Source: Terrabacter aerolatus
GTDB lineage: Bacteria > Actinomycetota > Actinomycetes > Actinomycetales > Dermatophilaceae
DNA: 64,000 bases
Direction: 5' to 3'
Assembly (NCBI RefSeq): GCF_007991735.1
Contig: NZ_BJYX01000003.1
Coordinates: forward strand, 1-64,000
Part shown: one piece after another, positions 1 to 64,000 of the stretch
How the letters are laid out: each line of letters starts with the position of its first letter
How positions within the stretch are numbered: the stretch's first letter is position 1
Made by a program: the position numbers and the translations under genes
Notes under the pieces: model-generated
What the model saw: only the letters and a program-made list of their open reading frames with translations
Databases searched by the model: none
Told to the model about the DNA's origin: nothing

Positions 1-85
1 CATCAACCCCGGGACCGGCCAACTTCGCTCGCGATCACTCGCTCCGCGGTGGCGTCCGTTCCTCCCTGTCGGGCTGACGAAGAGA

Positions 86-115
86 ACATTAGCCCGGCCC
101 TCCGGGGAAAGACAA
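86..115 (-). promoter_or_regulatory. Sigma70-type promoter firing out of the window
   Basis: On the minus strand a TTGTCT hexamer (110-115) is followed after 18 bases by TAATGT (86-91), a good housekeeping -35/-10 pair. It lies downstream of the tyrS terminator, so it should serve a gene or operon beyond position 1. No start codon with a ribosome binding site is visible in bases 1-80, so the leader is long or the product is an RNA. An rRNA operon would fit but cannot be confirmed here. Confidence 0.5.
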
Positions 116-146
116 ATCCGTGCTCTCAGACCCCGCCGTGACGCAC

Positions 147-187
147 AAAAGGGGCGGATCCCCCTGCGCTGCAAGGGAATCCGCCCC
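147..187 (-). terminator. Rho-independent terminator of tyrS
   Basis: On the minus strand a 9-bp perfect outer stem (GGGGCGGAT pairing with ATCCGCCCC, 151-159 and 179-187) encloses a second partly paired section and is followed directly by TTTTG. It lies about 48 bases after the tyrS stop. This is the usual form of an intrinsic terminator. Confidence 0.85.
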
Positions 188-234
188 GATCACGGCTGTT
201 CGAGCCGACGGTTCAGCGTCCGGGGACCCGCACC

Positions 235-1494
235 TCACGCACGACGGGCCGCGGCCAGGTTGCGCCGGCCACGCTTGATGACGGCGACCGCGCCGTGCAG
301 GAAGTCCTGCTCCCCCAGCACCTGGTCGGGATCGGTCACCTTGACGTTGTTCAGCGAGGCTCCGCCCTCCCCGATCGCCCTCCTCGCGCTGTTGCGCGAG
401 TCGACGAGACCGACCGCCACGAGCGCGTCCACGAGCGAGGTCCCCACCGGGACCTGCGCCCCCGGCAGCTCCGACGTGGCGTCACCGAGCGTGCGGGCGT
501 CGAGGGCACCGAGGTCACCCTTGCCGAAAAGCGCCTCCGACGCCGCCTGGACCGCGGCGGTCGCGGCCGCGCCGTGCACGAGGGTCGTGACGTCGGCAGC
601 GAGGGCCTTCTGCGCCGCCCTGCGGAAGGGCTCCTCGGCGACCTGCCGCTCGAGCTCGACGATCTCGTCACGCGTGCGATCCGAGAGCGCCTTGAGCATG
701 CTGACGACCGAGGCGTCCTCGACGTTGAGGAAGTACTGGTAGAAGACGTACGGGCTCGTCATGTCCGCGCTGAGCCAGACGGCGTTGCCCTCCGACTTGC
801 CGAACTTGCGTCCCGTCGAGTCGACGAGCAGTGGCGTGGCGAGGGCGTGCACCGACGTGCCCTCGACCCGGTGGACGAGGTCGACGCCGGCGGTGATGTT
901 GCCCCACTGGTCGCTGCCGCCGATCTGCAACGTGCAGCCGCGGCTGCGGTGGAGCTCGAGGTAGTCGAGCGCCTGCAGCATCTGGTAGCTGAACTCGGTG
1001 TAGGAGATGCCCTGGTCGCTCTCGAGGCGCCGGGCGACCGCCTCCTTGCGGATCATCTGGTTGACCCGGAAGTGCCGACCGACGTCGCGGAGGAAGTCGA
1101 GCGCACTCATCGGCGCCGTCCAGTCGAGGTTGTTGACGAGGGTGGCCGCGTTCTCCCCCTCGAAGTCGAGCAGCGGCCCGACGAGCTGTTGGATCCGGCT
1201 CACCGCCGCGGCGATGGTGTCCTTGTCCTGGAGCACGCGCTCGGCGTCGGGCTTCGGGTCACCGATGAGTCCGGTGGAGCCGCCGACGAGGCAGATGACG
1301 TGGTGGCCGGCCGCCTGCATGCGCCGCATCACCGACAGCTGGACGAAGTTGCCGAAGTGCAGCGACGGCGCGCTCGGGTCGAACCCGCAATAGAGCGTGA
1401 TCGGCCCGTCGGCGAGTGCCTCGCGCAGCGCCGCCTCGTCGGTGGTCTGTGCCACCAGGCCGCGCCACTGCAGCTCGTCGAAGATGTCCGTCAC
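235..1494 (-). CDS. tyrS: Tyrosyl-tRNA synthetase
   Basis: Charges tRNA-Tyr with tyrosine in the cytoplasm. The 419-residue product has the class I signature as HFGN (residues 46-49, the HIGH equivalent), the KFGKS loop (230-234, the KMSKS equivalent), tyrosine-pocket segments around YCGFDPSAPS, and a C-terminal S4 RNA-binding domain from about residue 350. The GTG at 1494 is chosen because a GAGAGGA ribosome binding site lies just upstream and the protein then begins where the family does; an in-frame extension further upstream is not family-like. It is the last gene of the pheST-arg-mpg-tyrS block and ends at a clear terminator. Confidence 0.97.
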   Translation of the reverse strand: MTDIFDELQWRGLVAQTTDEAALREALADGPITLYCGFDPSAPSLHFGNFVQLSVMRRMQAAGHHVICLVGGSTGLIGDPKPDAERVLQDKDTIAAAVSRIQQLVGPLLDFEGENAATLVNNLDWTAPMSALDFLRDVGRHFRVNQMIRKEAVARRLESDQGISYTEFSYQMLQALDYLELHRSRGCTLQIGGSDQWGNITAGVDLVHRVEGTSVHALATPLLVDSTGRKFGKSEGNAVWLSADMTSPYVFYQYFLNVEDASVVSMLKALSDRTRDEIVELERQVAEEPFRRAAQKALAADVTTLVHGAAATAAVQAASEALFGKGDLGALDARTLGDATSELPGAQVPVGTSLVDALVAVGLVDSRNSARRAIGEGGASLNNVKVTDPDQVLGEQDFLHGAVAVIKRGRRNLAAARRA

Positions 1495-1603
1495 GGGTAT
1501 CGGTGTCCTCTCGTCCCGGCGGGCTCCCTGCCCACCCGGACACAGCCTGCCGTATGCCGCCACGCCGGTGCCAACGAGTACCACCCGTCCCGCGTGCCGA
1601 GCC

Positions 1604-2218
1604 CTAACGACCGGGCCGTCGCCGGCCCGGCCGGTAGGGGGACACGGTGGGTTCCCCGTCGAGCCAGAAGCGCCAGGGGTAGGACGTCCCGTCGCCACCG
1701 GGACCGCTGACCCCTACACGTGGCCCCGTCCGAACGCCGTGGCGGCCCTCCCGCGCGAGAGGGCCGCCGACGACGACCGGGGACCCGGGAGCGCACAGGT
1801 CGACGCCGGAGAGTCCACCCGTCACGCCCAGGGCGGCCGTCAGCCGTCCCGGCCCGCGGCACCAGTCACGCTCGCTCACGCCGGCCCGGCGCTCCGCCGC
1901 CACGTCGTGCCCCGCGACCACCTCCCCGGCCCGGAGGAGGACCACCTCCGGGACGTCCGGCTCCCCCGTGACCACGCAGAGCATCCAATGGTGTCCGTAG
2001 GTGAAGTAGACGAACGCGTGGCCGGCCGGACCGAAGACCGGGGCGTTGTGGCGGGTGGGCCGGCTCAGCACCCGGGACGCGGGGTCGACGCGTCCGGCAT
2101 ACGCCTCGGTCTCGGTGATGCGCACCGTCACCCCACCGTGCCGCACCCGGCACCCCAGCAGGTCGGCGCCCACCTCGAGCACCGGGCGGTCGAAGAACGA
2201 GCGGGGCAGGCTCTTCAC
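1604..2218 (-). CDS. 3-methyladenine DNA glycosylase paralogue (diverged Mpg/AAG)
   Basis: Member of the Mpg/AAG family, which removes alkylated or deaminated purines to start base-excision repair. It has 204 residues, a normal length. The general-base glutamate is present in TETEAY (E38), as are FVYFTYG and the GPRVGVSGPG C-terminal block. Compared with its neighbour and with human AAG, two pocket positions differ: the family histidine is R49 and the family asparagine is C81, and the conserved TPR-R segment is degraded. Its GTG start overlaps the upstream paralogue's TGA by 4 bases (GTGA), implying translational coupling. It is probably a duplicate with changed or reduced substrate range; activity is uncertain. 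Confidence 0.88.
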   Translation of the reverse strand: MKSLPRSFFDRPVLEVGADLLGCRVRHGGVTVRITETEAYAGRVDPASRVLSRPTRHNAPVFGPAGHAFVYFTYGHHWMLCVVTGEPDVPEVVLLRAGEVVAGHDVAAERRAGVSERDWCRGPGRLTAALGVTGGLSGVDLCAPGSPVVVGGPLAREGRHGVRTGPRVGVSGPGGDGTSYPWRFWLDGEPTVSPYRPGRRRPGR

Positions 2219-2862
2219 GCGCGGCGCCGGCGCACGACGCCCGGACGGTACGTCGACACGCTCGGGTCTGCGTCGACCCAGAAGCGCCACGGGAAGGCCG
2301 ACCCGTCACCTCCCGGCCCGCTCACGCCGACGCGCGGCCCGACCCGAACGCGGTCCGGCGCGACCGGCTCGCCCTCCGAGACGACGAGGTCGATGGGCTC
2401 GCCGATGGGCGGACGGCAGAAGTCGCGCCCGGTGTGCTCCTTCGTCATGGCGAGCGCCTGGCCGAGCCGTCCCGGCCCGCGCGCCCAGTCCCGCTCAGGC
2501 ACCGGTCCCCGTCGCGCACGGACGAGGTCATGACCGGCCACGACCTCACCGGCCCGCACGAGCACGGCGGACGCCGACCCCTCCTCGCCGACGACGAGGT
2601 TGACGCACCAGTGGTGCCCGTAGGTGAAGTAGACGTACGTGAAGCCGGGCGGCCCGAACATCGGACGCGTGCGCGGCGTCTCCCCGCGGAAGGCGTGCGA
2701 CCCCGGGTCGACCTCCCCGGCATACGCCTCCAGCTCGGTCAGCCGCAGCACGACGCCACCGTAGGAGAGGTGCCGACCCAGCAGCGCGGGCGCGACCTCG
2801 ACGGACGGTCGGGCGAAGAACTCGCGGGGCAGGCGGCGGTCGGCAGCACTCACCGACGACAC
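2215..2862 (-). CDS. mpg: 3-methyladenine DNA glycosylase (Mpg/AAG family)
   Basis: Excises alkylated purines from DNA as the first step of base-excision repair. The 215-residue product has the catalytic glutamate in TELEAYAGE (E45; most homologues read ETE, here ELE), the pocket histidine in GSHAFRG (H56), the TPRTR segment and the asparagine in CVNLVV (N88), so all key AAG residues are present. The start is uncertain: GTG at 2862 or at 2853, neither with a strong ribosome binding site. It follows argH by about 13 bases and overlaps a second family member, suggesting one transcript from the arg genes. Confidence 0.93.
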   Translation of the reverse strand: MSSVSAADRRLPREFFARPSVEVAPALLGRHLSYGGVVLRLTELEAYAGEVDPGSHAFRGETPRTRPMFGPPGFTYVYFTYGHHWCVNLVVGEEGSASAVLVRAGEVVAGHDLVRARRGPVPERDWARGPGRLGQALAMTKEHTGRDFCRPPIGEPIDLVVSEGEPVAPDRVRVGPRVGVSGPGGDGSAFPWRFWVDADPSVSTYRPGVVRRRRA

Positions 2863-2875
2863 GCTAACCGCAGGG

Positions 2876-6121
<3,246 letters not shown>

Positions 6122-6125
<4 letters not shown>

Positions 6126-7131
6126 GGGGTCTCCTCAGGCGTCGGGGCGGAAGCGGCAGGGGCGGCGGGGCCCGGGGCCGGCTGGGACCCGGTGATGTCG
6201 GGCAGGACCATGGTGCCGATCCCCTCGTCCGTGAAGATCTCGAGCAGGATCGAGTGCGGCTTGCGCCCGTCGACGACGTGGGTCTGGGGCACCCCGCCCT
6301 CGACGGCTCGGATGCAGGCCTCGAGCTTGGGCACCATGCCGTGGTCGACCCGCGTGAGGAGCTCGCGTGCCGCGCTGACCGTGATCGTCGAGAGCAGCGA
6401 GCTGCGGTCGGGCCAGCCGGCGTAGATGCCCTCGACGTCGGTGAGCACGACGAGCTTCTCGGCCCCCAGGGCGACGGCGATCGCGGCCGCAGCGGTGTCG
6501 GCGTTGACGTTGAGCACCTGTCCCTCGACGTCGAGGTCGGGGGCGACGGTGGACACGACCGGCACCCGGCCGGCGTCGAGGATGTCGAGGATCGCCGAGG
6601 GATTGACGCTCTCGACGTCGCCCACGAGCCCGAGGTCGACCTCCTCGCCGTCGACGACGGTGCCGCGCCGACGTGCCCCGAGCAGGGCGGCGTCCTCGCC
6701 GGACAGGCCCACGGCGATCGGGCCGTGCTGGTTGAGCAGACCGACGAGCTCACGCCCGACCTGACCGGTGAGCACCATGCGCACGACGTCCATGACCTCG
6801 GGTGTCGTGACCCGCAGCCCGCCCTTGAACTCGCTGACGAGGCCCACGCGCTCGAGCATGGCCTTGATCTGCGGACCGCCGCCGTGGACGACGACGGGGC
6901 GCAGGCCGGCATACCTGAGGAAGGCGATGTCCTCGGCGAAGGCGGCCTTGAGCTCGTCGTCGACCATGGCGTTGCCGCCGTACTTCACGACGACGAGGGC
7001 ACCGCGGAACCGCTCGAGCCACGGGAGCGCCTCGACGAGGGTCGCGGCCTTGCTCGCCGCCACCCGGATGGCTGCGGCGTCGATGAGGCCCCGGAGGTCG
7101 GCGGGCTGGTCTGGACGGGTGCTCGCGCTGG

Positions 7132-7135
<4 letters not shown>
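6122..7135 (-). CDS. argB: N-acetylglutamate kinase
   Basis: Second step of arginine synthesis: phosphorylates N-acetylglutamate. It belongs to the amino-acid-kinase fold, with the KYGGNAM phosphate loop (51-57), HGGGPQI and a nucleotide-binding [12 protein letters not shown] segment. The N-terminal helix before the core (about 1-40) resembles that of arginine-inhibitable hexameric enzymes; feedback inhibition is therefore likely but inferred. A short Pro/Ala-rich tail follows the conserved end. It has 337 residues and 4-base overlaps with argJ upstream and argD downstream. Confidence 0.97.
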
Positions 7136-9371
<2,236 letters not shown>

Positions 9372-9380
9372 TTCAGGGTC

Positions 9381-11939
9381 TCAGCGTTGGATGGCCCCCG
9401 TCGCGGACGTCGCGGCCGCCACCGCAGCGTCGCGGAACCCGTTGACCTCGTCGGTCGTCAGGGTCCGGTCCGGAGCCCGGAAGGTGAGCCGGTAGGCGAG
9501 GGACCGGTGCCCGGCCTCGATGCGCTCGCCCTCGTAGACGTCGAAGAGGACGACCGACTCGAGCGACTCCCCCGCGCCCGAGCGCAGCGCGGCCTCGACG
9601 TCGGCCGCCGCGACGTCGGACGCGACGAGCAGGGCGATGTCGGTCATCGCGGGCGGGAAGCTCGAGAACGAACGGGCCTGAACGGGGTCTGCGCTCGCCG
9701 CGACGAGCACGTCGACGTCGAACTCCGCCGCCACCGTGCGCGCCGGCAGGTCGAGGGCGGCGACCACCTTCGGGTGCAGCTCGCCCGCGTGACCCACGAG
9801 CGTGCCGTCGGCCAGCGTGATCCGGGCGCAGCGGCCCGGGTGCCACGGGGCGTGGCCCGCGTCGTTGCCGACGACGACGGGCACGGCCAGGGCGGCAGCC
9901 GCGGCCTGCACGGCGGCGACCATGTCGCTCCAGTCGGCGGCGCGGCCGGGGCCCCACCATCCCGCCTGCTCGGCCTGGCCCGTCGCGAGGATGCCCGCGC
10001 GACGCGGCTGGTCGGGCACGGCGGCATACAGCCGGGTGAGCGTCTCGGCGTCGGGCCGGGAGGCGACCCCGGGGATCGGCGCCGTGCCGAGCGATGCGCC
10101 GGGACGGAAGACGAGGCCCAGCTCGTAGATCGCGACGTCCTTGTGCCCACGCGCGACGTTGCGGCGCAGCGTGTCGACGAGGCTCGCGAGGATCGACGTG
10201 CGCAGCAGCGGCCGCTCCTCGGACAGGGGGTTGGCGAGCCGCACCGCGTGGCGGCGGTCGTCGTCGGCCGGCAGCATGAGGTGGTCGGCGAGCTCCTCGG
10301 AGACGAACGGGTAGCTGAGCACCTCGGTCAGCCCGGCGCCGGCGAGCGCGTCCGCGACGACCCGGCGGGCCTTCTGCCCGTGGGTCAGGCCGCGACCGTC
10401 GCTCGGCGTCGGGGTGATCGACGGGATGTTGTTGTAGCCGTCGATCCGGGCGACCTCCTCGGCGTAGTCGGGAGCGTCGACGAGGTCGGGGCGCCACGAC
10501 GGGGGCGTCACGAGGACGTGGGTCTCGTCGGCGCCCTGACCGGACTCCTCGACCCGGCACCCGAGGTCGCGCAGGATCCCGACGACGCGTTCGCGCGGGT
10601 AGTCGACGCCGACGATGCGCGCGGGCTCGGTGACGTCGAGCAGGTATGCCGTGCGGCCCGTCGTGCGGTCGACGTCGGTGACGTCGGGGTCGACGGTGCC
10701 CCCGCCGTGCTCGACGAGAAGGTCGACGGCCAGCTGCGCGGCAGCCGCTGTCACCTCGGGGTCCACCCCGCGCTCGAAGCGCTTGGAGGCCTCGGTGATG
10801 AGCCGGTGCCGGCGCGAGGAGCGGGCCACGGTCGTCGGGTCGAAGTGGGCCGCCTCGATGAGGACGTCGGTCGTCGTGTCGGTCACCTCCGAGGACGCGC
10901 CGCCCATGACGCCGGCGATGGCGAGCGGCTGCTCCCCACCGTCGGTGATGAGCAGGTCGTCGGGGTGCAGGGTGCGCTCGACGTCGTCGAGCGTCTTCAG
11001 CGTCTCGCCCCCACGGGCCCGTCGCACGACGATCGAGCCGGAGAGCCGGTCGACGTCGAAGGCGTGCAGCGGCTGGCCCAGCGCGAGCATGACGTAGTTG
11101 GTCACGTCGACGGCGAGCGAGATCGGACGCATGCCCATCTGCGTCAGGCGCTTGCTCATCCACGCCGGCGACGGCCGCGTCGGGTCGATGCCCCGCACGA
11201 TGCGGGCGACGTAGCGGTCGCAGCCGTCGTTGCCCTCGATCGGTGACTCGTCCTTGAGCTCGACGGCGTAGCCGCCGGTCGTGGCCTCCGGCACCGCGAT
11301 CTCGGCGGGGTCCCGGTAGCCGCCCTCAGGGCTGCCCTGGGCGTGCCAGTACTCGCGGGCCAGGCCGCGCACCGAGAAGCAGTAGCCACGGTCGGGCGTC
11401 ACGTTGGTCTCGACGGTCTCCTCGCCGAGCCCGAGCAGCGCGATGGCGTCGTCGCCCGGCTCGACGCTCGCGGCCTTCTCCGCGCCGAGCAGGCGGCTCA
11501 GCACGATGATGCCCTCGTGGTCGTGGCCCAGGCCGATCTCGTCCTCGGCGCAGATCATCCCGTTGGACACGTGCCCGTAGGTCTTGCGCGCGGCGATCGC
11601 GAAGCCCCCGGGCAGCACGGCGCCGGGCAGGACGCAGACGACGAGGTCGCCGACCTCGAAGTTGTGGGCGCCGCAGACGATCTCCTGGTGCTTGCCCTCG
11701 GTCAGCATCTGGCCGTTCCGGCCGACGTCGACGGTGCACCAGCGGATCGTCTTGCCGTTCTTCTGCGGTTCGAGCTCGAACGAGAGGACCCGGCCGACGA
11801 CCAGCGGACCCGTGATGTCGCCACCGTGGAGGTCCTCCTCCTCCAGGCCGACGCGCACGAGGCTGGCGGCCACGTCGGCACCCCGGGCCCCGGGCGCGAG
11901 GTCGGTGTACTCGGCGAGCCAGCTGAGCGGCATACGCAT
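9381..11939 (-). CDS. pheT: Phenylalanyl-tRNA synthetase beta subunit
   Basis: Beta chain of the alpha2-beta2 enzyme that charges tRNA-Phe. The 852-residue chain has an N-terminal OB-fold tRNA-binding domain (about 40-150; GPLVVGRVLS), the B3/B4 region, a B5 domain, a class II core-like domain and a C-terminal FDX-ACB anticodon domain ending near the stop. The ATG at 11939 (MRMPLSW) lies one base after the pheS stop. A second in-frame ATG two codons later is less likely. It ends 45 bases before argC. Confidence 0.97.
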   Translation of the reverse strand: MRMPLSWLAEYTDLAPGARGADVAASLVRVGLEEEDLHGGDITGPLVVGRVLSFELEPQKNGKTIRWCTVDVGRNGQMLTEGKHQEIVCGAHNFEVGDLVVCVLPGAVLPGGFAIAARKTYGHVSNGMICAEDEIGLGHDHEGIIVLSRLLGAEKAASVEPGDDAIALLGLGEETVETNVTPDRGYCFSVRGLAREYWHAQGSPEGGYRDPAEIAVPEATTGGYAVELKDESPIEGNDGCDRYVARIVRGIDPTRPSPAWMSKRLTQMGMRPISLAVDVTNYVMLALGQPLHAFDVDRLSGSIVVRRARGGETLKTLDDVERTLHPDDLLITDGGEQPLAIAGVMGGASSEVTDTTTDVLIEAAHFDPTTVARSSRRHRLITEASKRFERGVDPEVTAAAAQLAVDLLVEHGGGTVDPDVTDVDRTTGRTAYLLDVTEPARIVGVDYPRERVVGILRDLGCRVEESGQGADETHVLVTPPSWRPDLVDAPDYAEEVARIDGYNNIPSITPTPSDGRGLTHGQKARRVVADALAGAGLTEVLSYPFVSEELADHLMLPADDDRRHAVRLANPLSEERPLLRTSILASLVDTLRRNVARGHKDVAIYELGLVFRPGASLGTAPIPGVASRPDAETLTRLYAAVPDQPRRAGILATGQAEQAGWWGPGRAADWSDMVAAVQAAAAALAVPVVVGNDAGHAPWHPGRCARITLADGTLVGHAGELHPKVVAALDLPARTVAAEFDVDVLVAASADPVQARSFSSFPPAMTDIALLVASDVAAADVEAALRSGAGESLESVVLFDVYEGERIEAGHRSLAYRLTFRAPDRTLTTDEVNGFRDAAVAAATSATGAIQR

Positions 11940-11940
11940 G

Positions 11941-13050
11941 TCAGACCCCCATCCCGAACTGCTGCGAGAAGCGGACGTCGCCCTCGACGATCTCGTGCAT
12001 CCCCTGGACCCCGTGGCGCAGCTGGAGCGCCCGCTCGATGCCGAGCCCGAACGCGAACCCCGAGTAGACGTCGGGGTCGATGCCGCAGGTGCGCAGGACC
12101 TTGCGGTTGACCATGCCGGAGCCACCGAGCTCGATCCAGCCCGAGCCGCCGCACGTGCGGCACGGCTCGGCGCTCCCCCAGGTCTCCTCGCCGTGGCAGG
12201 CGAAGCAGAGGAAGTCGGTCTCCATGCTCGGTTCGGTGAAGGGGAAGTAGTTGGCGCGGACGCGGGTGCGCGTCTCCTCGCCGAACATGATGCGGACGAA
12301 CGCATCGAGCGCGCCGCGCAGGTGGGCCATCGTCAGGCCCTTGTCGATGGCGAGGCACTCGATCTGGTGGAAGACCGGGGTGTGCGTCGCGTCGAGGTCG
12401 TCGGTGCGGAAGACCTTGCCGGGGGCCACGATGTAGATCGGCGGCTCCTTCTCGAGCATCGTGCGGATCTGCACCGGCGAGGTCTGCGTGCGCAGCACGA
12501 GACCCGAGTCGACGGGGTCGAGGAAGAAGGTGTCCTGCATCTGCCGCGCGGGGTGGTCCGGCCCGAGGTTGAGCGCGTCGAAGTTGAGCCACTCGCTCTC
12601 TAGCTCCGGGCCCTCCGCGACCTCCCAGCCCATCCCGACGAAGGCGTCGACGAGGCGCTGGGCCACGAGCTCGATGGGGTGACGGGCGCCGAGCTGGCGC
12701 CGGAGCGCCGGGACGGTGACGTCGACCCGCTCCTCGACGAGGATGCGCTCGTCGCGCTCGGTCTCGAGCTCGGCCTGACGGGCCGTGAGGGCCTGCCCCA
12801 CGCGGCCGCGGGCCTGACCCACCCGCTTGCCGGCCTCGGCCTTGGCGCTGGGCGGCAGCGCGCCGATCTCGCGGTTGGCGAGGGCCAGCGGGCTCTTCTC
12901 GCCCTGGTGCGCGATGCGCACGGCCTTGAGGTCGTCGAGGGAGGCGGCTGCGGCGATGGCCGTGAGCGCGTCCTGCACCGCTGCGTCGACGTTCGCCGGG
13001 TCGAGCGCGGAGACCTCGACCGGGTCGTAGTTCGTGTTGGGTCCGGACAT
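11941..13050 (-). CDS. pheS: Phenylalanyl-tRNA synthetase alpha subunit
   Basis: Catalytic alpha chain of PheRS. It has 369 residues: an N-terminal coiled-coil tRNA-binding arm (about 20-100), then the class II core with HPARQMQDTFF, the GKVFRTDDLDATHTP substrate region and the motif-3-like GFAFGLGIERALQLRHG near the C terminus. The ATG start is at 13050 with only a weak ribosome binding site. A TAGACT hexamer lies about 55 bases upstream and could be a -10 element, so pheST probably has its own promoter behind the kinase gene. Confidence 0.97.
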   Translation of the reverse strand: MSGPNTNYDPVEVSALDPANVDAAVQDALTAIAAAASLDDLKAVRIAHQGEKSPLALANREIGALPPSAKAEAGKRVGQARGRVGQALTARQAELETERDERILVEERVDVTVPALRRQLGARHPIELVAQRLVDAFVGMGWEVAEGPELESEWLNFDALNLGPDHPARQMQDTFFLDPVDSGLVLRTQTSPVQIRTMLEKEPPIYIVAPGKVFRTDDLDATHTPVFHQIECLAIDKGLTMAHLRGALDAFVRIMFGEETRTRVRANYFPFTEPSMETDFLCFACHGEETWGSAEPCRTCGGSGWIELGGSGMVNRKVLRTCGIDPDVYSGFAFGLGIERALQLRHGVQGMHEIVEGDVRFSQQFGMGV

Positions 13051-13157
13051 CGGCGTGCGTTCGCTGCTCTCGCTCGGGTTCTCGATGGGCTGTCGTGCGG
13101 TTGCCCAGTCTAGGGGCGAGGCCGATCCGGACCGTGGTGCGTCCCGCGGAGGGGTGG

Positions 13158-14279
13158 TCAGCTGCCGACGACCGCCGGCAGCCCCGCCGGCAGCGCCACG
13201 ACGAAGCGCGCCCCGCCGCTGTCGCCGTCGCTGACGTGGACCGAGCCGCCGTGGGCCTCGACGAGCCCCCGCACGACGTAGAGGCCGAGCCCGGTGCTCG
13301 CGTTGGAGGGGCCGTGCCAGAAGCGTCCGAAGATCTTCTCGCGGTCGGACGGGGGTATGCCGTCCCCCTCGTCCTCGACCTCGACGACGACCGACTCGGG
13401 AGCGTCACCGAGCGCCCCCGCGCGGTCGAGCGTCACCGTGACCTTGCCGGCTCCGTGGAGCAGGCCGTTCTCGATGAGGTTGAAGAAGATCTGCTCCAGG
13501 CGGTCGGTGTCGGCCCACATCTGCGGGAGGCCGTGGTCACGGGCGCGCCCACCGAGGCGGAGCTCGACGGTCCCGGTCGAGCGGCCCAGCTCGTAGCGGA
13601 CGACGTGGGTCGTGAGCAGGGCGTGCAGGTCGACGGGTCCCAGCCGGAGGTTGAGGCTGTCGGAGTCGAGGCGCGAGATGTCGAGCAGCTCGGTGATGAG
13701 CCGCGTCAGGCGGGTGGCGTCGGACTCGATCGTCTCGATCATGAGGCGCTTCTGCTCGTCGGAGAAGCGGTCCCACCGCCGCAGCAGGCTGCTCGTGAAG
13801 CCCGTGACCGACGTCAGTGGTGCCCTCAGCTCGTGGGCCACCGTCGAGAGCACCGAGGCCTGGTCACGCTCGGCCCGCTGCCGGTCCTCGGCGTCACGCA
13901 GGCCGAGCACGACCCGCTCGACGGTGTGGTCGCTGCCGGAGCGGAGGTAGCGGGCGGTGACGAGGACGTCCTGGCCCCTGGGGGCGACGAGCAGCTTCTC
14001 GCGGTGGCCCGGGCGGCTCGGCAGGCCGTTCCACGGGTCGGTGTGTGCCCACCAGTCGCGGCCGTACTTGTCGGTCAGGGGCAGACCGTCCGCGAGGGTG
14101 CGACCCACGAGGGCCGAGGCGTCGCAGTCGAGGATGCGCAGGGCCTCGGCGTTGGCGAAGTGGATGCGCCGGTCGCTCCCGACGACGACGAGGCCGTCGG
14201 GGAGCAGCTCGGCCACCTCGGCGACAGGATCCGACGCCGATCCCGGCGGCAGCGCACCGGTCCCGTCGACGGAGGTCAT
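13158..14279 (-). CDS. PAS-domain sensor histidine kinase (orphan, soluble)
   Basis: A 373-residue two-component histidine kinase without a visible membrane segment. Domains in order: a PAS domain (about 20-130; LPDGLVVVGSDRRIHFAN), a HisKA dimerisation domain with the phospho-acceptor H149 in STVAHELRAPLTS, and a HATPase domain with the N box (NLIENGLLHG), G1 (DEGDGI) and G2 (GLGLYVV). All catalytic motifs look intact. No response regulator is adjacent; neighbours are translation genes (rRNA methylase, pheST). The ligand of the PAS domain is unknown. The ATG lies 6 bases after a TATCCT hexamer, which suggests a leaderless transcript of its own. Confidence 0.93.
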   Translation of the reverse strand: MTSVDGTGALPPGSASDPVAEVAELLPDGLVVVGSDRRIHFANAEALRILDCDASALVGRTLADGLPLTDKYGRDWWAHTDPWNGLPSRPGHREKLLVAPRGQDVLVTARYLRSGSDHTVERVVLGLRDAEDRQRAERDQASVLSTVAHELRAPLTSVTGFTSSLLRRWDRFSDEQKRLMIETIESDATRLTRLITELLDISRLDSDSLNLRLGPVDLHALLTTHVVRYELGRSTGTVELRLGGRARDHGLPQMWADTDRLEQIFFNLIENGLLHGAGKVTVTLDRAGALGDAPESVVVEVEDEGDGIPPSDREKIFGRFWHGPSNASTGLGLYVVRGLVEAHGGSVHVSDGDSGGARFVVALPAGLPAVVGS

Positions 14280-14285
14280 GGCCCG

Positions 14286-14291
14286 AGGATA
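14286..14291 (-). promoter_or_regulatory. -10 hexamer of the kinase gene
   Basis: TATCCT on the minus strand ends exactly 6 bases before the ATG of the histidine kinase, placing the predicted transcript start at the first base of the start codon. There is no ribosome binding site in this gap. This is the geometry of leaderless actinobacterial mRNAs. Confidence 0.5.
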
Positions 14292-14328
14292 GCCACGGGC
14301 GGGCGCGGGGAGCGCGACGAGGGTCGTC

Positions 14329-15132
14329 TCAGCGGCTGGTGCGGCGGACCTCGGCCGACGCGTAGAGGCAGATCGTCGCCGCCATGGCGAGGTTGAGCGA
14401 CTCCGCGTGCCCGTGGATGGGCACCCGCACGACGTCGTCGCACGCGTCCCGCACCTCGACGGGCAGGCCCCACGCCTCGTTGCCCATCACCCACGCGTGC
14501 GCACCCGAGAGGTCGGCGTCGTGCAGCAGCGTCGTCCCCGCGCCGTCGGCGGCGAGCAGCCGGACGCCGCGCCCGCGCAGGGCCGCGAGGATCTCCGGCA
14601 CCGAGGCACCGACCGAGATCGGCAGGTGCCACAGCGACCCGACCGTCGAGCGGACGACCTTGCTGTTGTAGACGTCGACGCTGGCGTCGCTGACGACCAC
14701 GGCGTCGGCGCCGGCGGCGTCGGCGCCCCGGATGACCGTGCCGGCGTTGCCGGGGTCACGGACGTTCGTCAGGACGCAGACGAGGGCGTCGGCCGGGAGG
14801 TCGGCGAGCACGTCGGCCAGTGGGAGGTCGAGCGCCCGGCACACGGCCGCGATGCCCTGGGGCGACTCGGTGTCGCACATCGCGGCCAGCACCTCGGGCG
14901 TCACCTCGTTGACCCACAGGTCGGCGACCCGGGCGGACTCGACGATGTCGGCATGGCGCTGCGCCGCCTCCGGCGTCACGTAGACGTCGCGGACGAGGTC
15001 GGGTCGGAAGGCGACAGCCTCACGGACGGCCTGCGGCCCCTCCGCCAGGAAGTCACCGGTGCGCGCACGCATCGAACGCCGGGACAGCGCCCGCACTGCC
15101 TTGACCCGATCGGATCGGGGGTTGGTCAGCAC
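14329..15132 (-). CDS. SpoU/TrmH-family RNA 2'-O-methyltransferase
   Basis: SPOUT-fold methyltransferase that probably methylates a ribose in rRNA (TsnR-like); the target nucleotide cannot be read from sequence. It has 267 residues. Motif 1 is NVRDPGNAGTVIRGAD, motif 2 MGNEAWGLP and motif 3 IPIHGHAESLNLAMAA, giving the knotted SAM pocket. An N-terminal substrate-binding part (about 1-100) precedes the catalytic domain. The GTG at 15132 (VLTNPRSDRV) is chosen because homologues start here. It follows rplT by 46 bases, the usual actinobacterial order. Confidence 0.93.
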   Translation of the reverse strand: MLTNPRSDRVKAVRALSRRSMRARTGDFLAEGPQAVREAVAFRPDLVRDVYVTPEAAQRHADIVESARVADLWVNEVTPEVLAAMCDTESPQGIAAVCRALDLPLADVLADLPADALVCVLTNVRDPGNAGTVIRGADAAGADAVVVSDASVDVYNSKVVRSTVGSLWHLPISVGASVPEILAALRGRGVRLLAADGAGTTLLHDADLSGAHAWVMGNEAWGLPVEVRDACDDVVRVPIHGHAESLNLAMAATICLYASAEVRRTSR

Positions 15133-15178
15133 GGGGTGCCCCGGCGCTCGAGAGGTGTGGTGCGCGGTCGGACGACGC

Positions 15179-15568
15179 TCAGGCGGCGTCGCCGGCCTTC
15201 GCGTCCGCCTGGGCGGGCACGTTGGCGCGCGAGAGCTCGACGAGCGTGGCGAACGCCGGCGCGTCGTTGACGGCGAGGTCCGCGAGGATCTTGCGGTCGA
15301 CCTCGACACCGGCGGCCTTGAGGCCCTGCATGAACCGGTTGTACGTCATGCCGTTGGCGCGGGCCGCGGCGTTGATGCGCTGGATCCAGAGGCGACGGAA
15401 GTCGCCCTTCTTCGCGCGACGGTCACGGTAGGCGTAGCCCAGCGAGTGGGTGACCTGCTCCTTGGCCTTGCGGTACAGACGCGAACGCTGCCCGCGGTAA
15501 CCGCTGGCGCGCTCGAGAACGACGCGACGCTTCTTCTGGGCGTTGACCGCCCGCTTCACGCGTGCCAC
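15179..15568 (-). CDS. rplT: 50S ribosomal protein L20
   Basis: Binds 23S rRNA early in 50S assembly. The 129 residues include the basic N terminus ([14 protein letters not shown]) and [15 protein letters not shown], both family hallmarks; the Ala/Asp-rich C-terminal tail is an extra found in some actinobacteria. The GTG start at 15568 has a strong AAGGAGT ribosome binding site. Third gene of infC-rpmI-rplT. In E. coli and Bacillus this operon is autoregulated (by L20); nothing in the sequence proves that here. Confidence 0.98.
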
Positions 15569-15664
15569 GTGAATACTCCTTCTCTGCTTGACGCAGTGCT
15601 TGCTGCTGCTGGCCTACCGGGGACCCGGTCGCTCAGCGAAGTGCTGATGGGTGGGGGTCCCGGC

Positions 15665-15859
15665 TCACTTGCCGAGGAGCTTCTTGGCCTTCTTGGCGTC
15701 CGGCTTGGCGAGCTCGACGTCGTTCGCGATGGAACGCATCTTCTTGCTCGACTTGTGCTCGAGCAGGTGGCGACCGCCGGCCTGCTCGCGCATGACCTTG
15801 CCGGTGCCGGTCAGGCGGAAACGCTTCTTCGCACCGCTGTGCGTCTTCATCTTCGGCAT
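15665..15859 (-). CDS. rpmI: 50S ribosomal protein L35
   Basis: Small basic 50S protein of 64 residues beginning PKMKTHSGAKKRF, a diagnostic start, and ending DAKKAKKLLGK. The ATG at 15859 has an AAGGAGAT ribosome binding site 9 bases upstream. It lies between infC and rplT. Confidence 0.98.
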   Translation of the reverse strand: MPKMKTHSGAKKRFRLTGTGKVMREQAGGRHLLEHKSSKKMRSIANDVELAKPDAKKAKKLLGK

Positions 15860-15882
15860 GGGGGCCGATCTCCTTCGTGTTG

Positions 15883-15902
15883 CGTGCGCCAGTGGGCGCA
15901 CG
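15883..15902 (-). promoter_or_regulatory. Hairpin between infC and rpmI
   Basis: Eight-base perfect inverted arms (CGTGCGCC and GGCGCACG) around a 4-base loop, in the 105-base infC-rpmI gap. There is no T tract, so it is not a classical terminator. Its position matches that of the L20-dependent control region in other bacteria, but a specific role is a guess. Confidence 0.4.
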
Positions 15903-15964
15903 TGGTGTGTCGGGCCGGTTGCTCGAGACTGGGCTCGCGCCTCCGGCTGGTCACCACCGGCCGA

Positions 15965-16663
15965 TCACTCGGCTGCGGCGGTGGCCTGGTCGGTCTGCGG
16001 GGCCGGCGCCTCGGACTGCTCGGCGGCGGGGGCCGTCGGGGCTTCCATGGCTTCCGTGGCTTCCGTGGCCTCCGGTGCTGCCGTGGTCGCGGTGTCGGCC
16101 GGTCGCTGGTCGTGCTGCTCGCGGGAGCGACGCTGCTCGGCCTTGGCCTCGGCCTTCTTCTTGGTCGGACCGATCACCATGATCATGTTGCGGCCGTCCT
16201 GCTTCGGTGCCGACTCGACGAAGCCGAGCTCGGCGATGTCCTCGGCGAGACGCTCGAGCAGACGACGACCCAGCTCGGGCCGGCTCTGCTCGCGGCCGCG
16301 GAACATGATCGTCACCTTGACCTTGTCGCCCGCCTTGAGGAACCGCTCGACGTGGCCCTTCTTGGTGCCGTAGTCGTGCGGGTCGATCTTCGGGCGGAGC
16401 TTGATCTCCTTGATGACGGTGTTGACCTGGTTCTTGCGCGCTTCCCGTGCCTTCATGGCGGCTTCGTACTTGAACTTGCCGAAGTCCATGAGCTTGGCGA
16501 CCGGCGGCTTGGCCATGGGGGCCACCTCGACGAGGTCGAGGTTCGCCTCCTCGGCCAGACGCAGCGCGTCCTCGACGCGGACGATGCCGACCTGCTCGCC
16601 GTTGGGGCCAACCAAGCGCACTTCCGGGACCCGGATGCGCTCGTTGATGCGAGGCTCGCTGAT
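15965..16663 (-). CDS. infC: Translation initiation factor IF-3 (AUC start)
   Basis: IF-3 binds the 30S subunit and proofreads start-codon and initiator-tRNA selection. The 232 residues contain the N-domain starting [16 protein letters not shown], the linker, the C-domain ([20 protein letters not shown]) and an Ala/Thr/Glu-rich tail of about 60 residues. Homology runs upstream of the first ATG/GTG in frame (16621) to an ATC codon at 16661-16663, and AGGAG stands 6 bases before that ATC. The AUC start is therefore strongly supported; rare AUU or AUC starts let IF-3 repress its own translation. First gene of infC-rpmI-rplT. Confidence 0.95.
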
Positions 16664-16942
16664 GTGGTGCTCCTAAGTTCGAGAAATGGTGTGACCAGAC
16701 GGAGAGTGCCTGTCCTGCTGCGACCACAACGAGAAAAGGGCTCCCCGTGTGTGCACGGGAAGCCCAAGGGTCGCGTATGCCCGACGGTCGCCGTCTCGTC
16801 ACACGGCTCGGCAGGCGTGCCGCGGGCGGCGGCCGGTCGAGCAGACCTTGACCCGGCGACCGTGAGGTCGACGCGGGTGGAAGCGGGCTTCTCTTGCACG
16901 TCGTCACCGGCGTCCGCCGGAGCGGGGCATGGTGACGGCTGG
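16664..16942 (-). promoter_or_regulatory. infC leader region
   Basis: This 279-base stretch between the MFS transporter stop and infC holds no convincing gene. It contains a strong terminator-type hairpin (16731-16765) about 70 bases before the infC ribosome binding site, one GTATGCC word (16775-16781), and the AGGAG serving infC. The promoter of the ribosomal operon must lie here or in the end of the MFS gene; I could not place its -35/-10 with confidence. Confidence 0.5.
16731..16765 (-). terminator. Terminator or attenuator upstream of infC
   Basis: On the minus strand a 12-bp stem (GGGCTTCCCGTG with CACGGGGAGCCC, one G-U pair, CACA loop) is followed by TTTTCTC. It either ends the MFS transcript, whose stop lies 178 bases upstream, or acts as an attenuator in the infC-rpmI-rplT leader. 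The position of the infC transcript start decides between the two. Confidence 0.8.
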
Positions 16943-18292
16943 TCAGTGACCGATGTTAGCAGCCGAGGCGCCGTGCTCCGAATCGGCGCTGCCGCCCCGG
17001 GTCGGAGTCCCGACCCGCCCCTCGTCCGGAGCCTCGGAGCCGGCGCCCGCCCGCGCCCCACGGCTGGCGCGTGAACCGACCATCCCGGCGACCGCGATGA
17101 CGACACCGAGGGCCGAGACCACGACGAAGCCCCACGGCCACCCACCGTGGTCGATGGCGAAGCCGGCGACGGGGGCGCCCACCGCGGACCCCGCGGTCAT
17201 GGCCGAACCGTGCCACCCCATCATCTCGCCGCGGAAGCGTTCGGGGACCTGGCGGCTCAGCTGCTCGACCGTCGCGGTGATCGTCGGGGCGCAGAGGAAG
17301 CCGGACACCGTGATGAGCACGGCGAAGCTCGGCACCCCGACGGCGAGCGCGACGGGCGCCGTCGTGGCTGCGAGTCCCCCGAGCAGCCAGAAGACCGAGA
17401 AGGAGCGGTGCCAGGCGCCGTAGAGCAGTCCACCCACGAGCGAGCCGGCACCCCACAGGGCCAGCACCCAGCCGATCGAGCCGGTGGCCTGGAAGGAGCG
17501 CAGCGCCGCGACGATCGAGACGTCGGTGCCGCTCAGCACGAGCGTCGAGCAGGCGGCGGCGAGGTAGACCGCGGCGACCGGAACGGTGATGAAGCCGCGG
17601 ATCGCGCGTGCCGGCGGGGCGTCGTCGGGCTCGACCGCGCCGGCGACGGCCTCGGCCCGCCCGGCCTCGCCCACCCCGTCGAGCGCGACCTGCTCCCCCA
17701 CCGCGTCGGTGTCGGAGGTGAGCCTGGGGTTGACGAGCCACAGGACGAACCCCGCTGCGACGGAGGTGAGCTCGCAGACCAGCAGCGCCCAGCCGGTGTC
17801 CCACGAGGTCGCCAGCCACACACCGATGGCCGGACCGGCCATGAAGGACAGCTCGGTCGCCGACGAGTCGAGCGAGAGGGCCGTGCGCCTCTGCTCGGTG
17901 GGCACGGACCGGATGATGACCTGGCGCAGGATGGAGAAGGTCGGCACGACGAAGAGCCCGGCGAGCGCGGCGAAACCGATGAGCGGGGCGTAGCCGACCC
18001 AGGGCGCGATCGACCAGCAGACCGCCTGGACCACGAGGGAGGGCCCGACCGTTCGGCGCAGGCCGATCCGGTCGAGCAGGCGACCGCGCCAGGGACCCGA
18101 GACGGCCACGGCGACGGTGGAGGCCGCCGTGACGAGCCCGGCCTCGCCGTAGCTGCGGCCGAGCGAGGACACCACGTGCAGCGTGAGGATCACGGCGCCG
18201 GCCCACATCGGGACGCGGATGAGGAAGCCCAGCACCAGCGCCGAGCGCGTGTCGCGGTTGGCGAGCACCGGCCGGTAGGCCCCCAGATCCAT
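16943..18292 (-). CDS. Major facilitator superfamily transporter
   Basis: A 449-residue membrane protein with about 12 hydrophobic segments, a central acidic cytoplasmic loop (about residues 200-230) and an MFS-type loop between helices 2 and 3 (GPWRGRLLDRIGLRR). It is of the drug or metabolite efflux type (MFS_1); the substrate cannot be inferred. Glu and Asp residues inside helices would suit proton coupling. The ATG at 18292 begins MDLGAYRPVLANRDTR; upstream in-frame sequence is low complexity and unlikely to be translated. It is divergent from the EF-G-like gene. Confidence 0.9.
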   Translation of the reverse strand: MDLGAYRPVLANRDTRSALVLGFLIRVPMWAGAVILTLHVVSSLGRSYGEAGLVTAASTVAVAVSGPWRGRLLDRIGLRRTVGPSLVVQAVCWSIAPWVGYAPLIGFAALAGLFVVPTFSILRQVIIRSVPTEQRRTALSLDSSATELSFMAGPAIGVWLATSWDTGWALLVCELTSVAAGFVLWLVNPRLTSDTDAVGEQVALDGVGEAGRAEAVAGAVEPDDAPPARAIRGFITVPVAAVYLAAACSTLVLSGTDVSIVAALRSFQATGSIGWVLALWGAGSLVGGLLYGAWHRSFSVFWLLGGLAATTAPVALAVGVPSFAVLITVSGFLCAPTITATVEQLSRQVPERFRGEMMGWHGSAMTAGSAVGAPVAGFAIDHGGWPWGFVVVSALGVVIAVAGMVGSRASRGARAGAGSEAPDEGRVGTPTRGGSADSEHGASAANIGH

Positions 18293-18436
18293 GGCACGAA
18301 GCCTGCCACCCGCCACCGACGGCGCGCACGCGGGTTCTCGCCCGGTGCCACCCGGCCCGCCCACCGGCGGTGCGCTCCCACGCGGCATACGCCAGAGGTC
18401 TTGTGACCGCCGTGGGACAGGAGAAAGGTGGGAGCC

Positions 18437-20503
18437 ATGGCAAAGACGCCCGGCAGATCAGACCTTCCTGCGGCCCCCAACCCCGCCTCGCCGCAGGACA
18501 TCCGCAACGTCGTGCTGGTCGGACCCGGCGGGGCCGGCAAGACCGCACTCTTCGAGGCGCTCGTCGCGGCGCGGGTCCCGGGGCAGCGCACCGGCACCGG
18601 CGAGCACGTGCGCACGACGACCCTGACCGCTGCCTCCTTCACGTCGGGGACGGTCACCCTCAACCTGCTCGACACGCCGGGCTACCCCGACTTCGTCGGT
18701 GACCTGCGGGCCGGGCTGCGTGCCGCGGACGCCGCGGTCTTCGTCGTGTCCGGCGCCGACGACATCGACCGACCGGTGTCGCTGCTGTGGCGCGAGTGCG
18801 CGGCCGTCGGCATGCCGCGGGCCGTCGTGGTGACGCACCTGGACCAGCCGCGCGCCGACTTCGCGGCGACCGTGCAGATGTGCCGCCGCACCTTCGGTGA
18901 CGCCCGCGCCACGCACTGGCCCGTGCTCGACGCCGGGTCGGTCACCGGCGTCGTGGGGCTGCTGACCGGTGAGACGTCCGAGGAGCACGAGGAGGCCCGC
19001 GCCGCCCTCATCGAGTCCGTCATCGAGGAGTCCGAGGACGCCGGCCTGCTCGACCGCTACCTCGAGGGCGAGAGCATCGACACCGAGGCGCTGCTCGCCG
19101 ACCTCCGCACGGCGATCGCCCAGGGCACCTTCTTCCCCATCCTGCCCGTCTCCCCGCTCACCGGCGCCGGCGTGGAGGAGCTGCTCGGCATGGTCGAGCG
19201 AGCCTTCCCCGACCCGACGGTCCACCCGCTGCCCACCGTCACCTCACCTGCCGGTGGCGCGATCGGCGGGGTCGCGTGCGACCCGTCGCAGCCGCTCGTC
19301 GCCGAGGTGGTGCGCACGACCACCGACCCCTACGTCGGGCGCCTGTCGCTCGTGCGCGTCTTCTCCGGCACGCTGCGCGTGGACGAGCCGGTGCACGTGT
19401 CGGGACATCTCGGCGACTTCGTCGGGCACGAGGTCGCCGGCCACCCGGCCCACGACGACGACGAGCGCGTCGGCCCGCTCGCGTCACCGTTCGTCGACGC
19501 GCACCGGCCCCGCGGCACCGCCATCGCCGGCGACCTGGCGCTCGTGTCCAAGCTGACCCGCGCCGAGACGTCGGACACCCTCTCCTCGGTGGAGCGGCCC
19601 GCCGTGGTCGCGCCGTGGCTGCTGCCCGAGCCGCAGCTGCCGGTGGCGATCCGGGCCGCGACGAAGTCCGACGACGACAAGCTCGGCGGAGCGTTGCAGC
19701 GGCTCGTCGCCGAGGACGTGACGATGCGGATGGAGCACTCGACCGAGAACGACCAGGTCGTCCTCTGGACGATGGGGCAGGCCCACGTCGACGACCTCAT
19801 CGGTCAGCTCGCGGACCGCTACGGCGTCACGGTGACGGCCGAGCCCTACCGCACCTCGCTGCGCGAGACGTTCGTGCGCCGGTGCTCGGTGCAGGGCCGC
19901 CACGTCAAGCAGTCCGGTGGGCACGGGCAGTATGCCGTCTGCTCCATCGACATCGAGCCGCTCCCCCGCGGGGCCGGCTTCGAGTTCGTCGACAAGGTCG
20001 TCGGCGGGGCGGTGCCCCGCCAGTTCATCCCGTCGGTCGAGAAGGGCGCCCGGCTCCAGCTCGAGAAGGGCCTGCTCACCGGGCACCCGGTCGTCGACGT
20101 CCGGGTCACGCTGACGGACGGCAAGGCGCATTCGGTCGACTCGTCCGACGTCGCCTTCCAGACCGCCGCGGCCCTCGCGCTCAAGGAGGCGGCCAACGCC
20201 TCGACCATGGCGCTGCTCGAGCCCATCGACCGGGTCGACATCACCATCGCCGACGAGTACCTCGGCGCCGTCATGTCCGACCTCCGCGGTCGGCGCGGGC
20301 AGGTGCTGGGCACCGAGCCGGCCGACGGCATGGGACCGGAGGGTGGCTGGACGGTCGTGCACGCCGAGGTGCCCTCGGCCGAGCTGTCGCGCTACCCCAT
20401 CGACCTGCGCTCGGTGTCGCACGGGACGGGGTCGTTCGTGCGCGAGCCGCTGCGCCACGACCTCCTGCCCGCCGACAAGGCCAAGGACCTCCTCGGCAGC
20501 TGA
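18437..20503 (+). CDS. fusA2: Elongation factor G-like protein (EF-G2 family)
   Basis: Translation-factor GTPase paralogue with the domain order of EF-G: G domain (about 20-290), domain II, III, IV and V; 688 residues. G1 is GPGGAGKT (29-36), G3 DTPG (79-82). G4 reads THLD (133-136) instead of the canonical NKxD, so guanine recognition may be altered. EF-G2 proteins are common in actinobacteria; their role is unsettled and is not ordinary translocation. The ATG at 18437 follows GGTGGGAG; an in-frame GTG at 18428 overlaps that site. One of few plus-strand genes; ends at a strong hairpin. Confidence 0.92.
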   Translation: MAKTPGRSDLPAAPNPASPQDIRNVVLVGPGGAGKTALFEALVAARVPGQRTGTGEHVRTTTLTAASFTSGTVTLNLLDTPGYPDFVGDLRAGLRAADAAVFVVSGADDIDRPVSLLWRECAAVGMPRAVVVTHLDQPRADFAATVQMCRRTFGDARATHWPVLDAGSVTGVVGLLTGETSEEHEEARAALIESVIEESEDAGLLDRYLEGESIDTEALLADLRTAIAQGTFFPILPVSPLTGAGVEELLGMVERAFPDPTVHPLPTVTSPAGGAIGGVACDPSQPLVAEVVRTTTDPYVGRLSLVRVFSGTLRVDEPVHVSGHLGDFVGHEVAGHPAHDDDERVGPLASPFVDAHRPRGTAIAGDLALVSKLTRAETSDTLSSVERPAVVAPWLLPEPQLPVAIRAATKSDDDKLGGALQRLVAEDVTMRMEHSTENDQVVLWTMGQAHVDDLIGQLADRYGVTVTAEPYRTSLRETFVRRCSVQGRHVKQSGGHGQYAVCSIDIEPLPRGAGFEFVDKVVGGAVPRQFIPSVEKGARLQLEKGLLTGHPVVDVRVTLTDGKAHSVDSSDVAFQTAAALALKEAANASTMALLEPIDRVDITIADEYLGAVMSDLRGRRGQVLGTEPADGMGPEGGWTVVHAEVPSAELSRYPIDLRSVSHGTGSFVREPLRHDLLPADKAKDLLGS

Positions 20504-20513
20504 GACCACGACG

Positions 20514-20561
20514 ACGACGAAGGAGCAGCCCGCGCGGACGCGCGGGCTGCTCCTTCGTCGT
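20514..20561. terminator. Bidirectional 23-bp perfect hairpin
   Basis: A 23-base arm (20514-20536) and its exact reverse complement (20539-20561) are separated by two bases, between the convergent fusA2 (+) and the oxidoreductase (-). There is no long T tract, as often in actinobacterial terminators. It should stop transcription from both sides. Confidence 0.85.
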
Positions 20562-20588
20562 GACCGGGTTGCGGTCGACCGGCTCGGG

Positions 20589-21590
20589 TCAGAGCCGGAC
20601 GAGCATCTTGCCGACGTTCTCGCCGCGCAGGACGCCGAGGAAGGCGTCCACGGCGTGGTCGATGCCGTCGCTGAACGTCTCGCGCGAGGTCAGGGTCCCG
20701 TCGGCGATCCAGCCGGCGGCACGCTGGGCGTACTCGCCGGCGAGGTCCCAGTGGTCGCCCACGAGGAAGCCGGTGATCGTGCCGCGCGTCTGGATGAGGC
20801 GGGCCAGGTTGCGCGGGCCCGGGGCGGCCTCGGTGTTGTTGTACACCGAGATCGCACCGCAGATCGCGATGCGGCCGCCGAGACGCAGCGAACCGACGGC
20901 GGCCTCGAGGTGGTCACCCCCCACGTTGTCGAAGTAGACGTCGATGCCGTCGGGCGCGGCCTCGCGCAGCAGGTCGGAGACGCGGCCGTCCTTGTAGTTG
21001 AAGGCTGCGTCGAAGCCGAGGTCGTTCAGGAGGTGGTCGACCTTCTCCTGCGAGCCGGCGCTGCCGATGACCCGGCTCGCACCGAGGGCCTTGGCGACCT
21101 GGCCGACGACACTGCCCACGGCGCCGGCGGCGCCGGACACGAAGACGACGTCGCCCTCCTTGAGCCCCGCGACGCGGGTCAGCCCGGCGTATGCCGTCAG
21201 GCCGGTCATGCCGAGCACGCCGAGGTAGGCGGAGGCGGGGGCCACCGAGGTGTCGACGACGCGCACGCCGGAGCCGTCGACGACGGCCTCCTCGCGCCAG
21301 CCGAGACCGTGCAGCACGTGGTCGCCGACGGCGATGCCCTCGGCCCTGGACTCGGTCACGACGCCGACCGCGCCACCGTGCATCGCCTCACCGAGCGCGT
21401 ACGGCTCGGCGTAGGACTTGGCCTCGCTCATGCGGCCACGCATGTAGGGGTCGACCGACATGACCTCGTTGCGCACGCGGACCTGGCCGTCGGCGAGGTC
21501 GACGGGTGCGCTCTCGACGAGGGCGAAGTCGTCAGGGGTGGGCCAGCCGACGGGACGGCTCTTGAGCTGGACCTCGCGGGGGTTGATCAT
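20589..21590 (-). CDS. NADP-dependent oxidoreductase (CurA/PTGR-like MDR family)
   Basis: Zinc-free medium-chain reductase of the CurA/leukotriene-B4-dehydrogenase type, which reduces alpha,beta-unsaturated carbonyls with NADPH. The 333 residues show SVDPYMRGRM near the N terminus, the Rossmann loop GAAGAVGSVVGQVAK, FDNVGGDHLEA and the family end ENVGKMLVRL. The substrate is unknown. The ATG at 21590 has AAGGAG. It lies 72 bases after ohr on the same strand, so both may belong to one electrophile/peroxide response. Confidence 0.92.
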   Translation of the reverse strand: MINPREVQLKSRPVGWPTPDDFALVESAPVDLADGQVRVRNEVMSVDPYMRGRMSEAKSYAEPYALGEAMHGGAVGVVTESRAEGIAVGDHVLHGLGWREEAVVDGSGVRVVDTSVAPASAYLGVLGMTGLTAYAGLTRVAGLKEGDVVFVSGAAGAVGSVVGQVAKALGASRVIGSAGSQEKVDHLLNDLGFDAAFNYKDGRVSDLLREAAPDGIDVYFDNVGGDHLEAAVGSLRLGGRIAICGAISVYNNTEAAPGPRNLARLIQTRGTITGFLVGDHWDLAGEYAQRAAGWIADGTLTSRETFSDGIDHAVDAFLGVLRGENVGKMLVRL

Positions 21591-21662
21591 CGGGTCTCCT
21601 TCTGGGACAGGGGTTCTCAGGTGGTGAAGAGGTGGAGGGTGGTGCTGTGCGGGATCGGCGCC

Positions 21663-22091
21663 TCAGTCGACGAGGATCTCGACCGGGATGTTGCCGCGCG
21701 TGGCGTTGGAGTAGGGGCACACCTGGTGCGCGGTGTCGACGAGCTCGCGACCGAGCTGCGGGTCGAGACCCTCGGGCAGCTCGACGTGGAGGACGACGCC
21801 GAGACCGAAGCCGGTGCTCGAGGACCCGGAGAGGCTGACGTCGGCGGTGACCGCGACGTCGAAGTCCTCGACCCGACGCTTGCGCGCGACGACGCCGAGA
21901 GCGCTCGCGAAGCACGCGGCATACCCCGCGGCGAAGAGCTGCTCGGGGTTGGTGCCCTCACCGGAGCCGCCGAGCTCACGCGGGGCGGCGAGCGTGACGT
22001 CAAGGCGGCCGTCGGAGGTGACGGCGCGCCCCTCGCGTCCGGAGGCGGTGGCCGAGGCGACGTACTGGGCGGTCTGCGTGGTGGTGCTCAT
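21663..22091 (-). CDS. ohr: Organic hydroperoxide resistance protein
   Basis: Thiol peroxidase that reduces organic hydroperoxides, using dihydrolipoyl groups in known members. The 142 residues contain both redox cysteines: C60 in GYAACFAS and C125 in HQVCPYSNATRGN. The ATG at 22091 follows AGGAG. Divergent from ohrR, with two operator-like palindromes between them. Confidence 0.97.
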   Translation of the reverse strand: MSTTTQTAQYVASATASGREGRAVTSDGRLDVTLAAPRELGGSGEGTNPEQLFAAGYAACFASALGVVARKRRVEDFDVAVTADVSLSGSSSTGFGLGVVLHVELPEGLDPQLGRELVDTAHQVCPYSNATRGNIPVEILVD

Positions 22092-22102
22092 CAGGCTCCT
22101 TG

Positions 22103-22132
22103 AATTGCTGGCAATTAAGTTGTGCGCAATTT
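22103..22132. promoter_or_regulatory. OhrR operators between ohr and ohrR
   Basis: The 58-base divergent gap contains AATTGC-TG-GCAATT (22103-22116, perfect 6-base arms) directly followed by AAGTTG-TGCG-CAATTT (22117-22132, one arm mismatch). OhrR/MarR operators in other bacteria carry AATTG/CAATT arms. A GATAGT hexamer (22133-22138) next to them may be the ohrR -10. Binding here would repress ohr and ohrR together until OhrR is oxidised. Confidence 0.8.
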
Positions 22133-22149
22133 GATAGTACGCTTGAGCC

Positions 22150-22611
22150 ATGAGCCCGTCCAGTCCGTCCACCCCGAGCCCCGGCCCGCTGAGCCTGGAG
22201 CAGCAGATCTGCTACGCGATGCACACGACGGTGCGCGCGTTCGACGCCGTCTATCGCGAGCTGCTCGCCGAGCACGGCCTGTCGTACCCGCAGTACATCG
22301 CGCTCATGGGGATCGCCGAGCACGGCCCGCTGACCGTGAGCCGGCTGGGTGAGCTGATGCGGCTCGACTCCGGCACCCTGTCGCCGCTGCTGAAGCGGAT
22401 GGAGGCAGCGGGTCTCGTCGGCCGGACCCGAGACCCCGAGGACGAGCGGCGCGTGCTCGTGTCGGCCACGTCGACCGGGCACGAGCGCATCGCAGCCCTG
22501 CGCGAGCTGCCCCAGCAGATCGCCGCCCGCAGCGGACTCTCCCGCGAGCAGATGCTCGCCCTGCACGAGACCCTGCGCACGGTCACCGACCGGCTCGACG
22601 CGCACAGCTGA
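22150..22611 (+). CDS. ohrR: MarR-family organic peroxide sensor
   Basis: Dimeric winged-helix repressor that releases DNA when its N-terminal cysteine is oxidised by organic peroxides. The 153 residues have the sensing cysteine in QQICYAMH (C21), the DNA-reading helix region (LGELMRLDSGTLSPLLKRME) and the wing (RDPEDERRVLV). No second cysteine is present, so it belongs to the one-cysteine class, which needs a low-molecular-weight thiol to lock the oxidised form. Divergent from its likely target ohr. Confidence 0.95.
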   Translation: MSPSSPSTPSPGPLSLEQQICYAMHTTVRAFDAVYRELLAEHGLSYPQYIALMGIAEHGPLTVSRLGELMRLDSGTLSPLLKRMEAAGLVGRTRDPEDERRVLVSATSTGHERIAALRELPQQIAARSGLSREQMLALHETLRTVTDRLDAHS

Positions 22612-22652
22612 GGTTCGCGTCCGGCGCCGGCGGCCGCGACGTCAACGCGACG

Positions 22653-24077
22653 TCAGGACGGCAGCAGGATCGAGACGGCGTGGATGACCATGCCGATGAG
22701 ACCGCCGACCAGGGTGCCGTTGATGCGGATGAACTGCAGGTCGCGGCCCACCTGCAGCTCGACGCGCTCGGCCGTCTCCTTGCCGTCCCACCGGTCGACG
22801 GTGTCGCTGATGATCCGCGTCAGCTCGGTGCCGTAGCGGTCGATCGCGTAGACCGTCGCGTCACAGATGCGGGCGTCGATGCGGTCCCGCAGCGCGGCAT
22901 CGGCGAGGAGCCGCTCGGCGAGCCCCGTCACCTCCGTGACGGCGCGGACCCGGACCGGTCCCTCCTCGTCCTCCAGGGCGGCGACGACGACCGCGCGCAG
23001 CGAGCCCCACAGCGACATCGCCGTGTCGGCGACCTGCGGGTGCGAGAGCACCCGCTCCTTGAGCCGCTCCGCCTTGGCCTGCGTGACCGGGTCGTGCTGG
23101 AGGTCGTCGGCGAGGTCGATGAGCAGCTTGTCCAGGGCGAGCCGCACGTCGTGCTTCGGGTCGTTGCGGATGTCGGCCAGCCACTTGAGGGCCTCGACGT
23201 GGATCTTCCGCGCCACGAGGTCGTTGACCGCGGTGGGCACCCAGGCCGGCGCCCGCTGCGTGATGAGCGACTCGAAGAGGTCCTCGTTGTCGACGAGCCA
23301 GACCCGCATCTCGTCGAGAGCCAGGTCCACGAGACCGACATGGGCGTCGTCACGCACCACCTGGTCGAGCAGGCCTCCGGCCAGCGAGCTGATCGGCTCC
23401 TGCGCGAGGCGGGGCAGGACCGCCTGCTCGATGACGGCGCGCACGTCGTCGTCGGGGATGCGGTGCAACGCGTGCACGGTGACGGTCGCGACCTCGTCGA
23501 CGAGACGCTTGGCGTGACCCGGAGCCAGGGCCCACTCGGCGGCGCGCCGGGTGGGCTCGGCGTCGAGGACCCGCTCGCGGATGATGTCCTCGCGCATGAA
23601 GTTCTCGCTGACGAACTCCTCGAGGCTGCGGCCGATCATCTCCTTCTTGCGCGGGATGAGGGCCGTGTGCGGGATCGGCAGTCCCAGCGGGTGCCGGAAG
23701 ATCGCGGTGACGGCGAACCAGTCCGCGCACGCACCGACCATGGAGGCCTCGGCCCCGGCGTTGACGAAGCCGAGCAGCCCGTCGTCGTGCCCGCGCGTCA
23801 GGACGTAGACGACCGCGGCGAGCACGAGCAGGCCGGTGGCCACGAGGCGCATCCGGCGCAGGTCCCGACGGCGTCGGGCATCGAGAGCGGGGTCGACCAT
23901 GAAACCGAGCGGTCCCCCGCCGCTGCCGCCTCCGGCCGGACGGGAACGGGGGCCCCCGTCGCTGCGGGAGGACGAGCTGGCGCCCGTCGCCGTACCGGTC
24001 GTCTCGTGGGACGTCTCGTCGGACGCCGTCGACGGCCCGGAGCCACGCTCCCGAGTCTGCTGCGGTGTGGTGTCCAC
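22653..24077 (-). CDS. DUF445 membrane protein
   Basis: A 474-residue protein of the DUF445 family (YheB/YjiN-like); function unknown. A disordered Ser/Gly/Thr-rich N terminus (about 1-65) is followed by a membrane helix (LVATGLLVLAAVVYVL), the family segment GACADWFAVTAIFRHPLGLP with PHTALIPRKK, a long helical region, and a final membrane helix (GLIGMVIHAVSILL). The GTG at 24077 has GAGGAGG 7 bases upstream; homology begins later, so a shorter form is possible. It lies 26 bases after the SseB-like gene and may be in its operon. Confidence 0.88.
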   Translation of the reverse strand: MDTTPQQTRERGSGPSTASDETSHETTGTATGASSSSRSDGGPRSRPAGGGSGGGPLGFMVDPALDARRRRDLRRMRLVATGLLVLAAVVYVLTRGHDDGLLGFVNAGAEASMVGACADWFAVTAIFRHPLGLPIPHTALIPRKKEMIGRSLEEFVSENFMREDIIRERVLDAEPTRRAAEWALAPGHAKRLVDEVATVTVHALHRIPDDDVRAVIEQAVLPRLAQEPISSLAGGLLDQVVRDDAHVGLVDLALDEMRVWLVDNEDLFESLITQRAPAWVPTAVNDLVARKIHVEALKWLADIRNDPKHDVRLALDKLLIDLADDLQHDPVTQAKAERLKERVLSHPQVADTAMSLWGSLRAVVVAALEDEEGPVRVRAVTEVTGLAERLLADAALRDRIDARICDATVYAIDRYGTELTRIISDTVDRWDGKETAERVELQVGRDLQFIRINGTLVGGLIGMVIHAVSILLPS

Positions 24078-24103
24078 GTCGGCACCTCCTCGGGGTGGTG
24101 TGC

Positions 24104-24895
24104 TCAGCGCGCCGCTTCGAGCGCGAAGGTCAGAGCATCGATCCTCGCACGGGTCTCGCCGTCGGTCGCGATCCGCTCGCCGATCCGGATGGCGACGGCG
24201 CCGACCTCGTCGGCGTCGAGACCCGGCTCGAGGGCCAGCAGGACCCTCAGGACGCCGGCTCCCGCGGGCTCGCCGGCCTCCACGCGGTGGGCCGTCACCC
24301 GGGGCTCGGCCGCCACCGCGGCCTCGACGGCGGCCTGCACGTGGGCGTCGCGGTGGCTCGGCTCCCACGCGCGCTCCTGCGCCAGGGCCCAGAGCATGCT
24401 CGGTCGCAGCGCGGTGGCGTGCGAGGAGGCGACGTCGACGACGAGCACCTGGCACTCCTCGCTGATCGCGGCCTGCGCCGCTGCCGAGGCGCGCACCGGC
24501 ACGGGTCGTGCACTCGGGTCCCACGCCGCCAGGCTCTCGAGCGAGGAGAACATCGGCAGGGCGCGGGAGCCGTCAGGAGCCGTCAGCGTGACGGCGGCCA
24601 TGTCGCTGCGGGTGTCGACCGCGTGGGCTCCCGACTCGTCGACCTCCGAGGCCACCGCGACGACGGGGACGAGCCAGCGCGCCTGCGAGACGTGCTCCAT
24701 GAGGGTCGTCTCCGTGTCGTCGCCCGGAGCCGCGGAGGCCGCGACCAGGGCGGCCACGAGGGCCGGGTCGGCGACTCCCGTGTCTCCGGAGAAGCCGTGG
24801 GACGGGATCGACTTGCCCTCCCACGCCTGACCGGCGGAGTCCGCGGGGCGGCCGCGGTCGTCCCGGTGGCCCGACGCAGGCGTCGGCGCGGTCAT
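24104..24895 (-). CDS. SseB-family protein
   Basis: A 263-residue cytoplasmic protein whose middle (about 60-190) matches the SseB N-terminal domain ([34 protein letters not shown]). The family has no assigned biochemical activity here. The ATG at 24895 overlaps the priA stop (ATGA), so it is translated with the histidine genes. It takes the place where hisF often follows hisA in actinobacteria; whether it acts in histidine synthesis is unknown. Confidence 0.8.
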
Positions 24896-25635
24896 GCGCC
24901 CGGTCGTCCGGCGACGTCGAGCGCCTCCGGGAGGGTGAACGCGCCGCGGTAGAGCGCGGACCCGACGATGGCGCCCTCGACGCCGTCGCCGACGAGCTCA
25001 CGGATCGTGGAGATGTCATCGAGGGTCGAGACGCCGCCGCTCGCGACGACGGGACGGTCGGTGCGGGCGCACACGTCGCGGAGCAGCTCGACGTTGGGGC
25101 CCTGGAGCATGCCGTCCTTGTTGACGTCCGTGACGACGTAGCGGGCGCAGCCCTCCGCGTCGAGACGCGCGAGCGTCTCCCACAGGTCACCACCCTCACG
25201 CGTCCAGCCGCGCGCCGCGAGCGTCGTGCCGCGCACGTCGAGGCCGATGGCGACGCGGTCGACGTGCGCGGCGATGATCGAGGCCGTCCACTCGGGGTCC
25301 TCGAGCGCTGCCGTGCCGATGTTGACGCGTCGGCAGCCCGTCGCGAGAGCAGCCTCGAGCGACTCGGTGTCACGGATGCCGCCGGAGAGCTCGACCTGCA
25401 GGTCGAGCCGGCCCACGATCGAGGCGATGAGCTCACGGTTGCTGCCGCGGCCGAATGCGGCGTCGAGGTCGACGAGGTGGATCCACTCGGCCCCCTGCTC
25501 CTGCCAGCGCAGCGCGGACTCCCAGGGGTCGCCGAACTCGCCGCCGCTGCCGGCGACGCCCTGCACGAGCTGGACGGCGCGGCCCCCGGCGATGTCGACG
25601 GCGGGCAGCAGCTCGAGTCGGGGCTGGTCGTTCAC
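24892..25635 (-). CDS. priA: Phosphoribosyl isomerase (HisA/TrpF, PriA)
   Basis: Beta-alpha barrel that isomerises ProFAR in histidine synthesis; actinobacterial members also do the TrpF step of tryptophan synthesis. The 247 residues include the first catalytic aspartate in [10 protein letters not shown] (D14), ELSGGIRD, and TDVNKDGML with the second acid. No trpF is in the window, in line with dual function, but that is inference. The GTG at 25635 has GAGGAG upstream. It overlaps the SseB-like gene and lies 217 bases after hisH. Confidence 0.95.
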
Positions 25636-25852
25636 GGCGTACGCGCTCCTCGGAGGTCGTGGCAGGGACTGTGGCATGACTGTGGCGTGGACTGTGGCAT
25701 GGACTGTCGAGTATGCCGTGAGCCCGGGTGCGCGGGCCCGCCCGGTCCGGGACGTGGGCGGCCGGTCCGTAAGTACGCGAGTGGGGTCGTCGGCGCCTGG
25801 TGCACCTCGCACCGACGGGCCGACCACGGACGAGCGGACGTCGCGCCGACGG
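25636..25852. other. Gap between hisH and priA
   Basis: The 217-base gap contains the tandem repeat at 25667-25709 and a CGGCATAC octamer (as GTATGCCG, 25711-25718). No gene is evident. A promoter for priA may be present but was not identified. Confidence 0.5.
25667..25709. repeat. Short tandem repeat upstream of priA
   Basis: Four head-to-tail copies of an 11-12 base unit, GACTGTGGCATG with small variations, the last truncated to GACTGTCG. It lies in the hisH-priA gap, 32-74 bases before the priA start, where a regulator could bind direct repeats at near helical spacing. It could also be slippage without function. Confidence 0.85.
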
Positions 25853-26491
25853 TCAGAGGGTGCGGACCCAGTTCTCGAGCAGGTGCAGCCCAGCGTCGCC
25901 GGACTTCTCGGGATGGAACTGGGTCGCGCTCAGGGGGCCGTTCTCGACGGCGGCGACGAACCGCCCACCGTGTCGCGCCCAGGTGACCCGGGGGGCGACC
26001 CTGACGAAGGCGCCGGTGGCCTCGAGCGTCCAGTCCTGCACGGCATACGAGTGGACGAAGTAGAAGCGCTCGTGCTCGACGCCCGCGAAGAGGCTCGACC
26101 CCTCGGGAACCTCGACCTCCGACCAGCCCATGTGCGGCACGATGTCGGCCGGCAGTCGCTCCACCGTCCCCGGCCACTCGGCCAGACCGTCGAGCGGGTG
26201 CTCGGACGGCTCGGTCGACCCGTCGAAGAGCACCTGCATGCCGACACAGACCCCGAGCACCGCACGGCCACCGCTGATGCGCCGGCCGATGATGCGGGGT
26301 CCGTGCGCCGCGGCGAGCCCGGACATGCAGGCGTGGAAGTTGCCGACCCCGGGGACGAAGAGGCCGTCGCACTCGAGGGCGCGGTGCGGGTCGGCCGTCA
26401 GGGTGACCGCGGCGCCGACCCGCTCGAGGGCGCGCACGGCCGAGCGGACGTTGCCGCTGCCGTAGTCGAGGACGACGACGTCGGCGCTCAT
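25853..26491 (-). CDS. hisH: Imidazole glycerol phosphate synthase glutaminase subunit
   Basis: Class I glutamine amidotransferase feeding ammonia to HisF. The 212 residues show the nucleophile in [10 protein letters not shown] (C82), the PGVGNF oxyanion strand and the His-Glu pair in TQFHPEKSG. The ATG at 26491 lies 16 bases after hisB. Its partner hisF is not in the window. Confidence 0.96.
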
Positions 26492-26507
26492 CGCGGCGCC
26501 ACCATCG

Positions 26508-27107
26508 TCAGAGCGCTCCCTTGGCACTGGGGATGCCCACGACGCGTGGATCGGGGGCCACGGCGGCGCGCAGCGCGCGGGCGACCGCCTTGAACTGGGC
26601 CTCGACGATGTGGTGGGGGTCGCGGCCGGCGAGCACCCGAACGTGCAGGCAGAGCCCGGCGTTGTAGGCGAAGGACTCGAGCACGTGGCGGGTCATCGAG
26701 CCGGTGAAGTGGCCGCCGATGAGGGCGTACTGCTGCCCCTCGGGCTCCCCCTCGTGCACGACGTACGGGCGGCCCGCGACGTCGACGACCGCGTGGCACA
26801 GCGCCTCGTCCAGCGGGACCGTGGCGTCGCCGAAGCGCGAGATGCCGGACTTGTCGCCGAGCGCCTCGCGCAGCGCCTGCCCGAGCACGATCGCGGTGTC
26901 CTCGACGGTGTGGTGGACGTCGACGTCCACGTCGCCCGTCGCCTTGACGGTGAGGTCGATGAGCGAGTGCTTGCTCAGCGAGTGGAGCATGTGGTCGTAG
27001 AAGGGGACCCCGGTCGAGATGTCCGAGGTGCCGGTGCCGTCGAGGTCGAGCCACAGCTCGACGGACGACTCAGACGTGGCGCGGGTGATCGTGGCGGTGC
27101 GGCTCAT
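26508..27107 (-). CDS. hisB: Imidazoleglycerol-phosphate dehydratase
   Basis: Mn-dependent dehydration of IGP to imidazole acetol phosphate. Monofunctional, 199 residues. The two metal-binding repeats are visible as FYDHMLHS with [11 protein letters not shown], and later GGHFTGS with [12 protein letters not shown]. The ATG at 27107 overlaps the hisC stop (ATGA). Confidence 0.97.
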
Positions 27108-28285
27108 GCGGTGGGCTCCTGCCGGTCGGCGCTGGGGGCGAGCACGTGGGTGGGGGCGAGGCGGGTCATGGCCTCGAGGAAGGCCGTCGTCTCGTCGGGG
27201 TCGCCGGCCGTGACGCGCAGGTGGTGGGCGATGCCCATGTCGCGCACGAGGACGCCCGCGTCGAGCAGGGCCTGCCAGGTGGCCACCTCGTCGCGCAGGC
27301 CGCCGAAGAGGACGAAGTTGCTGTCGCTGGCGACCGGCCGCGCGCCGAGCTCGGCGAGGCGCTCGACGATGCGGTCGCGCTGGTGCTTGATGACCTCGAC
27401 GGTGCCGAGCATGACGTCCGCGTGCTCGAGGGCGATGCGCGCGATCGTCTGGGTCGGGCTGCTCAGGTGGTAGGGCAGTCGGACGAGTCGCAGCGCGTCG
27501 ACGAGCTCGGGGGCAGCGACGAGGTAGCCGAGACGCCCGCCGGCGAAGGCGAACGCCTTGCTCATGGTGCGCGTCACGACGAGTCGCGGGTGCTCGGCGA
27601 GCAGCGTCAGCGCGGACCGCGTGCCGGGCCGGGCGAACTCGGCGTAGGCCTCGTCGACGACGACGATCGCGTTCGGCGCGGCGTCGAGCACCGCACCGAT
27701 GACCTCGAAGGGCAGGGCCGTGCCGGTCGGGTTGTTCGGCGAGCAGAGGAAGACGATCGACGGGTCGTGCTCGCGCGCCTGGGCGACCGCGGACTCGGGC
27801 GAGAGGTCGAAGGCATCGGGTTCGGTTGCGGCCGAGCGCAGTCCGTCGACCCACGTCATGCCGTTGGTCTCGCTGATGATGGGGTGCATGGAGTAGCTCG
27901 GGGTGAAGCCGAGCGCGACCCTGCCGTGGCCCCCGAACGCCTGCACGATGTGCGAGAGCACCTCGTTGGAGCCGTTGCCCGCCCAGACCTGCTCGGGAGT
28001 CACCGACACGCCCGACTGCTTCTCGAGGTATGCCGTCAGCGCCTTGCGCAGGTCGGTGAACTCCCGGTCCGGGTAGCGGTTGAGGGAGGCCACGTCGTCG
28101 GCGAGCGCCGCGACGACGGCGTCCACGACGACCTGCGGCACCGGGTAGGAGTTCTCGTTGGTGTTGAGCCGCACCGGCACGTCGAGCTGCGGGGCCCCGT
28201 AGGGCGTGCGCCCACGCAGGTCCGGTCGCAGCAGCCGCTGGACCTCCTCGGCCGCACCCGCCTGCCCGGTCCCGGCGTGCGTCAC
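27104..28285 (-). CDS. hisC: Histidinol-phosphate aminotransferase
   Basis: PLP enzyme converting imidazole acetol phosphate to histidinol phosphate. The 393 residues include the PLP lysine in [23 protein letters not shown]-type [10 protein letters not shown], and VVDEAYAEF. The GTG at 28285 overlaps the hisD stop (GTGA). Confidence 0.96.
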
Positions 28286-29649
28286 CGTGGGACCTCGTCG
28301 CCGAAGCGCGCCGTCACGGCCTCGCCGTGCGCCGGGAGGTCCTCGGCCTGGGCCAGCGTCACGACGTGGCGCGCGACCCCGCGCAGGGCGGGCTCGTCGT
28401 AGTCGACGACGTGGATGCCGCGCAGGAACGACTGCACCGACAGGCCGCTGCTGTGGCAGGCGCAGCCTGCGGTGGGCAGCACGTGGTTGGAGCCGGCAGC
28501 GTAGTCGCCGAGGCTCACTGGGCTGTGAGGTCCGACGAAGACAGCTCCGGCGTTGCGCACGCGGGCGGCCACCCCTGCGGCGTCACGGGTCTGGATCTCG
28601 AGGTGCTCGGCGGCATACGCGTTGACGACGTCGAGCCCGGCGTCGACGTCGTCGACGAGGACGATGCGCGACTGGGTGCCCTCGAGGGCCTCGGTGACAC
28701 GCGCGGAGTGCTTCGTCGCGGGCACGCGGCGCGCGAGCGAGCGACGGGTCGCCTCGGCGAGCTCCTCGCTGTCGGTGACGAGGACCGACGCCGCGAGCGG
28801 GTCGTGCTCGGCCTGGCTGACGAGGTCGGCGGCCACGTGGTCGGGGTCGGCGGAGTCGTCGGCGAGGATGGCGATCTCGGTCGGGCCGGCCTCGGCGTCG
28901 ATGCCGATGAGGCCCTTGAGCAGGCGCTTGGCGGCGACGACCCAGATGTTGCCGGGACCCGTGACGAGCGACACGGGGTCGCACACGACCGTGTTTCCGT
29001 CGACCTCGCCCCACTGCGGGTCGTCGTCGACGAAGCCGTGCGCGAACATCGCGACCGCCTGGGCGCCGCCGACGGCATACACCTCGTCGACCCCGAGGAG
29101 GGCGCACGCGGCGAGGATCGTCGGGTTGGGGTAGCCGGCGAACTCGCCGACGTTCTCGCGCTGCGGCGGCGACGCGACGGCCAGCGAGCCGACCTCGGCG
29201 AGCTGGGCGGGGACGACGTTCATGATGACGCTGCTCGGGTAGACGGCCAGGCCGCCGGGCACGTAGAGACCGACGCGGTCGACGGGCACCCAGCGTTCGG
29301 TGACGGTGCCCCCGGGCACGACCTGCGTGGTCGTGTCGGTGCGGCGCTGGTCGGCGTGCACGATGCGGGCCCGACGGACCGACTCCTCGAGCGCGGCGCG
29401 CAGGTCGGGGTCGAGCTGGTCGAGGGCGGACTGCAGCAGCACCCGCGGCACCCGCAGGTGCGTCGGCCGGACCCCGTCGAAGCGCTCACCGAGGTCGCGC
29501 AGCGCCTCGGCCCCGCGATGCTCGACGTCCTCGCAGATCGGCCGCACCTGCTCGAGGGCGGCCGTGACGTCGAACTCGGCTCGGGGAAGGGCCCGGCGCA
29601 GGAAGCGCACGTCGAGCGTGCGGCCGCGCAGGTCGAGGGAGGACATCAT
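28282..29649 (-). CDS. hisD: Histidinol dehydrogenase
   Basis: Zn-dependent NAD enzyme making the last two oxidations to histidine. The 455 residues include [12 protein letters not shown], the catalytic stretch [12 protein letters not shown], and [12 protein letters not shown]. First gene of hisDCBH-priA. The ATG at 29649 (MMSSLDLRG) has no ribosome binding site but a TAGACT -10 hexamer ends 8 bases upstream, so the mRNA is probably leaderless. Confidence 0.97.
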
Positions 29650-29657
29650 GGGTCACC

Positions 29658-29663
29658 AGTCTA
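29658..29663 (-). promoter_or_regulatory. -10 hexamer of the his operon
   Basis: TAGACT on the minus strand, ending 8 bases before the hisD ATG. The same hexamer at nearly the same distance precedes dnaE (8 bases) and the oligopeptidase B gene (7 bases). No recognisable -35. Confidence 0.55.
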
Positions 29664-29880
29664 GAAGGCACGCCGAACGGCAGGGACCACGGTCTCAGCG
29701 TGCGAAGCCCGGGACGCGCCCCCGGCGGTCGTCCTGCCGAATCTTGGGGACGCGCTGACAAAGGTGAGACCAACGGCTGACCCGGCATCGAGGGCCGGTG
29801 CGCGACGCTCGTGGAGCCGCCGCCCCATCCCGGGTGGCGGGCGCCTGACCGCCCGAATCCACGCCCCCACAGGAGCACTC

Positions 29881-31134
29881 GTGCCCGTCGTCATCCCTCG
29901 GCGCCGCATCGCCGCAGTCCTCACCGGACTGGTCGTCGCCCTCGTCCCACCGAGCGTCGCGCTCACCGGTGCAGCCGGGTCACCCGCCGCAGGAGCCCTC
30001 CCCGTCCCGCACGTGGCAGCCGCAGCCGCCGCAGCCCCGCTCACCGTCTCGCAGGCGCTCGCCTCGCAGAGCGGGCAGAGCGCCGCCGTCCGCGGCTACG
30101 TCGTCGGCCAGCCCACGGCCACGAACACGGTCGTCCGTTCGGGCTTTCCCAACGACTACGCCCTCGCCATCGCCGACTCGGCCTCCGAGACGTCGACGAG
30201 CAGGATGCTCTACGTCCAGATCCCGTCGGCCTTCCGGTCCGCCTGGGGCCTGCAGAGCAACCCGTCGCTCATGGGCCGCCAGCTCGATGTGACCGGCTCG
30301 CTGTCGGCGTACTTCTCCCACCCCGGCATGACCTCGACGAGCGCCTTCGCCTTCAGCGGGACGTCGACGAGCACCCCGCCCCCGACGACCACCCCGCCGA
30401 CGAGCACGACACCGGCCCCGACCGGCACCACGAGCCCGTACGACTCGACGTACTACGCGTCGGCCATGGGCAAGACCGGCTCGGCCCTGCACAGCGAGCT
30501 GCACCGGATCATCTCCAGCGGGGTCACGACGCTGACCTACGACCAGGTCTGGACGGCCCTCAAGGACACCGACCAGGACCCGAACAACCCGAACAACGTC
30601 ATCGAGGTCTACTCGGGCCGCTCGATCGCCAAGTCGGACAACGGCGGTGGCGTCGACCAGTGGAACCGCGAGCACGTCTGGGCCAAGAGCCACGGCGACT
30701 TCGGCACGGTCGACGGCCCCGGCACCGACGTGCACCACCTGCGTCCCGAGGACGTCACGGTCAACAGCACCCGCGGCAACCTCGACTTCGACCTCGGCGG
30801 CTCACCGGTGGCGCAGTGCACCGGGTGCCTGAGCGACGGCGACTCCTTCGAGCCGCGCAACGCCGTCAAGGGCGACGTCGCCCGGATGATCTTCTACATG
30901 GCGGTCCGCTGGGACGGCGGTGACGGGTTCGCCGACCTCGAGCCCGACAACCTCGTCGGGAACGGCACGGCGCCGGCCATCGGCAAGCTCTCGGTGCTCA
31001 AGCAGTGGAACCTGCAGGACCCGCCCGACGCCTTCGAGAAGCGCCGCAACCAGGTCATCTTCGACACGTGGCAGCACAACCGCAACCCGTTCGTCGACCA
31101 CCCGGAGTGGGTCACCGCGATCTACGGCTCCTGA
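29881..31134 (+). CDS. Secreted endonuclease I family nuclease
   Basis: Extracellular non-specific nuclease of the EndA/NucM (endonuclease I) type. Its 417 residues comprise a signal peptide (basic RRR, then a hydrophobic core to about 30), an OB-like N-terminal domain (about 54-160; LTVSQALASQSGQ), a Thr/Pro-rich linker (about 161-186), and the catalytic beta-beta-alpha-metal domain with WNREHVWAKSHGDF (261-274), TDVHHLRPEDV (282-292) and RGNLDFD (298-304). The GTG at 29881 has AGGAG 6 bases upstream. It probably degrades external DNA for nutrients. A different secreted nuclease lies 2.3 kb away. Confidence 0.92.
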   Translation: MPVVIPRRRIAAVLTGLVVALVPPSVALTGAAGSPAAGALPVPHVAAAAAAAPLTVSQALASQSGQSAAVRGYVVGQPTATNTVVRSGFPNDYALAIADSASETSTSRMLYVQIPSAFRSAWGLQSNPSLMGRQLDVTGSLSAYFSHPGMTSTSAFAFSGTSTSTPPPTTTPPTSTTPAPTGTTSPYDSTYYASAMGKTGSALHSELHRIISSGVTTLTYDQVWTALKDTDQDPNNPNNVIEVYSGRSIAKSDNGGGVDQWNREHVWAKSHGDFGTVDGPGTDVHHLRPEDVTVNSTRGNLDFDLGGSPVAQCTGCLSDGDSFEPRNAVKGDVARMIFYMAVRWDGGDGFADLEPDNLVGNGTAPAIGKLSVLKQWNLQDPPDAFEKRRNQVIFDTWQHNRNPFVDHPEWVTAIYGS

Positions 31135-31162
31135 CCGGAGATGCCTCGGTGGGACGGCCGGC

Positions 31163-33262
31163 TCACGACGTCTGGTCGATGAGCACGGCCGTCTCCCAGG
31201 CCCACTGGTGCCAGAGGTCGTAGCGCCCCGATCGGCCACCGTGACCCGCCGCCATCTCGGTGCGGAAGAGGATCTGCGCGGGCTCGTCGACCCCGATGTC
31301 CGCATGACGCAGCGCCGAGACCCACTTGGCGGGCTCCGTGACGTAGACGCGGGTGTCGTCGAGGCCGGCCGTGACGAGCAGGCTGGGGTGGCGTGACGGA
31401 CGCACGTTCTCGTAGGGCGTGTAGGACTTCATGAGGGCGTATGCCGTGGGGTCCTCGAGAGGGTTGCCCCACTCCTCCCACTCGACGACGGTGAGCGGGA
31501 GGCTCGGGTCGAGGACCGTCGTCAGAGCGTCGACGAACGGCACCTGCGCGTGGACGAAGCGGAAGCGCTCCGGGGCGAGGTTGACGACCGCCCCCATGAG
31601 CAGGCCGCCGGCCGAGCCACCCTCTGCGGCGAGCCGGTCCGGTGCCACGTAGCCCGCCTCGACGAGGCGGTCGGCGCAGGCGATGAAGTCGGTGAAGGTG
31701 TTGGGCTTGGCCTCGAGCTTGCCGTCGTCGTACCACGATCGCCCCATCTCGGACCCGCCACGCACGTGGGCGATGGCGAAGACCCAGCCTCGGTCGAGGA
31801 GCGAGAGGCGCAGCACGGAGAACCACGGGTCGCTCGAGATGCCGTAGGCGCCGTAGGCGTTGAGCAGCCCCGGCGCGGTGCCGTCGGCCGCCACGTCGTG
31901 CCGGTGCACGATCGAGATGGGGATGCGCGTGCCGTCCGCCGCCGTGGCCCACACGCGCCGCTGGCGGTACCGGGCGAGGTCGACGTCGCCGCGGACGTGC
32001 TGCTGCTTGAGCAGCGTGAAGGTGCGGGCGCGCACGTCGTAGTCCTCGACCGTGCGCGGCGTGACGAGCGACTCGTGGACGACCTGCAGCGTCGGGGTGT
32101 CCGACTCGGGGTTGACGCCGACGTGCAGGGTGCCGATGGGCTCCCCCACCGCGACGTCGTGGGCCGCGCCGAGCCCGTTCGCGGCGCCGGGGTCTCGGAG
32201 CACGACGCGCACGCCCGTGCCACCCTCACGTCGGAGGGACACGGCGATGAAGTCGTCGAAACCCTCTGCGCCCGTGACGTACTCGTCGGCCGTGGTGACG
32301 TCCAAGGGCACCCAGTCGTCGGAGGACGTGCTCGTCACCGGGGCCACCGCGAGCTCGAAGTTGACCCGGTTCGCGTTGTGGGTCACGAGCAGCTGGTCGC
32401 CGAACGGCTCGATGTCGTACTCGACCCCCTGGCGCCGCTCGGCCACCACCCGGGGCGTGCCGAGGGCGTCGTCGGCGTCGAGGATCCGGAACTCGCTCGT
32501 GGTCTTGGACCCGATCGCGATGAGGACGTAGCGGTCGTCGCGGGAGCTGCCCACACCGACGAAGAAGCGCTCGTCGGTCTCCTCGTGGACGAGCACGTCG
32601 GCCTCGGCAGGGGTGCCGACCTCGTGCCTCCAGACCTGGTGGGGGCGCCAGGCCTCGTCGACGCGCGTGTAGAAGAAGTGGCGCGCGTCGAGCGACCAGG
32701 CGAGGGATCCACCGGTCCGTCGCACCGAGTCGTCGAGGACGGCGGCGTCCTCGATCCGTCGCACGCACACGTCGTAGCGCTCGTCGCCGACGACGTCGAC
32801 GGCATACGCCAGCAGGTCCCCGGACGGGGAGACCTCGCTCGCCCCGACGGCGAAGAACTCGTGGTCACGGCCCTCCTCGTTCTGGTCGAGCAGGACCTGC
32901 TCGCCCACGGGAGGTCGGCCGTCCTCGAGACCCGGGCGCTCCGGGTGGTCGGCGACGCGGACCCGCGCCTCGACGGCGTACTGCTCACCCTCGACGGTGC
33001 GCGAGTAGTACCACCACCGGTCGTGGCGCACCGGGACCGAGAGGTCGGTCTCCTCGATGCGCGAGCGGAACTCCTCGAAGATCGCGTCGGCCAGCGGTCG
33101 CAGGTGCTCCGTGCGCTCCGTGGCGTAGGCGTTCTCGCCGACGAGCAGCTCGCGCAGCTCGTCCGAGTCGCGGTCGGCCATCCAGGCGTAGGGGTCCTCG
33201 AAGCGGTCGCCGTGGTGCTCGCGGGTGGTCGGCTCACGCCGGGCGGTCGGGGGCTGCTGCAT
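31163..33262 (-). CDS. ptrB: Oligopeptidase B (prolyl oligopeptidase family)
   Basis: Serine peptidase cutting after basic residues in short peptides; cytoplasmic, as no signal peptide is seen. The 699 residues comprise an N-terminal beta-propeller (about 75-415) and a C-terminal alpha/beta-hydrolase domain. The triad is visible: S550 in EGGSAGG, D635 or D636 in AGLDDTRV and H674 in AAGHGGRSGRY. GGSEMGRSWYDDGK (502-515) is typical of OpdB. The ATG at 33262 lies 7 bases after a TAGACT hexamer, suggesting leaderless mRNA. Ends 28 bases from the convergent nuclease gene. Confidence 0.95.
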   Translation of the reverse strand: MQQPPTARREPTTREHHGDRFEDPYAWMADRDSDELRELLVGENAYATERTEHLRPLADAIFEEFRSRIEETDLSVPVRHDRWWYYSRTVEGEQYAVEARVRVADHPERPGLEDGRPPVGEQVLLDQNEEGRDHEFFAVGASEVSPSGDLLAYAVDVVGDERYDVCVRRIEDAAVLDDSVRRTGGSLAWSLDARHFFYTRVDEAWRPHQVWRHEVGTPAEADVLVHEETDERFFVGVGSSRDDRYVLIAIGSKTTSEFRILDADDALGTPRVVAERRQGVEYDIEPFGDQLLVTHNANRVNFELAVAPVTSTSSDDWVPLDVTTADEYVTGAEGFDDFIAVSLRREGGTGVRVVLRDPGAANGLGAAHDVAVGEPIGTLHVGVNPESDTPTLQVVHESLVTPRTVEDYDVRARTFTLLKQQHVRGDVDLARYRQRRVWATAADGTRIPISIVHRHDVAADGTAPGLLNAYGAYGISSDPWFSVLRLSLLDRGWVFAIAHVRGGSEMGRSWYDDGKLEAKPNTFTDFIACADRLVEAGYVAPDRLAAEGGSAGGLLMGAVVNLAPERFRFVHAQVPFVDALTTVLDPSLPLTVVEWEEWGNPLEDPTAYALMKSYTPYENVRPSRHPSLLVTAGLDDTRVYVTEPAKWVSALRHADIGVDEPAQILFRTEMAAGHGGRSGRYDLWHQWAWETAVLIDQTS

Positions 33263-33269
33263 TCAGCGG

Positions 33270-33275
33270 AGTCTA
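33270..33275 (-). promoter_or_regulatory. -10 hexamer of ptrB
   Basis: TAGACT on the minus strand, ending 7 bases before the ptrB ATG, with no ribosome binding site in the gap. Part of a leaderless promoter series described in the findings. Confidence 0.5.
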
Positions 33276-33340
33276 CGGACCCTGCTGCCTGGGCCGGTGG
33301 GCGGACAGGACGGACCGGTCGCCCGGCGGACGACACGAGG

Positions 33341-33390
33341 ACCGGCGTCCGGCGTCCGGCGGGGTTGACCACCCCACCGGACGCCGGTCC
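33341..33390 (-). terminator. Terminator after the large secreted nuclease
   Basis: A GC-rich inverted repeat (CCGGCGTCCGG on one arm, CCGGACGCCGG on the other, extended by GGGG/CCCC) with a short loop lies 22 bases after the nuclease stop and before ptrB. No T tract. The left arm contains a second copy of GGCGTCC, so alternative pairings exist. Confidence 0.7.
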
Positions 33391-33411
33391 GTCGCGCGTC
33401 GTCTGCTGCGG

Positions 33412-36828
<3,417 letters not shown>

Positions 36829-36945
36829 GAGTTCCTCCCTGGGACCGGCTCCTCCGCTCGGTCTGCGCGTCACCCTAGACCGCGGTCGCCGACCTCGCGC
36901 GGCGAGAGGGCCACACCTTCCTGAACGCTCGGTGACAACCGGCTG

Positions 36946-37932
36946 TCAGTTCCCGGGGTGAGCCGGCCAGGTCCCCGGCCAGGCGGCGAGACGGCGCCGG
37001 GTGACGAAGCGACGCGGCGTCCCGTCGACCGGGTCGTCGAAGGCGAGGACGGCCGCCAGGAGCTGCAGCGGCGCCGTGAAGTCGTCGAGCGGGACGTCCC
37101 GCTCCACCGGGTAGAGGGGGTCGTCGGCGATGGGGATCCCGAGGCCCGCGAGATGGCACCGCAGCTGGTGGGTGCGCCCCGTCCTCGGCGTCAGGCGGTA
37201 GAGCCCGACGCTCTCCCCCGACCCACCGCGCCGGGTCACCGTGTCGATGAGCTCCACCAGGGTCTCGGCGTTGGGCTCGGCCCCGCCGACCTCATGGGCC
37301 TGGTGGGTGCCGTGCTCCTTGACGAGGTGGGTGCGACGGACGAGCGGCAGGTCGAGGTCGTCGCGGACCGGCGCGACCGCGAGGTACTCCTTGTGCACGA
37401 GGCCGTCGGCGAAGACGCCCTGGTAGGCGCCTCGCCACCGTTGCTCGGTGGTGAACATCAGCACGCCGGCCGTCGGGCGGTCGAGGCGGTGGGCCGGAGT
37501 GAGGCGCTCCTCTCCGGTGAGCACCCGCGTGCGAGCCAGGGCGCTCTGCACCACGTGGCGCCCGCGCGGCATCGTCGCCATGTCGTGGGGCTTGTCCACG
37601 ACGACGATGCGGTCGTCGTGGTGCAGCACGACCGGCGTCTCGGGGTGGGCGACCTCGTCCGGGAGGTCACGGTGCGCCCAGACCGCCGACTGGGGCACGA
37701 ACGGCGCGTCGGCCGGGACGGGCGCCCCCGAGGCGTCCACGAACTCGCCGCCCCTGAGCATGCGGTCGACCTCGTCGGGCGTCAGGCCCGGAGAGAGCCG
37801 CTCCACGAGGTGGTCGCGCAGGGACACCCACGGGCCGGCCTGCGGCATACGGAAGCGTTGGGCGTCGACACCGTGCCGAGGGGGCAGCGGCGACGGCGGG
37901 ATGGGTCCGCGGGCCACCTCAGCCACCCCCAC
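36946..37932 (-). CDS. RluA-family pseudouridine synthase
   Basis: Probable rRNA pseudouridine synthase, 328 residues, with the catalytic aspartate in PAHRLDRPTAG (D151), the VVVDKPHDMATMPRG strand and RTGRTHQLRCHLAG. The N-terminal part (about 40-90) is shorter than a normal S4 domain. HRLDRPTAG instead of HRLDxxTSG marks the subgroup found in actinobacteria; the target base is unknown. The GTG start at 37932 overlaps the upstream gene by 14 bases; in-frame GTGs at 37926 and 37917 are alternatives. Confidence 0.9.
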   Translation of the reverse strand: MGVAEVARGPIPPSPLPPRHGVDAQRFRMPQAGPWVSLRDHLVERLSPGLTPDEVDRMLRGGEFVDASGAPVPADAPFVPQSAVWAHRDLPDEVAHPETPVVLHHDDRIVVVDKPHDMATMPRGRHVVQSALARTRVLTGEERLTPAHRLDRPTAGVLMFTTEQRWRGAYQGVFADGLVHKEYLAVAPVRDDLDLPLVRRTHLVKEHGTHQAHEVGGAEPNAETLVELIDTVTRRGGSGESVGLYRLTPRTGRTHQLRCHLAGLGIPIADDPLYPVERDVPLDDFTAPLQLLAAVLAFDDPVDGTPRRFVTRRRLAAWPGTWPAHPGN

Positions 37933-39033
37933 CGGATGCGGCGACGGGGACGACCTCGACCTCGGCGTCGAGGAAGGTCCCGTAGCGGGCGGCTGCCTGC
38001 TCCACCTCGCGCCAGCGGCGTGCGGGGAGGTCGGCGAACGGCGTGACCTCGAGCTGCACGCGGTCCCGTCCCTGGACGCGCCGCCAGGTGCCCGTCACCT
38101 CGCCGTCGACGACGATCGTCGGCTTGAAGACCATGTTGCGGCCGGGCACGACCTCGACGACGCGCTCGGGTGGGAGGGTCACGTCGCGCGACTTGTAGCC
38201 GAGGAGGAACTCGTCCCACTGCGGCAGCAGGAGCATGCCCCCCGGCCCTTCGGAGACCTCCCGCGCGTCCACGTGCGTCAGCCACGTCTGTCCGTCGAGG
38301 TGCTCCCGCACGATGCGGTCGCCGACGAGCGCGAGCGCCTCACGGGCCAGCCCGAGGGGCTTGAGCAGCCAGCCGGCGAGGTCCCTCTCGGTGACCGGCC
38401 CGTGGCTGCGCACGTAGCGCTCGGCGACCGTCGCCAGCCCCTCCTCACGGGAAGGCTTGCGGGAGTGGGGAACCCACTTGTCGATGAGGACGAAGCTCGG
38501 CTGCTTGCCGATGAGCGGGCCCTGGCAGATGAGGCCGCTCATGCAGTGGTGACCGATGAGGTGGTAGTTGCGCTGGCCGCTCGGGTCGATGCCGTGCTCG
38601 AGGAGCAGGGAGGCGACGTCGGGCCGGCTCATCGGCCGGCGCAGGTGCTCCTCGAAGAGGCGCCCCGAGAGCTCGACCTCGGCCTCGGTGATGCCGAGCT
38701 GGGCGAAGCGGGTCGCGAGGGTCGTGCTGCGCGGGGAGGCGAGCAGCTCGCACATCCACCGGGCGTCCTCGGCCGGGACCCAGTGGATCGTGCCGCGCAT
38801 CGGCCACGTGCGCACGACCTCACGGTCGCTGACCGCCTGCTCGACCTGGGCGAGGGTCAGACCGGAGCGCACCCCGAGCGACCAGGCGCCACTGGCGTAG
38901 TCCTGGGCCTGGAGCGCCCCGAGCTCACGAGCCACGTCGAGCGCCGACACCGGGCCGGGCGCATCGAGGCGGGGCTCCAGCCCGAGCGCAGCGACCCGCG
39001 CGCGACGCATCCGCCGCCGCTCGGCCTCGCGCA

Positions 39034-39034
<1 letters not shown>
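37919..39034 (-). CDS. HTH_42 winged-helix protein, AlkZ/YcaQ-like DNA glycosylase candidate
   Basis: A 371-residue member of the winged-helix family HTH_42 (DUF1006), which includes the interstrand-crosslink glycosylases AlkZ and YcaQ/AlkX. The N-terminal winged helix ends in LGALQAQDYASGAW, where Q42-A-Q44 fits the catalytic QxQ pair of AlkZ. Other family blocks are TWPMRGTIHWV, RPMSRPDV and the C-terminal MVFKPTIVVDGEVTGTWRR. Function as a glycosylase is inferred from the family. The ATG at 39034 shares one base with the dnaE stop (TGATG), so it is translated behind the replicative polymerase. Confidence 0.88.
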
Positions 39035-42627
<3,593 letters not shown>

Positions 42628-42635
42628 CGTGGACG

Positions 42636-42641
42636 AGTCTA
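42636..42641 (-). promoter_or_regulatory. -10 hexamer of dnaE
   Basis: TAGACT on the minus strand ends 8 bases before the dnaE ATG, with no ribosome binding site between. It suggests a leaderless dnaE mRNA. The 12-bp repeats at 42667-42726 start 25 bases upstream, roughly where a -35 or activator site would be. Confidence 0.55.
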
Positions 42642-42666
42642 AGCCTCCGCTCGGACACTCCTCGGC

Positions 42667-42726
42667 GTGTCGGGGCGGGGTGTCGGGCGGGGTCTCGGAC
42701 GGGGTGTCGGAGGGGGTGTCGTCGGG
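42667..42726. repeat. Five 12-bp tandem repeats upstream of dnaE
   Basis: Five head-to-tail units of 12 bases, consensus GGTGTCGGGCGG on the plus strand with one to three changes per copy. They lie in the 197-base gap between rluD and dnaE, just upstream of the probable dnaE -10. Not coding on present evidence. They could be binding sites or a slippage product. Confidence 0.9.
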
Positions 42727-42824
42727 ACGCCAGCATCACCCCGTCCGGAGCAGGCCCTGGGCGCTCGCAGCCCCCGGACGGCATACGCCATCAGCCTTCA
42801 CGGTGAGGTGGAGGGTTAGAGTCC

Positions 42825-43757
42825 TCAGAAGGTGGCGACGATGTCGAGGGCCCGCTGCAGGTCCTCGGGGTAGGGGCTCTCGAAGTGGACGTACTCCCCC
42901 GTGCCCGGGTGCTCGAAGCCCAGGCCGACGGCGTGCAGCCACTGGCGCTCGAGCCTGAGGCGCGCCGCCAGCTTCGGGTCGGCGCCGTACGTCAGGTCGC
43001 CGCAGCACGGGTGGTGCAGGGCCGCGAAGTGCACGCGGATCTGGTGCGTTCGACCGGTCTCGAGATGGATGTCGAGCAGGCTCGCGTGCCGGAACGCCTC
43101 GATCACCTCGTAGTGCGTCACCGACGGCTTGCCGCTCTTCATGACCGCGAACTTGTAGTCGTGGCCCGGATGACGCCCGATGGGGGCGTCGACCGTGCCG
43201 ACGACCGGGTCGGGCAGGCCCTGGACGAGGGCGTGGTACGTCTTGTCGACCGTCCGGCTGCGGAAGGCCTGCTTGAGGCGCGAGTAGGCGTTCTCGCTCT
43301 TGGCCACGACCATGAGGCCCGACGTGCCGACGTCGAGACGGCTCACGATCCCCTGGCGCTCCGGTGCTCCCGACGTCGAGATCCGGTAGCCGGCGGCCGC
43401 GAGCCCCGAGACGACATCGGGTCCGCTCCACCCGACGCTCGGGTGGGCGGCCACCCCGACGGGCTTGTCGACGACGACGATGTCGTCGTCGTCGTGGACG
43501 ATGGACATGCCCGGAACGGGCTGGGCCACGACCTGCAGGGTGGGCCTCTCCTCGGGCCGCGGCAGCGACACCTCGAGCATCGAGCCGGCCGAGAGCCGCT
43601 CGGACTTGGCGACGGACTTGCCGTCGATGACGACGTGGCCGTCGGCCGCGAGGTCGGCGGCCTTGGTCCGGGAGACCCCGAACAGCCGCGCCACGCCGGC
43701 GTCGACGCGCTCGCCCTCCAGACCGTCCGGCACGAGCACGGTGCGCACGTCAGGCAC
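42825..43757 (-). CDS. rluD: RluD-type pseudouridine synthase
   Basis: Makes pseudouridines in 23S rRNA. The 310 residues have an S4 domain (about 15-75; [20 protein letters not shown]) and a catalytic domain with [14 protein letters not shown] (aspartate D142), [13 protein letters not shown] and [14 protein letters not shown]. The GTG at 43757 has GGGGA upstream and overlaps the lspA end by 8 bases. The symbol is given by family and by its place next to lspA; the exact target positions are not proven. Confidence 0.93.
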
Positions 43758-44496
43758 GGTCGTCGTCCCCCTGTCGGTGCGCAGCACGCGGTTCGGACGC
43801 ACCTGCGGCGCCGGGCGTCCCGGTCGCCCCGGTCGCCCCGTCGGTCTGTCGCGTCATGTCGGTCTCGCCGTTCGTGGTGGTCGTGCCCGTGACCGCGGAG
43901 GCGTCACGAGAGGTGTCGGTGGGCGAGGAGGTGTCACCACGGCCGTGGTCGCGGCGCCCGTCGACCCCGATGCCGAGGATCGCGAGGATGACGATGAGCC
44001 CGGCCGCGGAGACGATCCAGATGTCGGCGACGTTGCCGATGAACCAGCGGTTGTAGTCGATGAAGTCGACGACGTGGCCCTTGCCGCCGCCCGGGGGTCG
44101 GACGAACCGGTCGGTGAGGTTGCCGATCGCGGCCCCGAGCAGCAGGCCGAGCGCGATGGCCCAGGCGCGCGACCCGAGCTGGCGCGAGACGACGATGATC
44201 GCGACGAGCACGGCCAGCGCGATGCCGGTCATGACCCACGTGTTGCTCGCCCCGAGCGAGAGAGCCGCGCCGGGGTTGCCGATGAGCTTGAACCGGATGA
44301 GCTCGCCGACGAACGGCCGCGGCTCGCCGTCACCGAGCACGTCGAGGGCGACCATCTTCGTCAGCTGGTCACTGACGTAGGCGAGCACCGCGACCACGCC
44401 CAGGACGACGAACAGTCGCCTGCGGCGGTCGGCCCTCGGTCGGGTCTCCTCGGCGGACGTCGTGCTCACGGCCTCGGTCGATGTAGTGGTGGACAC
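43750..44496 (-). CDS. lspA: Lipoprotein signal peptidase (signal peptidase II)
   Basis: Membrane aspartic protease that cuts diacylated prolipoproteins. The 248 residues show four membrane helices, NPGAALSLG (74-82), and the catalytic aspartates D144 in GHVVDFID and D158 in NVADIWIV. Compared with typical members of about 160-200 residues it has a long hydrophilic Thr/Gly/Asp-rich C-terminal tail (about 180-248) of unknown role. The GTG at 44496 is the likely start; a GTG nine codons later is possible. It overlaps rluD. Confidence 0.95.
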
Positions 44497-44501
44497 GCCA
44501 C

Positions 44502-44522
44502 CGACCCCCGCTCGGGGGGTCG
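44502..44522 (-). terminator. GC hairpin between the DksA-like gene and lspA
   Basis: An 8-bp perfect stem (CGACCCCC with GGGGGTCG) in the 44-base gap, directly before the lspA start. There is no T tract. It may weaken read-through or act on lspA translation; it need not be a full terminator. Confidence 0.35.
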
Positions 44523-44540
44523 ACGTGGCGTGGTCTGGCT

Positions 44541-45431
44541 TCAGTGGCGGTCCTGCTTCTCCTGGCATGTCATGCACAGGGTCGCACGAGGACGGGCCTG
44601 AAGTCGAAGCTTGCCGATGGGGTTGCCGCAGTTCTCGCAGATGCCGTAGGTGCCACCCTCGAGCTGCTCGAGGGCGTGCTCGGCCTGGCGCAGGCTCGCA
44701 CGCGCGTTCGCGGCCACGGAGATCTCGTGCTCGCGCTCCGCGGTCTTGGCGCCGGCGTCGGCCTGGTCGTCGCCCGAGCCGTCGCCCGAGGCGCGCAGCA
44801 GGTCGTCGAGCTCGTCCTCGGCCAGCTTGAGCTCGACGCGGTGCTGCTCGATCTCCTCGAGGAGCACGCCGCGGACCTCGCTGATCTCGTCCTCGCTCCA
44901 GGGGCTCTCGTCGTCCTTGACCCGGAGCTGCTCGGCGATCTTGCGCGCGCTGGGGCGGCCCGCGCCCGCAGCCTTGGCAGCCGTCTTGGCCGTGCTCGCC
45001 GTCGTGCCGGCGGTCGAGCGGGTTCCTGCGGTGGAGCTCGTCGTCACTGCTGCCTTCTTGGTTCGGGTCGCGGGGGCCTTCGCCGCTGTCTTCGCGGCCA
45101 CGGCCCTCGCTGGGGTGGTCTGAGGGGTGCTGGCCCGCTTCGTCGCGGGAGTCTTCGGGGCCGGCGCCTTCTTGGCGGGAGCCGCCTTGGTCACCGACGC
45201 CTTCTTGGCCGGAGCCGCCTTCGTCACCGACGCCTTCTTGGCCGGAGCCGCCTTCGTCACCGACGCCTTCTTGGCCGGGACTGCCTTGCTCGCCGACGCC
45301 TTCTTGGCCGGGACTGCCTTGCTCGCTGACGCCTTCTTGGCCGGAGCCGCCTTCGTGGCTGCTCCGGTCGCCCTGCTCGTGGTTGACCGCTTGACCGCGG
45401 TGGTCGCCGCTGCCGTCTTCTCCGCCGCCAT
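44541..45431 (-). CDS. DksA/TraR zinc-finger protein with lysine-alanine repeat tail
   Basis: A 296-residue protein in two parts. Residues 1-165 are Lys/Ala/Thr-rich and contain five to six copies of the 11-residue unit [11 protein letters not shown] (about 30-90), resembling histone-H1-like or Lsr-type DNA-binding tails. Residues 165-296 are a coiled-coil arm plus a C4 zinc finger (C265-x2-C268, C286-x2-C289), the TraR/DksA fold that enters the RNA polymerase secondary channel. Such tailed DksA-like proteins occur before lspA in actinobacteria. Role: probably transcription control; the DNA-binding idea for the tail is inferred. The ATG at 45431 has GGAGGG. Confidence 0.9.
45168..45344. repeat. 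33-bp coding tandem repeat
   Basis: About 5.4 copies of a 33-bp unit inside the DksA-like gene, three of them almost identical. It encodes the 11-residue lysine-rich repeat. Length variation between strains by slippage would be expected. Confidence 0.95.
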
Positions 45432-45551
45432 CAGACCCTCCGTCGTTCAAGCAGTCGACGCTGACAAGTGGGGCTGACAATAAGCCCCGTTCGGGTCGTG
45501 CACAAACGCGAAACGCTCAGGAGGCCAAAGTGTTCGCCCCTCAGGACGACA

Positions 45552-45583
45552 CAGGCCGCCCGGGAGGGTTCCCGGGCGGCCTG
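45552..45583 (-). terminator. Terminator of divIVA
   Basis: A perfect 14-bp stem (CAGGCCGCCCGGGA and its complement) with a GGGT loop, 24 bases after the divIVA stop. No T tract on the minus strand, as common in this genome. Confidence 0.85.
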
Positions 45584-45606
45584 CGCGCGTCTGTTCGAGG
45601 TGGGGC

Positions 45607-46881
45607 TCAGCCCTGGTTGCCGTCTCCGGCACCGGCGCGGGCCGGCTCCTGGGCACTCGAGTCGAGGTCGTGGAGCTGACCCTCGATGTAGGACTTGAGG
45701 TTGCTGCGGTAGTTCTTCTCGAAGCCTCGCAGCTCGGAGATCTTGCGGTCGAGCAGGCCCTTCTGCTTGTCGAGCTCCTCAAGGAGGGCGGCCTTCTTCT
45801 GCTGGGCCTCGGCGACCATGCCGGTGGCGCGCTCGCGCGCCTCGGTCAGCATCTCGTCGCGCTTGGTCGTGGCCTCGGCGATCATCTGGTCGCGCTGCGA
45901 GGTGGCCTCGGTGATCATCTGGTCGCGCTGCGAGGTAGCCTCGGCGATCATCTGGTCGCGCTGGGCGGCGGCGGCGGCTGCGATCTGCTCGGCCTCCTGG
46001 GTCGCCTCGTCGTGGCGGTTCTGACCGGCGCTGATGAGCTCGTCGTGGCGCGACTGGGCGGCGGCGAGCATCTCGCGGTGGCGGTTCTCGGCCTCGGAGA
46101 TGAGCTCGTTGCGTCGGGTCTCACCGGCGGCCACGTGCTCGTCGTGCAGGCGCTGGGCCAGGGCGATGACCCCGGCGGCGTCGAGGTTGCCCGAGGCGGC
46201 TGCGGCAGCCGGCGCTGCGGCGGCGGCGACCGGGGCCTCCGGCGCGGCGACGGGCGCCTTGGCGGCCTTGGCGGCCTCCTCACGCAGTCGTGCGGCCTCG
46301 GCAGCGGCGGCGTCGGCGTCTGCCTGGGCCTTCGCGGCGCGCTCCTCGGAGGCTCGGGCGTTCTCCTGGGCCTTGGTCAGCTTGGCCTCGGCGTCGGCGA
46401 CCTGCGAGTTGAGCCCGTTGAGCTTGGCCTGGGCGTCGTTGAGGGCCTGCGAGTCGACGGCCGACTTCGCGGTCGCCTCGGCACGCTCGGCCTCGGCCTT
46501 GGCGCGGTCGATGCGCTCCTTGGCGGCGCGCTCGGCGTTCTCGGCATCCGCCTTGGCCTTGGCTGCCCGGTCCGACGCTGCCTTGAAGGCGCGCTCGGCA
46601 TCCTGGATCTTCGCGGTCAGACCACCGAGCTTGGCCTCGTCGCCGGGGCGACCGACGGCAGGCATCGCCGCCGTGGGACCGTCGGCACGCACGGCCGACT
46701 GGTTCTTGCTCGCGCGGCAGTCGTTGAGCTGCTTCAGGTAGTCGTCACGCTGCTCGATGAGCGAACGCATCTCCGCCACGATCTCGTCGAGGAAGTCGTC
46801 AACGTCCCGCTCCTCGTAGCCACGACGGAACTGCGTGGTCTGGAAGTGCTTGTTGAGCACCTGTTCTGGCGTAAGCGCCAT
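45607..46881 (-). CDS. divIVA: DivIVA/Wag31-like coiled-coil protein
   Basis: Polar and septal scaffold that recruits the cell-wall growth machinery. The 424 residues carry the N-terminal membrane-binding DivIVA signature (TPEQVLNKHF, RRGYEERDVDDFLDEIV, about 4-35), then long coiled coils broken by an Ala/Pro-rich hinge (about 205-235), and three tandem 11-residue repeats QRDQMIAEATS (307-339), a hendecad pattern. This is longer than typical Wag31 (about 260). The ATG at 46881 is preceded by GAGGTGA. Last gene of the ftsZ-sepF-yggT-divIVA block; its upstream region shares an element with that of ftsZ. Confidence 0.95.
   Translation of the reverse strand: MALTPEQVLNKHFQTTQFRRGYEERDVDDFLDEIVAEMRSLIEQRDDYLKQLNDCRASKNQSAVRADGPTAAMPAVGRPGDEAKLGGLTAKIQDAERAFKAASDRAAKAKADAENAERAAKERIDRAKAEAERAEATAKSAVDSQALNDAQAKLNGLNSQVADAEAKLTKAQENARASEERAAKAQADADAAAAEAARLREEAAKAAKAPVAAPEAPVAAAAAPAAAAASGNLDAAGVIALAQRLHDEHVAAGETRRNELISEAENRHREMLAAAQSRHDELISAGQNRHDEATQEAEQIAAAAAAQRDQMIAEATSQRDQMITEATSQRDQMIAEATTKRDEMLTEARERATGMVAEAQQKKAALLEELDKQKGLLDRKISELRGFEKNYRSNLKSYIEGQLHDLDSSAQEPARAGAGDGNQG
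45865..45963. repeat. 33-bp tandem repeat within divIVA
   Basis: Three nearly identical 33-bp copies encoding QRDQMIAEATS/QRDQMITEATS. They fit the coiled-coil register (11-residue period) and look like recent duplication. Confidence 0.9.
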
Positions 46882-46889
46882 GTGTCACC

Positions 46890-46944
46890 TCGATACAGAC
46901 GTAATGGTTCGGGTCAACGCTATCTAACGTTCCGGTCACGAACC
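46890..46944 (-). promoter_or_regulatory. divIVA promoter region with GGTTCGTGACC element
   Basis: Minus strand: TTGACC (46912-46917), 16 bases, TATCGA (46890-46895), 8 bases, then the divIVA ATG. This would be another leaderless-type promoter, although a GAGGTGA sits in the same gap, so leadered translation from an upstream start is equally possible. Farther up is GGTTCGTGACC (46934-46944), identical to an element before ftsZ. GTGACC is followed after 5 bases by GTTAGA, a weak second half-site. Confidence 0.55.
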
Positions 46945-47009
46945 AAAGCCATGCTCACAGATCGGCGTGTGTCCCCTGTGGCTGTCGGGACGACATGACC
47001 ACCGATCGG

Positions 47010-47294
47010 TCAGAAGAAGCTCGGCACGTTGAGAGCGAGAGAGGTCAGCAACATCAGGACGAGGAAGCTGAGGTCTAGTCGGACGCCGCCGAGGTTCGGC
47101 GACGGGATCACCTTGCGCAGGGCGCGCAGCGGCGGGTCGGTCACGGTGTAGACGGCCTCGGCCAGGACGAGGACGACCCCGGAGGGCCGCCACGACCGAG
47201 CCAGCACCTGCACCCAGTCGATGACGAAGCGACCGATGAGGGCGATGAAGAAGGTGAAGACCACCACCCCGTAGATCGTCCAGAACGCGTCCAT
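47010..47294 (-). CDS. yggT: YggT family membrane protein
   Basis: A 94-residue integral membrane protein with two hydrophobic segments (about 4-26 and 73-92) separated by the family motif EAVYTVTDPPLRALRKVIP. Function not established; in Gram-positive bacteria it sits with sepF and divIVA and is linked to division-site membrane organisation. The ATG at 47294 begins MDAFWTIYG. It lies between sepF and divIVA. Confidence 0.93.
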   Translation of the reverse strand: MDAFWTIYGVVVFTFFIALIGRFVIDWVQVLARSWRPSGVVLVLAEAVYTVTDPPLRALRKVIPSPNLGGVRLDLSFLVLMLLTSLALNVPSFF

Positions 47295-47395
47295 GTCCGT
47301 CAGTGTCCCTGATTCGGGGCCCGGAGTGTGAACCGGGGTCCGGACCGGCTCGCCCGCGAACCCCGCTTCGTGCTCGCTCGGTCCGGCTCGGACGC

Positions 47396-47878
47396 TCAGC
47401 TCTGGTTGAAGAAGCCGCGCGTCGAGGCGGCCGGGGCCTCGGGCTCGTCGGCGGAGATCTCGACGTGGGCCGGCGAGAGGAGGAACACCTTGGAGGTGAC
47501 CCGCTCGATCGTGCCGTGGAGTCCGAAGACGAGGCCGGCCGCGAAGTCGACGAGACGCTTGGCGTCGGCGTCGTCCATGTCGCTGAGGTTCATGATGACC
47601 GGCACCTGGTCGCGGAACCACTCGCCGATGTTCTTGGCCTCGTTGTAGGTCCGCGGGTGGATCGTCGTGATCCGGTTGAGCGAACCGACCTCCACGTCGC
47701 GCACGACGGCGGCCACGGGTCGCTTGGTGGGCAGCTGGGTCACCGCTGCGGTGTGCTCGGACTCGTCGTCGTAGCGGTCGGAGTCGTCGTAGGCGTCGTA
47801 CTCGTCGTAACGCTCGTGACGCTGGTCCTCCTCGCTGAGTCCGAGGTACACCATCGTCTTGCGCAGTGCCCCTGCCAT
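47396..47878 (-). CDS. sepF: Cell division protein SepF
   Basis: Membrane anchor of the Z ring; in actinobacteria, which lack FtsA, it is the main tether of FtsZ. The 160 residues comprise an N-terminal membrane-binding amphipathic helix ([13 protein letters not shown]), an acidic Tyr/Asp linker (about 17-48) and the SepF core (about 65-150; [31 protein letters not shown]). The ATG at 47878 has GGGAG. It follows yggS by 40 bases. Confidence 0.97.
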
Positions 47879-47918
47879 GGCCAACTCCCAAAACGTCGGA
47901 TTGTGATCGCTGCCGACG

Positions 47919-48659
47919 TTACAGAAGTGACGGGCGGGAACCGAGGATTGCGGTGCCGACACGCAGGTGTGTCGCACCGTGGCGCAGCCCTGCCTCGAGG
48001 TCGCCGCTCATTCCCGCTGAGATCCAGTCGGCCTGCGGGTGCCGATCGCGTATGCCGTCCGCGACCTCCCGGAGCCGGGTGAAGGCCGCGTCGGGGTCGG
48101 CTCCGAGGGGCGCGACGGCCATGACACCGCGCAGGTCGAGACGGTCCTGTGCCGCAACGGCATCGGCGAGGCCCTCGACGTCGTGCGGCAGCACGCCACC
48201 ACGGGAGGTGTCCCCGTCGAGGCTGACCTGGAGCAGGACCCTGAGTCGCCGGTCCGCGGCGTGCGCCCCCTTGGCGAGGGCCGTCACGAGCTTGGCCCGG
48301 TCGACCGACTCGACGACGTCGGCGTACGCGGCGACGTGCGCGGCCTTGTTGCTCTGCAGCTGACCGATGAAGTGCAGCGTCAGGTCAGGCTCCCCCGCGT
48401 CCGAGAGCGCCTGCCGGACCTCGCGGAACTTCTCGCCCGCCTCCTGGTCGCGGTTCTCGCCGAAGTGCCGCTCACCCAGGTGGTGGAGCAGCAGCACGTC
48501 CGAGGCCGGGAAGTACTTGGTGACCACGACGAGCGTGACATCGGCGGGGTCGCGGCCGGCCTCCGCGCAGCCCCTGGCGATGCGCTCGTGGACGGCGGCG
48601 AGGTTGTCGCGCAGCTGCCCGGCACGCGCCTCGGCCCCTGCGACGGGGGCGCTGGTCAC
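47919..48659 (-). CDS. yggS: YggS-family PLP homeostasis protein
   Basis: Non-catalytic PLP-binding TIM-barrel protein that buffers pyridoxal phosphate. The 246 residues show the PLP lysine in [10 protein letters not shown] (K48), [20 protein letters not shown] and the end [23 protein letters not shown]-type signature. The GTG at 48659 overlaps pgeF (GTGA). Confidence 0.96.
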
Positions 48660-49402
48660 GAGGCGACCTCCCGGAGGGCCACGACGCCGGCGAAGCGCCC
48701 GGTCCGGCCGTCACGCCGGTAGGAGTACAGGTCGGCACTCTCACGCGAGCAGCCCGGGATCCACCGGACCGCGACATCGGCCGACGCGAGCTGCTCGACG
48801 ACACCGGCCGCCACGTCGATGGCGGGCGTCCCGGTCCACGAGCGCGCTGCCGACGACGGGGCGACCGAGGCCGCAGCCGCGGACATCTCCGGCGGCACCT
48901 CGTAGCAGCGGCCGCACACCGACGGGCCGACCGTCGCCGAGACGGAGGTCGCGCCCAGGTCGCGCATCGCCCCGACGGCGCGGCCGACGATGCCGGCGAG
49001 CATGCCAGGCCTGCCTGCGTGGACGGCGCCCACGACACCGGCGCGCGCGTCGTGGAGGAGCACGGGCACGCAGTCGGCGACGAGGACGCCGAGGGCGAGC
49101 CCGCGGGTGCGCGTGACGATGCCGTCCACGGCGGGGGGCTGCGCACCCCAGGGCCCGTCGACCTCGACGACGTCGGCGCCGTGGACCTGGTTCATCAGCA
49201 CGAGGTGCCCCCGGGGGACGTCGAGCTCGTCGGCCAGTGCGGCTCGGTTGCCCTCGACGTCTGCCGGGTCGTCACCCACGTGACCGCCGAGGTTGAGCCC
49301 GGCATACGGCCCGCGCCCCCGTCCCGACGAACGGCCCGTGAAGCCGACGTCGACCGGGTAGCTCTCGCCGTCGCTCGCGATGGTGGTGCGCCAGTAGAAC
49401 AC
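48656..49402 (-). CDS. pgeF: PgeF/YfiH-type peptidoglycan-editing purine phosphorylase
   Basis: Multicopper-oxidase-like DUF152 protein. Family members phosphorolyse or deaminate purine nucleosides and remove misplaced serine from cell-wall precursors. The metal-binding residues appear in NQVHGADV, LVADCVPVLL and VHAGRPG. The start is uncertain: GTG at 49402 (chosen; it lies 7 bases after a TAGGTT -10 hexamer and gives the family-like start FYWR), GTG at 49408, or TTG at 49411. Length 248 residues. It has its own promoter behind the ftsZ terminator. Confidence 0.93.
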   Translation of the reverse strand: MFYWRTTIASDGESYPVDVGFTGRSSGRGRGPYAGLNLGGHVGDDPADVEGNRAALADELDVPRGHLVLMNQVHGADVVEVDGPWGAQPPAVDGIVTRTRGLALGVLVADCVPVLLHDARAGVVGAVHAGRPGMLAGIVGRAVGAMRDLGATSVSATVGPSVCGRCYEVPPEMSAAAASVAPSSAARSWTGTPAIDVAAGVVEQLASADVAVRWIPGCSRESADLYSYRRDGRTGRFAGVVALREVAS

Positions 49403-49409
49403 GGGCACC

Positions 49410-49415
49410 AACCTA
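49410..49415 (-). promoter_or_regulatory. -10 hexamer of pgeF
   Basis: TAGGTT on the minus strand, 7 bases before the GTG at 49402. It supports that codon as the start of a leaderless pgeF-yggS-sepF mRNA. The two alternative start codons would lie upstream of the predicted transcript start. Confidence 0.45.
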
Positions 49416-49471
49416 TCCCGGGGCCGTCCGCCCGACGGACGCCCGCGGCGGCGCCCCGGGCAGGGACGACG

Positions 49472-49506
49472 ACGGGCGGGAGACGCAGTCTGCGTCTCCC
49501 GCCCGT
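49472..49506 (-). terminator. Terminator of ftsZ
   Basis: A perfect 17-bp stem (ACGGGCGGGAGACGCAG and complement) with a one-base nominal loop, 24 bases after the ftsZ stop. It separates ftsZ from the pgeF-yggS-sepF unit. Confidence 0.9.
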
Positions 49507-49529
49507 GCGAAGCCGGTCTCGGTGTCGAC

Positions 49530-50822
49530 CTACTTGAGGAAGTCCGGGACGTCGAGGTCGTCGCCCTCGTCGAAGGTCACCTGTCGCGGTGGCTGCTGGG
49601 TGGCGGGCGCCGGGACGTGGTGCTGCGGCTGCTGCTGGTGCACCGCCGGCGCGGCGGGCTGCTGCGTCGGGAGCTGCTGGCTCTGCGGCTGGTGCTGCAC
49701 GGGCGCCGGGTGCACCTGCTGCTGGGCAGGCTGCGCGACGCCGTTGGTGTGCTGCGGCTGGGCCTGCTGCGGCGCCGGCGCGGCCGGACGCTGCGGCGGG
49801 GCCTGCTGCTGGGACTGCTGCGGGCGCCCCATGACCTGTCCGAGGGCACGGTCGTCGTGGCGCTGCGTGGGGCCGCCGCTGTCGAACCCGGCGGCGATGA
49901 CGGTGACCCGCACCTCGTCGCCGAGCGCGTCGTCGATGACCGCACCGAAGATGATGTTGGCCTCGGGGTGCGCCGCCTCCTGGACGAGACGGGCGGCCTC
50001 GTTGATCTCGAAGAGACCGAGGTCGGAGCCACCCTGGATGGAGAGCAGCACGCCGTGGGCACCGTCGATCGAGGCCTCGAGCAGGGGGCTGCTGATGGCC
50101 AGCTCGGCGGCCTGGACGGCGCGGTCCTCGCCCCGGGCGGAGCCGATGCCCATGAGGGCGGAGCCGGCGCCCTGCATGACCGACTTGACGTCGGCGAAGT
50201 CGAGGTTGATCAGGCCCGGCGTCGTGATGAGGTCGGTGATGCCCTGGACACCGGAGAGCAGGACCTGGTCGGCCGAGCGGAAGGCGTCCATCATCGAGAC
50301 GTTGCGGTCGCTGATCGACAGCAGTCGGTCGTTGGGGATGACGATGAGGGTGTCGACCTCCTCGCGGAGGCTCCCGATGCCCGACTCGGCCTGGTTGGCT
50401 CGACGGCGCCCCTCGAAGGTGAAGGGACGCGTCACGACACCGATGGTCAGGGCGCCGAGCTGGCGGGCGATGCGGGCCACGACGGGGGCGCCGCCGGTGC
50501 CGGTGCCGCCGCCCTCACCTGCCGTGACGAAGACCATGTCGGCCCCCTTGAGGACCTCCTCGATCTCCTCGGCGTGGTCCTCTGCGGCCTTCTTGCCGAC
50601 CTCGGGGTCGGCGCCGGCGCCGAGGCCGCGGGTGAGCTCACGGCCGACGTCGAGCTTGACGTCGGCGTCGCTCATGAGCAGGGCCTGGGCGTCGGTGTTG
50701 ATGGCGATGAACTCGACACCCTTGAGGCCGACCTCGATCATGCGATTGATGGCATTGACGCCGCCGCCGCCGATGCCGACGACCTTGATGACGGCCAAGT
50801 AGTTCTGCGGTGCTGCTGCCAC
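49530..50822 (-). CDS. ftsZ: Cell division GTPase FtsZ
   Basis: Tubulin homologue forming the Z ring. The 430 residues include the tubulin signature GGGTGTG (104-110), the T7 loop region [10 protein letters not shown], a Gln/Pro/His-rich linker (about 320-408, unusually rich in QPQ runs) and the C-terminal peptide [10 protein letters not shown], the SepF-binding tail. The GTG at 50822 has GGAAGG upstream. It is separated from ftsQ by 405 bases with no ftsA, as normal for actinobacteria. Confidence 0.98.
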
Positions 50823-51227
50823 GAGAGTGGGCCTTCCTGACTGGTGGTGCCGGTGCTTCGTGTGGTCTGGGGGGCTGTGCTGGATCTGCGGGGAAAGCGG
50901 GAGATCGTGCGGCTCGGTCCGAGCCTGTAGCCCTCAAACCTTAAACGTCGACATAAAGGTTACAGTTTGGTCACGAACCAGTGCCCCGACGGTATGACGC
51001 GCCACAGGGTGGTTCAACCCACGCTGCGGCGTGTCGTCGCGGGGATTGCCCCATTTCCGAGAGCCGCGCCCCACGGGCCCCACCAGCACCACCGGACGAC
51101 GGGGTCGTTCGAAGGGAAAGCCTCCCACGAGGCCCACCGACCCGAGCGGCGGGGTCCCGGCGAGATCTCGCCTGCAGGCTCCCCGAGGCCACGGTCGGTC
51201 ATCGCAGCCCCCAGGGGCTCACGACGG
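50823..51227. other. 405-base ftsQ-ftsZ intergenic region
   Basis: No convincing gene. It holds the ftsZ promoter region: the GTGACC-N5-GTAACC direct repeat (50958-50974), an imperfect inverted repeat with AACCTT/AAGGTT arms (50937-50942 and 50956-50961) around GTCGAC, and an AGCCCC/GGGGCT hairpin shortly after the ftsQ stop. A 62-codon frame at 51014-51202 has no homology I recognise and is not annotated. The lower GC content around 50935-50980 stands out. Confidence 0.7.
50958..50979 (-). promoter_or_regulatory. MtrA-like direct repeat upstream of ftsZ
   Basis: Minus strand GTGACC (50969-50974), five bases, GTAACC (50958-50963): two 6-base half-sites with an 11-base period. This matches the direct-repeat pattern reported for the response regulator MtrA in Streptomyces. 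It lies inside GGTTCGTGACC (50969-50979), which also occurs upstream of divIVA. The assignment to MtrA is inferred; mtrA is not in the window. Confidence 0.5.
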
Positions 51228-52004
51228 TCAGCGCGTCACCGGCGACGACGGGACACTGACGTCGATCGTCGATCCGGGCTGGGGCAGCAGGAGCCTCACG
51301 AGCTCGGCCTTGCGCTGTCCGTTGTCCGCGCCGCCCCACACCACCGTCTTGCCCCTGCCGCCGTTCGGCGTCACGGTGAACGACACCTGGTCGGCCGTCG
51401 ACACCGAGATCCCGGAGACGTCGGCGCGGAGGGCGGGCGCGAGCGACCCGAGGGCGGCCAGTGCGGCGTCGACCCCCGCCTTGGTGACCTGCGCGGCACC
51501 GGAGCTCACGAGGGGCACGCCTGCCGGCGGGCTGCCGACGGTCCGGAAGGTGAAGCCCTCGCGGTCCACGACGTCGACCTCACCCTGAGGGTTGCGCACG
51601 GCGAGCACGGCGACCCGCGGGGTCACGGTGACCACGACGGTGTCGGGGAGGCTGCGCGTCACCGAGACGTCGCTCCAGGCCCGCCCGGCCAGCAGCCGTG
51701 CGGTCACGGCGTCGGTGTCGACGCGCATCAGGGGACCGCCCAGCGGAACCTGGGCCGCGGTGCGCACCTGTCCCGCGGCGGCCGCGCTCACCCCGTGGAC
51801 CTCGACCCTGGAGACCGTCAGGAGACTGCTGAACCACCCCAGCCACGCCAGTGCTCCAGCGACGAGCAGGAGCGCCACGAGGACGCCCGCCACCAGCCGC
51901 GGGCGGCGGCGCGCAGCGGCCGCGCGGCGTTCGAAGCGCGTGCGCGACGACGCGAGGCCGGTGCCGGCCACCCGTCGTCGCGTCGTGCCGCGTTCGAGCG
52001 TCAC
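51228..52004 (-). CDS. ftsQ: Cell division protein FtsQ
   Basis: Bitopic divisome protein. The 258 residues comprise a basic cytoplasmic N terminus (1-36), one membrane helix (about 37-58), an extracellular POTRA domain (about 64-133; VSRVEVHGVS) and the FtsQ/DivIB beta domain. The GTG at 52004 overlaps the murC stop (GTGA). Last of the overlapping chain from murE. Confidence 0.95.
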   Translation of the reverse strand: MTLERGTTRRRVAGTGLASSRTRFERRAAAARRRPRLVAGVLVALLLVAGALAWLGWFSSLLTVSRVEVHGVSAAAAGQVRTAAQVPLGGPLMRVDTDAVTARLLAGRAWSDVSVTRSLPDTVVVTVTPRVAVLAVRNPQGEVDVVDREGFTFRTVGSPPAGVPLVSSGAAQVTKAGVDAALAALGSLAPALRADVSGISVSTADQVSFTVTPNGGRGKTVVWGGADNGQRKAELVRLLLPQPGSTIDVSVPSSPVTR

Positions 52005-53476
52005 GGCGCGCCTCCTCCGAGGGCTCGCAGCACCTCCGGGCCGATCATCGTCACGTCACCGGCTCCGACGGTGAGCACGAGGTCGCCCGGGCGCGCGAGG
52101 GCAGCCACCATGGGGGCGACCTCCGACCACGACGGGACGTAGTGGACCTCGACCTCCGGGCGAGCGGCCGTCACGGCGTCGGCCACCAGCCGCCCGGACA
52201 CGCCGGGCACCGGGTCCTCGCGCGCCGCGTACACGTCCATGACGACGACGACGTCCGCCGGCGAGAGTCCCGAGCCCAGCTCGGCCGCGAAGTCGCGCGT
52301 CCGGCTGTAGAGGTGCGGCTGGAAGACGACGACGAGGCGGCCGCTGTCGCCGACGAGGTCCTTGGCGGTTGCCACGACGGCGGCGACCTTGCCGGCGTTG
52401 TGGGCGTAGTCGTCGACGACGACGACTCCTCCCGCCTCGCCCTTGGGCTCGAACCGGCGGCGGGTGCCGGTGAACGAGGCCAGACCGGCGAGGACCCGGT
52501 CGGGGGCCTGCCCGAGCCCGTGCACGGCGGCTGCGTAGGCGGCGGCGGCGTTGAGGGCGTTGTGGCGACCGGGCACCCCGAGCGTCATGCGCCGCTCGAC
52601 CCCCTCGTCGCGGACCGTCACCGACGAGGTGACGCCGTCCTGGCGGTGGTCCGCCAGCACGACGTCCGACGCCGGGTCGAAGCCGTAGGTCAGCACGCGC
52701 GTCCCCGCCGCTCGGGCGCGGGCGGCCAGGGCGAGCGAGCCGGCGTCGTCCGCGCAGGTGACGAGCAGCCCACCGGGCCGGATCGTGTCGACGAAGGCGT
52801 CGTACGCGGCCTGCACAACAGTGAAGTTCGAGTAGAAGTCGAGGTGGTCCGGCTGCACGTTCGTGACGATCGCGACCTCGGGCCGGTAGACGACGAAGGA
52901 CCCGTCGCTCTCGTCGGCCTCGACGACGAAGACGTCGTCGGTCCCGTCGTGGGCGTTCGTGCCGTGCTTCGCCAGTTCGCCGCCGACGGCGAAGGACGGG
53001 TCGAGACCGCAGCCCTGCAGCGCGACGGTGAGCATCGAGGTGGTCGTCGTCTTGCCGTTGGCGCCGGCCACGGCCACCGGGCGTCGACCCTGCATGAGCG
53101 CCGCCAGACCCTGGGCCCGGTGGAGCACGGGGACCCCACGCTCGCGCGCCGCGACGAGCTCGACGTTGTCGTCGCGGATCGAGCTGCTCATGACGATGGC
53201 GTCGGCGCGCTCCTGGTGGCCCTCGTGGAACCCGACCCACACGCCGGCACCCTCGCTCTCGAGGGCCTTGAGGACCGGGACGTCCTTGGCGTCGCTGCCG
53301 GTGACGCGGATGCCGCGGGCGAGCATGATGCGGGCGACGCCCGACATGCCGGCCCCGCCGATGGCGAGGAAGTGCACGCGGCCGAGCTCGGCGACGCTCG
53401 GCACCGGAGCCCTGAAGTCGAAGCGTGCTGCCGCGAACGGGTCGTCGACGCTCGGGGTGTGCGGGGTCTGGGTCAT
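52001..53476 (-). CDS. murC: UDP-N-acetylmuramate-L-alanine ligase
   Basis: Adds L-alanine to UDP-MurNAc. The 491 residues have the N-terminal UDP-binding fold (FLAIGGAGMSGVA), the P loop AGANGKTTTT (137-146), VVEADESDGSF and DDYAHNAGKV. A short N-terminal extension (about 1-30) is specific. The ATG at 53476 overlaps the murG stop. Confidence 0.97.
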   Translation of the reverse strand: MTQTPHTPSVDDPFAAARFDFRAPVPSVAELGRVHFLAIGGAGMSGVARIMLARGIRVTGSDAKDVPVLKALESEGAGVWVGFHEGHQERADAIVMSSSIRDDNVELVAARERGVPVLHRAQGLAALMQGRRPVAVAGANGKTTTTSMLTVALQGCGLDPSFAVGGELAKHGTNAHDGTDDVFVVEADESDGSFVVYRPEVAIVTNVQPDHLDFYSNFTVVQAAYDAFVDTIRPGGLLVTCADDAGSLALAARARAAGTRVLTYGFDPASDVVLADHRQDGVTSSVTVRDEGVERRMTLGVPGRHNALNAAAAYAAAVHGLGQAPDRVLAGLASFTGTRRRFEPKGEAGGVVVVDDYAHNAGKVAAVVATAKDLVGDSGRLVVVFQPHLYSRTRDFAAELGSGLSPADVVVVMDVYAAREDPVPGVSGRLVADAVTAARPEVEVHYVPSWSEVAPMVAALARPGDLVLTVGAGDVTMIGPEVLRALGGGAP

Positions 53477-54585
53477 CGGTGGTCCCTGCCTTCGGCTGCC
53501 CGGTCGACGAGGTCTGCGAGCGTCTCGTCGGCAGTGGGCTCGCCGAGCGTCCGGGCCGCCGCCGCCATGCGGGCCACCCGCTCCGGGTCGGTCGCGAGCG
53601 GGACGAGCACGGTGTCGATCCACTCCGGCGTGAAGGCCGCGTCGTCGACGAGCAGGCCACCTCCGGCAGCCACGACGTCGGTGGCGTTGAGGACCTGCTC
53701 GCCGTTGCCGACGGGCAGCGGGACGTAGACGGCGGGCAGGCCGACAGCAGTCAGCTCGCACACCGTGTTGGCGCCCGAGCGCGCCACCACGAGGTCGGCG
53801 ACGGCATACGCCAGCTCCATGCGGTCGGCGTAGGGGACGACGACGTAGGGCGCCCCACCCCCGAGCGCCTCCGGGGCGAACTCCTTGCCCAGACCGGTGA
53901 CGTGGAGCACCTGCACCCCCGACTCGCGCAGCTGCGACACCCGGGCACGGAAGGCGTCGTTGAGGCGCTGAGCGCCCAGGGAGCCGCCGGTGACGAGGAC
54001 CGTGGGCCACTGCGCCTCGAGGCCGAAGTGCGCGAGCGCCTGGGCCCGCACCGCAGCGCGGTCGAGCGTGCTGACCTCACGGCGCAGCGGCATACCGACT
54101 CGTTGGGCGTGCGGCAGCGACGTGCTCGAGAAGGTCGTCGCCACGGCACTGGCGAAGCGCGCTCCGAGGCGGTTGGCCAGGCCGGGACGGGCGTTCTGCT
54201 CGTGGATGACGATCGGCACGTGCCGACGTCGCGCCGCGAGGTAGGCGGGAGTGCTGACGTAGCCACCGAACCCGACGACGACCTCGGCCCCGGTGTCGTC
54301 GATGGCCGCTCCGGCGGCGTCGACCGCCGCCTTGAGGCGACCGGGCAGCCGCAGGAGGTCGACGCTCGGGCGTCGGGGCAGCGGCACCTTCGGGACGAAC
54401 CTCAGGTCGTAGCCGCGGGCCGGCACGAGGCGTGCCTCGAGCCCCTCCTGCGTGCCGAGGGCCGTCACCCGCAGGTCGGGGTGACGGCGGCGCAGGGCGT
54501 CGGCGAGGGCCAGGAGCGGCGACACGTGGCCAGCGCTCCCTCCCCCGGCGAGCAGGACGGAGGTGGGCGAGGACAGCGGGATCAC
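53473..54585 (-). CDS. murG: UDP-GlcNAc transferase MurG
   Basis: Makes lipid II from lipid I on the inner membrane face. The 370 residues include the GGGSAGHVSP loop (14-23), GFGGYVSTP, IHEQNARPGLANR, the GGSLGAQ loop and ARSGANTVCEL of the GT28 fold. The GTG at 54585 overlaps the ftsW stop (GTGA). Confidence 0.97.
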   Translation of the reverse strand: MIPLSSPTSVLLAGGGSAGHVSPLLALADALRRRHPDLRVTALGTQEGLEARLVPARGYDLRFVPKVPLPRRPSVDLLRLPGRLKAAVDAAGAAIDDTGAEVVVGFGGYVSTPAYLAARRRHVPIVIHEQNARPGLANRLGARFASAVATTFSSTSLPHAQRVGMPLRREVSTLDRAAVRAQALAHFGLEAQWPTVLVTGGSLGAQRLNDAFRARVSQLRESGVQVLHVTGLGKEFAPEALGGGAPYVVVPYADRMELAYAVADLVVARSGANTVCELTAVGLPAVYVPLPVGNGEQVLNATDVVAAGGGLLVDDAAFTPEWIDTVLVPLATDPERVARMAAAARTLGEPTADETLADLVDRAAEGRDHR

Positions 54586-55922
54586 CGACTTCTACGAGAT
54601 TGCGGGACGGAGCGGACGCGGGAGGGCAGCACCGCGAGGGACCGGCGGACCAGGCTGGGACGGGCGTCGAGCAGGGCCTTGCAGCCGGGCTCGTTGCGCG
54701 CGAAGGACAGGAGTATCCCCAGGGCGAACAATGTCGTCACGAGCGAGGAACCACCGGCGGAGACGAGCGGCAGCGGCACCCCGATGACGGGGAAGAGCCC
54801 GATGACCGCGCCGATGTTGATGATGGCCTGCCCGAGCAGCCACGTCATGATGCCGAAGCCCGCGATGCGCACGAAGCGGTCCTGGGTGCGGCTGACGAGC
54901 CGGAAGCACGCCCACGCGAGGATGCCGAAGAGGAGCAGGACCATGAGGGTGCCCGGCAGGCCGAGCTCCTCACCGATGATGGCGAAGATAAAGTCGTTGT
55001 GGGCCTCGGAGAGCCACTCCCACTTCTCCTTGGAAGCACCGAGGCCGACGCCCCACCAGCCGCCGTCGGCGAGGGCGTAGAGGCCGTGCACCGACTGCCC
55101 GCACCACCCGTCCGGGTCGGCGTTGCACGCCGGGCTCAGCCAGTTGGCGATGCGGCTCGTGCGGTTGTCGCTGCCGGTCACCATGAGCGCGACGCCGATG
55201 ACGGCGAGACCTCCGGCGATGGCGAACACCCGCTTGGGTGCCCCGGCCACGAGCAGGACCGCGGCGATGATGAGGAGCACGACCATGGCCGTGCCGAGGT
55301 CGTGGCCGACGAGGATGAGACCGATGACGATCCCGGAGATCGGCGCCAGGAAGGGCAGCGCGACGTGGAGCAGGCTCGTCATGCGCGCGGACTTGTTGGC
55401 GAAGATGACCGCACCGACGAGAACCAGTCCGAGCTTGGCGAACTCGGACGGCTGGAACTGCACCGGCCCGATCGCCAGCCAGTTCTGGTTGCCGTTGACG
55501 TCGCGACCGAACGGGATGACGGCGGCGAGCAGCAGCACCGAGACGACGATCATCGGGAAGGCGAGACGCTTCCACCAGCTGACGTCGAGGCGGCTGGCGA
55601 CCGCGGCCGCGACGGCCCCGAGGACCGCGAAGAGCAGCTGGCGCACGAAGACGCTGTACGAGGCCTCGTCGGCGAGGAGGGCCTCCACGCTGGAGGCCGA
55701 GAAGACCATGATGAGGCCGAAGACGACGAGCGTCGAGGTGGTGCCGAGGATGAGGTAGTACGTCGTCAACGGGGACTCGAGCTTGCCGATGACCGGCAAC
55801 GAACGCAGCCCGGTGGACGTGCCGGTCGTGCCGGCCTTCGTCGCCGTCTTGGCACCGGTCTTGGCACCGGTCCTGGCAGCCGTCCTCGGGCCCGCCTTGT
55901 CGTCGGCGGTCGTCGTGCTCAC
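54582..55922 (-). CDS. ftsW: Septal peptidoglycan polymerase FtsW
   Basis: SEDS-family glycosyltransferase working with FtsI. The 446 residues comprise a 40-residue Lys/Ala/Thr-rich cytoplasmic tail with TGAKTGAKTATKAG repeats, then about ten membrane helices. FQPSEFAKL, GHDLGTA, SEAHNDFIFAIIGEELG and PLPLVSAGGSS are SEDS hallmarks. It carries a C-terminal basic tail. The GTG at 55922 overlaps the murD stop (GTGA). Confidence 0.97.
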   Translation of the reverse strand: MSTTTADDKAGPRTAARTGAKTGAKTATKAGTTGTSTGLRSLPVIGKLESPLTTYYLILGTTSTLVVFGLIMVFSASSVEALLADEASYSVFVRQLLFAVLGAVAAAVASRLDVSWWKRLAFPMIVVSVLLLAAVIPFGRDVNGNQNWLAIGPVQFQPSEFAKLGLVLVGAVIFANKSARMTSLLHVALPFLAPISGIVIGLILVGHDLGTAMVVLLIIAAVLLVAGAPKRVFAIAGGLAVIGVALMVTGSDNRTSRIANWLSPACNADPDGWCGQSVHGLYALADGGWWGVGLGASKEKWEWLSEAHNDFIFAIIGEELGLPGTLMVLLLFGILAWACFRLVSRTQDRFVRIAGFGIMTWLLGQAIINIGAVIGLFPVIGVPLPLVSAGGSSLVTTLFALGILLSFARNEPGCKALLDARPSLVRRSLAVLPSRVRSVPQSRRSR

Positions 55923-57409
55923 TCCAGCCCCCCGTGTGCCTCCAGGTGCCGCCGGACCGCCTCCTCGAAGGCGTCGCCGCGGGCCCCGTAGTTCGTGAAC
56001 ATGTCCATCGAGGCGGCAGCGGGTGCGAGCAGCACGACGTCGCCCGGCTGGGCGAGGTGCGCGGCCTCCCTGACGACTCGGTCCATGACTCCAGTGTCCG
56101 TCTCGGACAGGTCCACGACCGGGACATCGGGCGCGTGTCGGGAAAGGGCCTGGGCGATCTGGTCGCGGTCGGCGCCGATGAGGACGACGCCGCGCAGCCG
56201 GGACGCCATCTCCTCGACGAGGCTGTCGACGTCGGCCCCCTTGAGCAGTCCGCCGGCGACCCACACGACCGAGTCGAAGGAGCGGATCGCCGCGGCCGCG
56301 GCGTGCGGGTTGGTGGCCTTGGAGTCGTTGACGAACCGGACGCCCTTCACGGTGGCGATCTCGGCGATCCGGTGACGGTCCGGCCGGAAGGCGCGCAGCC
56401 CGTCCCGGACCGCGATGGGACCGACGCCGTAGGCACGGGCCAGCGCGGCGGCGGCGAGGGCGTTGGCGACGTAGTGCGGCGCGATCGAGGGGGCGTCGCC
56501 CTGGAGGTCGGCGATGGTGCACAGCTCCGCTGCGGAACGCTGTCGCTGCTCGACGAAGGCGCGGTCGGCGAGGACGTCCTCGACGACGCCGACCATCGAG
56601 GGCGCCGGGATGCCCGTGGTGAAGCCGATGGCGCGGCAGCCCTCGACGACGTTGGCCTCCATGACGAGCTGCTCGGTCTGGATGTCCGCGACGTTGTAGA
56701 TGCAGGCCAGGTGGGTGTTCTCGTAGATCTTCCCCTTGGCCCGGAGGTACTCGGCGTAGCTGCCGTGCCAGTCGATGTGGTCGGGAGCGACGTTGAGCAC
56801 CGCCGAGGCGACCGCCGAGACGGAGCGCTGCCAGTGCAGCTGGAAGCTGGAGAGCTCGACGGCGAGCACGTCGTAGGGCTCGGGGTGGAGGACTGCCTCG
56901 AGGAGCGGGGTGCCGACGTTGCCGGCCGACGTCGCACGCAGCCCTGCGTGGCGCAGGATCGAGGCGAGCATGTTGACCGTGGTCGTCTTGCCGTTGGTGC
57001 CCGTGACGGTGAGCCACGGAGCGGCGCCCTCCTGCGCCCGCATGCGCCACGCGAGCTCGACCTCTCCCCACACGGGTATGCCGGCCGTGGCGGCCGCGAG
57101 CATGAGCGGGTCGTGGGGTGGGACCCCGGGCGAGGTCACGACGAGCTCGGTGCCGGCCGGGGGCTCGGTCATGTGCTCGGCGCCGAGCCGGACGTCGACG
57201 TCGAGGATCTCGAGGATCGTGGCGCGCTCACGGATCGCCTCGGTCTCGTCGCGGGAGACGGCGACGACGTGCGCGCCGCGGTCGGCGAGGGCGTCGGCGG
57301 CCGCGAAGCCGGAGACGCCGAGCCCGACGACGAGGACGCGCAGGCCGGACCAGTCGGCGTCCCGGTGGGTCAGTCCCTCACGGGGCTCGTAGAGCGGGTC
57401 GTAGCTCAC
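55919..57409 (-). CDS. murD: UDP-MurNAc-L-Ala-D-Glu ligase
   Basis: Adds D-glutamate to UDP-MurNAc-L-Ala. The 496 residues include [13 protein letters not shown], the P loop [34 protein letters not shown] and [12 protein letters not shown]. The GTG at 57409 overlaps the mraY stop (GTGA). Confidence 0.97.
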
Positions 57410-58491
57410 TGGGACCCCACCACCCATTCTGCGTAGAAGACGCCGAGCCCGAAGGCGACGAAGAGTCCGGCGATGATCCAGAACCGGACCACGACCGTCA
57501 CCTCGTTCCACCCGACCATCTCGAAGTGGTGGTGCAGTGGCGCCATCCTCAGCACCCGTTTGCCGGTGGTCTTGAACGAGGCCACCTGGGCGACGACGGA
57601 GAGCGTCTCGAGGACGAACATGCCGCCGAGGATGACGAGCAGCATCTCGGTGTGGGTCGTGATGGCGAGGCCGGCGAGGGCACCACCGAGGGCGAGGGAG
57701 CCGGTGTCGCCCATGAAGATCTTCGCGGGCGTCGCGTTCCACCAGAGGAACCCGAAGCAGGCTCCCATGCCCGCGGCCGCGACGAGCGCGAGGTCGTGGG
57801 AGTCGCGCACCTCGTAGCACTTGATGCCGGGGTTGGTCTGGCAGTTCTGGTTGTAGGTCCAGATGCTGATGAGCACGTAGGCGCCGAAGACCATCGTCGA
57901 GACACCCGTGGCGAGCCCGTCGAGGCCGTCGGTGAGGTTCACGCCGTTGGACGCGCCGGCGATCATGACGTTGGCGAAGATGACGAAGAGGATGACGCCC
58001 ACGACGGTGCTGCCGCCGAGGGCGAGGCTGAAGTTCGTGTCGCGCACGAACGAGACGAGCAGCGAGGCAGGCGTGCGGTACTGCTCGTTGGGGAACTGCA
58101 GCGCGAGCCCGGCGAACGTGATGCCGACGAGCGCCTGCCCCAGGAGCTTCTGCTTCGACCGCAGCCCGAGGCTGCGCTGCTTGCTGATCTTGATGAAGTC
58201 GTCGAGGAAGCCCACGAAGCCCAGGCCCGCCGCCAGGAAGAGGACGAGCAGCCCGCTCGCTGTGGGCGGGTTGAGCGTCAGCAGGTGCGCGAGGAAGTAG
58301 GCGCCGACCATCGCGGCGAGGATGACGGCCCCGCCCATCGTGGGCGTGCCGCGCTTCGTGTGGTGCGAGGTCGGACCGTCGTCACGGATGAACTGGCCGT
58401 AGCCCCGCTTGACGAGGTACTTGATGAACAGCGGCGTGCCGAACAACGAGATGAGCAGCGAGATCGACGCTGCGAGGAGGACACCCTTCAT
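57406..58491 (-). CDS. mraY: Phospho-MurNAc-pentapeptide translocase
   Basis: Integral membrane enzyme making lipid I. The 361 residues show about ten membrane helices, [28 protein letters not shown] with the catalytic aspartates, and [11 protein letters not shown]. The ATG at 58491 overlaps the murF stop (ATGA). Confidence 0.98.
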
Positions 58492-59918
58492 CCGCGGGCC
58501 TCCTCTCCGGAGGTCGCCGGTGCGGGTGGCACCGTGATGTCGCCGCCCTCGGCGGCGAGCCGGTCACCGAGCCAGCGCAGCCCGCTGTCGCGGCTGGACT
58601 TGAGCAGGACGACGTCGCCGGGCCGCAGCCGCGACGCGAGCAGGTCGTGGGCCGCATCGGTGTCCGGGACCCACTCCGCGCCCGGGAACGCCTCGGCGAG
58701 GGGCCTGGCCCCGTCGCCGACGGCGACGACGTGGTCGAAGGCCAGCGACGCGGCATACGACCCCACGCCTGCGTGCTCCGCGTCGCTGTCGGGACCGAGC
58801 TCGAGCATGCCCCCGAGGACCGCCCAGCGCTCCCCCGTCACGTGCATCGCGGCGACGGCGTCGAGGGCAGCACGCATGGAGTCGGGATTGGCGTTGTACG
58901 CGTCGTTGACGACCACGACGCCGTCGGGGCGGTCGGTGATCTCCATGCGCCAGCGGCTCGCCGGCTCAGCCGCGGAGAGGCCCGCGACGACCTGGTCGAG
59001 CGACAGGCCGAGCTCGAGAGCCGCGGCAGCGACCGCGAGCGAGTTGCCGACGTGGTGGGCGCCGCTCTGGCGCAAGGAGACTCGTGCCGTGCCCTGCGGG
59101 CAGACGAGGGTGTATGCCGCCCTGCCGCGCTCGTCGAGGGTGACGTCCTCCGCGCGGACGTCCGCATCGGGGGCGAGTCCGACGAGCTGGACGCGGGAGG
59201 CCAGGCCGGCGGCCATGCCCGCGACGACGGCGTCGTCGGCGTTGAGGATCGACAGGCCCTCGGCCGGCACGGCACGAGGCAGCTCGGACTTGGCGCGGGC
59301 GATGTTCTCGCGGGACCCGAACTCCCCGATGTGGGCCGTGCCCACGTTGAGCACGATGGCGACCTGGGGAGGCGCGATGCGGGTGAGGTAGTCGATGTGA
59401 CCGATGCCGCGGGCACCCATCTCGGCGACGAGGAAGCGGGTCGTCGGGGTGACCCGGCACACGGTGAGCGGGACGCCGATCTCGCCGTTGAGCGAGTTGA
59501 CGGGTGCGACCGTCTCGGCGACCGACGACAGCACGGACGCGAGGAGGTCCTTGACGCTCGTCTTGCCGGACGAGCCGGTGACCCCGACGATGCGCAGCTC
59601 GGGCGCACGGTCGACGACGGCCCGGGCGACCCGGCCGAACGCGGTCTGCACGTCGTCGACGACGACGCAGGGCACGCCCTCGACGGGACGCGAGGTCAGG
59701 GCGGCCACGGCGCCGGCCGCCACCGCCTGGCCGACGAAGTCGTGGCCGTCGGCGGTCTCGCCGACCCGCGCCACGTAGAGGCTGCCGGGCCCGCAGTCCC
59801 GGGAGTCGGTGGTGACGGTGCCGTCGATGACGACGGACGCGCAGAGCTCCGGCGTCTCGACGCCGTGCACCTGCCCACCCGTGACGTCTCGGATCTCACC
59901 CAGGGTCAGGCCGATCAC
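58488..59918 (-). CDS. murF: UDP-MurNAc-tripeptide D-Ala-D-Ala ligase
   Basis: Adds D-Ala-D-Ala to the tripeptide precursor. The 476 residues include [14 protein letters not shown], the P loop [23 protein letters not shown] and [11 protein letters not shown]. The GTG at 59918 overlaps the murE stop (GTGA). Confidence 0.97.
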
Positions 59919-61564
59919 GACGTCACCCCCGAGGAGGCGAGGGCTTCGAGGGCGGCGCGCACGGCGTCGCGGTCGTCGAACGGGTGTTTCACTCCGTGGA
60001 TCTCCTGACCCTTCTCGTGTCCCTTGCCGAGCACCACGACGGTGTCGACAGGGCGGTCCTCCCCCGTGTCGACCACCGCGAGCGCGATGGCCTCGGCGAT
60101 GGCGCTCGAACGAGCCCCGCCGTCGATGATCTCGGTCTCCCCCGCCGCGCCGTCCCGGACGGCGTCGCGGGCTCCGGCGATGACCGCGGCCCGGATCTCG
60201 CCGGGGTCCTCGGAGCGTGGGTTGTCGTCCGTGACGACGACGACGTCGGCACGTCGGGCGGCCGCGGCGCCCATGGCGGGGCGCTTGCCCCGGTCGCGGT
60301 CGCCGCCGGCACCGAGGACGGCGATGAGTCGCCCTGCTGTCGAGTCGCGCAGGGCCGCGAGGGCGGCGTCGACGGCGTCGGGCGTGTGCGCGAAGTCGAC
60401 GACGCAGCGCGGAGCCTCGGGGCCTCCGGGCGACACGACCTCCATCCGGCCGGGCACCTCCGGGGCGACCGCCATCGCGGACTCGACCTCGGCCGGGGTC
60501 AGCCCGATCCGCAGCAGGGCGAGGGCCGCCAGTGCCGTGTTGGCGACGTTGAAGTGTCCGGGCAGGTGCGAGACGAGGCTCAGGGCCCGGCCGGTCGACC
60601 GCTCGCGCAGGGAGAAGGCACCGGAGGGGGCGTGGCCACCCGCTGTCGTCTGTCCGGTCTGTTCGGTCTGTCCGGTCGGTGCCGCCTCGACGGCGACCCA
60701 GTCGGCGTCGGTGACGTCCTCGCCCGTCGTGGCGAGCGTCGTGGCGAGCGTCGTGGTCGGCACGGTGGCCTGCGCGGCCAGGCGCCGGCCCCAGGCGTCG
60801 TCCACGCAGACGACCGCCGCACGGGAGCGCTCGGGGGTGAAGAGCGAGGCCTTCGCGGCGAAGTAGTCGTCCATCGAGTCGTGGAAGTCGAGGTGGTCCT
60901 GCGAGAGGTTGGTGAAGAGCGCCACGTCGTAGACGACGCCGTCGACCCGCCGCAGCTGCAGCGCGTGGCTCGACACCTCCATGACGCAGGCGTCGAGGGC
61001 GCGATCGCGCATGAGCCCGAGGAGCGCGTGCAGGTCGGTCGCCTCGGGAGTCGTGCGCACCGACTCCATACGCTCGTCGCCGATCCGTGTCTCGACGGTG
61101 CCGATGAGACCGGTGCGCTGACCGTGGGCCCGCAGGGCCGACTCGACGAGGTAGGCGGTCGTCGTCTTGCCGTTGGTGCCGGTGATGCCGATCATCGTCA
61201 GCTGCTCGGACGGGTGGCCGTAGACCTCGGCGGCCGCGGCGCCGACGACGCTGCGCGGGTCGTCGGCGACGAGCACGGGGACCGTCGCCGACATCGCGTC
61301 GAGACCGGCCGCGTCGGTGAGGACCGCCACGGCACCGGCAGCGACCGCGTCGGCGGCGAAGCACGCACCGTGCACGTTGAAGCCCGGCAGGGCCGCGTAG
61401 AGGTCGCCAGGCAGGACGGCGCGGCTGTCCAGCGTGATGCCGGTGACGAGCACGTCGCCGCGGTCCGGGGCCGCCTCGCGAACGGGTGAGGTCGCTGCGA
61501 TCCGGGCCGTCAGGTCGCGAAGGAGCAGGCCCGAGGTGGCGGGTCGGAGGGGGGAAGGTGACAC
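59915..61564 (-). CDS. murE: UDP-MurNAc-tripeptide synthetase (diaminopimelate type)
   Basis: Adds the third stem-peptide residue. The motif DNPRSEDP (DNPR at 447-450) is the diaminopimelate-specific form, so the wall peptide should carry DAP (meso or LL) rather than lysine. The P loop is GTNGKTTT (129-136). Of 549 residues, about 40 (270-310) form a Thr/Gln-rich insertion with TLATTLATT and GQTEQTGQT repeats, absent from the core fold. The GTG at 61564 begins MSPSPLRP. Eleven bases separate it from ftsI. Confidence 0.97.
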   Translation of the reverse strand: MSPSPLRPATSGLLLRDLTARIAATSPVREAAPDRGDVLVTGITLDSRAVLPGDLYAALPGFNVHGACFAADAVAAGAVAVLTDAAGLDAMSATVPVLVADDPRSVVGAAAAEVYGHPSEQLTMIGITGTNGKTTTAYLVESALRAHGQRTGLIGTVETRIGDERMESVRTTPEATDLHALLGLMRDRALDACVMEVSSHALQLRRVDGVVYDVALFTNLSQDHLDFHDSMDDYFAAKASLFTPERSRAAVVCVDDAWGRRLAAQATVPTTTLATTLATTGEDVTDADWVAVEAAPTGQTEQTGQTTAGGHAPSGAFSLRERSTGRALSLVSHLPGHFNVANTALAALALLRIGLTPAEVESAMAVAPEVPGRMEVVSPGGPEAPRCVVDFAHTPDAVDAALAALRDSTAGRLIAVLGAGGDRDRGKRPAMGAAAARRADVVVVTDDNPRSEDPGEIRAAVIAGARDAVRDGAAGETEIIDGGARSSAIAEAIALAVVDTGEDRPVDTVVVLGKGHEKGQEIHGVKHPFDDRDAVRAALEALASSGVTS

Positions 61565-61575
61565 GTCATCCCAAC

Positions 61576-63855
61576 TTACAGGCCATCCCGCTTGGCCCGC
61601 GCATTGCTGATGACCGTCGGGTCGTCGGAGGACAGCGGCTTGTCGGCCCAGACGTGGTAGTTCAGGTTCGACTTCGGGCTGGGCGGAGCGCCGGTGCGCT
61701 CGAGGAGGTAGGACATGACCTGGTTGAAGACGGGTCCGGCGAGGGCGCCACCGAACATCCCCGCGCTCGGCTTCTGGATGAAGACGGCGACGACGTACTT
61801 GGGCGCCTCGGCGGGTGCGAAGCCGATGAAGGAGGCCGTGAAGCCGTTGTACCGCTTGAGCTTGTCGTCGTAGCGGTCGGCCGTGCCGGTCTTGCCCGCG
61901 ACGCGGTAGCCCTTGATGCGGGCGGCCATGGCCGTGCCGTCCTTGCCCGTGACCTCCTCCATCATCCGGGACAGCTTGACCGCGGTGTCCTGGGTCACGA
62001 CCCGGATCGGGGTCGTCGGGGTCGACGGCATGAAGGTCCCGTTGTCGTTGACGGTGCCCTCGACGAGCGACGGCGGCATGCGCACGCCCTTGTTGGCGAT
62101 GGTCTGGAAGACGCCGGCCTGCTGGATCGCCGTGACGGCATAGCCCTGGCCGAAGAGGATGGTGTAGCGCCGTGACGAGACCCAGTCCTTGGCCCCGGCG
62201 AGCAGGCCCGCGGACTCACCGGGGAAGCCGACGGGCGTGCGCTCACCGATGCCGAACTTGCGGTAGTAGGCCTCCATCATCGTCGGCGGGACCCGCTCGC
62301 CGATGAGCATGGTGCCCATGTTGGACGACTTGGCGAGGACACCGGTGGCCGTCATGTTCTCGACGCCGTGCGGCTCGTTGTCCTTGAACGAGGTGCCGGC
62401 GCGAGGCAGGCGCGGCGGGACGATGACCCCGGTGTCCGGGGTGATGACGCCCTGCTCGAGGGCGGCCGCCATCGTCATGAGCTTGCCGGTGGAGCCGGGC
62501 TCGAACGCGTCGTTGAAGGCGTAGTTGCCCAGGGCCGACGGCTTGGCGTCGGCGAGGTCGTTGGGGTCGAACGTCGGGTAGCTCGCCGCGGCGCGGACCT
62601 TGCCGGTGGCCACCTCGAGCACGACGGCGGTGCCGGACTCGGCACCCACGGCCGTGACCTGCTTGGCCAGGGCGTTCTGGGCGTACCACTGCAGGTCGGC
62701 GTCGATGGTCAGCTTGACGTCGCGGCCGTTGACGACGGGGGTGTCCACACGCTGGGAACCCGGGATGATGTAGCCGTCACGGGCGCGCTCGGCGACGCTG
62801 ACGCCCGGAGTGCCCTTGAGCGCCGTGTCGAACATCTCCTCGACACCGCCGGCGCCCGACTGGTCGATCGGACGGACGAAGCCGACGAGCTGGCCGAGCG
62901 CCATCGAGGTCGGGTAGATCCGCTGGGCGGTGCGTTCGCCGGTGATGCCCGGGATGCCGAGGGCCCGGATCTCGCGGTAGATCGCCGGGTTGACGTCCTT
63001 CTTGACGACGACGTAGCGGGTGCCGGAACGGGTGAAGAGCTTGGTCAGCTGGGCTGTCGTCATCTGCAGCAGGGGCGCGAGGTCGGCAGCGGCGCGGCTG
63101 ACGCCGACCTTGGTGCGCACCCCGTCGATGCTGACGATGTACTCGGGGATGATCGTCGGGTCGGCGGCGATGGTGAACCGCTCGACCGAGTCGGCGAGGA
63201 CCTGGCCGTTCGTGTCGAGGATCTGGCCGCGCATCGCGGGCGTCGTCGTCTTCACCGATCGTTTGAACAGGGCCGCCTCCTGCGTCGCGGACGCGTCGAA
63301 GGCCTGGATGCGGAGCAGCTGCCCGGCGAAGATCGTGAAGACGAAGAGGATGGCGACGAAGATGACCCGCGCCCGGCGGCGCGGGTTGGCCCGCGAGATC
63401 CTCAGCGGGCGACGGGGTCCGCGTGGCCCGCGGGGACCGCGAGGACCGCGTGGACCGCGGGGTCCGTTCGCTCCACGGGAGGCGCGGGCCGTGGTGGCGG
63501 CGGGACCGCGGCCCCTGCCGGAGACGCTGCCGGACGCGCTGCCGGACCGCTGCGGACGGGGTCGGGCGCCAGGTCGTGCGCCACCGGTGGCGCGGTCCTG
63601 TGTGCGGCCCTGAGCCCGGTCCGGCGTTCGGGGGCGGACCGGCGCCGCGCCGCCGGCCGTCGACGTCGCGCGCGCCGTCGAGGCGGTCTTGGGGTTGGTC
63701 GAGCGCACGGCGCCCTGCCGAGCGGCACCCTGCTGCCCCGCGCGTCCCGGCGTGGTGCGCGTGGTGGGCGTCGGCGACACATCGCGGCGGGGCTGTCGGG
63801 CGGGGGCGGCTGCGCGACCGGTCCGTGCCGGATCGGTTCCTCGGCCCTGCGTCAC
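61576..63855 (-). CDS. ftsI: Septal transpeptidase FtsI (class B PBP)
   Basis: Cross-links septal peptidoglycan with FtsW. The 759 residues comprise a 160-residue Arg/Pro/Gly/Thr-rich cytoplasmic tail with six GPR triplets (131-148), one membrane helix (about 164-181), the PBP dimerisation domain (about 205-365) and the transpeptidase domain with S455-TG-K458, S510-S-N512 and K655-TG. The tail is far longer than in E. coli FtsI. The GTG at 63855 has GGTGAGGTGA upstream. Confidence 0.96.
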   Translation of the reverse strand: MTQGRGTDPARTGRAAAPARQPRRDVSPTPTTRTTPGRAGQQGAARQGAVRSTNPKTASTARATSTAGGAAPVRPRTPDRAQGRTQDRATGGARPGARPRPQRSGSASGSVSGRGRGPAATTARASRGANGPRGPRGPRGPRGPRGPRRPLRISRANPRRRARVIFVAILFVFTIFAGQLLRIQAFDASATQEAALFKRSVKTTTPAMRGQILDTNGQVLADSVERFTIAADPTIIPEYIVSIDGVRTKVGVSRAAADLAPLLQMTTAQLTKLFTRSGTRYVVVKKDVNPAIYREIRALGIPGITGERTAQRIYPTSMALGQLVGFVRPIDQSGAGGVEEMFDTALKGTPGVSVAERARDGYIIPGSQRVDTPVVNGRDVKLTIDADLQWYAQNALAKQVTAVGAESGTAVVLEVATGKVRAAASYPTFDPNDLADAKPSALGNYAFNDAFEPGSTGKLMTMAAALEQGVITPDTGVIVPPRLPRAGTSFKDNEPHGVENMTATGVLAKSSNMGTMLIGERVPPTMMEAYYRKFGIGERTPVGFPGESAGLLAGAKDWVSSRRYTILFGQGYAVTAIQQAGVFQTIANKGVRMPPSLVEGTVNDNGTFMPSTPTTPIRVVTQDTAVKLSRMMEEVTGKDGTAMAARIKGYRVAGKTGTADRYDDKLKRYNGFTASFIGFAPAEAPKYVVAVFIQKPSAGMFGGALAGPVFNQVMSYLLERTGAPPSPKSNLNYHVWADKPLSSDDPTVISNARAKRDGL
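63412..63465. repeat. 9-bp-scale GPR coding repeat in ftsI
   Basis: Six consecutive Gly-Pro-Arg codon triplets encoded by near-identical 9-bp units. Low-complexity coding repeat just before the membrane helix of FtsI. Confidence 0.9.
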
Positions 63856-63889
63856 ACGATCACCTCACCGTCGTCTGCTGGGGCTGTCC

Positions 63890-64000
63890 TCAGTGGCCCG
63901 ACCCAGCCGCGCTCGTTGCGGTGCCGCTCGTTGCAGCCCCGCGCGACGCACCGGGCGTCGTGCCCAGTGTGGACGGTGCAGGCGTCTTGGCCACGGCACC
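63890..64000 (-). CDS. C-terminal end of the gene upstream of ftsI (probably FtsL-like)
   Basis: An open frame enters from the right edge and stops with TGA at 63890-63892, giving 36 residues rich in Thr/Ala/Ser/Gly (from GAVAKTPAPS to AAGSGH). There is no recognisable domain. By position between rsmH and ftsI in dcw clusters it should be the tail of an FtsL-like septum protein; this is from context only. Confidence 0.55.
   Translation of the reverse strand, partial: GAVAKTPAPSTLGTTPGASRGAATSGTATSAAGSGH

Follow-up and report, generated by a model that had tools for sequence, protein, structure and literature searches.

The octamer CGGCATAC recurs throughout a 64-kb stretch of the Terrabacter aerolatus genome (the window), and the question raised by this locus is whether such repetition reflects a function of the DNA itself and, if so, which one. 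We counted 32 copies in the window, as compared with a mean of 0.56 and a maximum of 4 in 100 dinucleotide-preserving shuffles. The excess announced in the original prediction is thus real, and the chance level is even lower than the "about two" copies estimated there. All 33 GGCATAC/GTATGCC heptamers listed in that prediction are present, 32 of them extending to the octamer with the site at 16775 as the exception, and a single position was shifted by one nucleotide (28028 instead of 28029). According to our own gene calls, made with a simple codon-score script and no published caller, 26 copies lie inside genes, two overlap a gene end and four are located between genes (Table 1), the intergenic copies being as claimed. 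The "gap" said to extend from 32.8 to 48 kb did not hold up; indeed, copies are found within it at 37.8, 40.2 and 42.8 kb and nothing singles it out. The gene at 58488-59918(-) is, judging by its position, presumably murF.

Table 1. Copies of CGGCATAC in the window and their location relative to the called genes.
Position	Strand	Location
1552..1559	-	between genes
2095..2102	+	in 3-methyladenine glycosylase-like gene 1604-2218(-)
2718..2725	+	in 3-methyladenine glycosylase-like gene 2215-2853(-)
4749..4756	+	in argR-like gene
5111..5118	-	in argD-like gene
6907..6914	+	in argB-like gene
8984..8991	+	in argC-like gene
10022..10029	+	in pheT-like gene
10644..10651	-	in pheT-like gene
11928..11935	+	spans start of pheT-like gene
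13355..13362	-	in histidine-kinase-like gene
18383..18390	+	between divergent genes
19930..19937	-	in EF-G2-like gene
21189..21196	-	in NADPH-dependent reductase-like gene
21917..21924	+	in Ohr-like peroxiredoxin gene
25711..25718	-	between gene 24892-25635 and hisH-like gene
26041..26048	+	in hisH-like gene
28028..28035	-	in hisC-like gene
28611..28618	+	in hisD-like gene
29073..29080	+	in hisD-like gene
31439..31446	-	in oligopeptidase B-like gene
32800..32807	+	in oligopeptidase B-like gene
37843..37850	+	spans start of gene 36946-37848(-)
40231..40238	-	in dnaE-like gene
42779..42786	+	between genes
48050..48057	-	in yggS-like gene
49300..49307	+	in pgeF-like gene
53802..53809	+	in murG-like gene
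54088..54095	+	in murG-like gene
57076..57083	-	in murD-like gene
58751..58758	+	in gene 58488-59918(-)
59112..59119	-	in gene 58488-59918(-)

The excess persisted in the whole 4.42-Mb genome (G000), which contains 2,163 copies of CGGCATAC (1,091 forward and 1,072 reverse) as compared with 195 (105 and 90) for the word read backwards; the mean density is about one copy per 2 kb, both strands included. An artefact of codon-pair use or of base composition had to be considered, and in a 464-kb sample 153 of the 180 coding copies do lie in Tyr-Ala or Ala-Tyr frames. However, 60 synonymous shuffles within genes left a mean of 16.0 coding copies, with a largest value of 22, and the excess was strongest in noncoding DNA (69 copies for 0.9 expected). 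Moreover, the excess is missing from sister genera of like GC content (G014 and G016). Shuffles, noncoding counts and sister-genus controls together refute such an artefact, to which we give practically no credit. The shuffles and noncoding counts support the earlier claim that the target of selection is the DNA rather than the protein. One-mismatch forms of the word showed no excess, either in noncoding (37 vs 36.3 expected) or in coding DNA (276 vs 307).

We then looked at how the copies are arranged. In a 320-kb stretch, CGGCATAC was the most evenly spaced among 252 words of similar count, with a variance-to-mean ratio of 0.49 at 5 kb, and none of 2,000 random placements gave a value as low. 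The window alone leans towards evenness without reaching significance (at 5 kb, 8.8% of random placements gave an equally low ratio). For CGGCATCC, a spelling used by a sister genus (G034), the ratio was 0.54 at 2 kb, and evenness of the 20-kb counts was not significant (7.1% of placements as low). A 10.5-kb stretch without CGGCATAC contains an operon that looks flagellar, not foreign. As for foreign DNA, the Tetrasphaera phage TJE1 carries two copies in 49 kb (0.94 expected). This agrees with an absence of the word from foreign DNA, but the count comes from a single phage of lower GC content and concerns CGGCATAC, whichever words the phage's host itself uses. The density of CGGCATAC is threefold higher between genes than within them (1.35 vs 0.44 per kb), and intergenic copies favour convergent over divergent gaps (2.58 vs 0.83 per kb, p 0.001). 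Seven of the 10 close pairs in G000 diverge, which is the hairpin-forming orientation, whereas the 20 pairs of G034 (23 expected) are mixed (8 diverging, 7 converging and 5 direct). Since the excess of pairs in G000 is slight (7.4 by chance) and the G034 pairs fall below expectation, the support for hairpins from close pairs is thin.

The strand bias is weak, as originally claimed, on every scale: 19/13 in the window, 134/121 over 464 kb, 94/86 on contig C1 of G000 and 101,874/101,543 over 110 genomes of the family. The same holds for CGGCATCC in G034 (236/213), whose lean relative to the G-rich strand is not significant (208/241, p 0.13) and whose contig halves, set by contig coordinate, gave 134/119 and 102/94. 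This absence of skew in the G034 halves and on C1 disfavours KOPS, for which a strong strand skew running from origin to terminus is expected. It also bears on a Chi-like recombination hotspot, which a helicase-nuclease would recognise, be it AdnAB or a different enzyme replacing RecBCD. Actinobacteria possess AdnAB, G000 has no RecC (PF04257) match, and CGGCATAC shares with the Chi of RecBCD (GCTGGTGG) the octamer length class and a sharp recognition. In contrast to Chi, the word has no strand polarity; RecC, found in one of the nine genomes of the genus, does not follow the presence of the word, and a higher intergenic density and even spacing are, as far as we know, no Chi traits. Chi and KOPS are therefore disfavoured by strand symmetry, and Chi also by the missing RecC match; we hold a Chi-like role to be quite unlikely.

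With a cut-off of our own choice (300 copies or more, and no less than twice the control), 110 of the 186 genomes of the host family (Terrabacter, Knoellia, Phycicoccus and kin) carry CGGCATAC, at spacings from about 0.9 kb (G015) to 2 kb (G000); 11 of the 186 fall between 120 and 300 copies. Outside the family, no genome among the 386 examined in the same class reached 300 copies and five times the control. The word is conserved in related genomes: alignments between carriers kept 381 of 949 words vs 17.5% of 8-mers of the same composition, while those from carriers to word-free lineages kept none of 477 (15.8% for the 8-mers). These alignments comprise 16 carrier and 9 non-carrier loci among the 31 loci L131-L161 (minus L135, L139, L143, L154, L158 and L161, and minus the Terrabacter/Terracoccus pair in the carrier sum), and the pair counts are non-independent. 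Within carrier genera, three species have lost the word (G529, G506 and G445).

Sister genera spell the word differently, as CGGCATCC, CGGCATTC, CGTCATAC/CGCCATAC, CCGCATAC or CGNCGTAC. Because second-order Markov excess misleads for GC-only words, we judged these dialects by synonymous shuffles and noncoding counts (observed/expected, coding then noncoding). Both measures were raised for CGGCATCC in G034 (299/65.8; 145/5.5) and G024 (62/17.4; 24/2.1), CGGCATTC in G020 (19/1.6; 8/0.2), CGTCATAC in G011 (10/1.1; 4/0.1) and G012 (8/1.2; 3/0.1), CCGCATAC in G028 (37/3.4; 7/0.4), and CGGCGTAC in G031 (50/15.3; 8/1.2) and G032 (41/15.4; 8/1.3). CGGCATCC in G009 had coding support only (42/12.6; 4/2.3). 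In genus g180, two species are CGGCATCC-dominant and two are mixed. Most genomes were sampled at 20-60 kb only, which is small; both the searches and the shuffles covered G031 minus its repeat-rich first stretch (L012), and the shuffles were run on stretches above 3,000 bases in genomes with more than 13,000 bases sampled, hence not G021 and G033. Other actinobacterial families may have variant words as well, such as GGCATCCG in G055 (family f19) and GCCGTAC in Streptosporangiaceae.

A protein that organises the chromosome and requires a binding site at every 1-2 kb all around it would explain why the copies are evenly spaced, strand-symmetric and spread over the whole genome. We nevertheless regard it as improbable, since the three within-genus losses and the change of dialect within a genus fit an essential role poorly; we know of no nucleoid protein with such dialects. 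Also rather unlikely is a word that arises and persists through the joint action of a methyltransferase and mismatch repair, or that methylation requires, its dialects changing as enzyme specificity changes. The precedent is HIP1 of cyanobacteria, an iterated octamer tied to methyltransferases, widespread but not universal in the group and replaced by other words in exceptional genomes (PMC4390886, in part), and editing of near-words to the exact word would suit the missing mismatch halo. However, HIP1 is a palindrome and is methylated at internal sites (same source), in HIP1-type words by orphan methyltransferases, whereas CGGCATAC differs from its reverse complement; nor would we expect a repair bias to yield even spacing or a preference for convergent gaps.

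Among the roles first proposed, the uptake tag fits best: CGGCATAC is probably a mark by which cells recognise their own kind of DNA during natural transformation, in the manner of the DNA uptake sequences (DUS) of Neisseriaceae and the uptake signal sequences (USS) of Pasteurellaceae. In a cell equipped with Tad/Flp-type pilus genes plus ComEA/ComEC, the double-stranded octamer would be bound by a protein of the surface or the pilus, and fragments bearing it would be taken up preferentially. Once recombined into the chromosome, the imported fragments would generate new copies, restore damaged ones and spread them, and would favour roughly one copy per importable fragment, from which even spacing and strand symmetry are proposed to follow. 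If the specificity of the reader drifted, the genomic word would drift too, giving dialects; if it were lost, the words would decay. Uptake as the process read out, a pilin-like reader and upkeep by transformation are all three what we infer. The broader proposition is that a Gram-positive family of actinobacteria possesses a putative sequence-specific system for taking up self-DNA, with a Tad/Flp-pilus or ComEA-linked receptor, dialects that differ by genus and an origin independent of DUS/USS; it appears to us evenly balanced. Against an uptake tag stand the absence of a mismatch halo, uptake genes that do not track the word, and the operon in the 10.5-kb word-free stretch, which does not look foreign.

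The gene content was examined accordingly. Transformation of Micrococcus luteus requires tad genes and comEC (PMC4322843, in part). In G000, comEA and comEC are open and side by side; a ComEC match was found in 180 of 186 family genomes, the six others (G450, G476, G537, G544, G579 and G582) all being carriers with assemblies 58-95% complete, and a TadE match in 56 of 58 genomes. ComEC, TadE and the TadE-like TIGR03816 are common to carriers and word-free relatives and were rejected as discriminators. So was ComEA, a helix-hairpin-helix stretch lying upstream of comEC in 24 of the 25 loci examined among L131-L161 (all but L157), carriers and non-carriers alike. Among the three within-genus losers, a partial ComEC match is confined to G529; the match in G526 is partial too, yet this genome keeps the word, so that ComEC breakage shows no clear link with word loss. 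PilM is present in 13 of 58 genomes, in the host family only in G028 and G033 and not in G000, which rejects a type IVa pilus as common reader. These competence and pilus gene comparisons gave no candidate reader protein tracking CGGCATAC.

To our knowledge, labels of self-DNA are known only from a few Gram-negative bacteria. Uptake sequences have been described from Pasteurellaceae and Neisseriaceae (PMC7811141 and PMC1939737, each in part). In the open-licence literature, judged mostly from titles, we found none in Gram-positive bacteria; "Intrasporangiaceae" and "natural transformation" were not mentioned together in the literature searched, and a text search for CGGCATAC gave, among the matches listed, unrelated titles. 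CGGCATAC is a possible self-DNA tag in a soil actinobacterium and its relatives. If so, transformation guided by a self-tag evolved on at least one further occasion, in thick-walled bacteria with Tad-type pilus genes, and one would predict transformable environmental actinobacteria, including relatives of the phosphate-removing wastewater Tetrasphaera, together with the DNA suited to them. With 53 genera sampled, several dialects and repeated losses, the family would then provide numerous natural replicates in which to identify the reader and to address the reason for the existence of uptake sequences.

In DUS and USS, both orientations are equally frequent. CGGCATAC shares this trait, over-representation beyond composition and codon use, dialects in related lineages, and the presence of competence genes, the latter not specific to carriers. 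The one-mismatch excess is lacking, whereas mismatched forms are over-represented for the uptake sequences of H. influenzae and N. gonorrhoeae (PMC1939737). Like the DUS of Neisseriaceae, the word is short and non-palindromic, varies as dialects between related lineages and favours permissive intergenic DNA; DUS occur as inverted pairs at terminators (Frye et al. 2013, PMC3630211, in part), a further likeness. It differs in its host, a Gram-positive actinobacterium without PilM match, and in being shorter, free of over-represented one-mismatch forms and, as an uptake sequence, putative. From the USS of Pasteurellaceae it differs by its sequence, its phylum and flanks in which no AT-rich tract is visible, and it resembles them in strand symmetry and in spacing, about 1 kb for USS (PMC7811141) and about 0.9-2 kb here.

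The octamer CGGCATAC was found 32 times in the window (mean of 0.56, largest 4, in 100 dinucleotide shuffles) and its core GGCATAC 33 times; the copy positions first listed were all correct, apart from one that was off by a base. The whole genome (4.42 Mb in 62 contigs, the window being bases 1-64000 of contig C3) holds 2,163 copies, 1,091 forward and 1,072 reverse, compared with 195 for the word read backwards, which bears out the over-representation put forward in the original prediction. A 464-kb sample, made of the window and 400 kb of the same genome, contained 255 copies, against 6.9 and 11.8 expected under second- and third-order Markov models, respectively. Its coding copies numbered 180; 60 synonymous shuffles within genes gave a mean of 16.0 and at most 22, and 60 made across the whole sample gave 8.7. 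Its noncoding copies numbered 69, against 0.9 expected. Codon bias is thus rejected as the cause, and selection on the DNA and not the protein, as had been proposed, is supported. At the 69 noncoding sites, A occupied position -1 in 64% and T in none, C was found at -5 (72%) and -4 (71%), and G at +9 and C at +11 (68% each); because of these preferences, the complete recognition signal may extend beyond the octamer.

We then considered the layout of the copies. The two strands carried the word equally in the 464 kb (134/121), in keeping with the weak strand bias noted earlier; with this lack of polarity and no RecC match in the genome, a Chi role is disfavoured, and so is identity with HIP1, which is a palindrome and this word is not. 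Copies are spaced more evenly than random: in 320 kb of contig C1 the variance-to-mean ratio was 0.49 per 5 kb, a value reached by 0/2,000 random placements and the lowest among 252 words that occur 120-260 times in this stretch. For the window by itself it was 0.46, not significant (8.8% of placements as low). The variant CGGCATCC in G034, sampled at 23 places along its 4.02-Mb contig, gave 0.54 per 2 kb (0/2,000 placements as low) and 0.56 at 20 kb (7.1%); its strands were split 236/213, with no significant lean to the G-rich strand (208 against 241, p 0.13). Density was 1.35/kb between genes versus 0.44/kb within them, and 2.58, 1.38 and 0.83/kb in convergent, co-directional and divergent gaps. 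Pairs at most 60 bases apart were hardly commoner than chance (10 versus 7.4); seven of the ten diverged and were hairpin-capable (p 0.004), an orientation not common to all genomes counted (G034: 8 diverging, 7 converging, 5 direct).

Positions of features and counts of variant words (observed/expected).
Genome	Position	Feature	Coding	Noncoding
G034		CGGCATCC	299/65.8	145/5.5
G024		CGGCATCC	62/17.4	24/2.1
G028		CCGCATAC	37/3.4	7/0.4
G031		CGNCGTAC-type, as CGGCGTAC	50/15.3	8/1.2
G032		CGNCGTAC-type, as CGGCGTAC	41/15.4	8/1.3
G009		CGGCATCC, supported in coding only	42/12.6	4/2.3
G020 (carrier)		CGGCATTC, preferred	19/1.6	8/0.2
G055 (family f19)	40-kb sample	GGCATCCG	32/3.2	3/0.5
G055 (family f19)	40-kb sample	AGGCATCC	18/1.5	2/0.2
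G031	C1:1-20000 (L012)	repeat family of ~27 members containing CAGTTCGAC		
Window's genome	C1:128155-138646	among two longest word-free stretches of C1; presumably an operon of flagellar appearance (first residues)		
Window's genome	C1:92012-101304	the other; small genes that we take to resemble mobile or toxin-antitoxin DNA (first residues)		
Window	1604-2853	adjoining pair of DNA-3-methyladenine glycosylase-like genes, seemingly duplicated in tandem		
G541	C46:68443-109701	split ComEC, parts 40.4 kb apart		
G550	C1:1161102-1202035	split ComEC, parts 40.1 kb apart		
G572	C1:850559-895259	split ComEC, parts 43.9 kb apart		
G493	C1:2175993-2204556	split ComEC, parts 27.7 kb apart		

With 78-82% identity between its ComEC and those on named Terrabacter and Terracoccus contigs, the genome is taken as Terrabacter-like (NCBI family Intrasporangiaceae); PMC9123174 contains an assignment of relatives to Dermatophilaceae. 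Among 186 family genomes, 110, from 31 of 53 genera, were carriers (at least 300 copies and at least twice the control; pooled, 101,874 forward and 101,543 reverse), and 101 reached at least five times the control. A draw of 394 genomes across the class included 386 from other families, none of which reached both 300 copies and five times the control; G351 in that draw had 170 versus 27. In the 10-22 kb surrounding comEC, the word is carried by, among others, Terrabacter, Terracoccus, Knoellia, Phycicoccus elongatus, Nostocoides, Intrasporangium oryzae and Ornithinimicrobium cavernae; Janibacter (3/3 loci), Dermacoccus abyssi, Phycicoccus jejuensis and Intrasporangium flavum had at most two copies there. 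Three species within carrier genera (G529, G506, G445) seem to have lost the word.

Conservation across relatives, raised in the original prediction, was seen in aligned ComEC neighbourhoods (16 carrier, 9 non-carrier loci): 381/949 words were kept between carriers against 17.5% of same-composition 8-mers, and 0/477 from carriers to non-carriers against 15.8%, counts that are descriptive since locus pairs overlap in ancestry. Overall identity was similar (0.744 and 0.739), and the 0/477 fits either gain in carriers or erasure in non-carriers. From Knoellia remsis to K. subterranea 7/7 words were kept at 78% identity (6/8 in reverse); three Terrabacter-group loci (91-94% identity) shared 10/16 sites, several others lying in alignment gaps.

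Dialects were accepted when coding counts, judged by synonymous shuffle, and noncoding counts both showed an excess. For 13 of the 27 other family genera drawn, the genome sampled had 300 or more copies of CGGCATAC; five of the remaining 14 (G034, G024, G028, G031, G032) had a variant word (see table), and none was acceptable by these counts in G010, G014, G016, G017, G018, G022 and G027, the G021 sample being too small for judgement. Carriers G011, G012 and G035 have CGTCATAC and CGCCATAC alongside CGGCATAC. More than 2,000 CGGCATCC occur in 7/186 family genomes. Within genus g180, CGGCATCC and CGGCATAC number 4,480 and 361 (G462), 3,619 and 288 (G463), 2,195 and 1,217 (G464), 2,099 and 1,189 (G465), which looks like a dialect switch in progress. 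Outside the family, the G055 words are possibly a related dialect. The heptamer GCCGTAC, raised in L178, L180, L182, L183, L187 and L194, loci that we take to be Streptosporangiaceae (coding 14-27 versus 3.4-7.3, noncoding 3-10 versus 0.5-0.8), and weaker or absent in the other 6/12 counted loci of that presumed group, may be a further iterated word.

Uptake parts are present: in the window's genome comEA and comEC are adjacent and both open, with three TadE matches and three of TIGR03816 (one above cut-off), and an account of Micrococcus luteus transformation (PMC4322843) lists tad genes and comEC as required. PilM had no match in this genome. ComEC was found in 180/186 family genomes, the other six all being carriers with assemblies 58-95% complete; the presence of none of ComEA/ComEC, TadE, TIGR03816, PilM or RecC tracks the word. 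In four genomes the ComEC match is split at one place (model positions ~27-37 of PF03772; see table), as if a prophage-sized element inserted at a single site in the competence gene; the short parts are weak matches (20-26 bits). G492 and G578 break at that same position.

The word may have a methylation origin or a nucleoid role. We favour the reading that CGGCATAC behaves as uptake sequences do, and stop short of classing it among them, since that class is defined by preferential uptake. The only tested feature that departs from the DNA uptake sequences DUS and USS is that its 24 one-mismatch neighbours, pooled, show no excess (coding 276 versus 307, noncoding 37 versus 36.3), such an excess being described for DUS/USS in PMC1939737. 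Like DUS and USS, it is a sharp word that is symmetric between the strands and evenly spaced, at about one copy per 1-2 kb, with dialects among genera, gene-end preference and losses.
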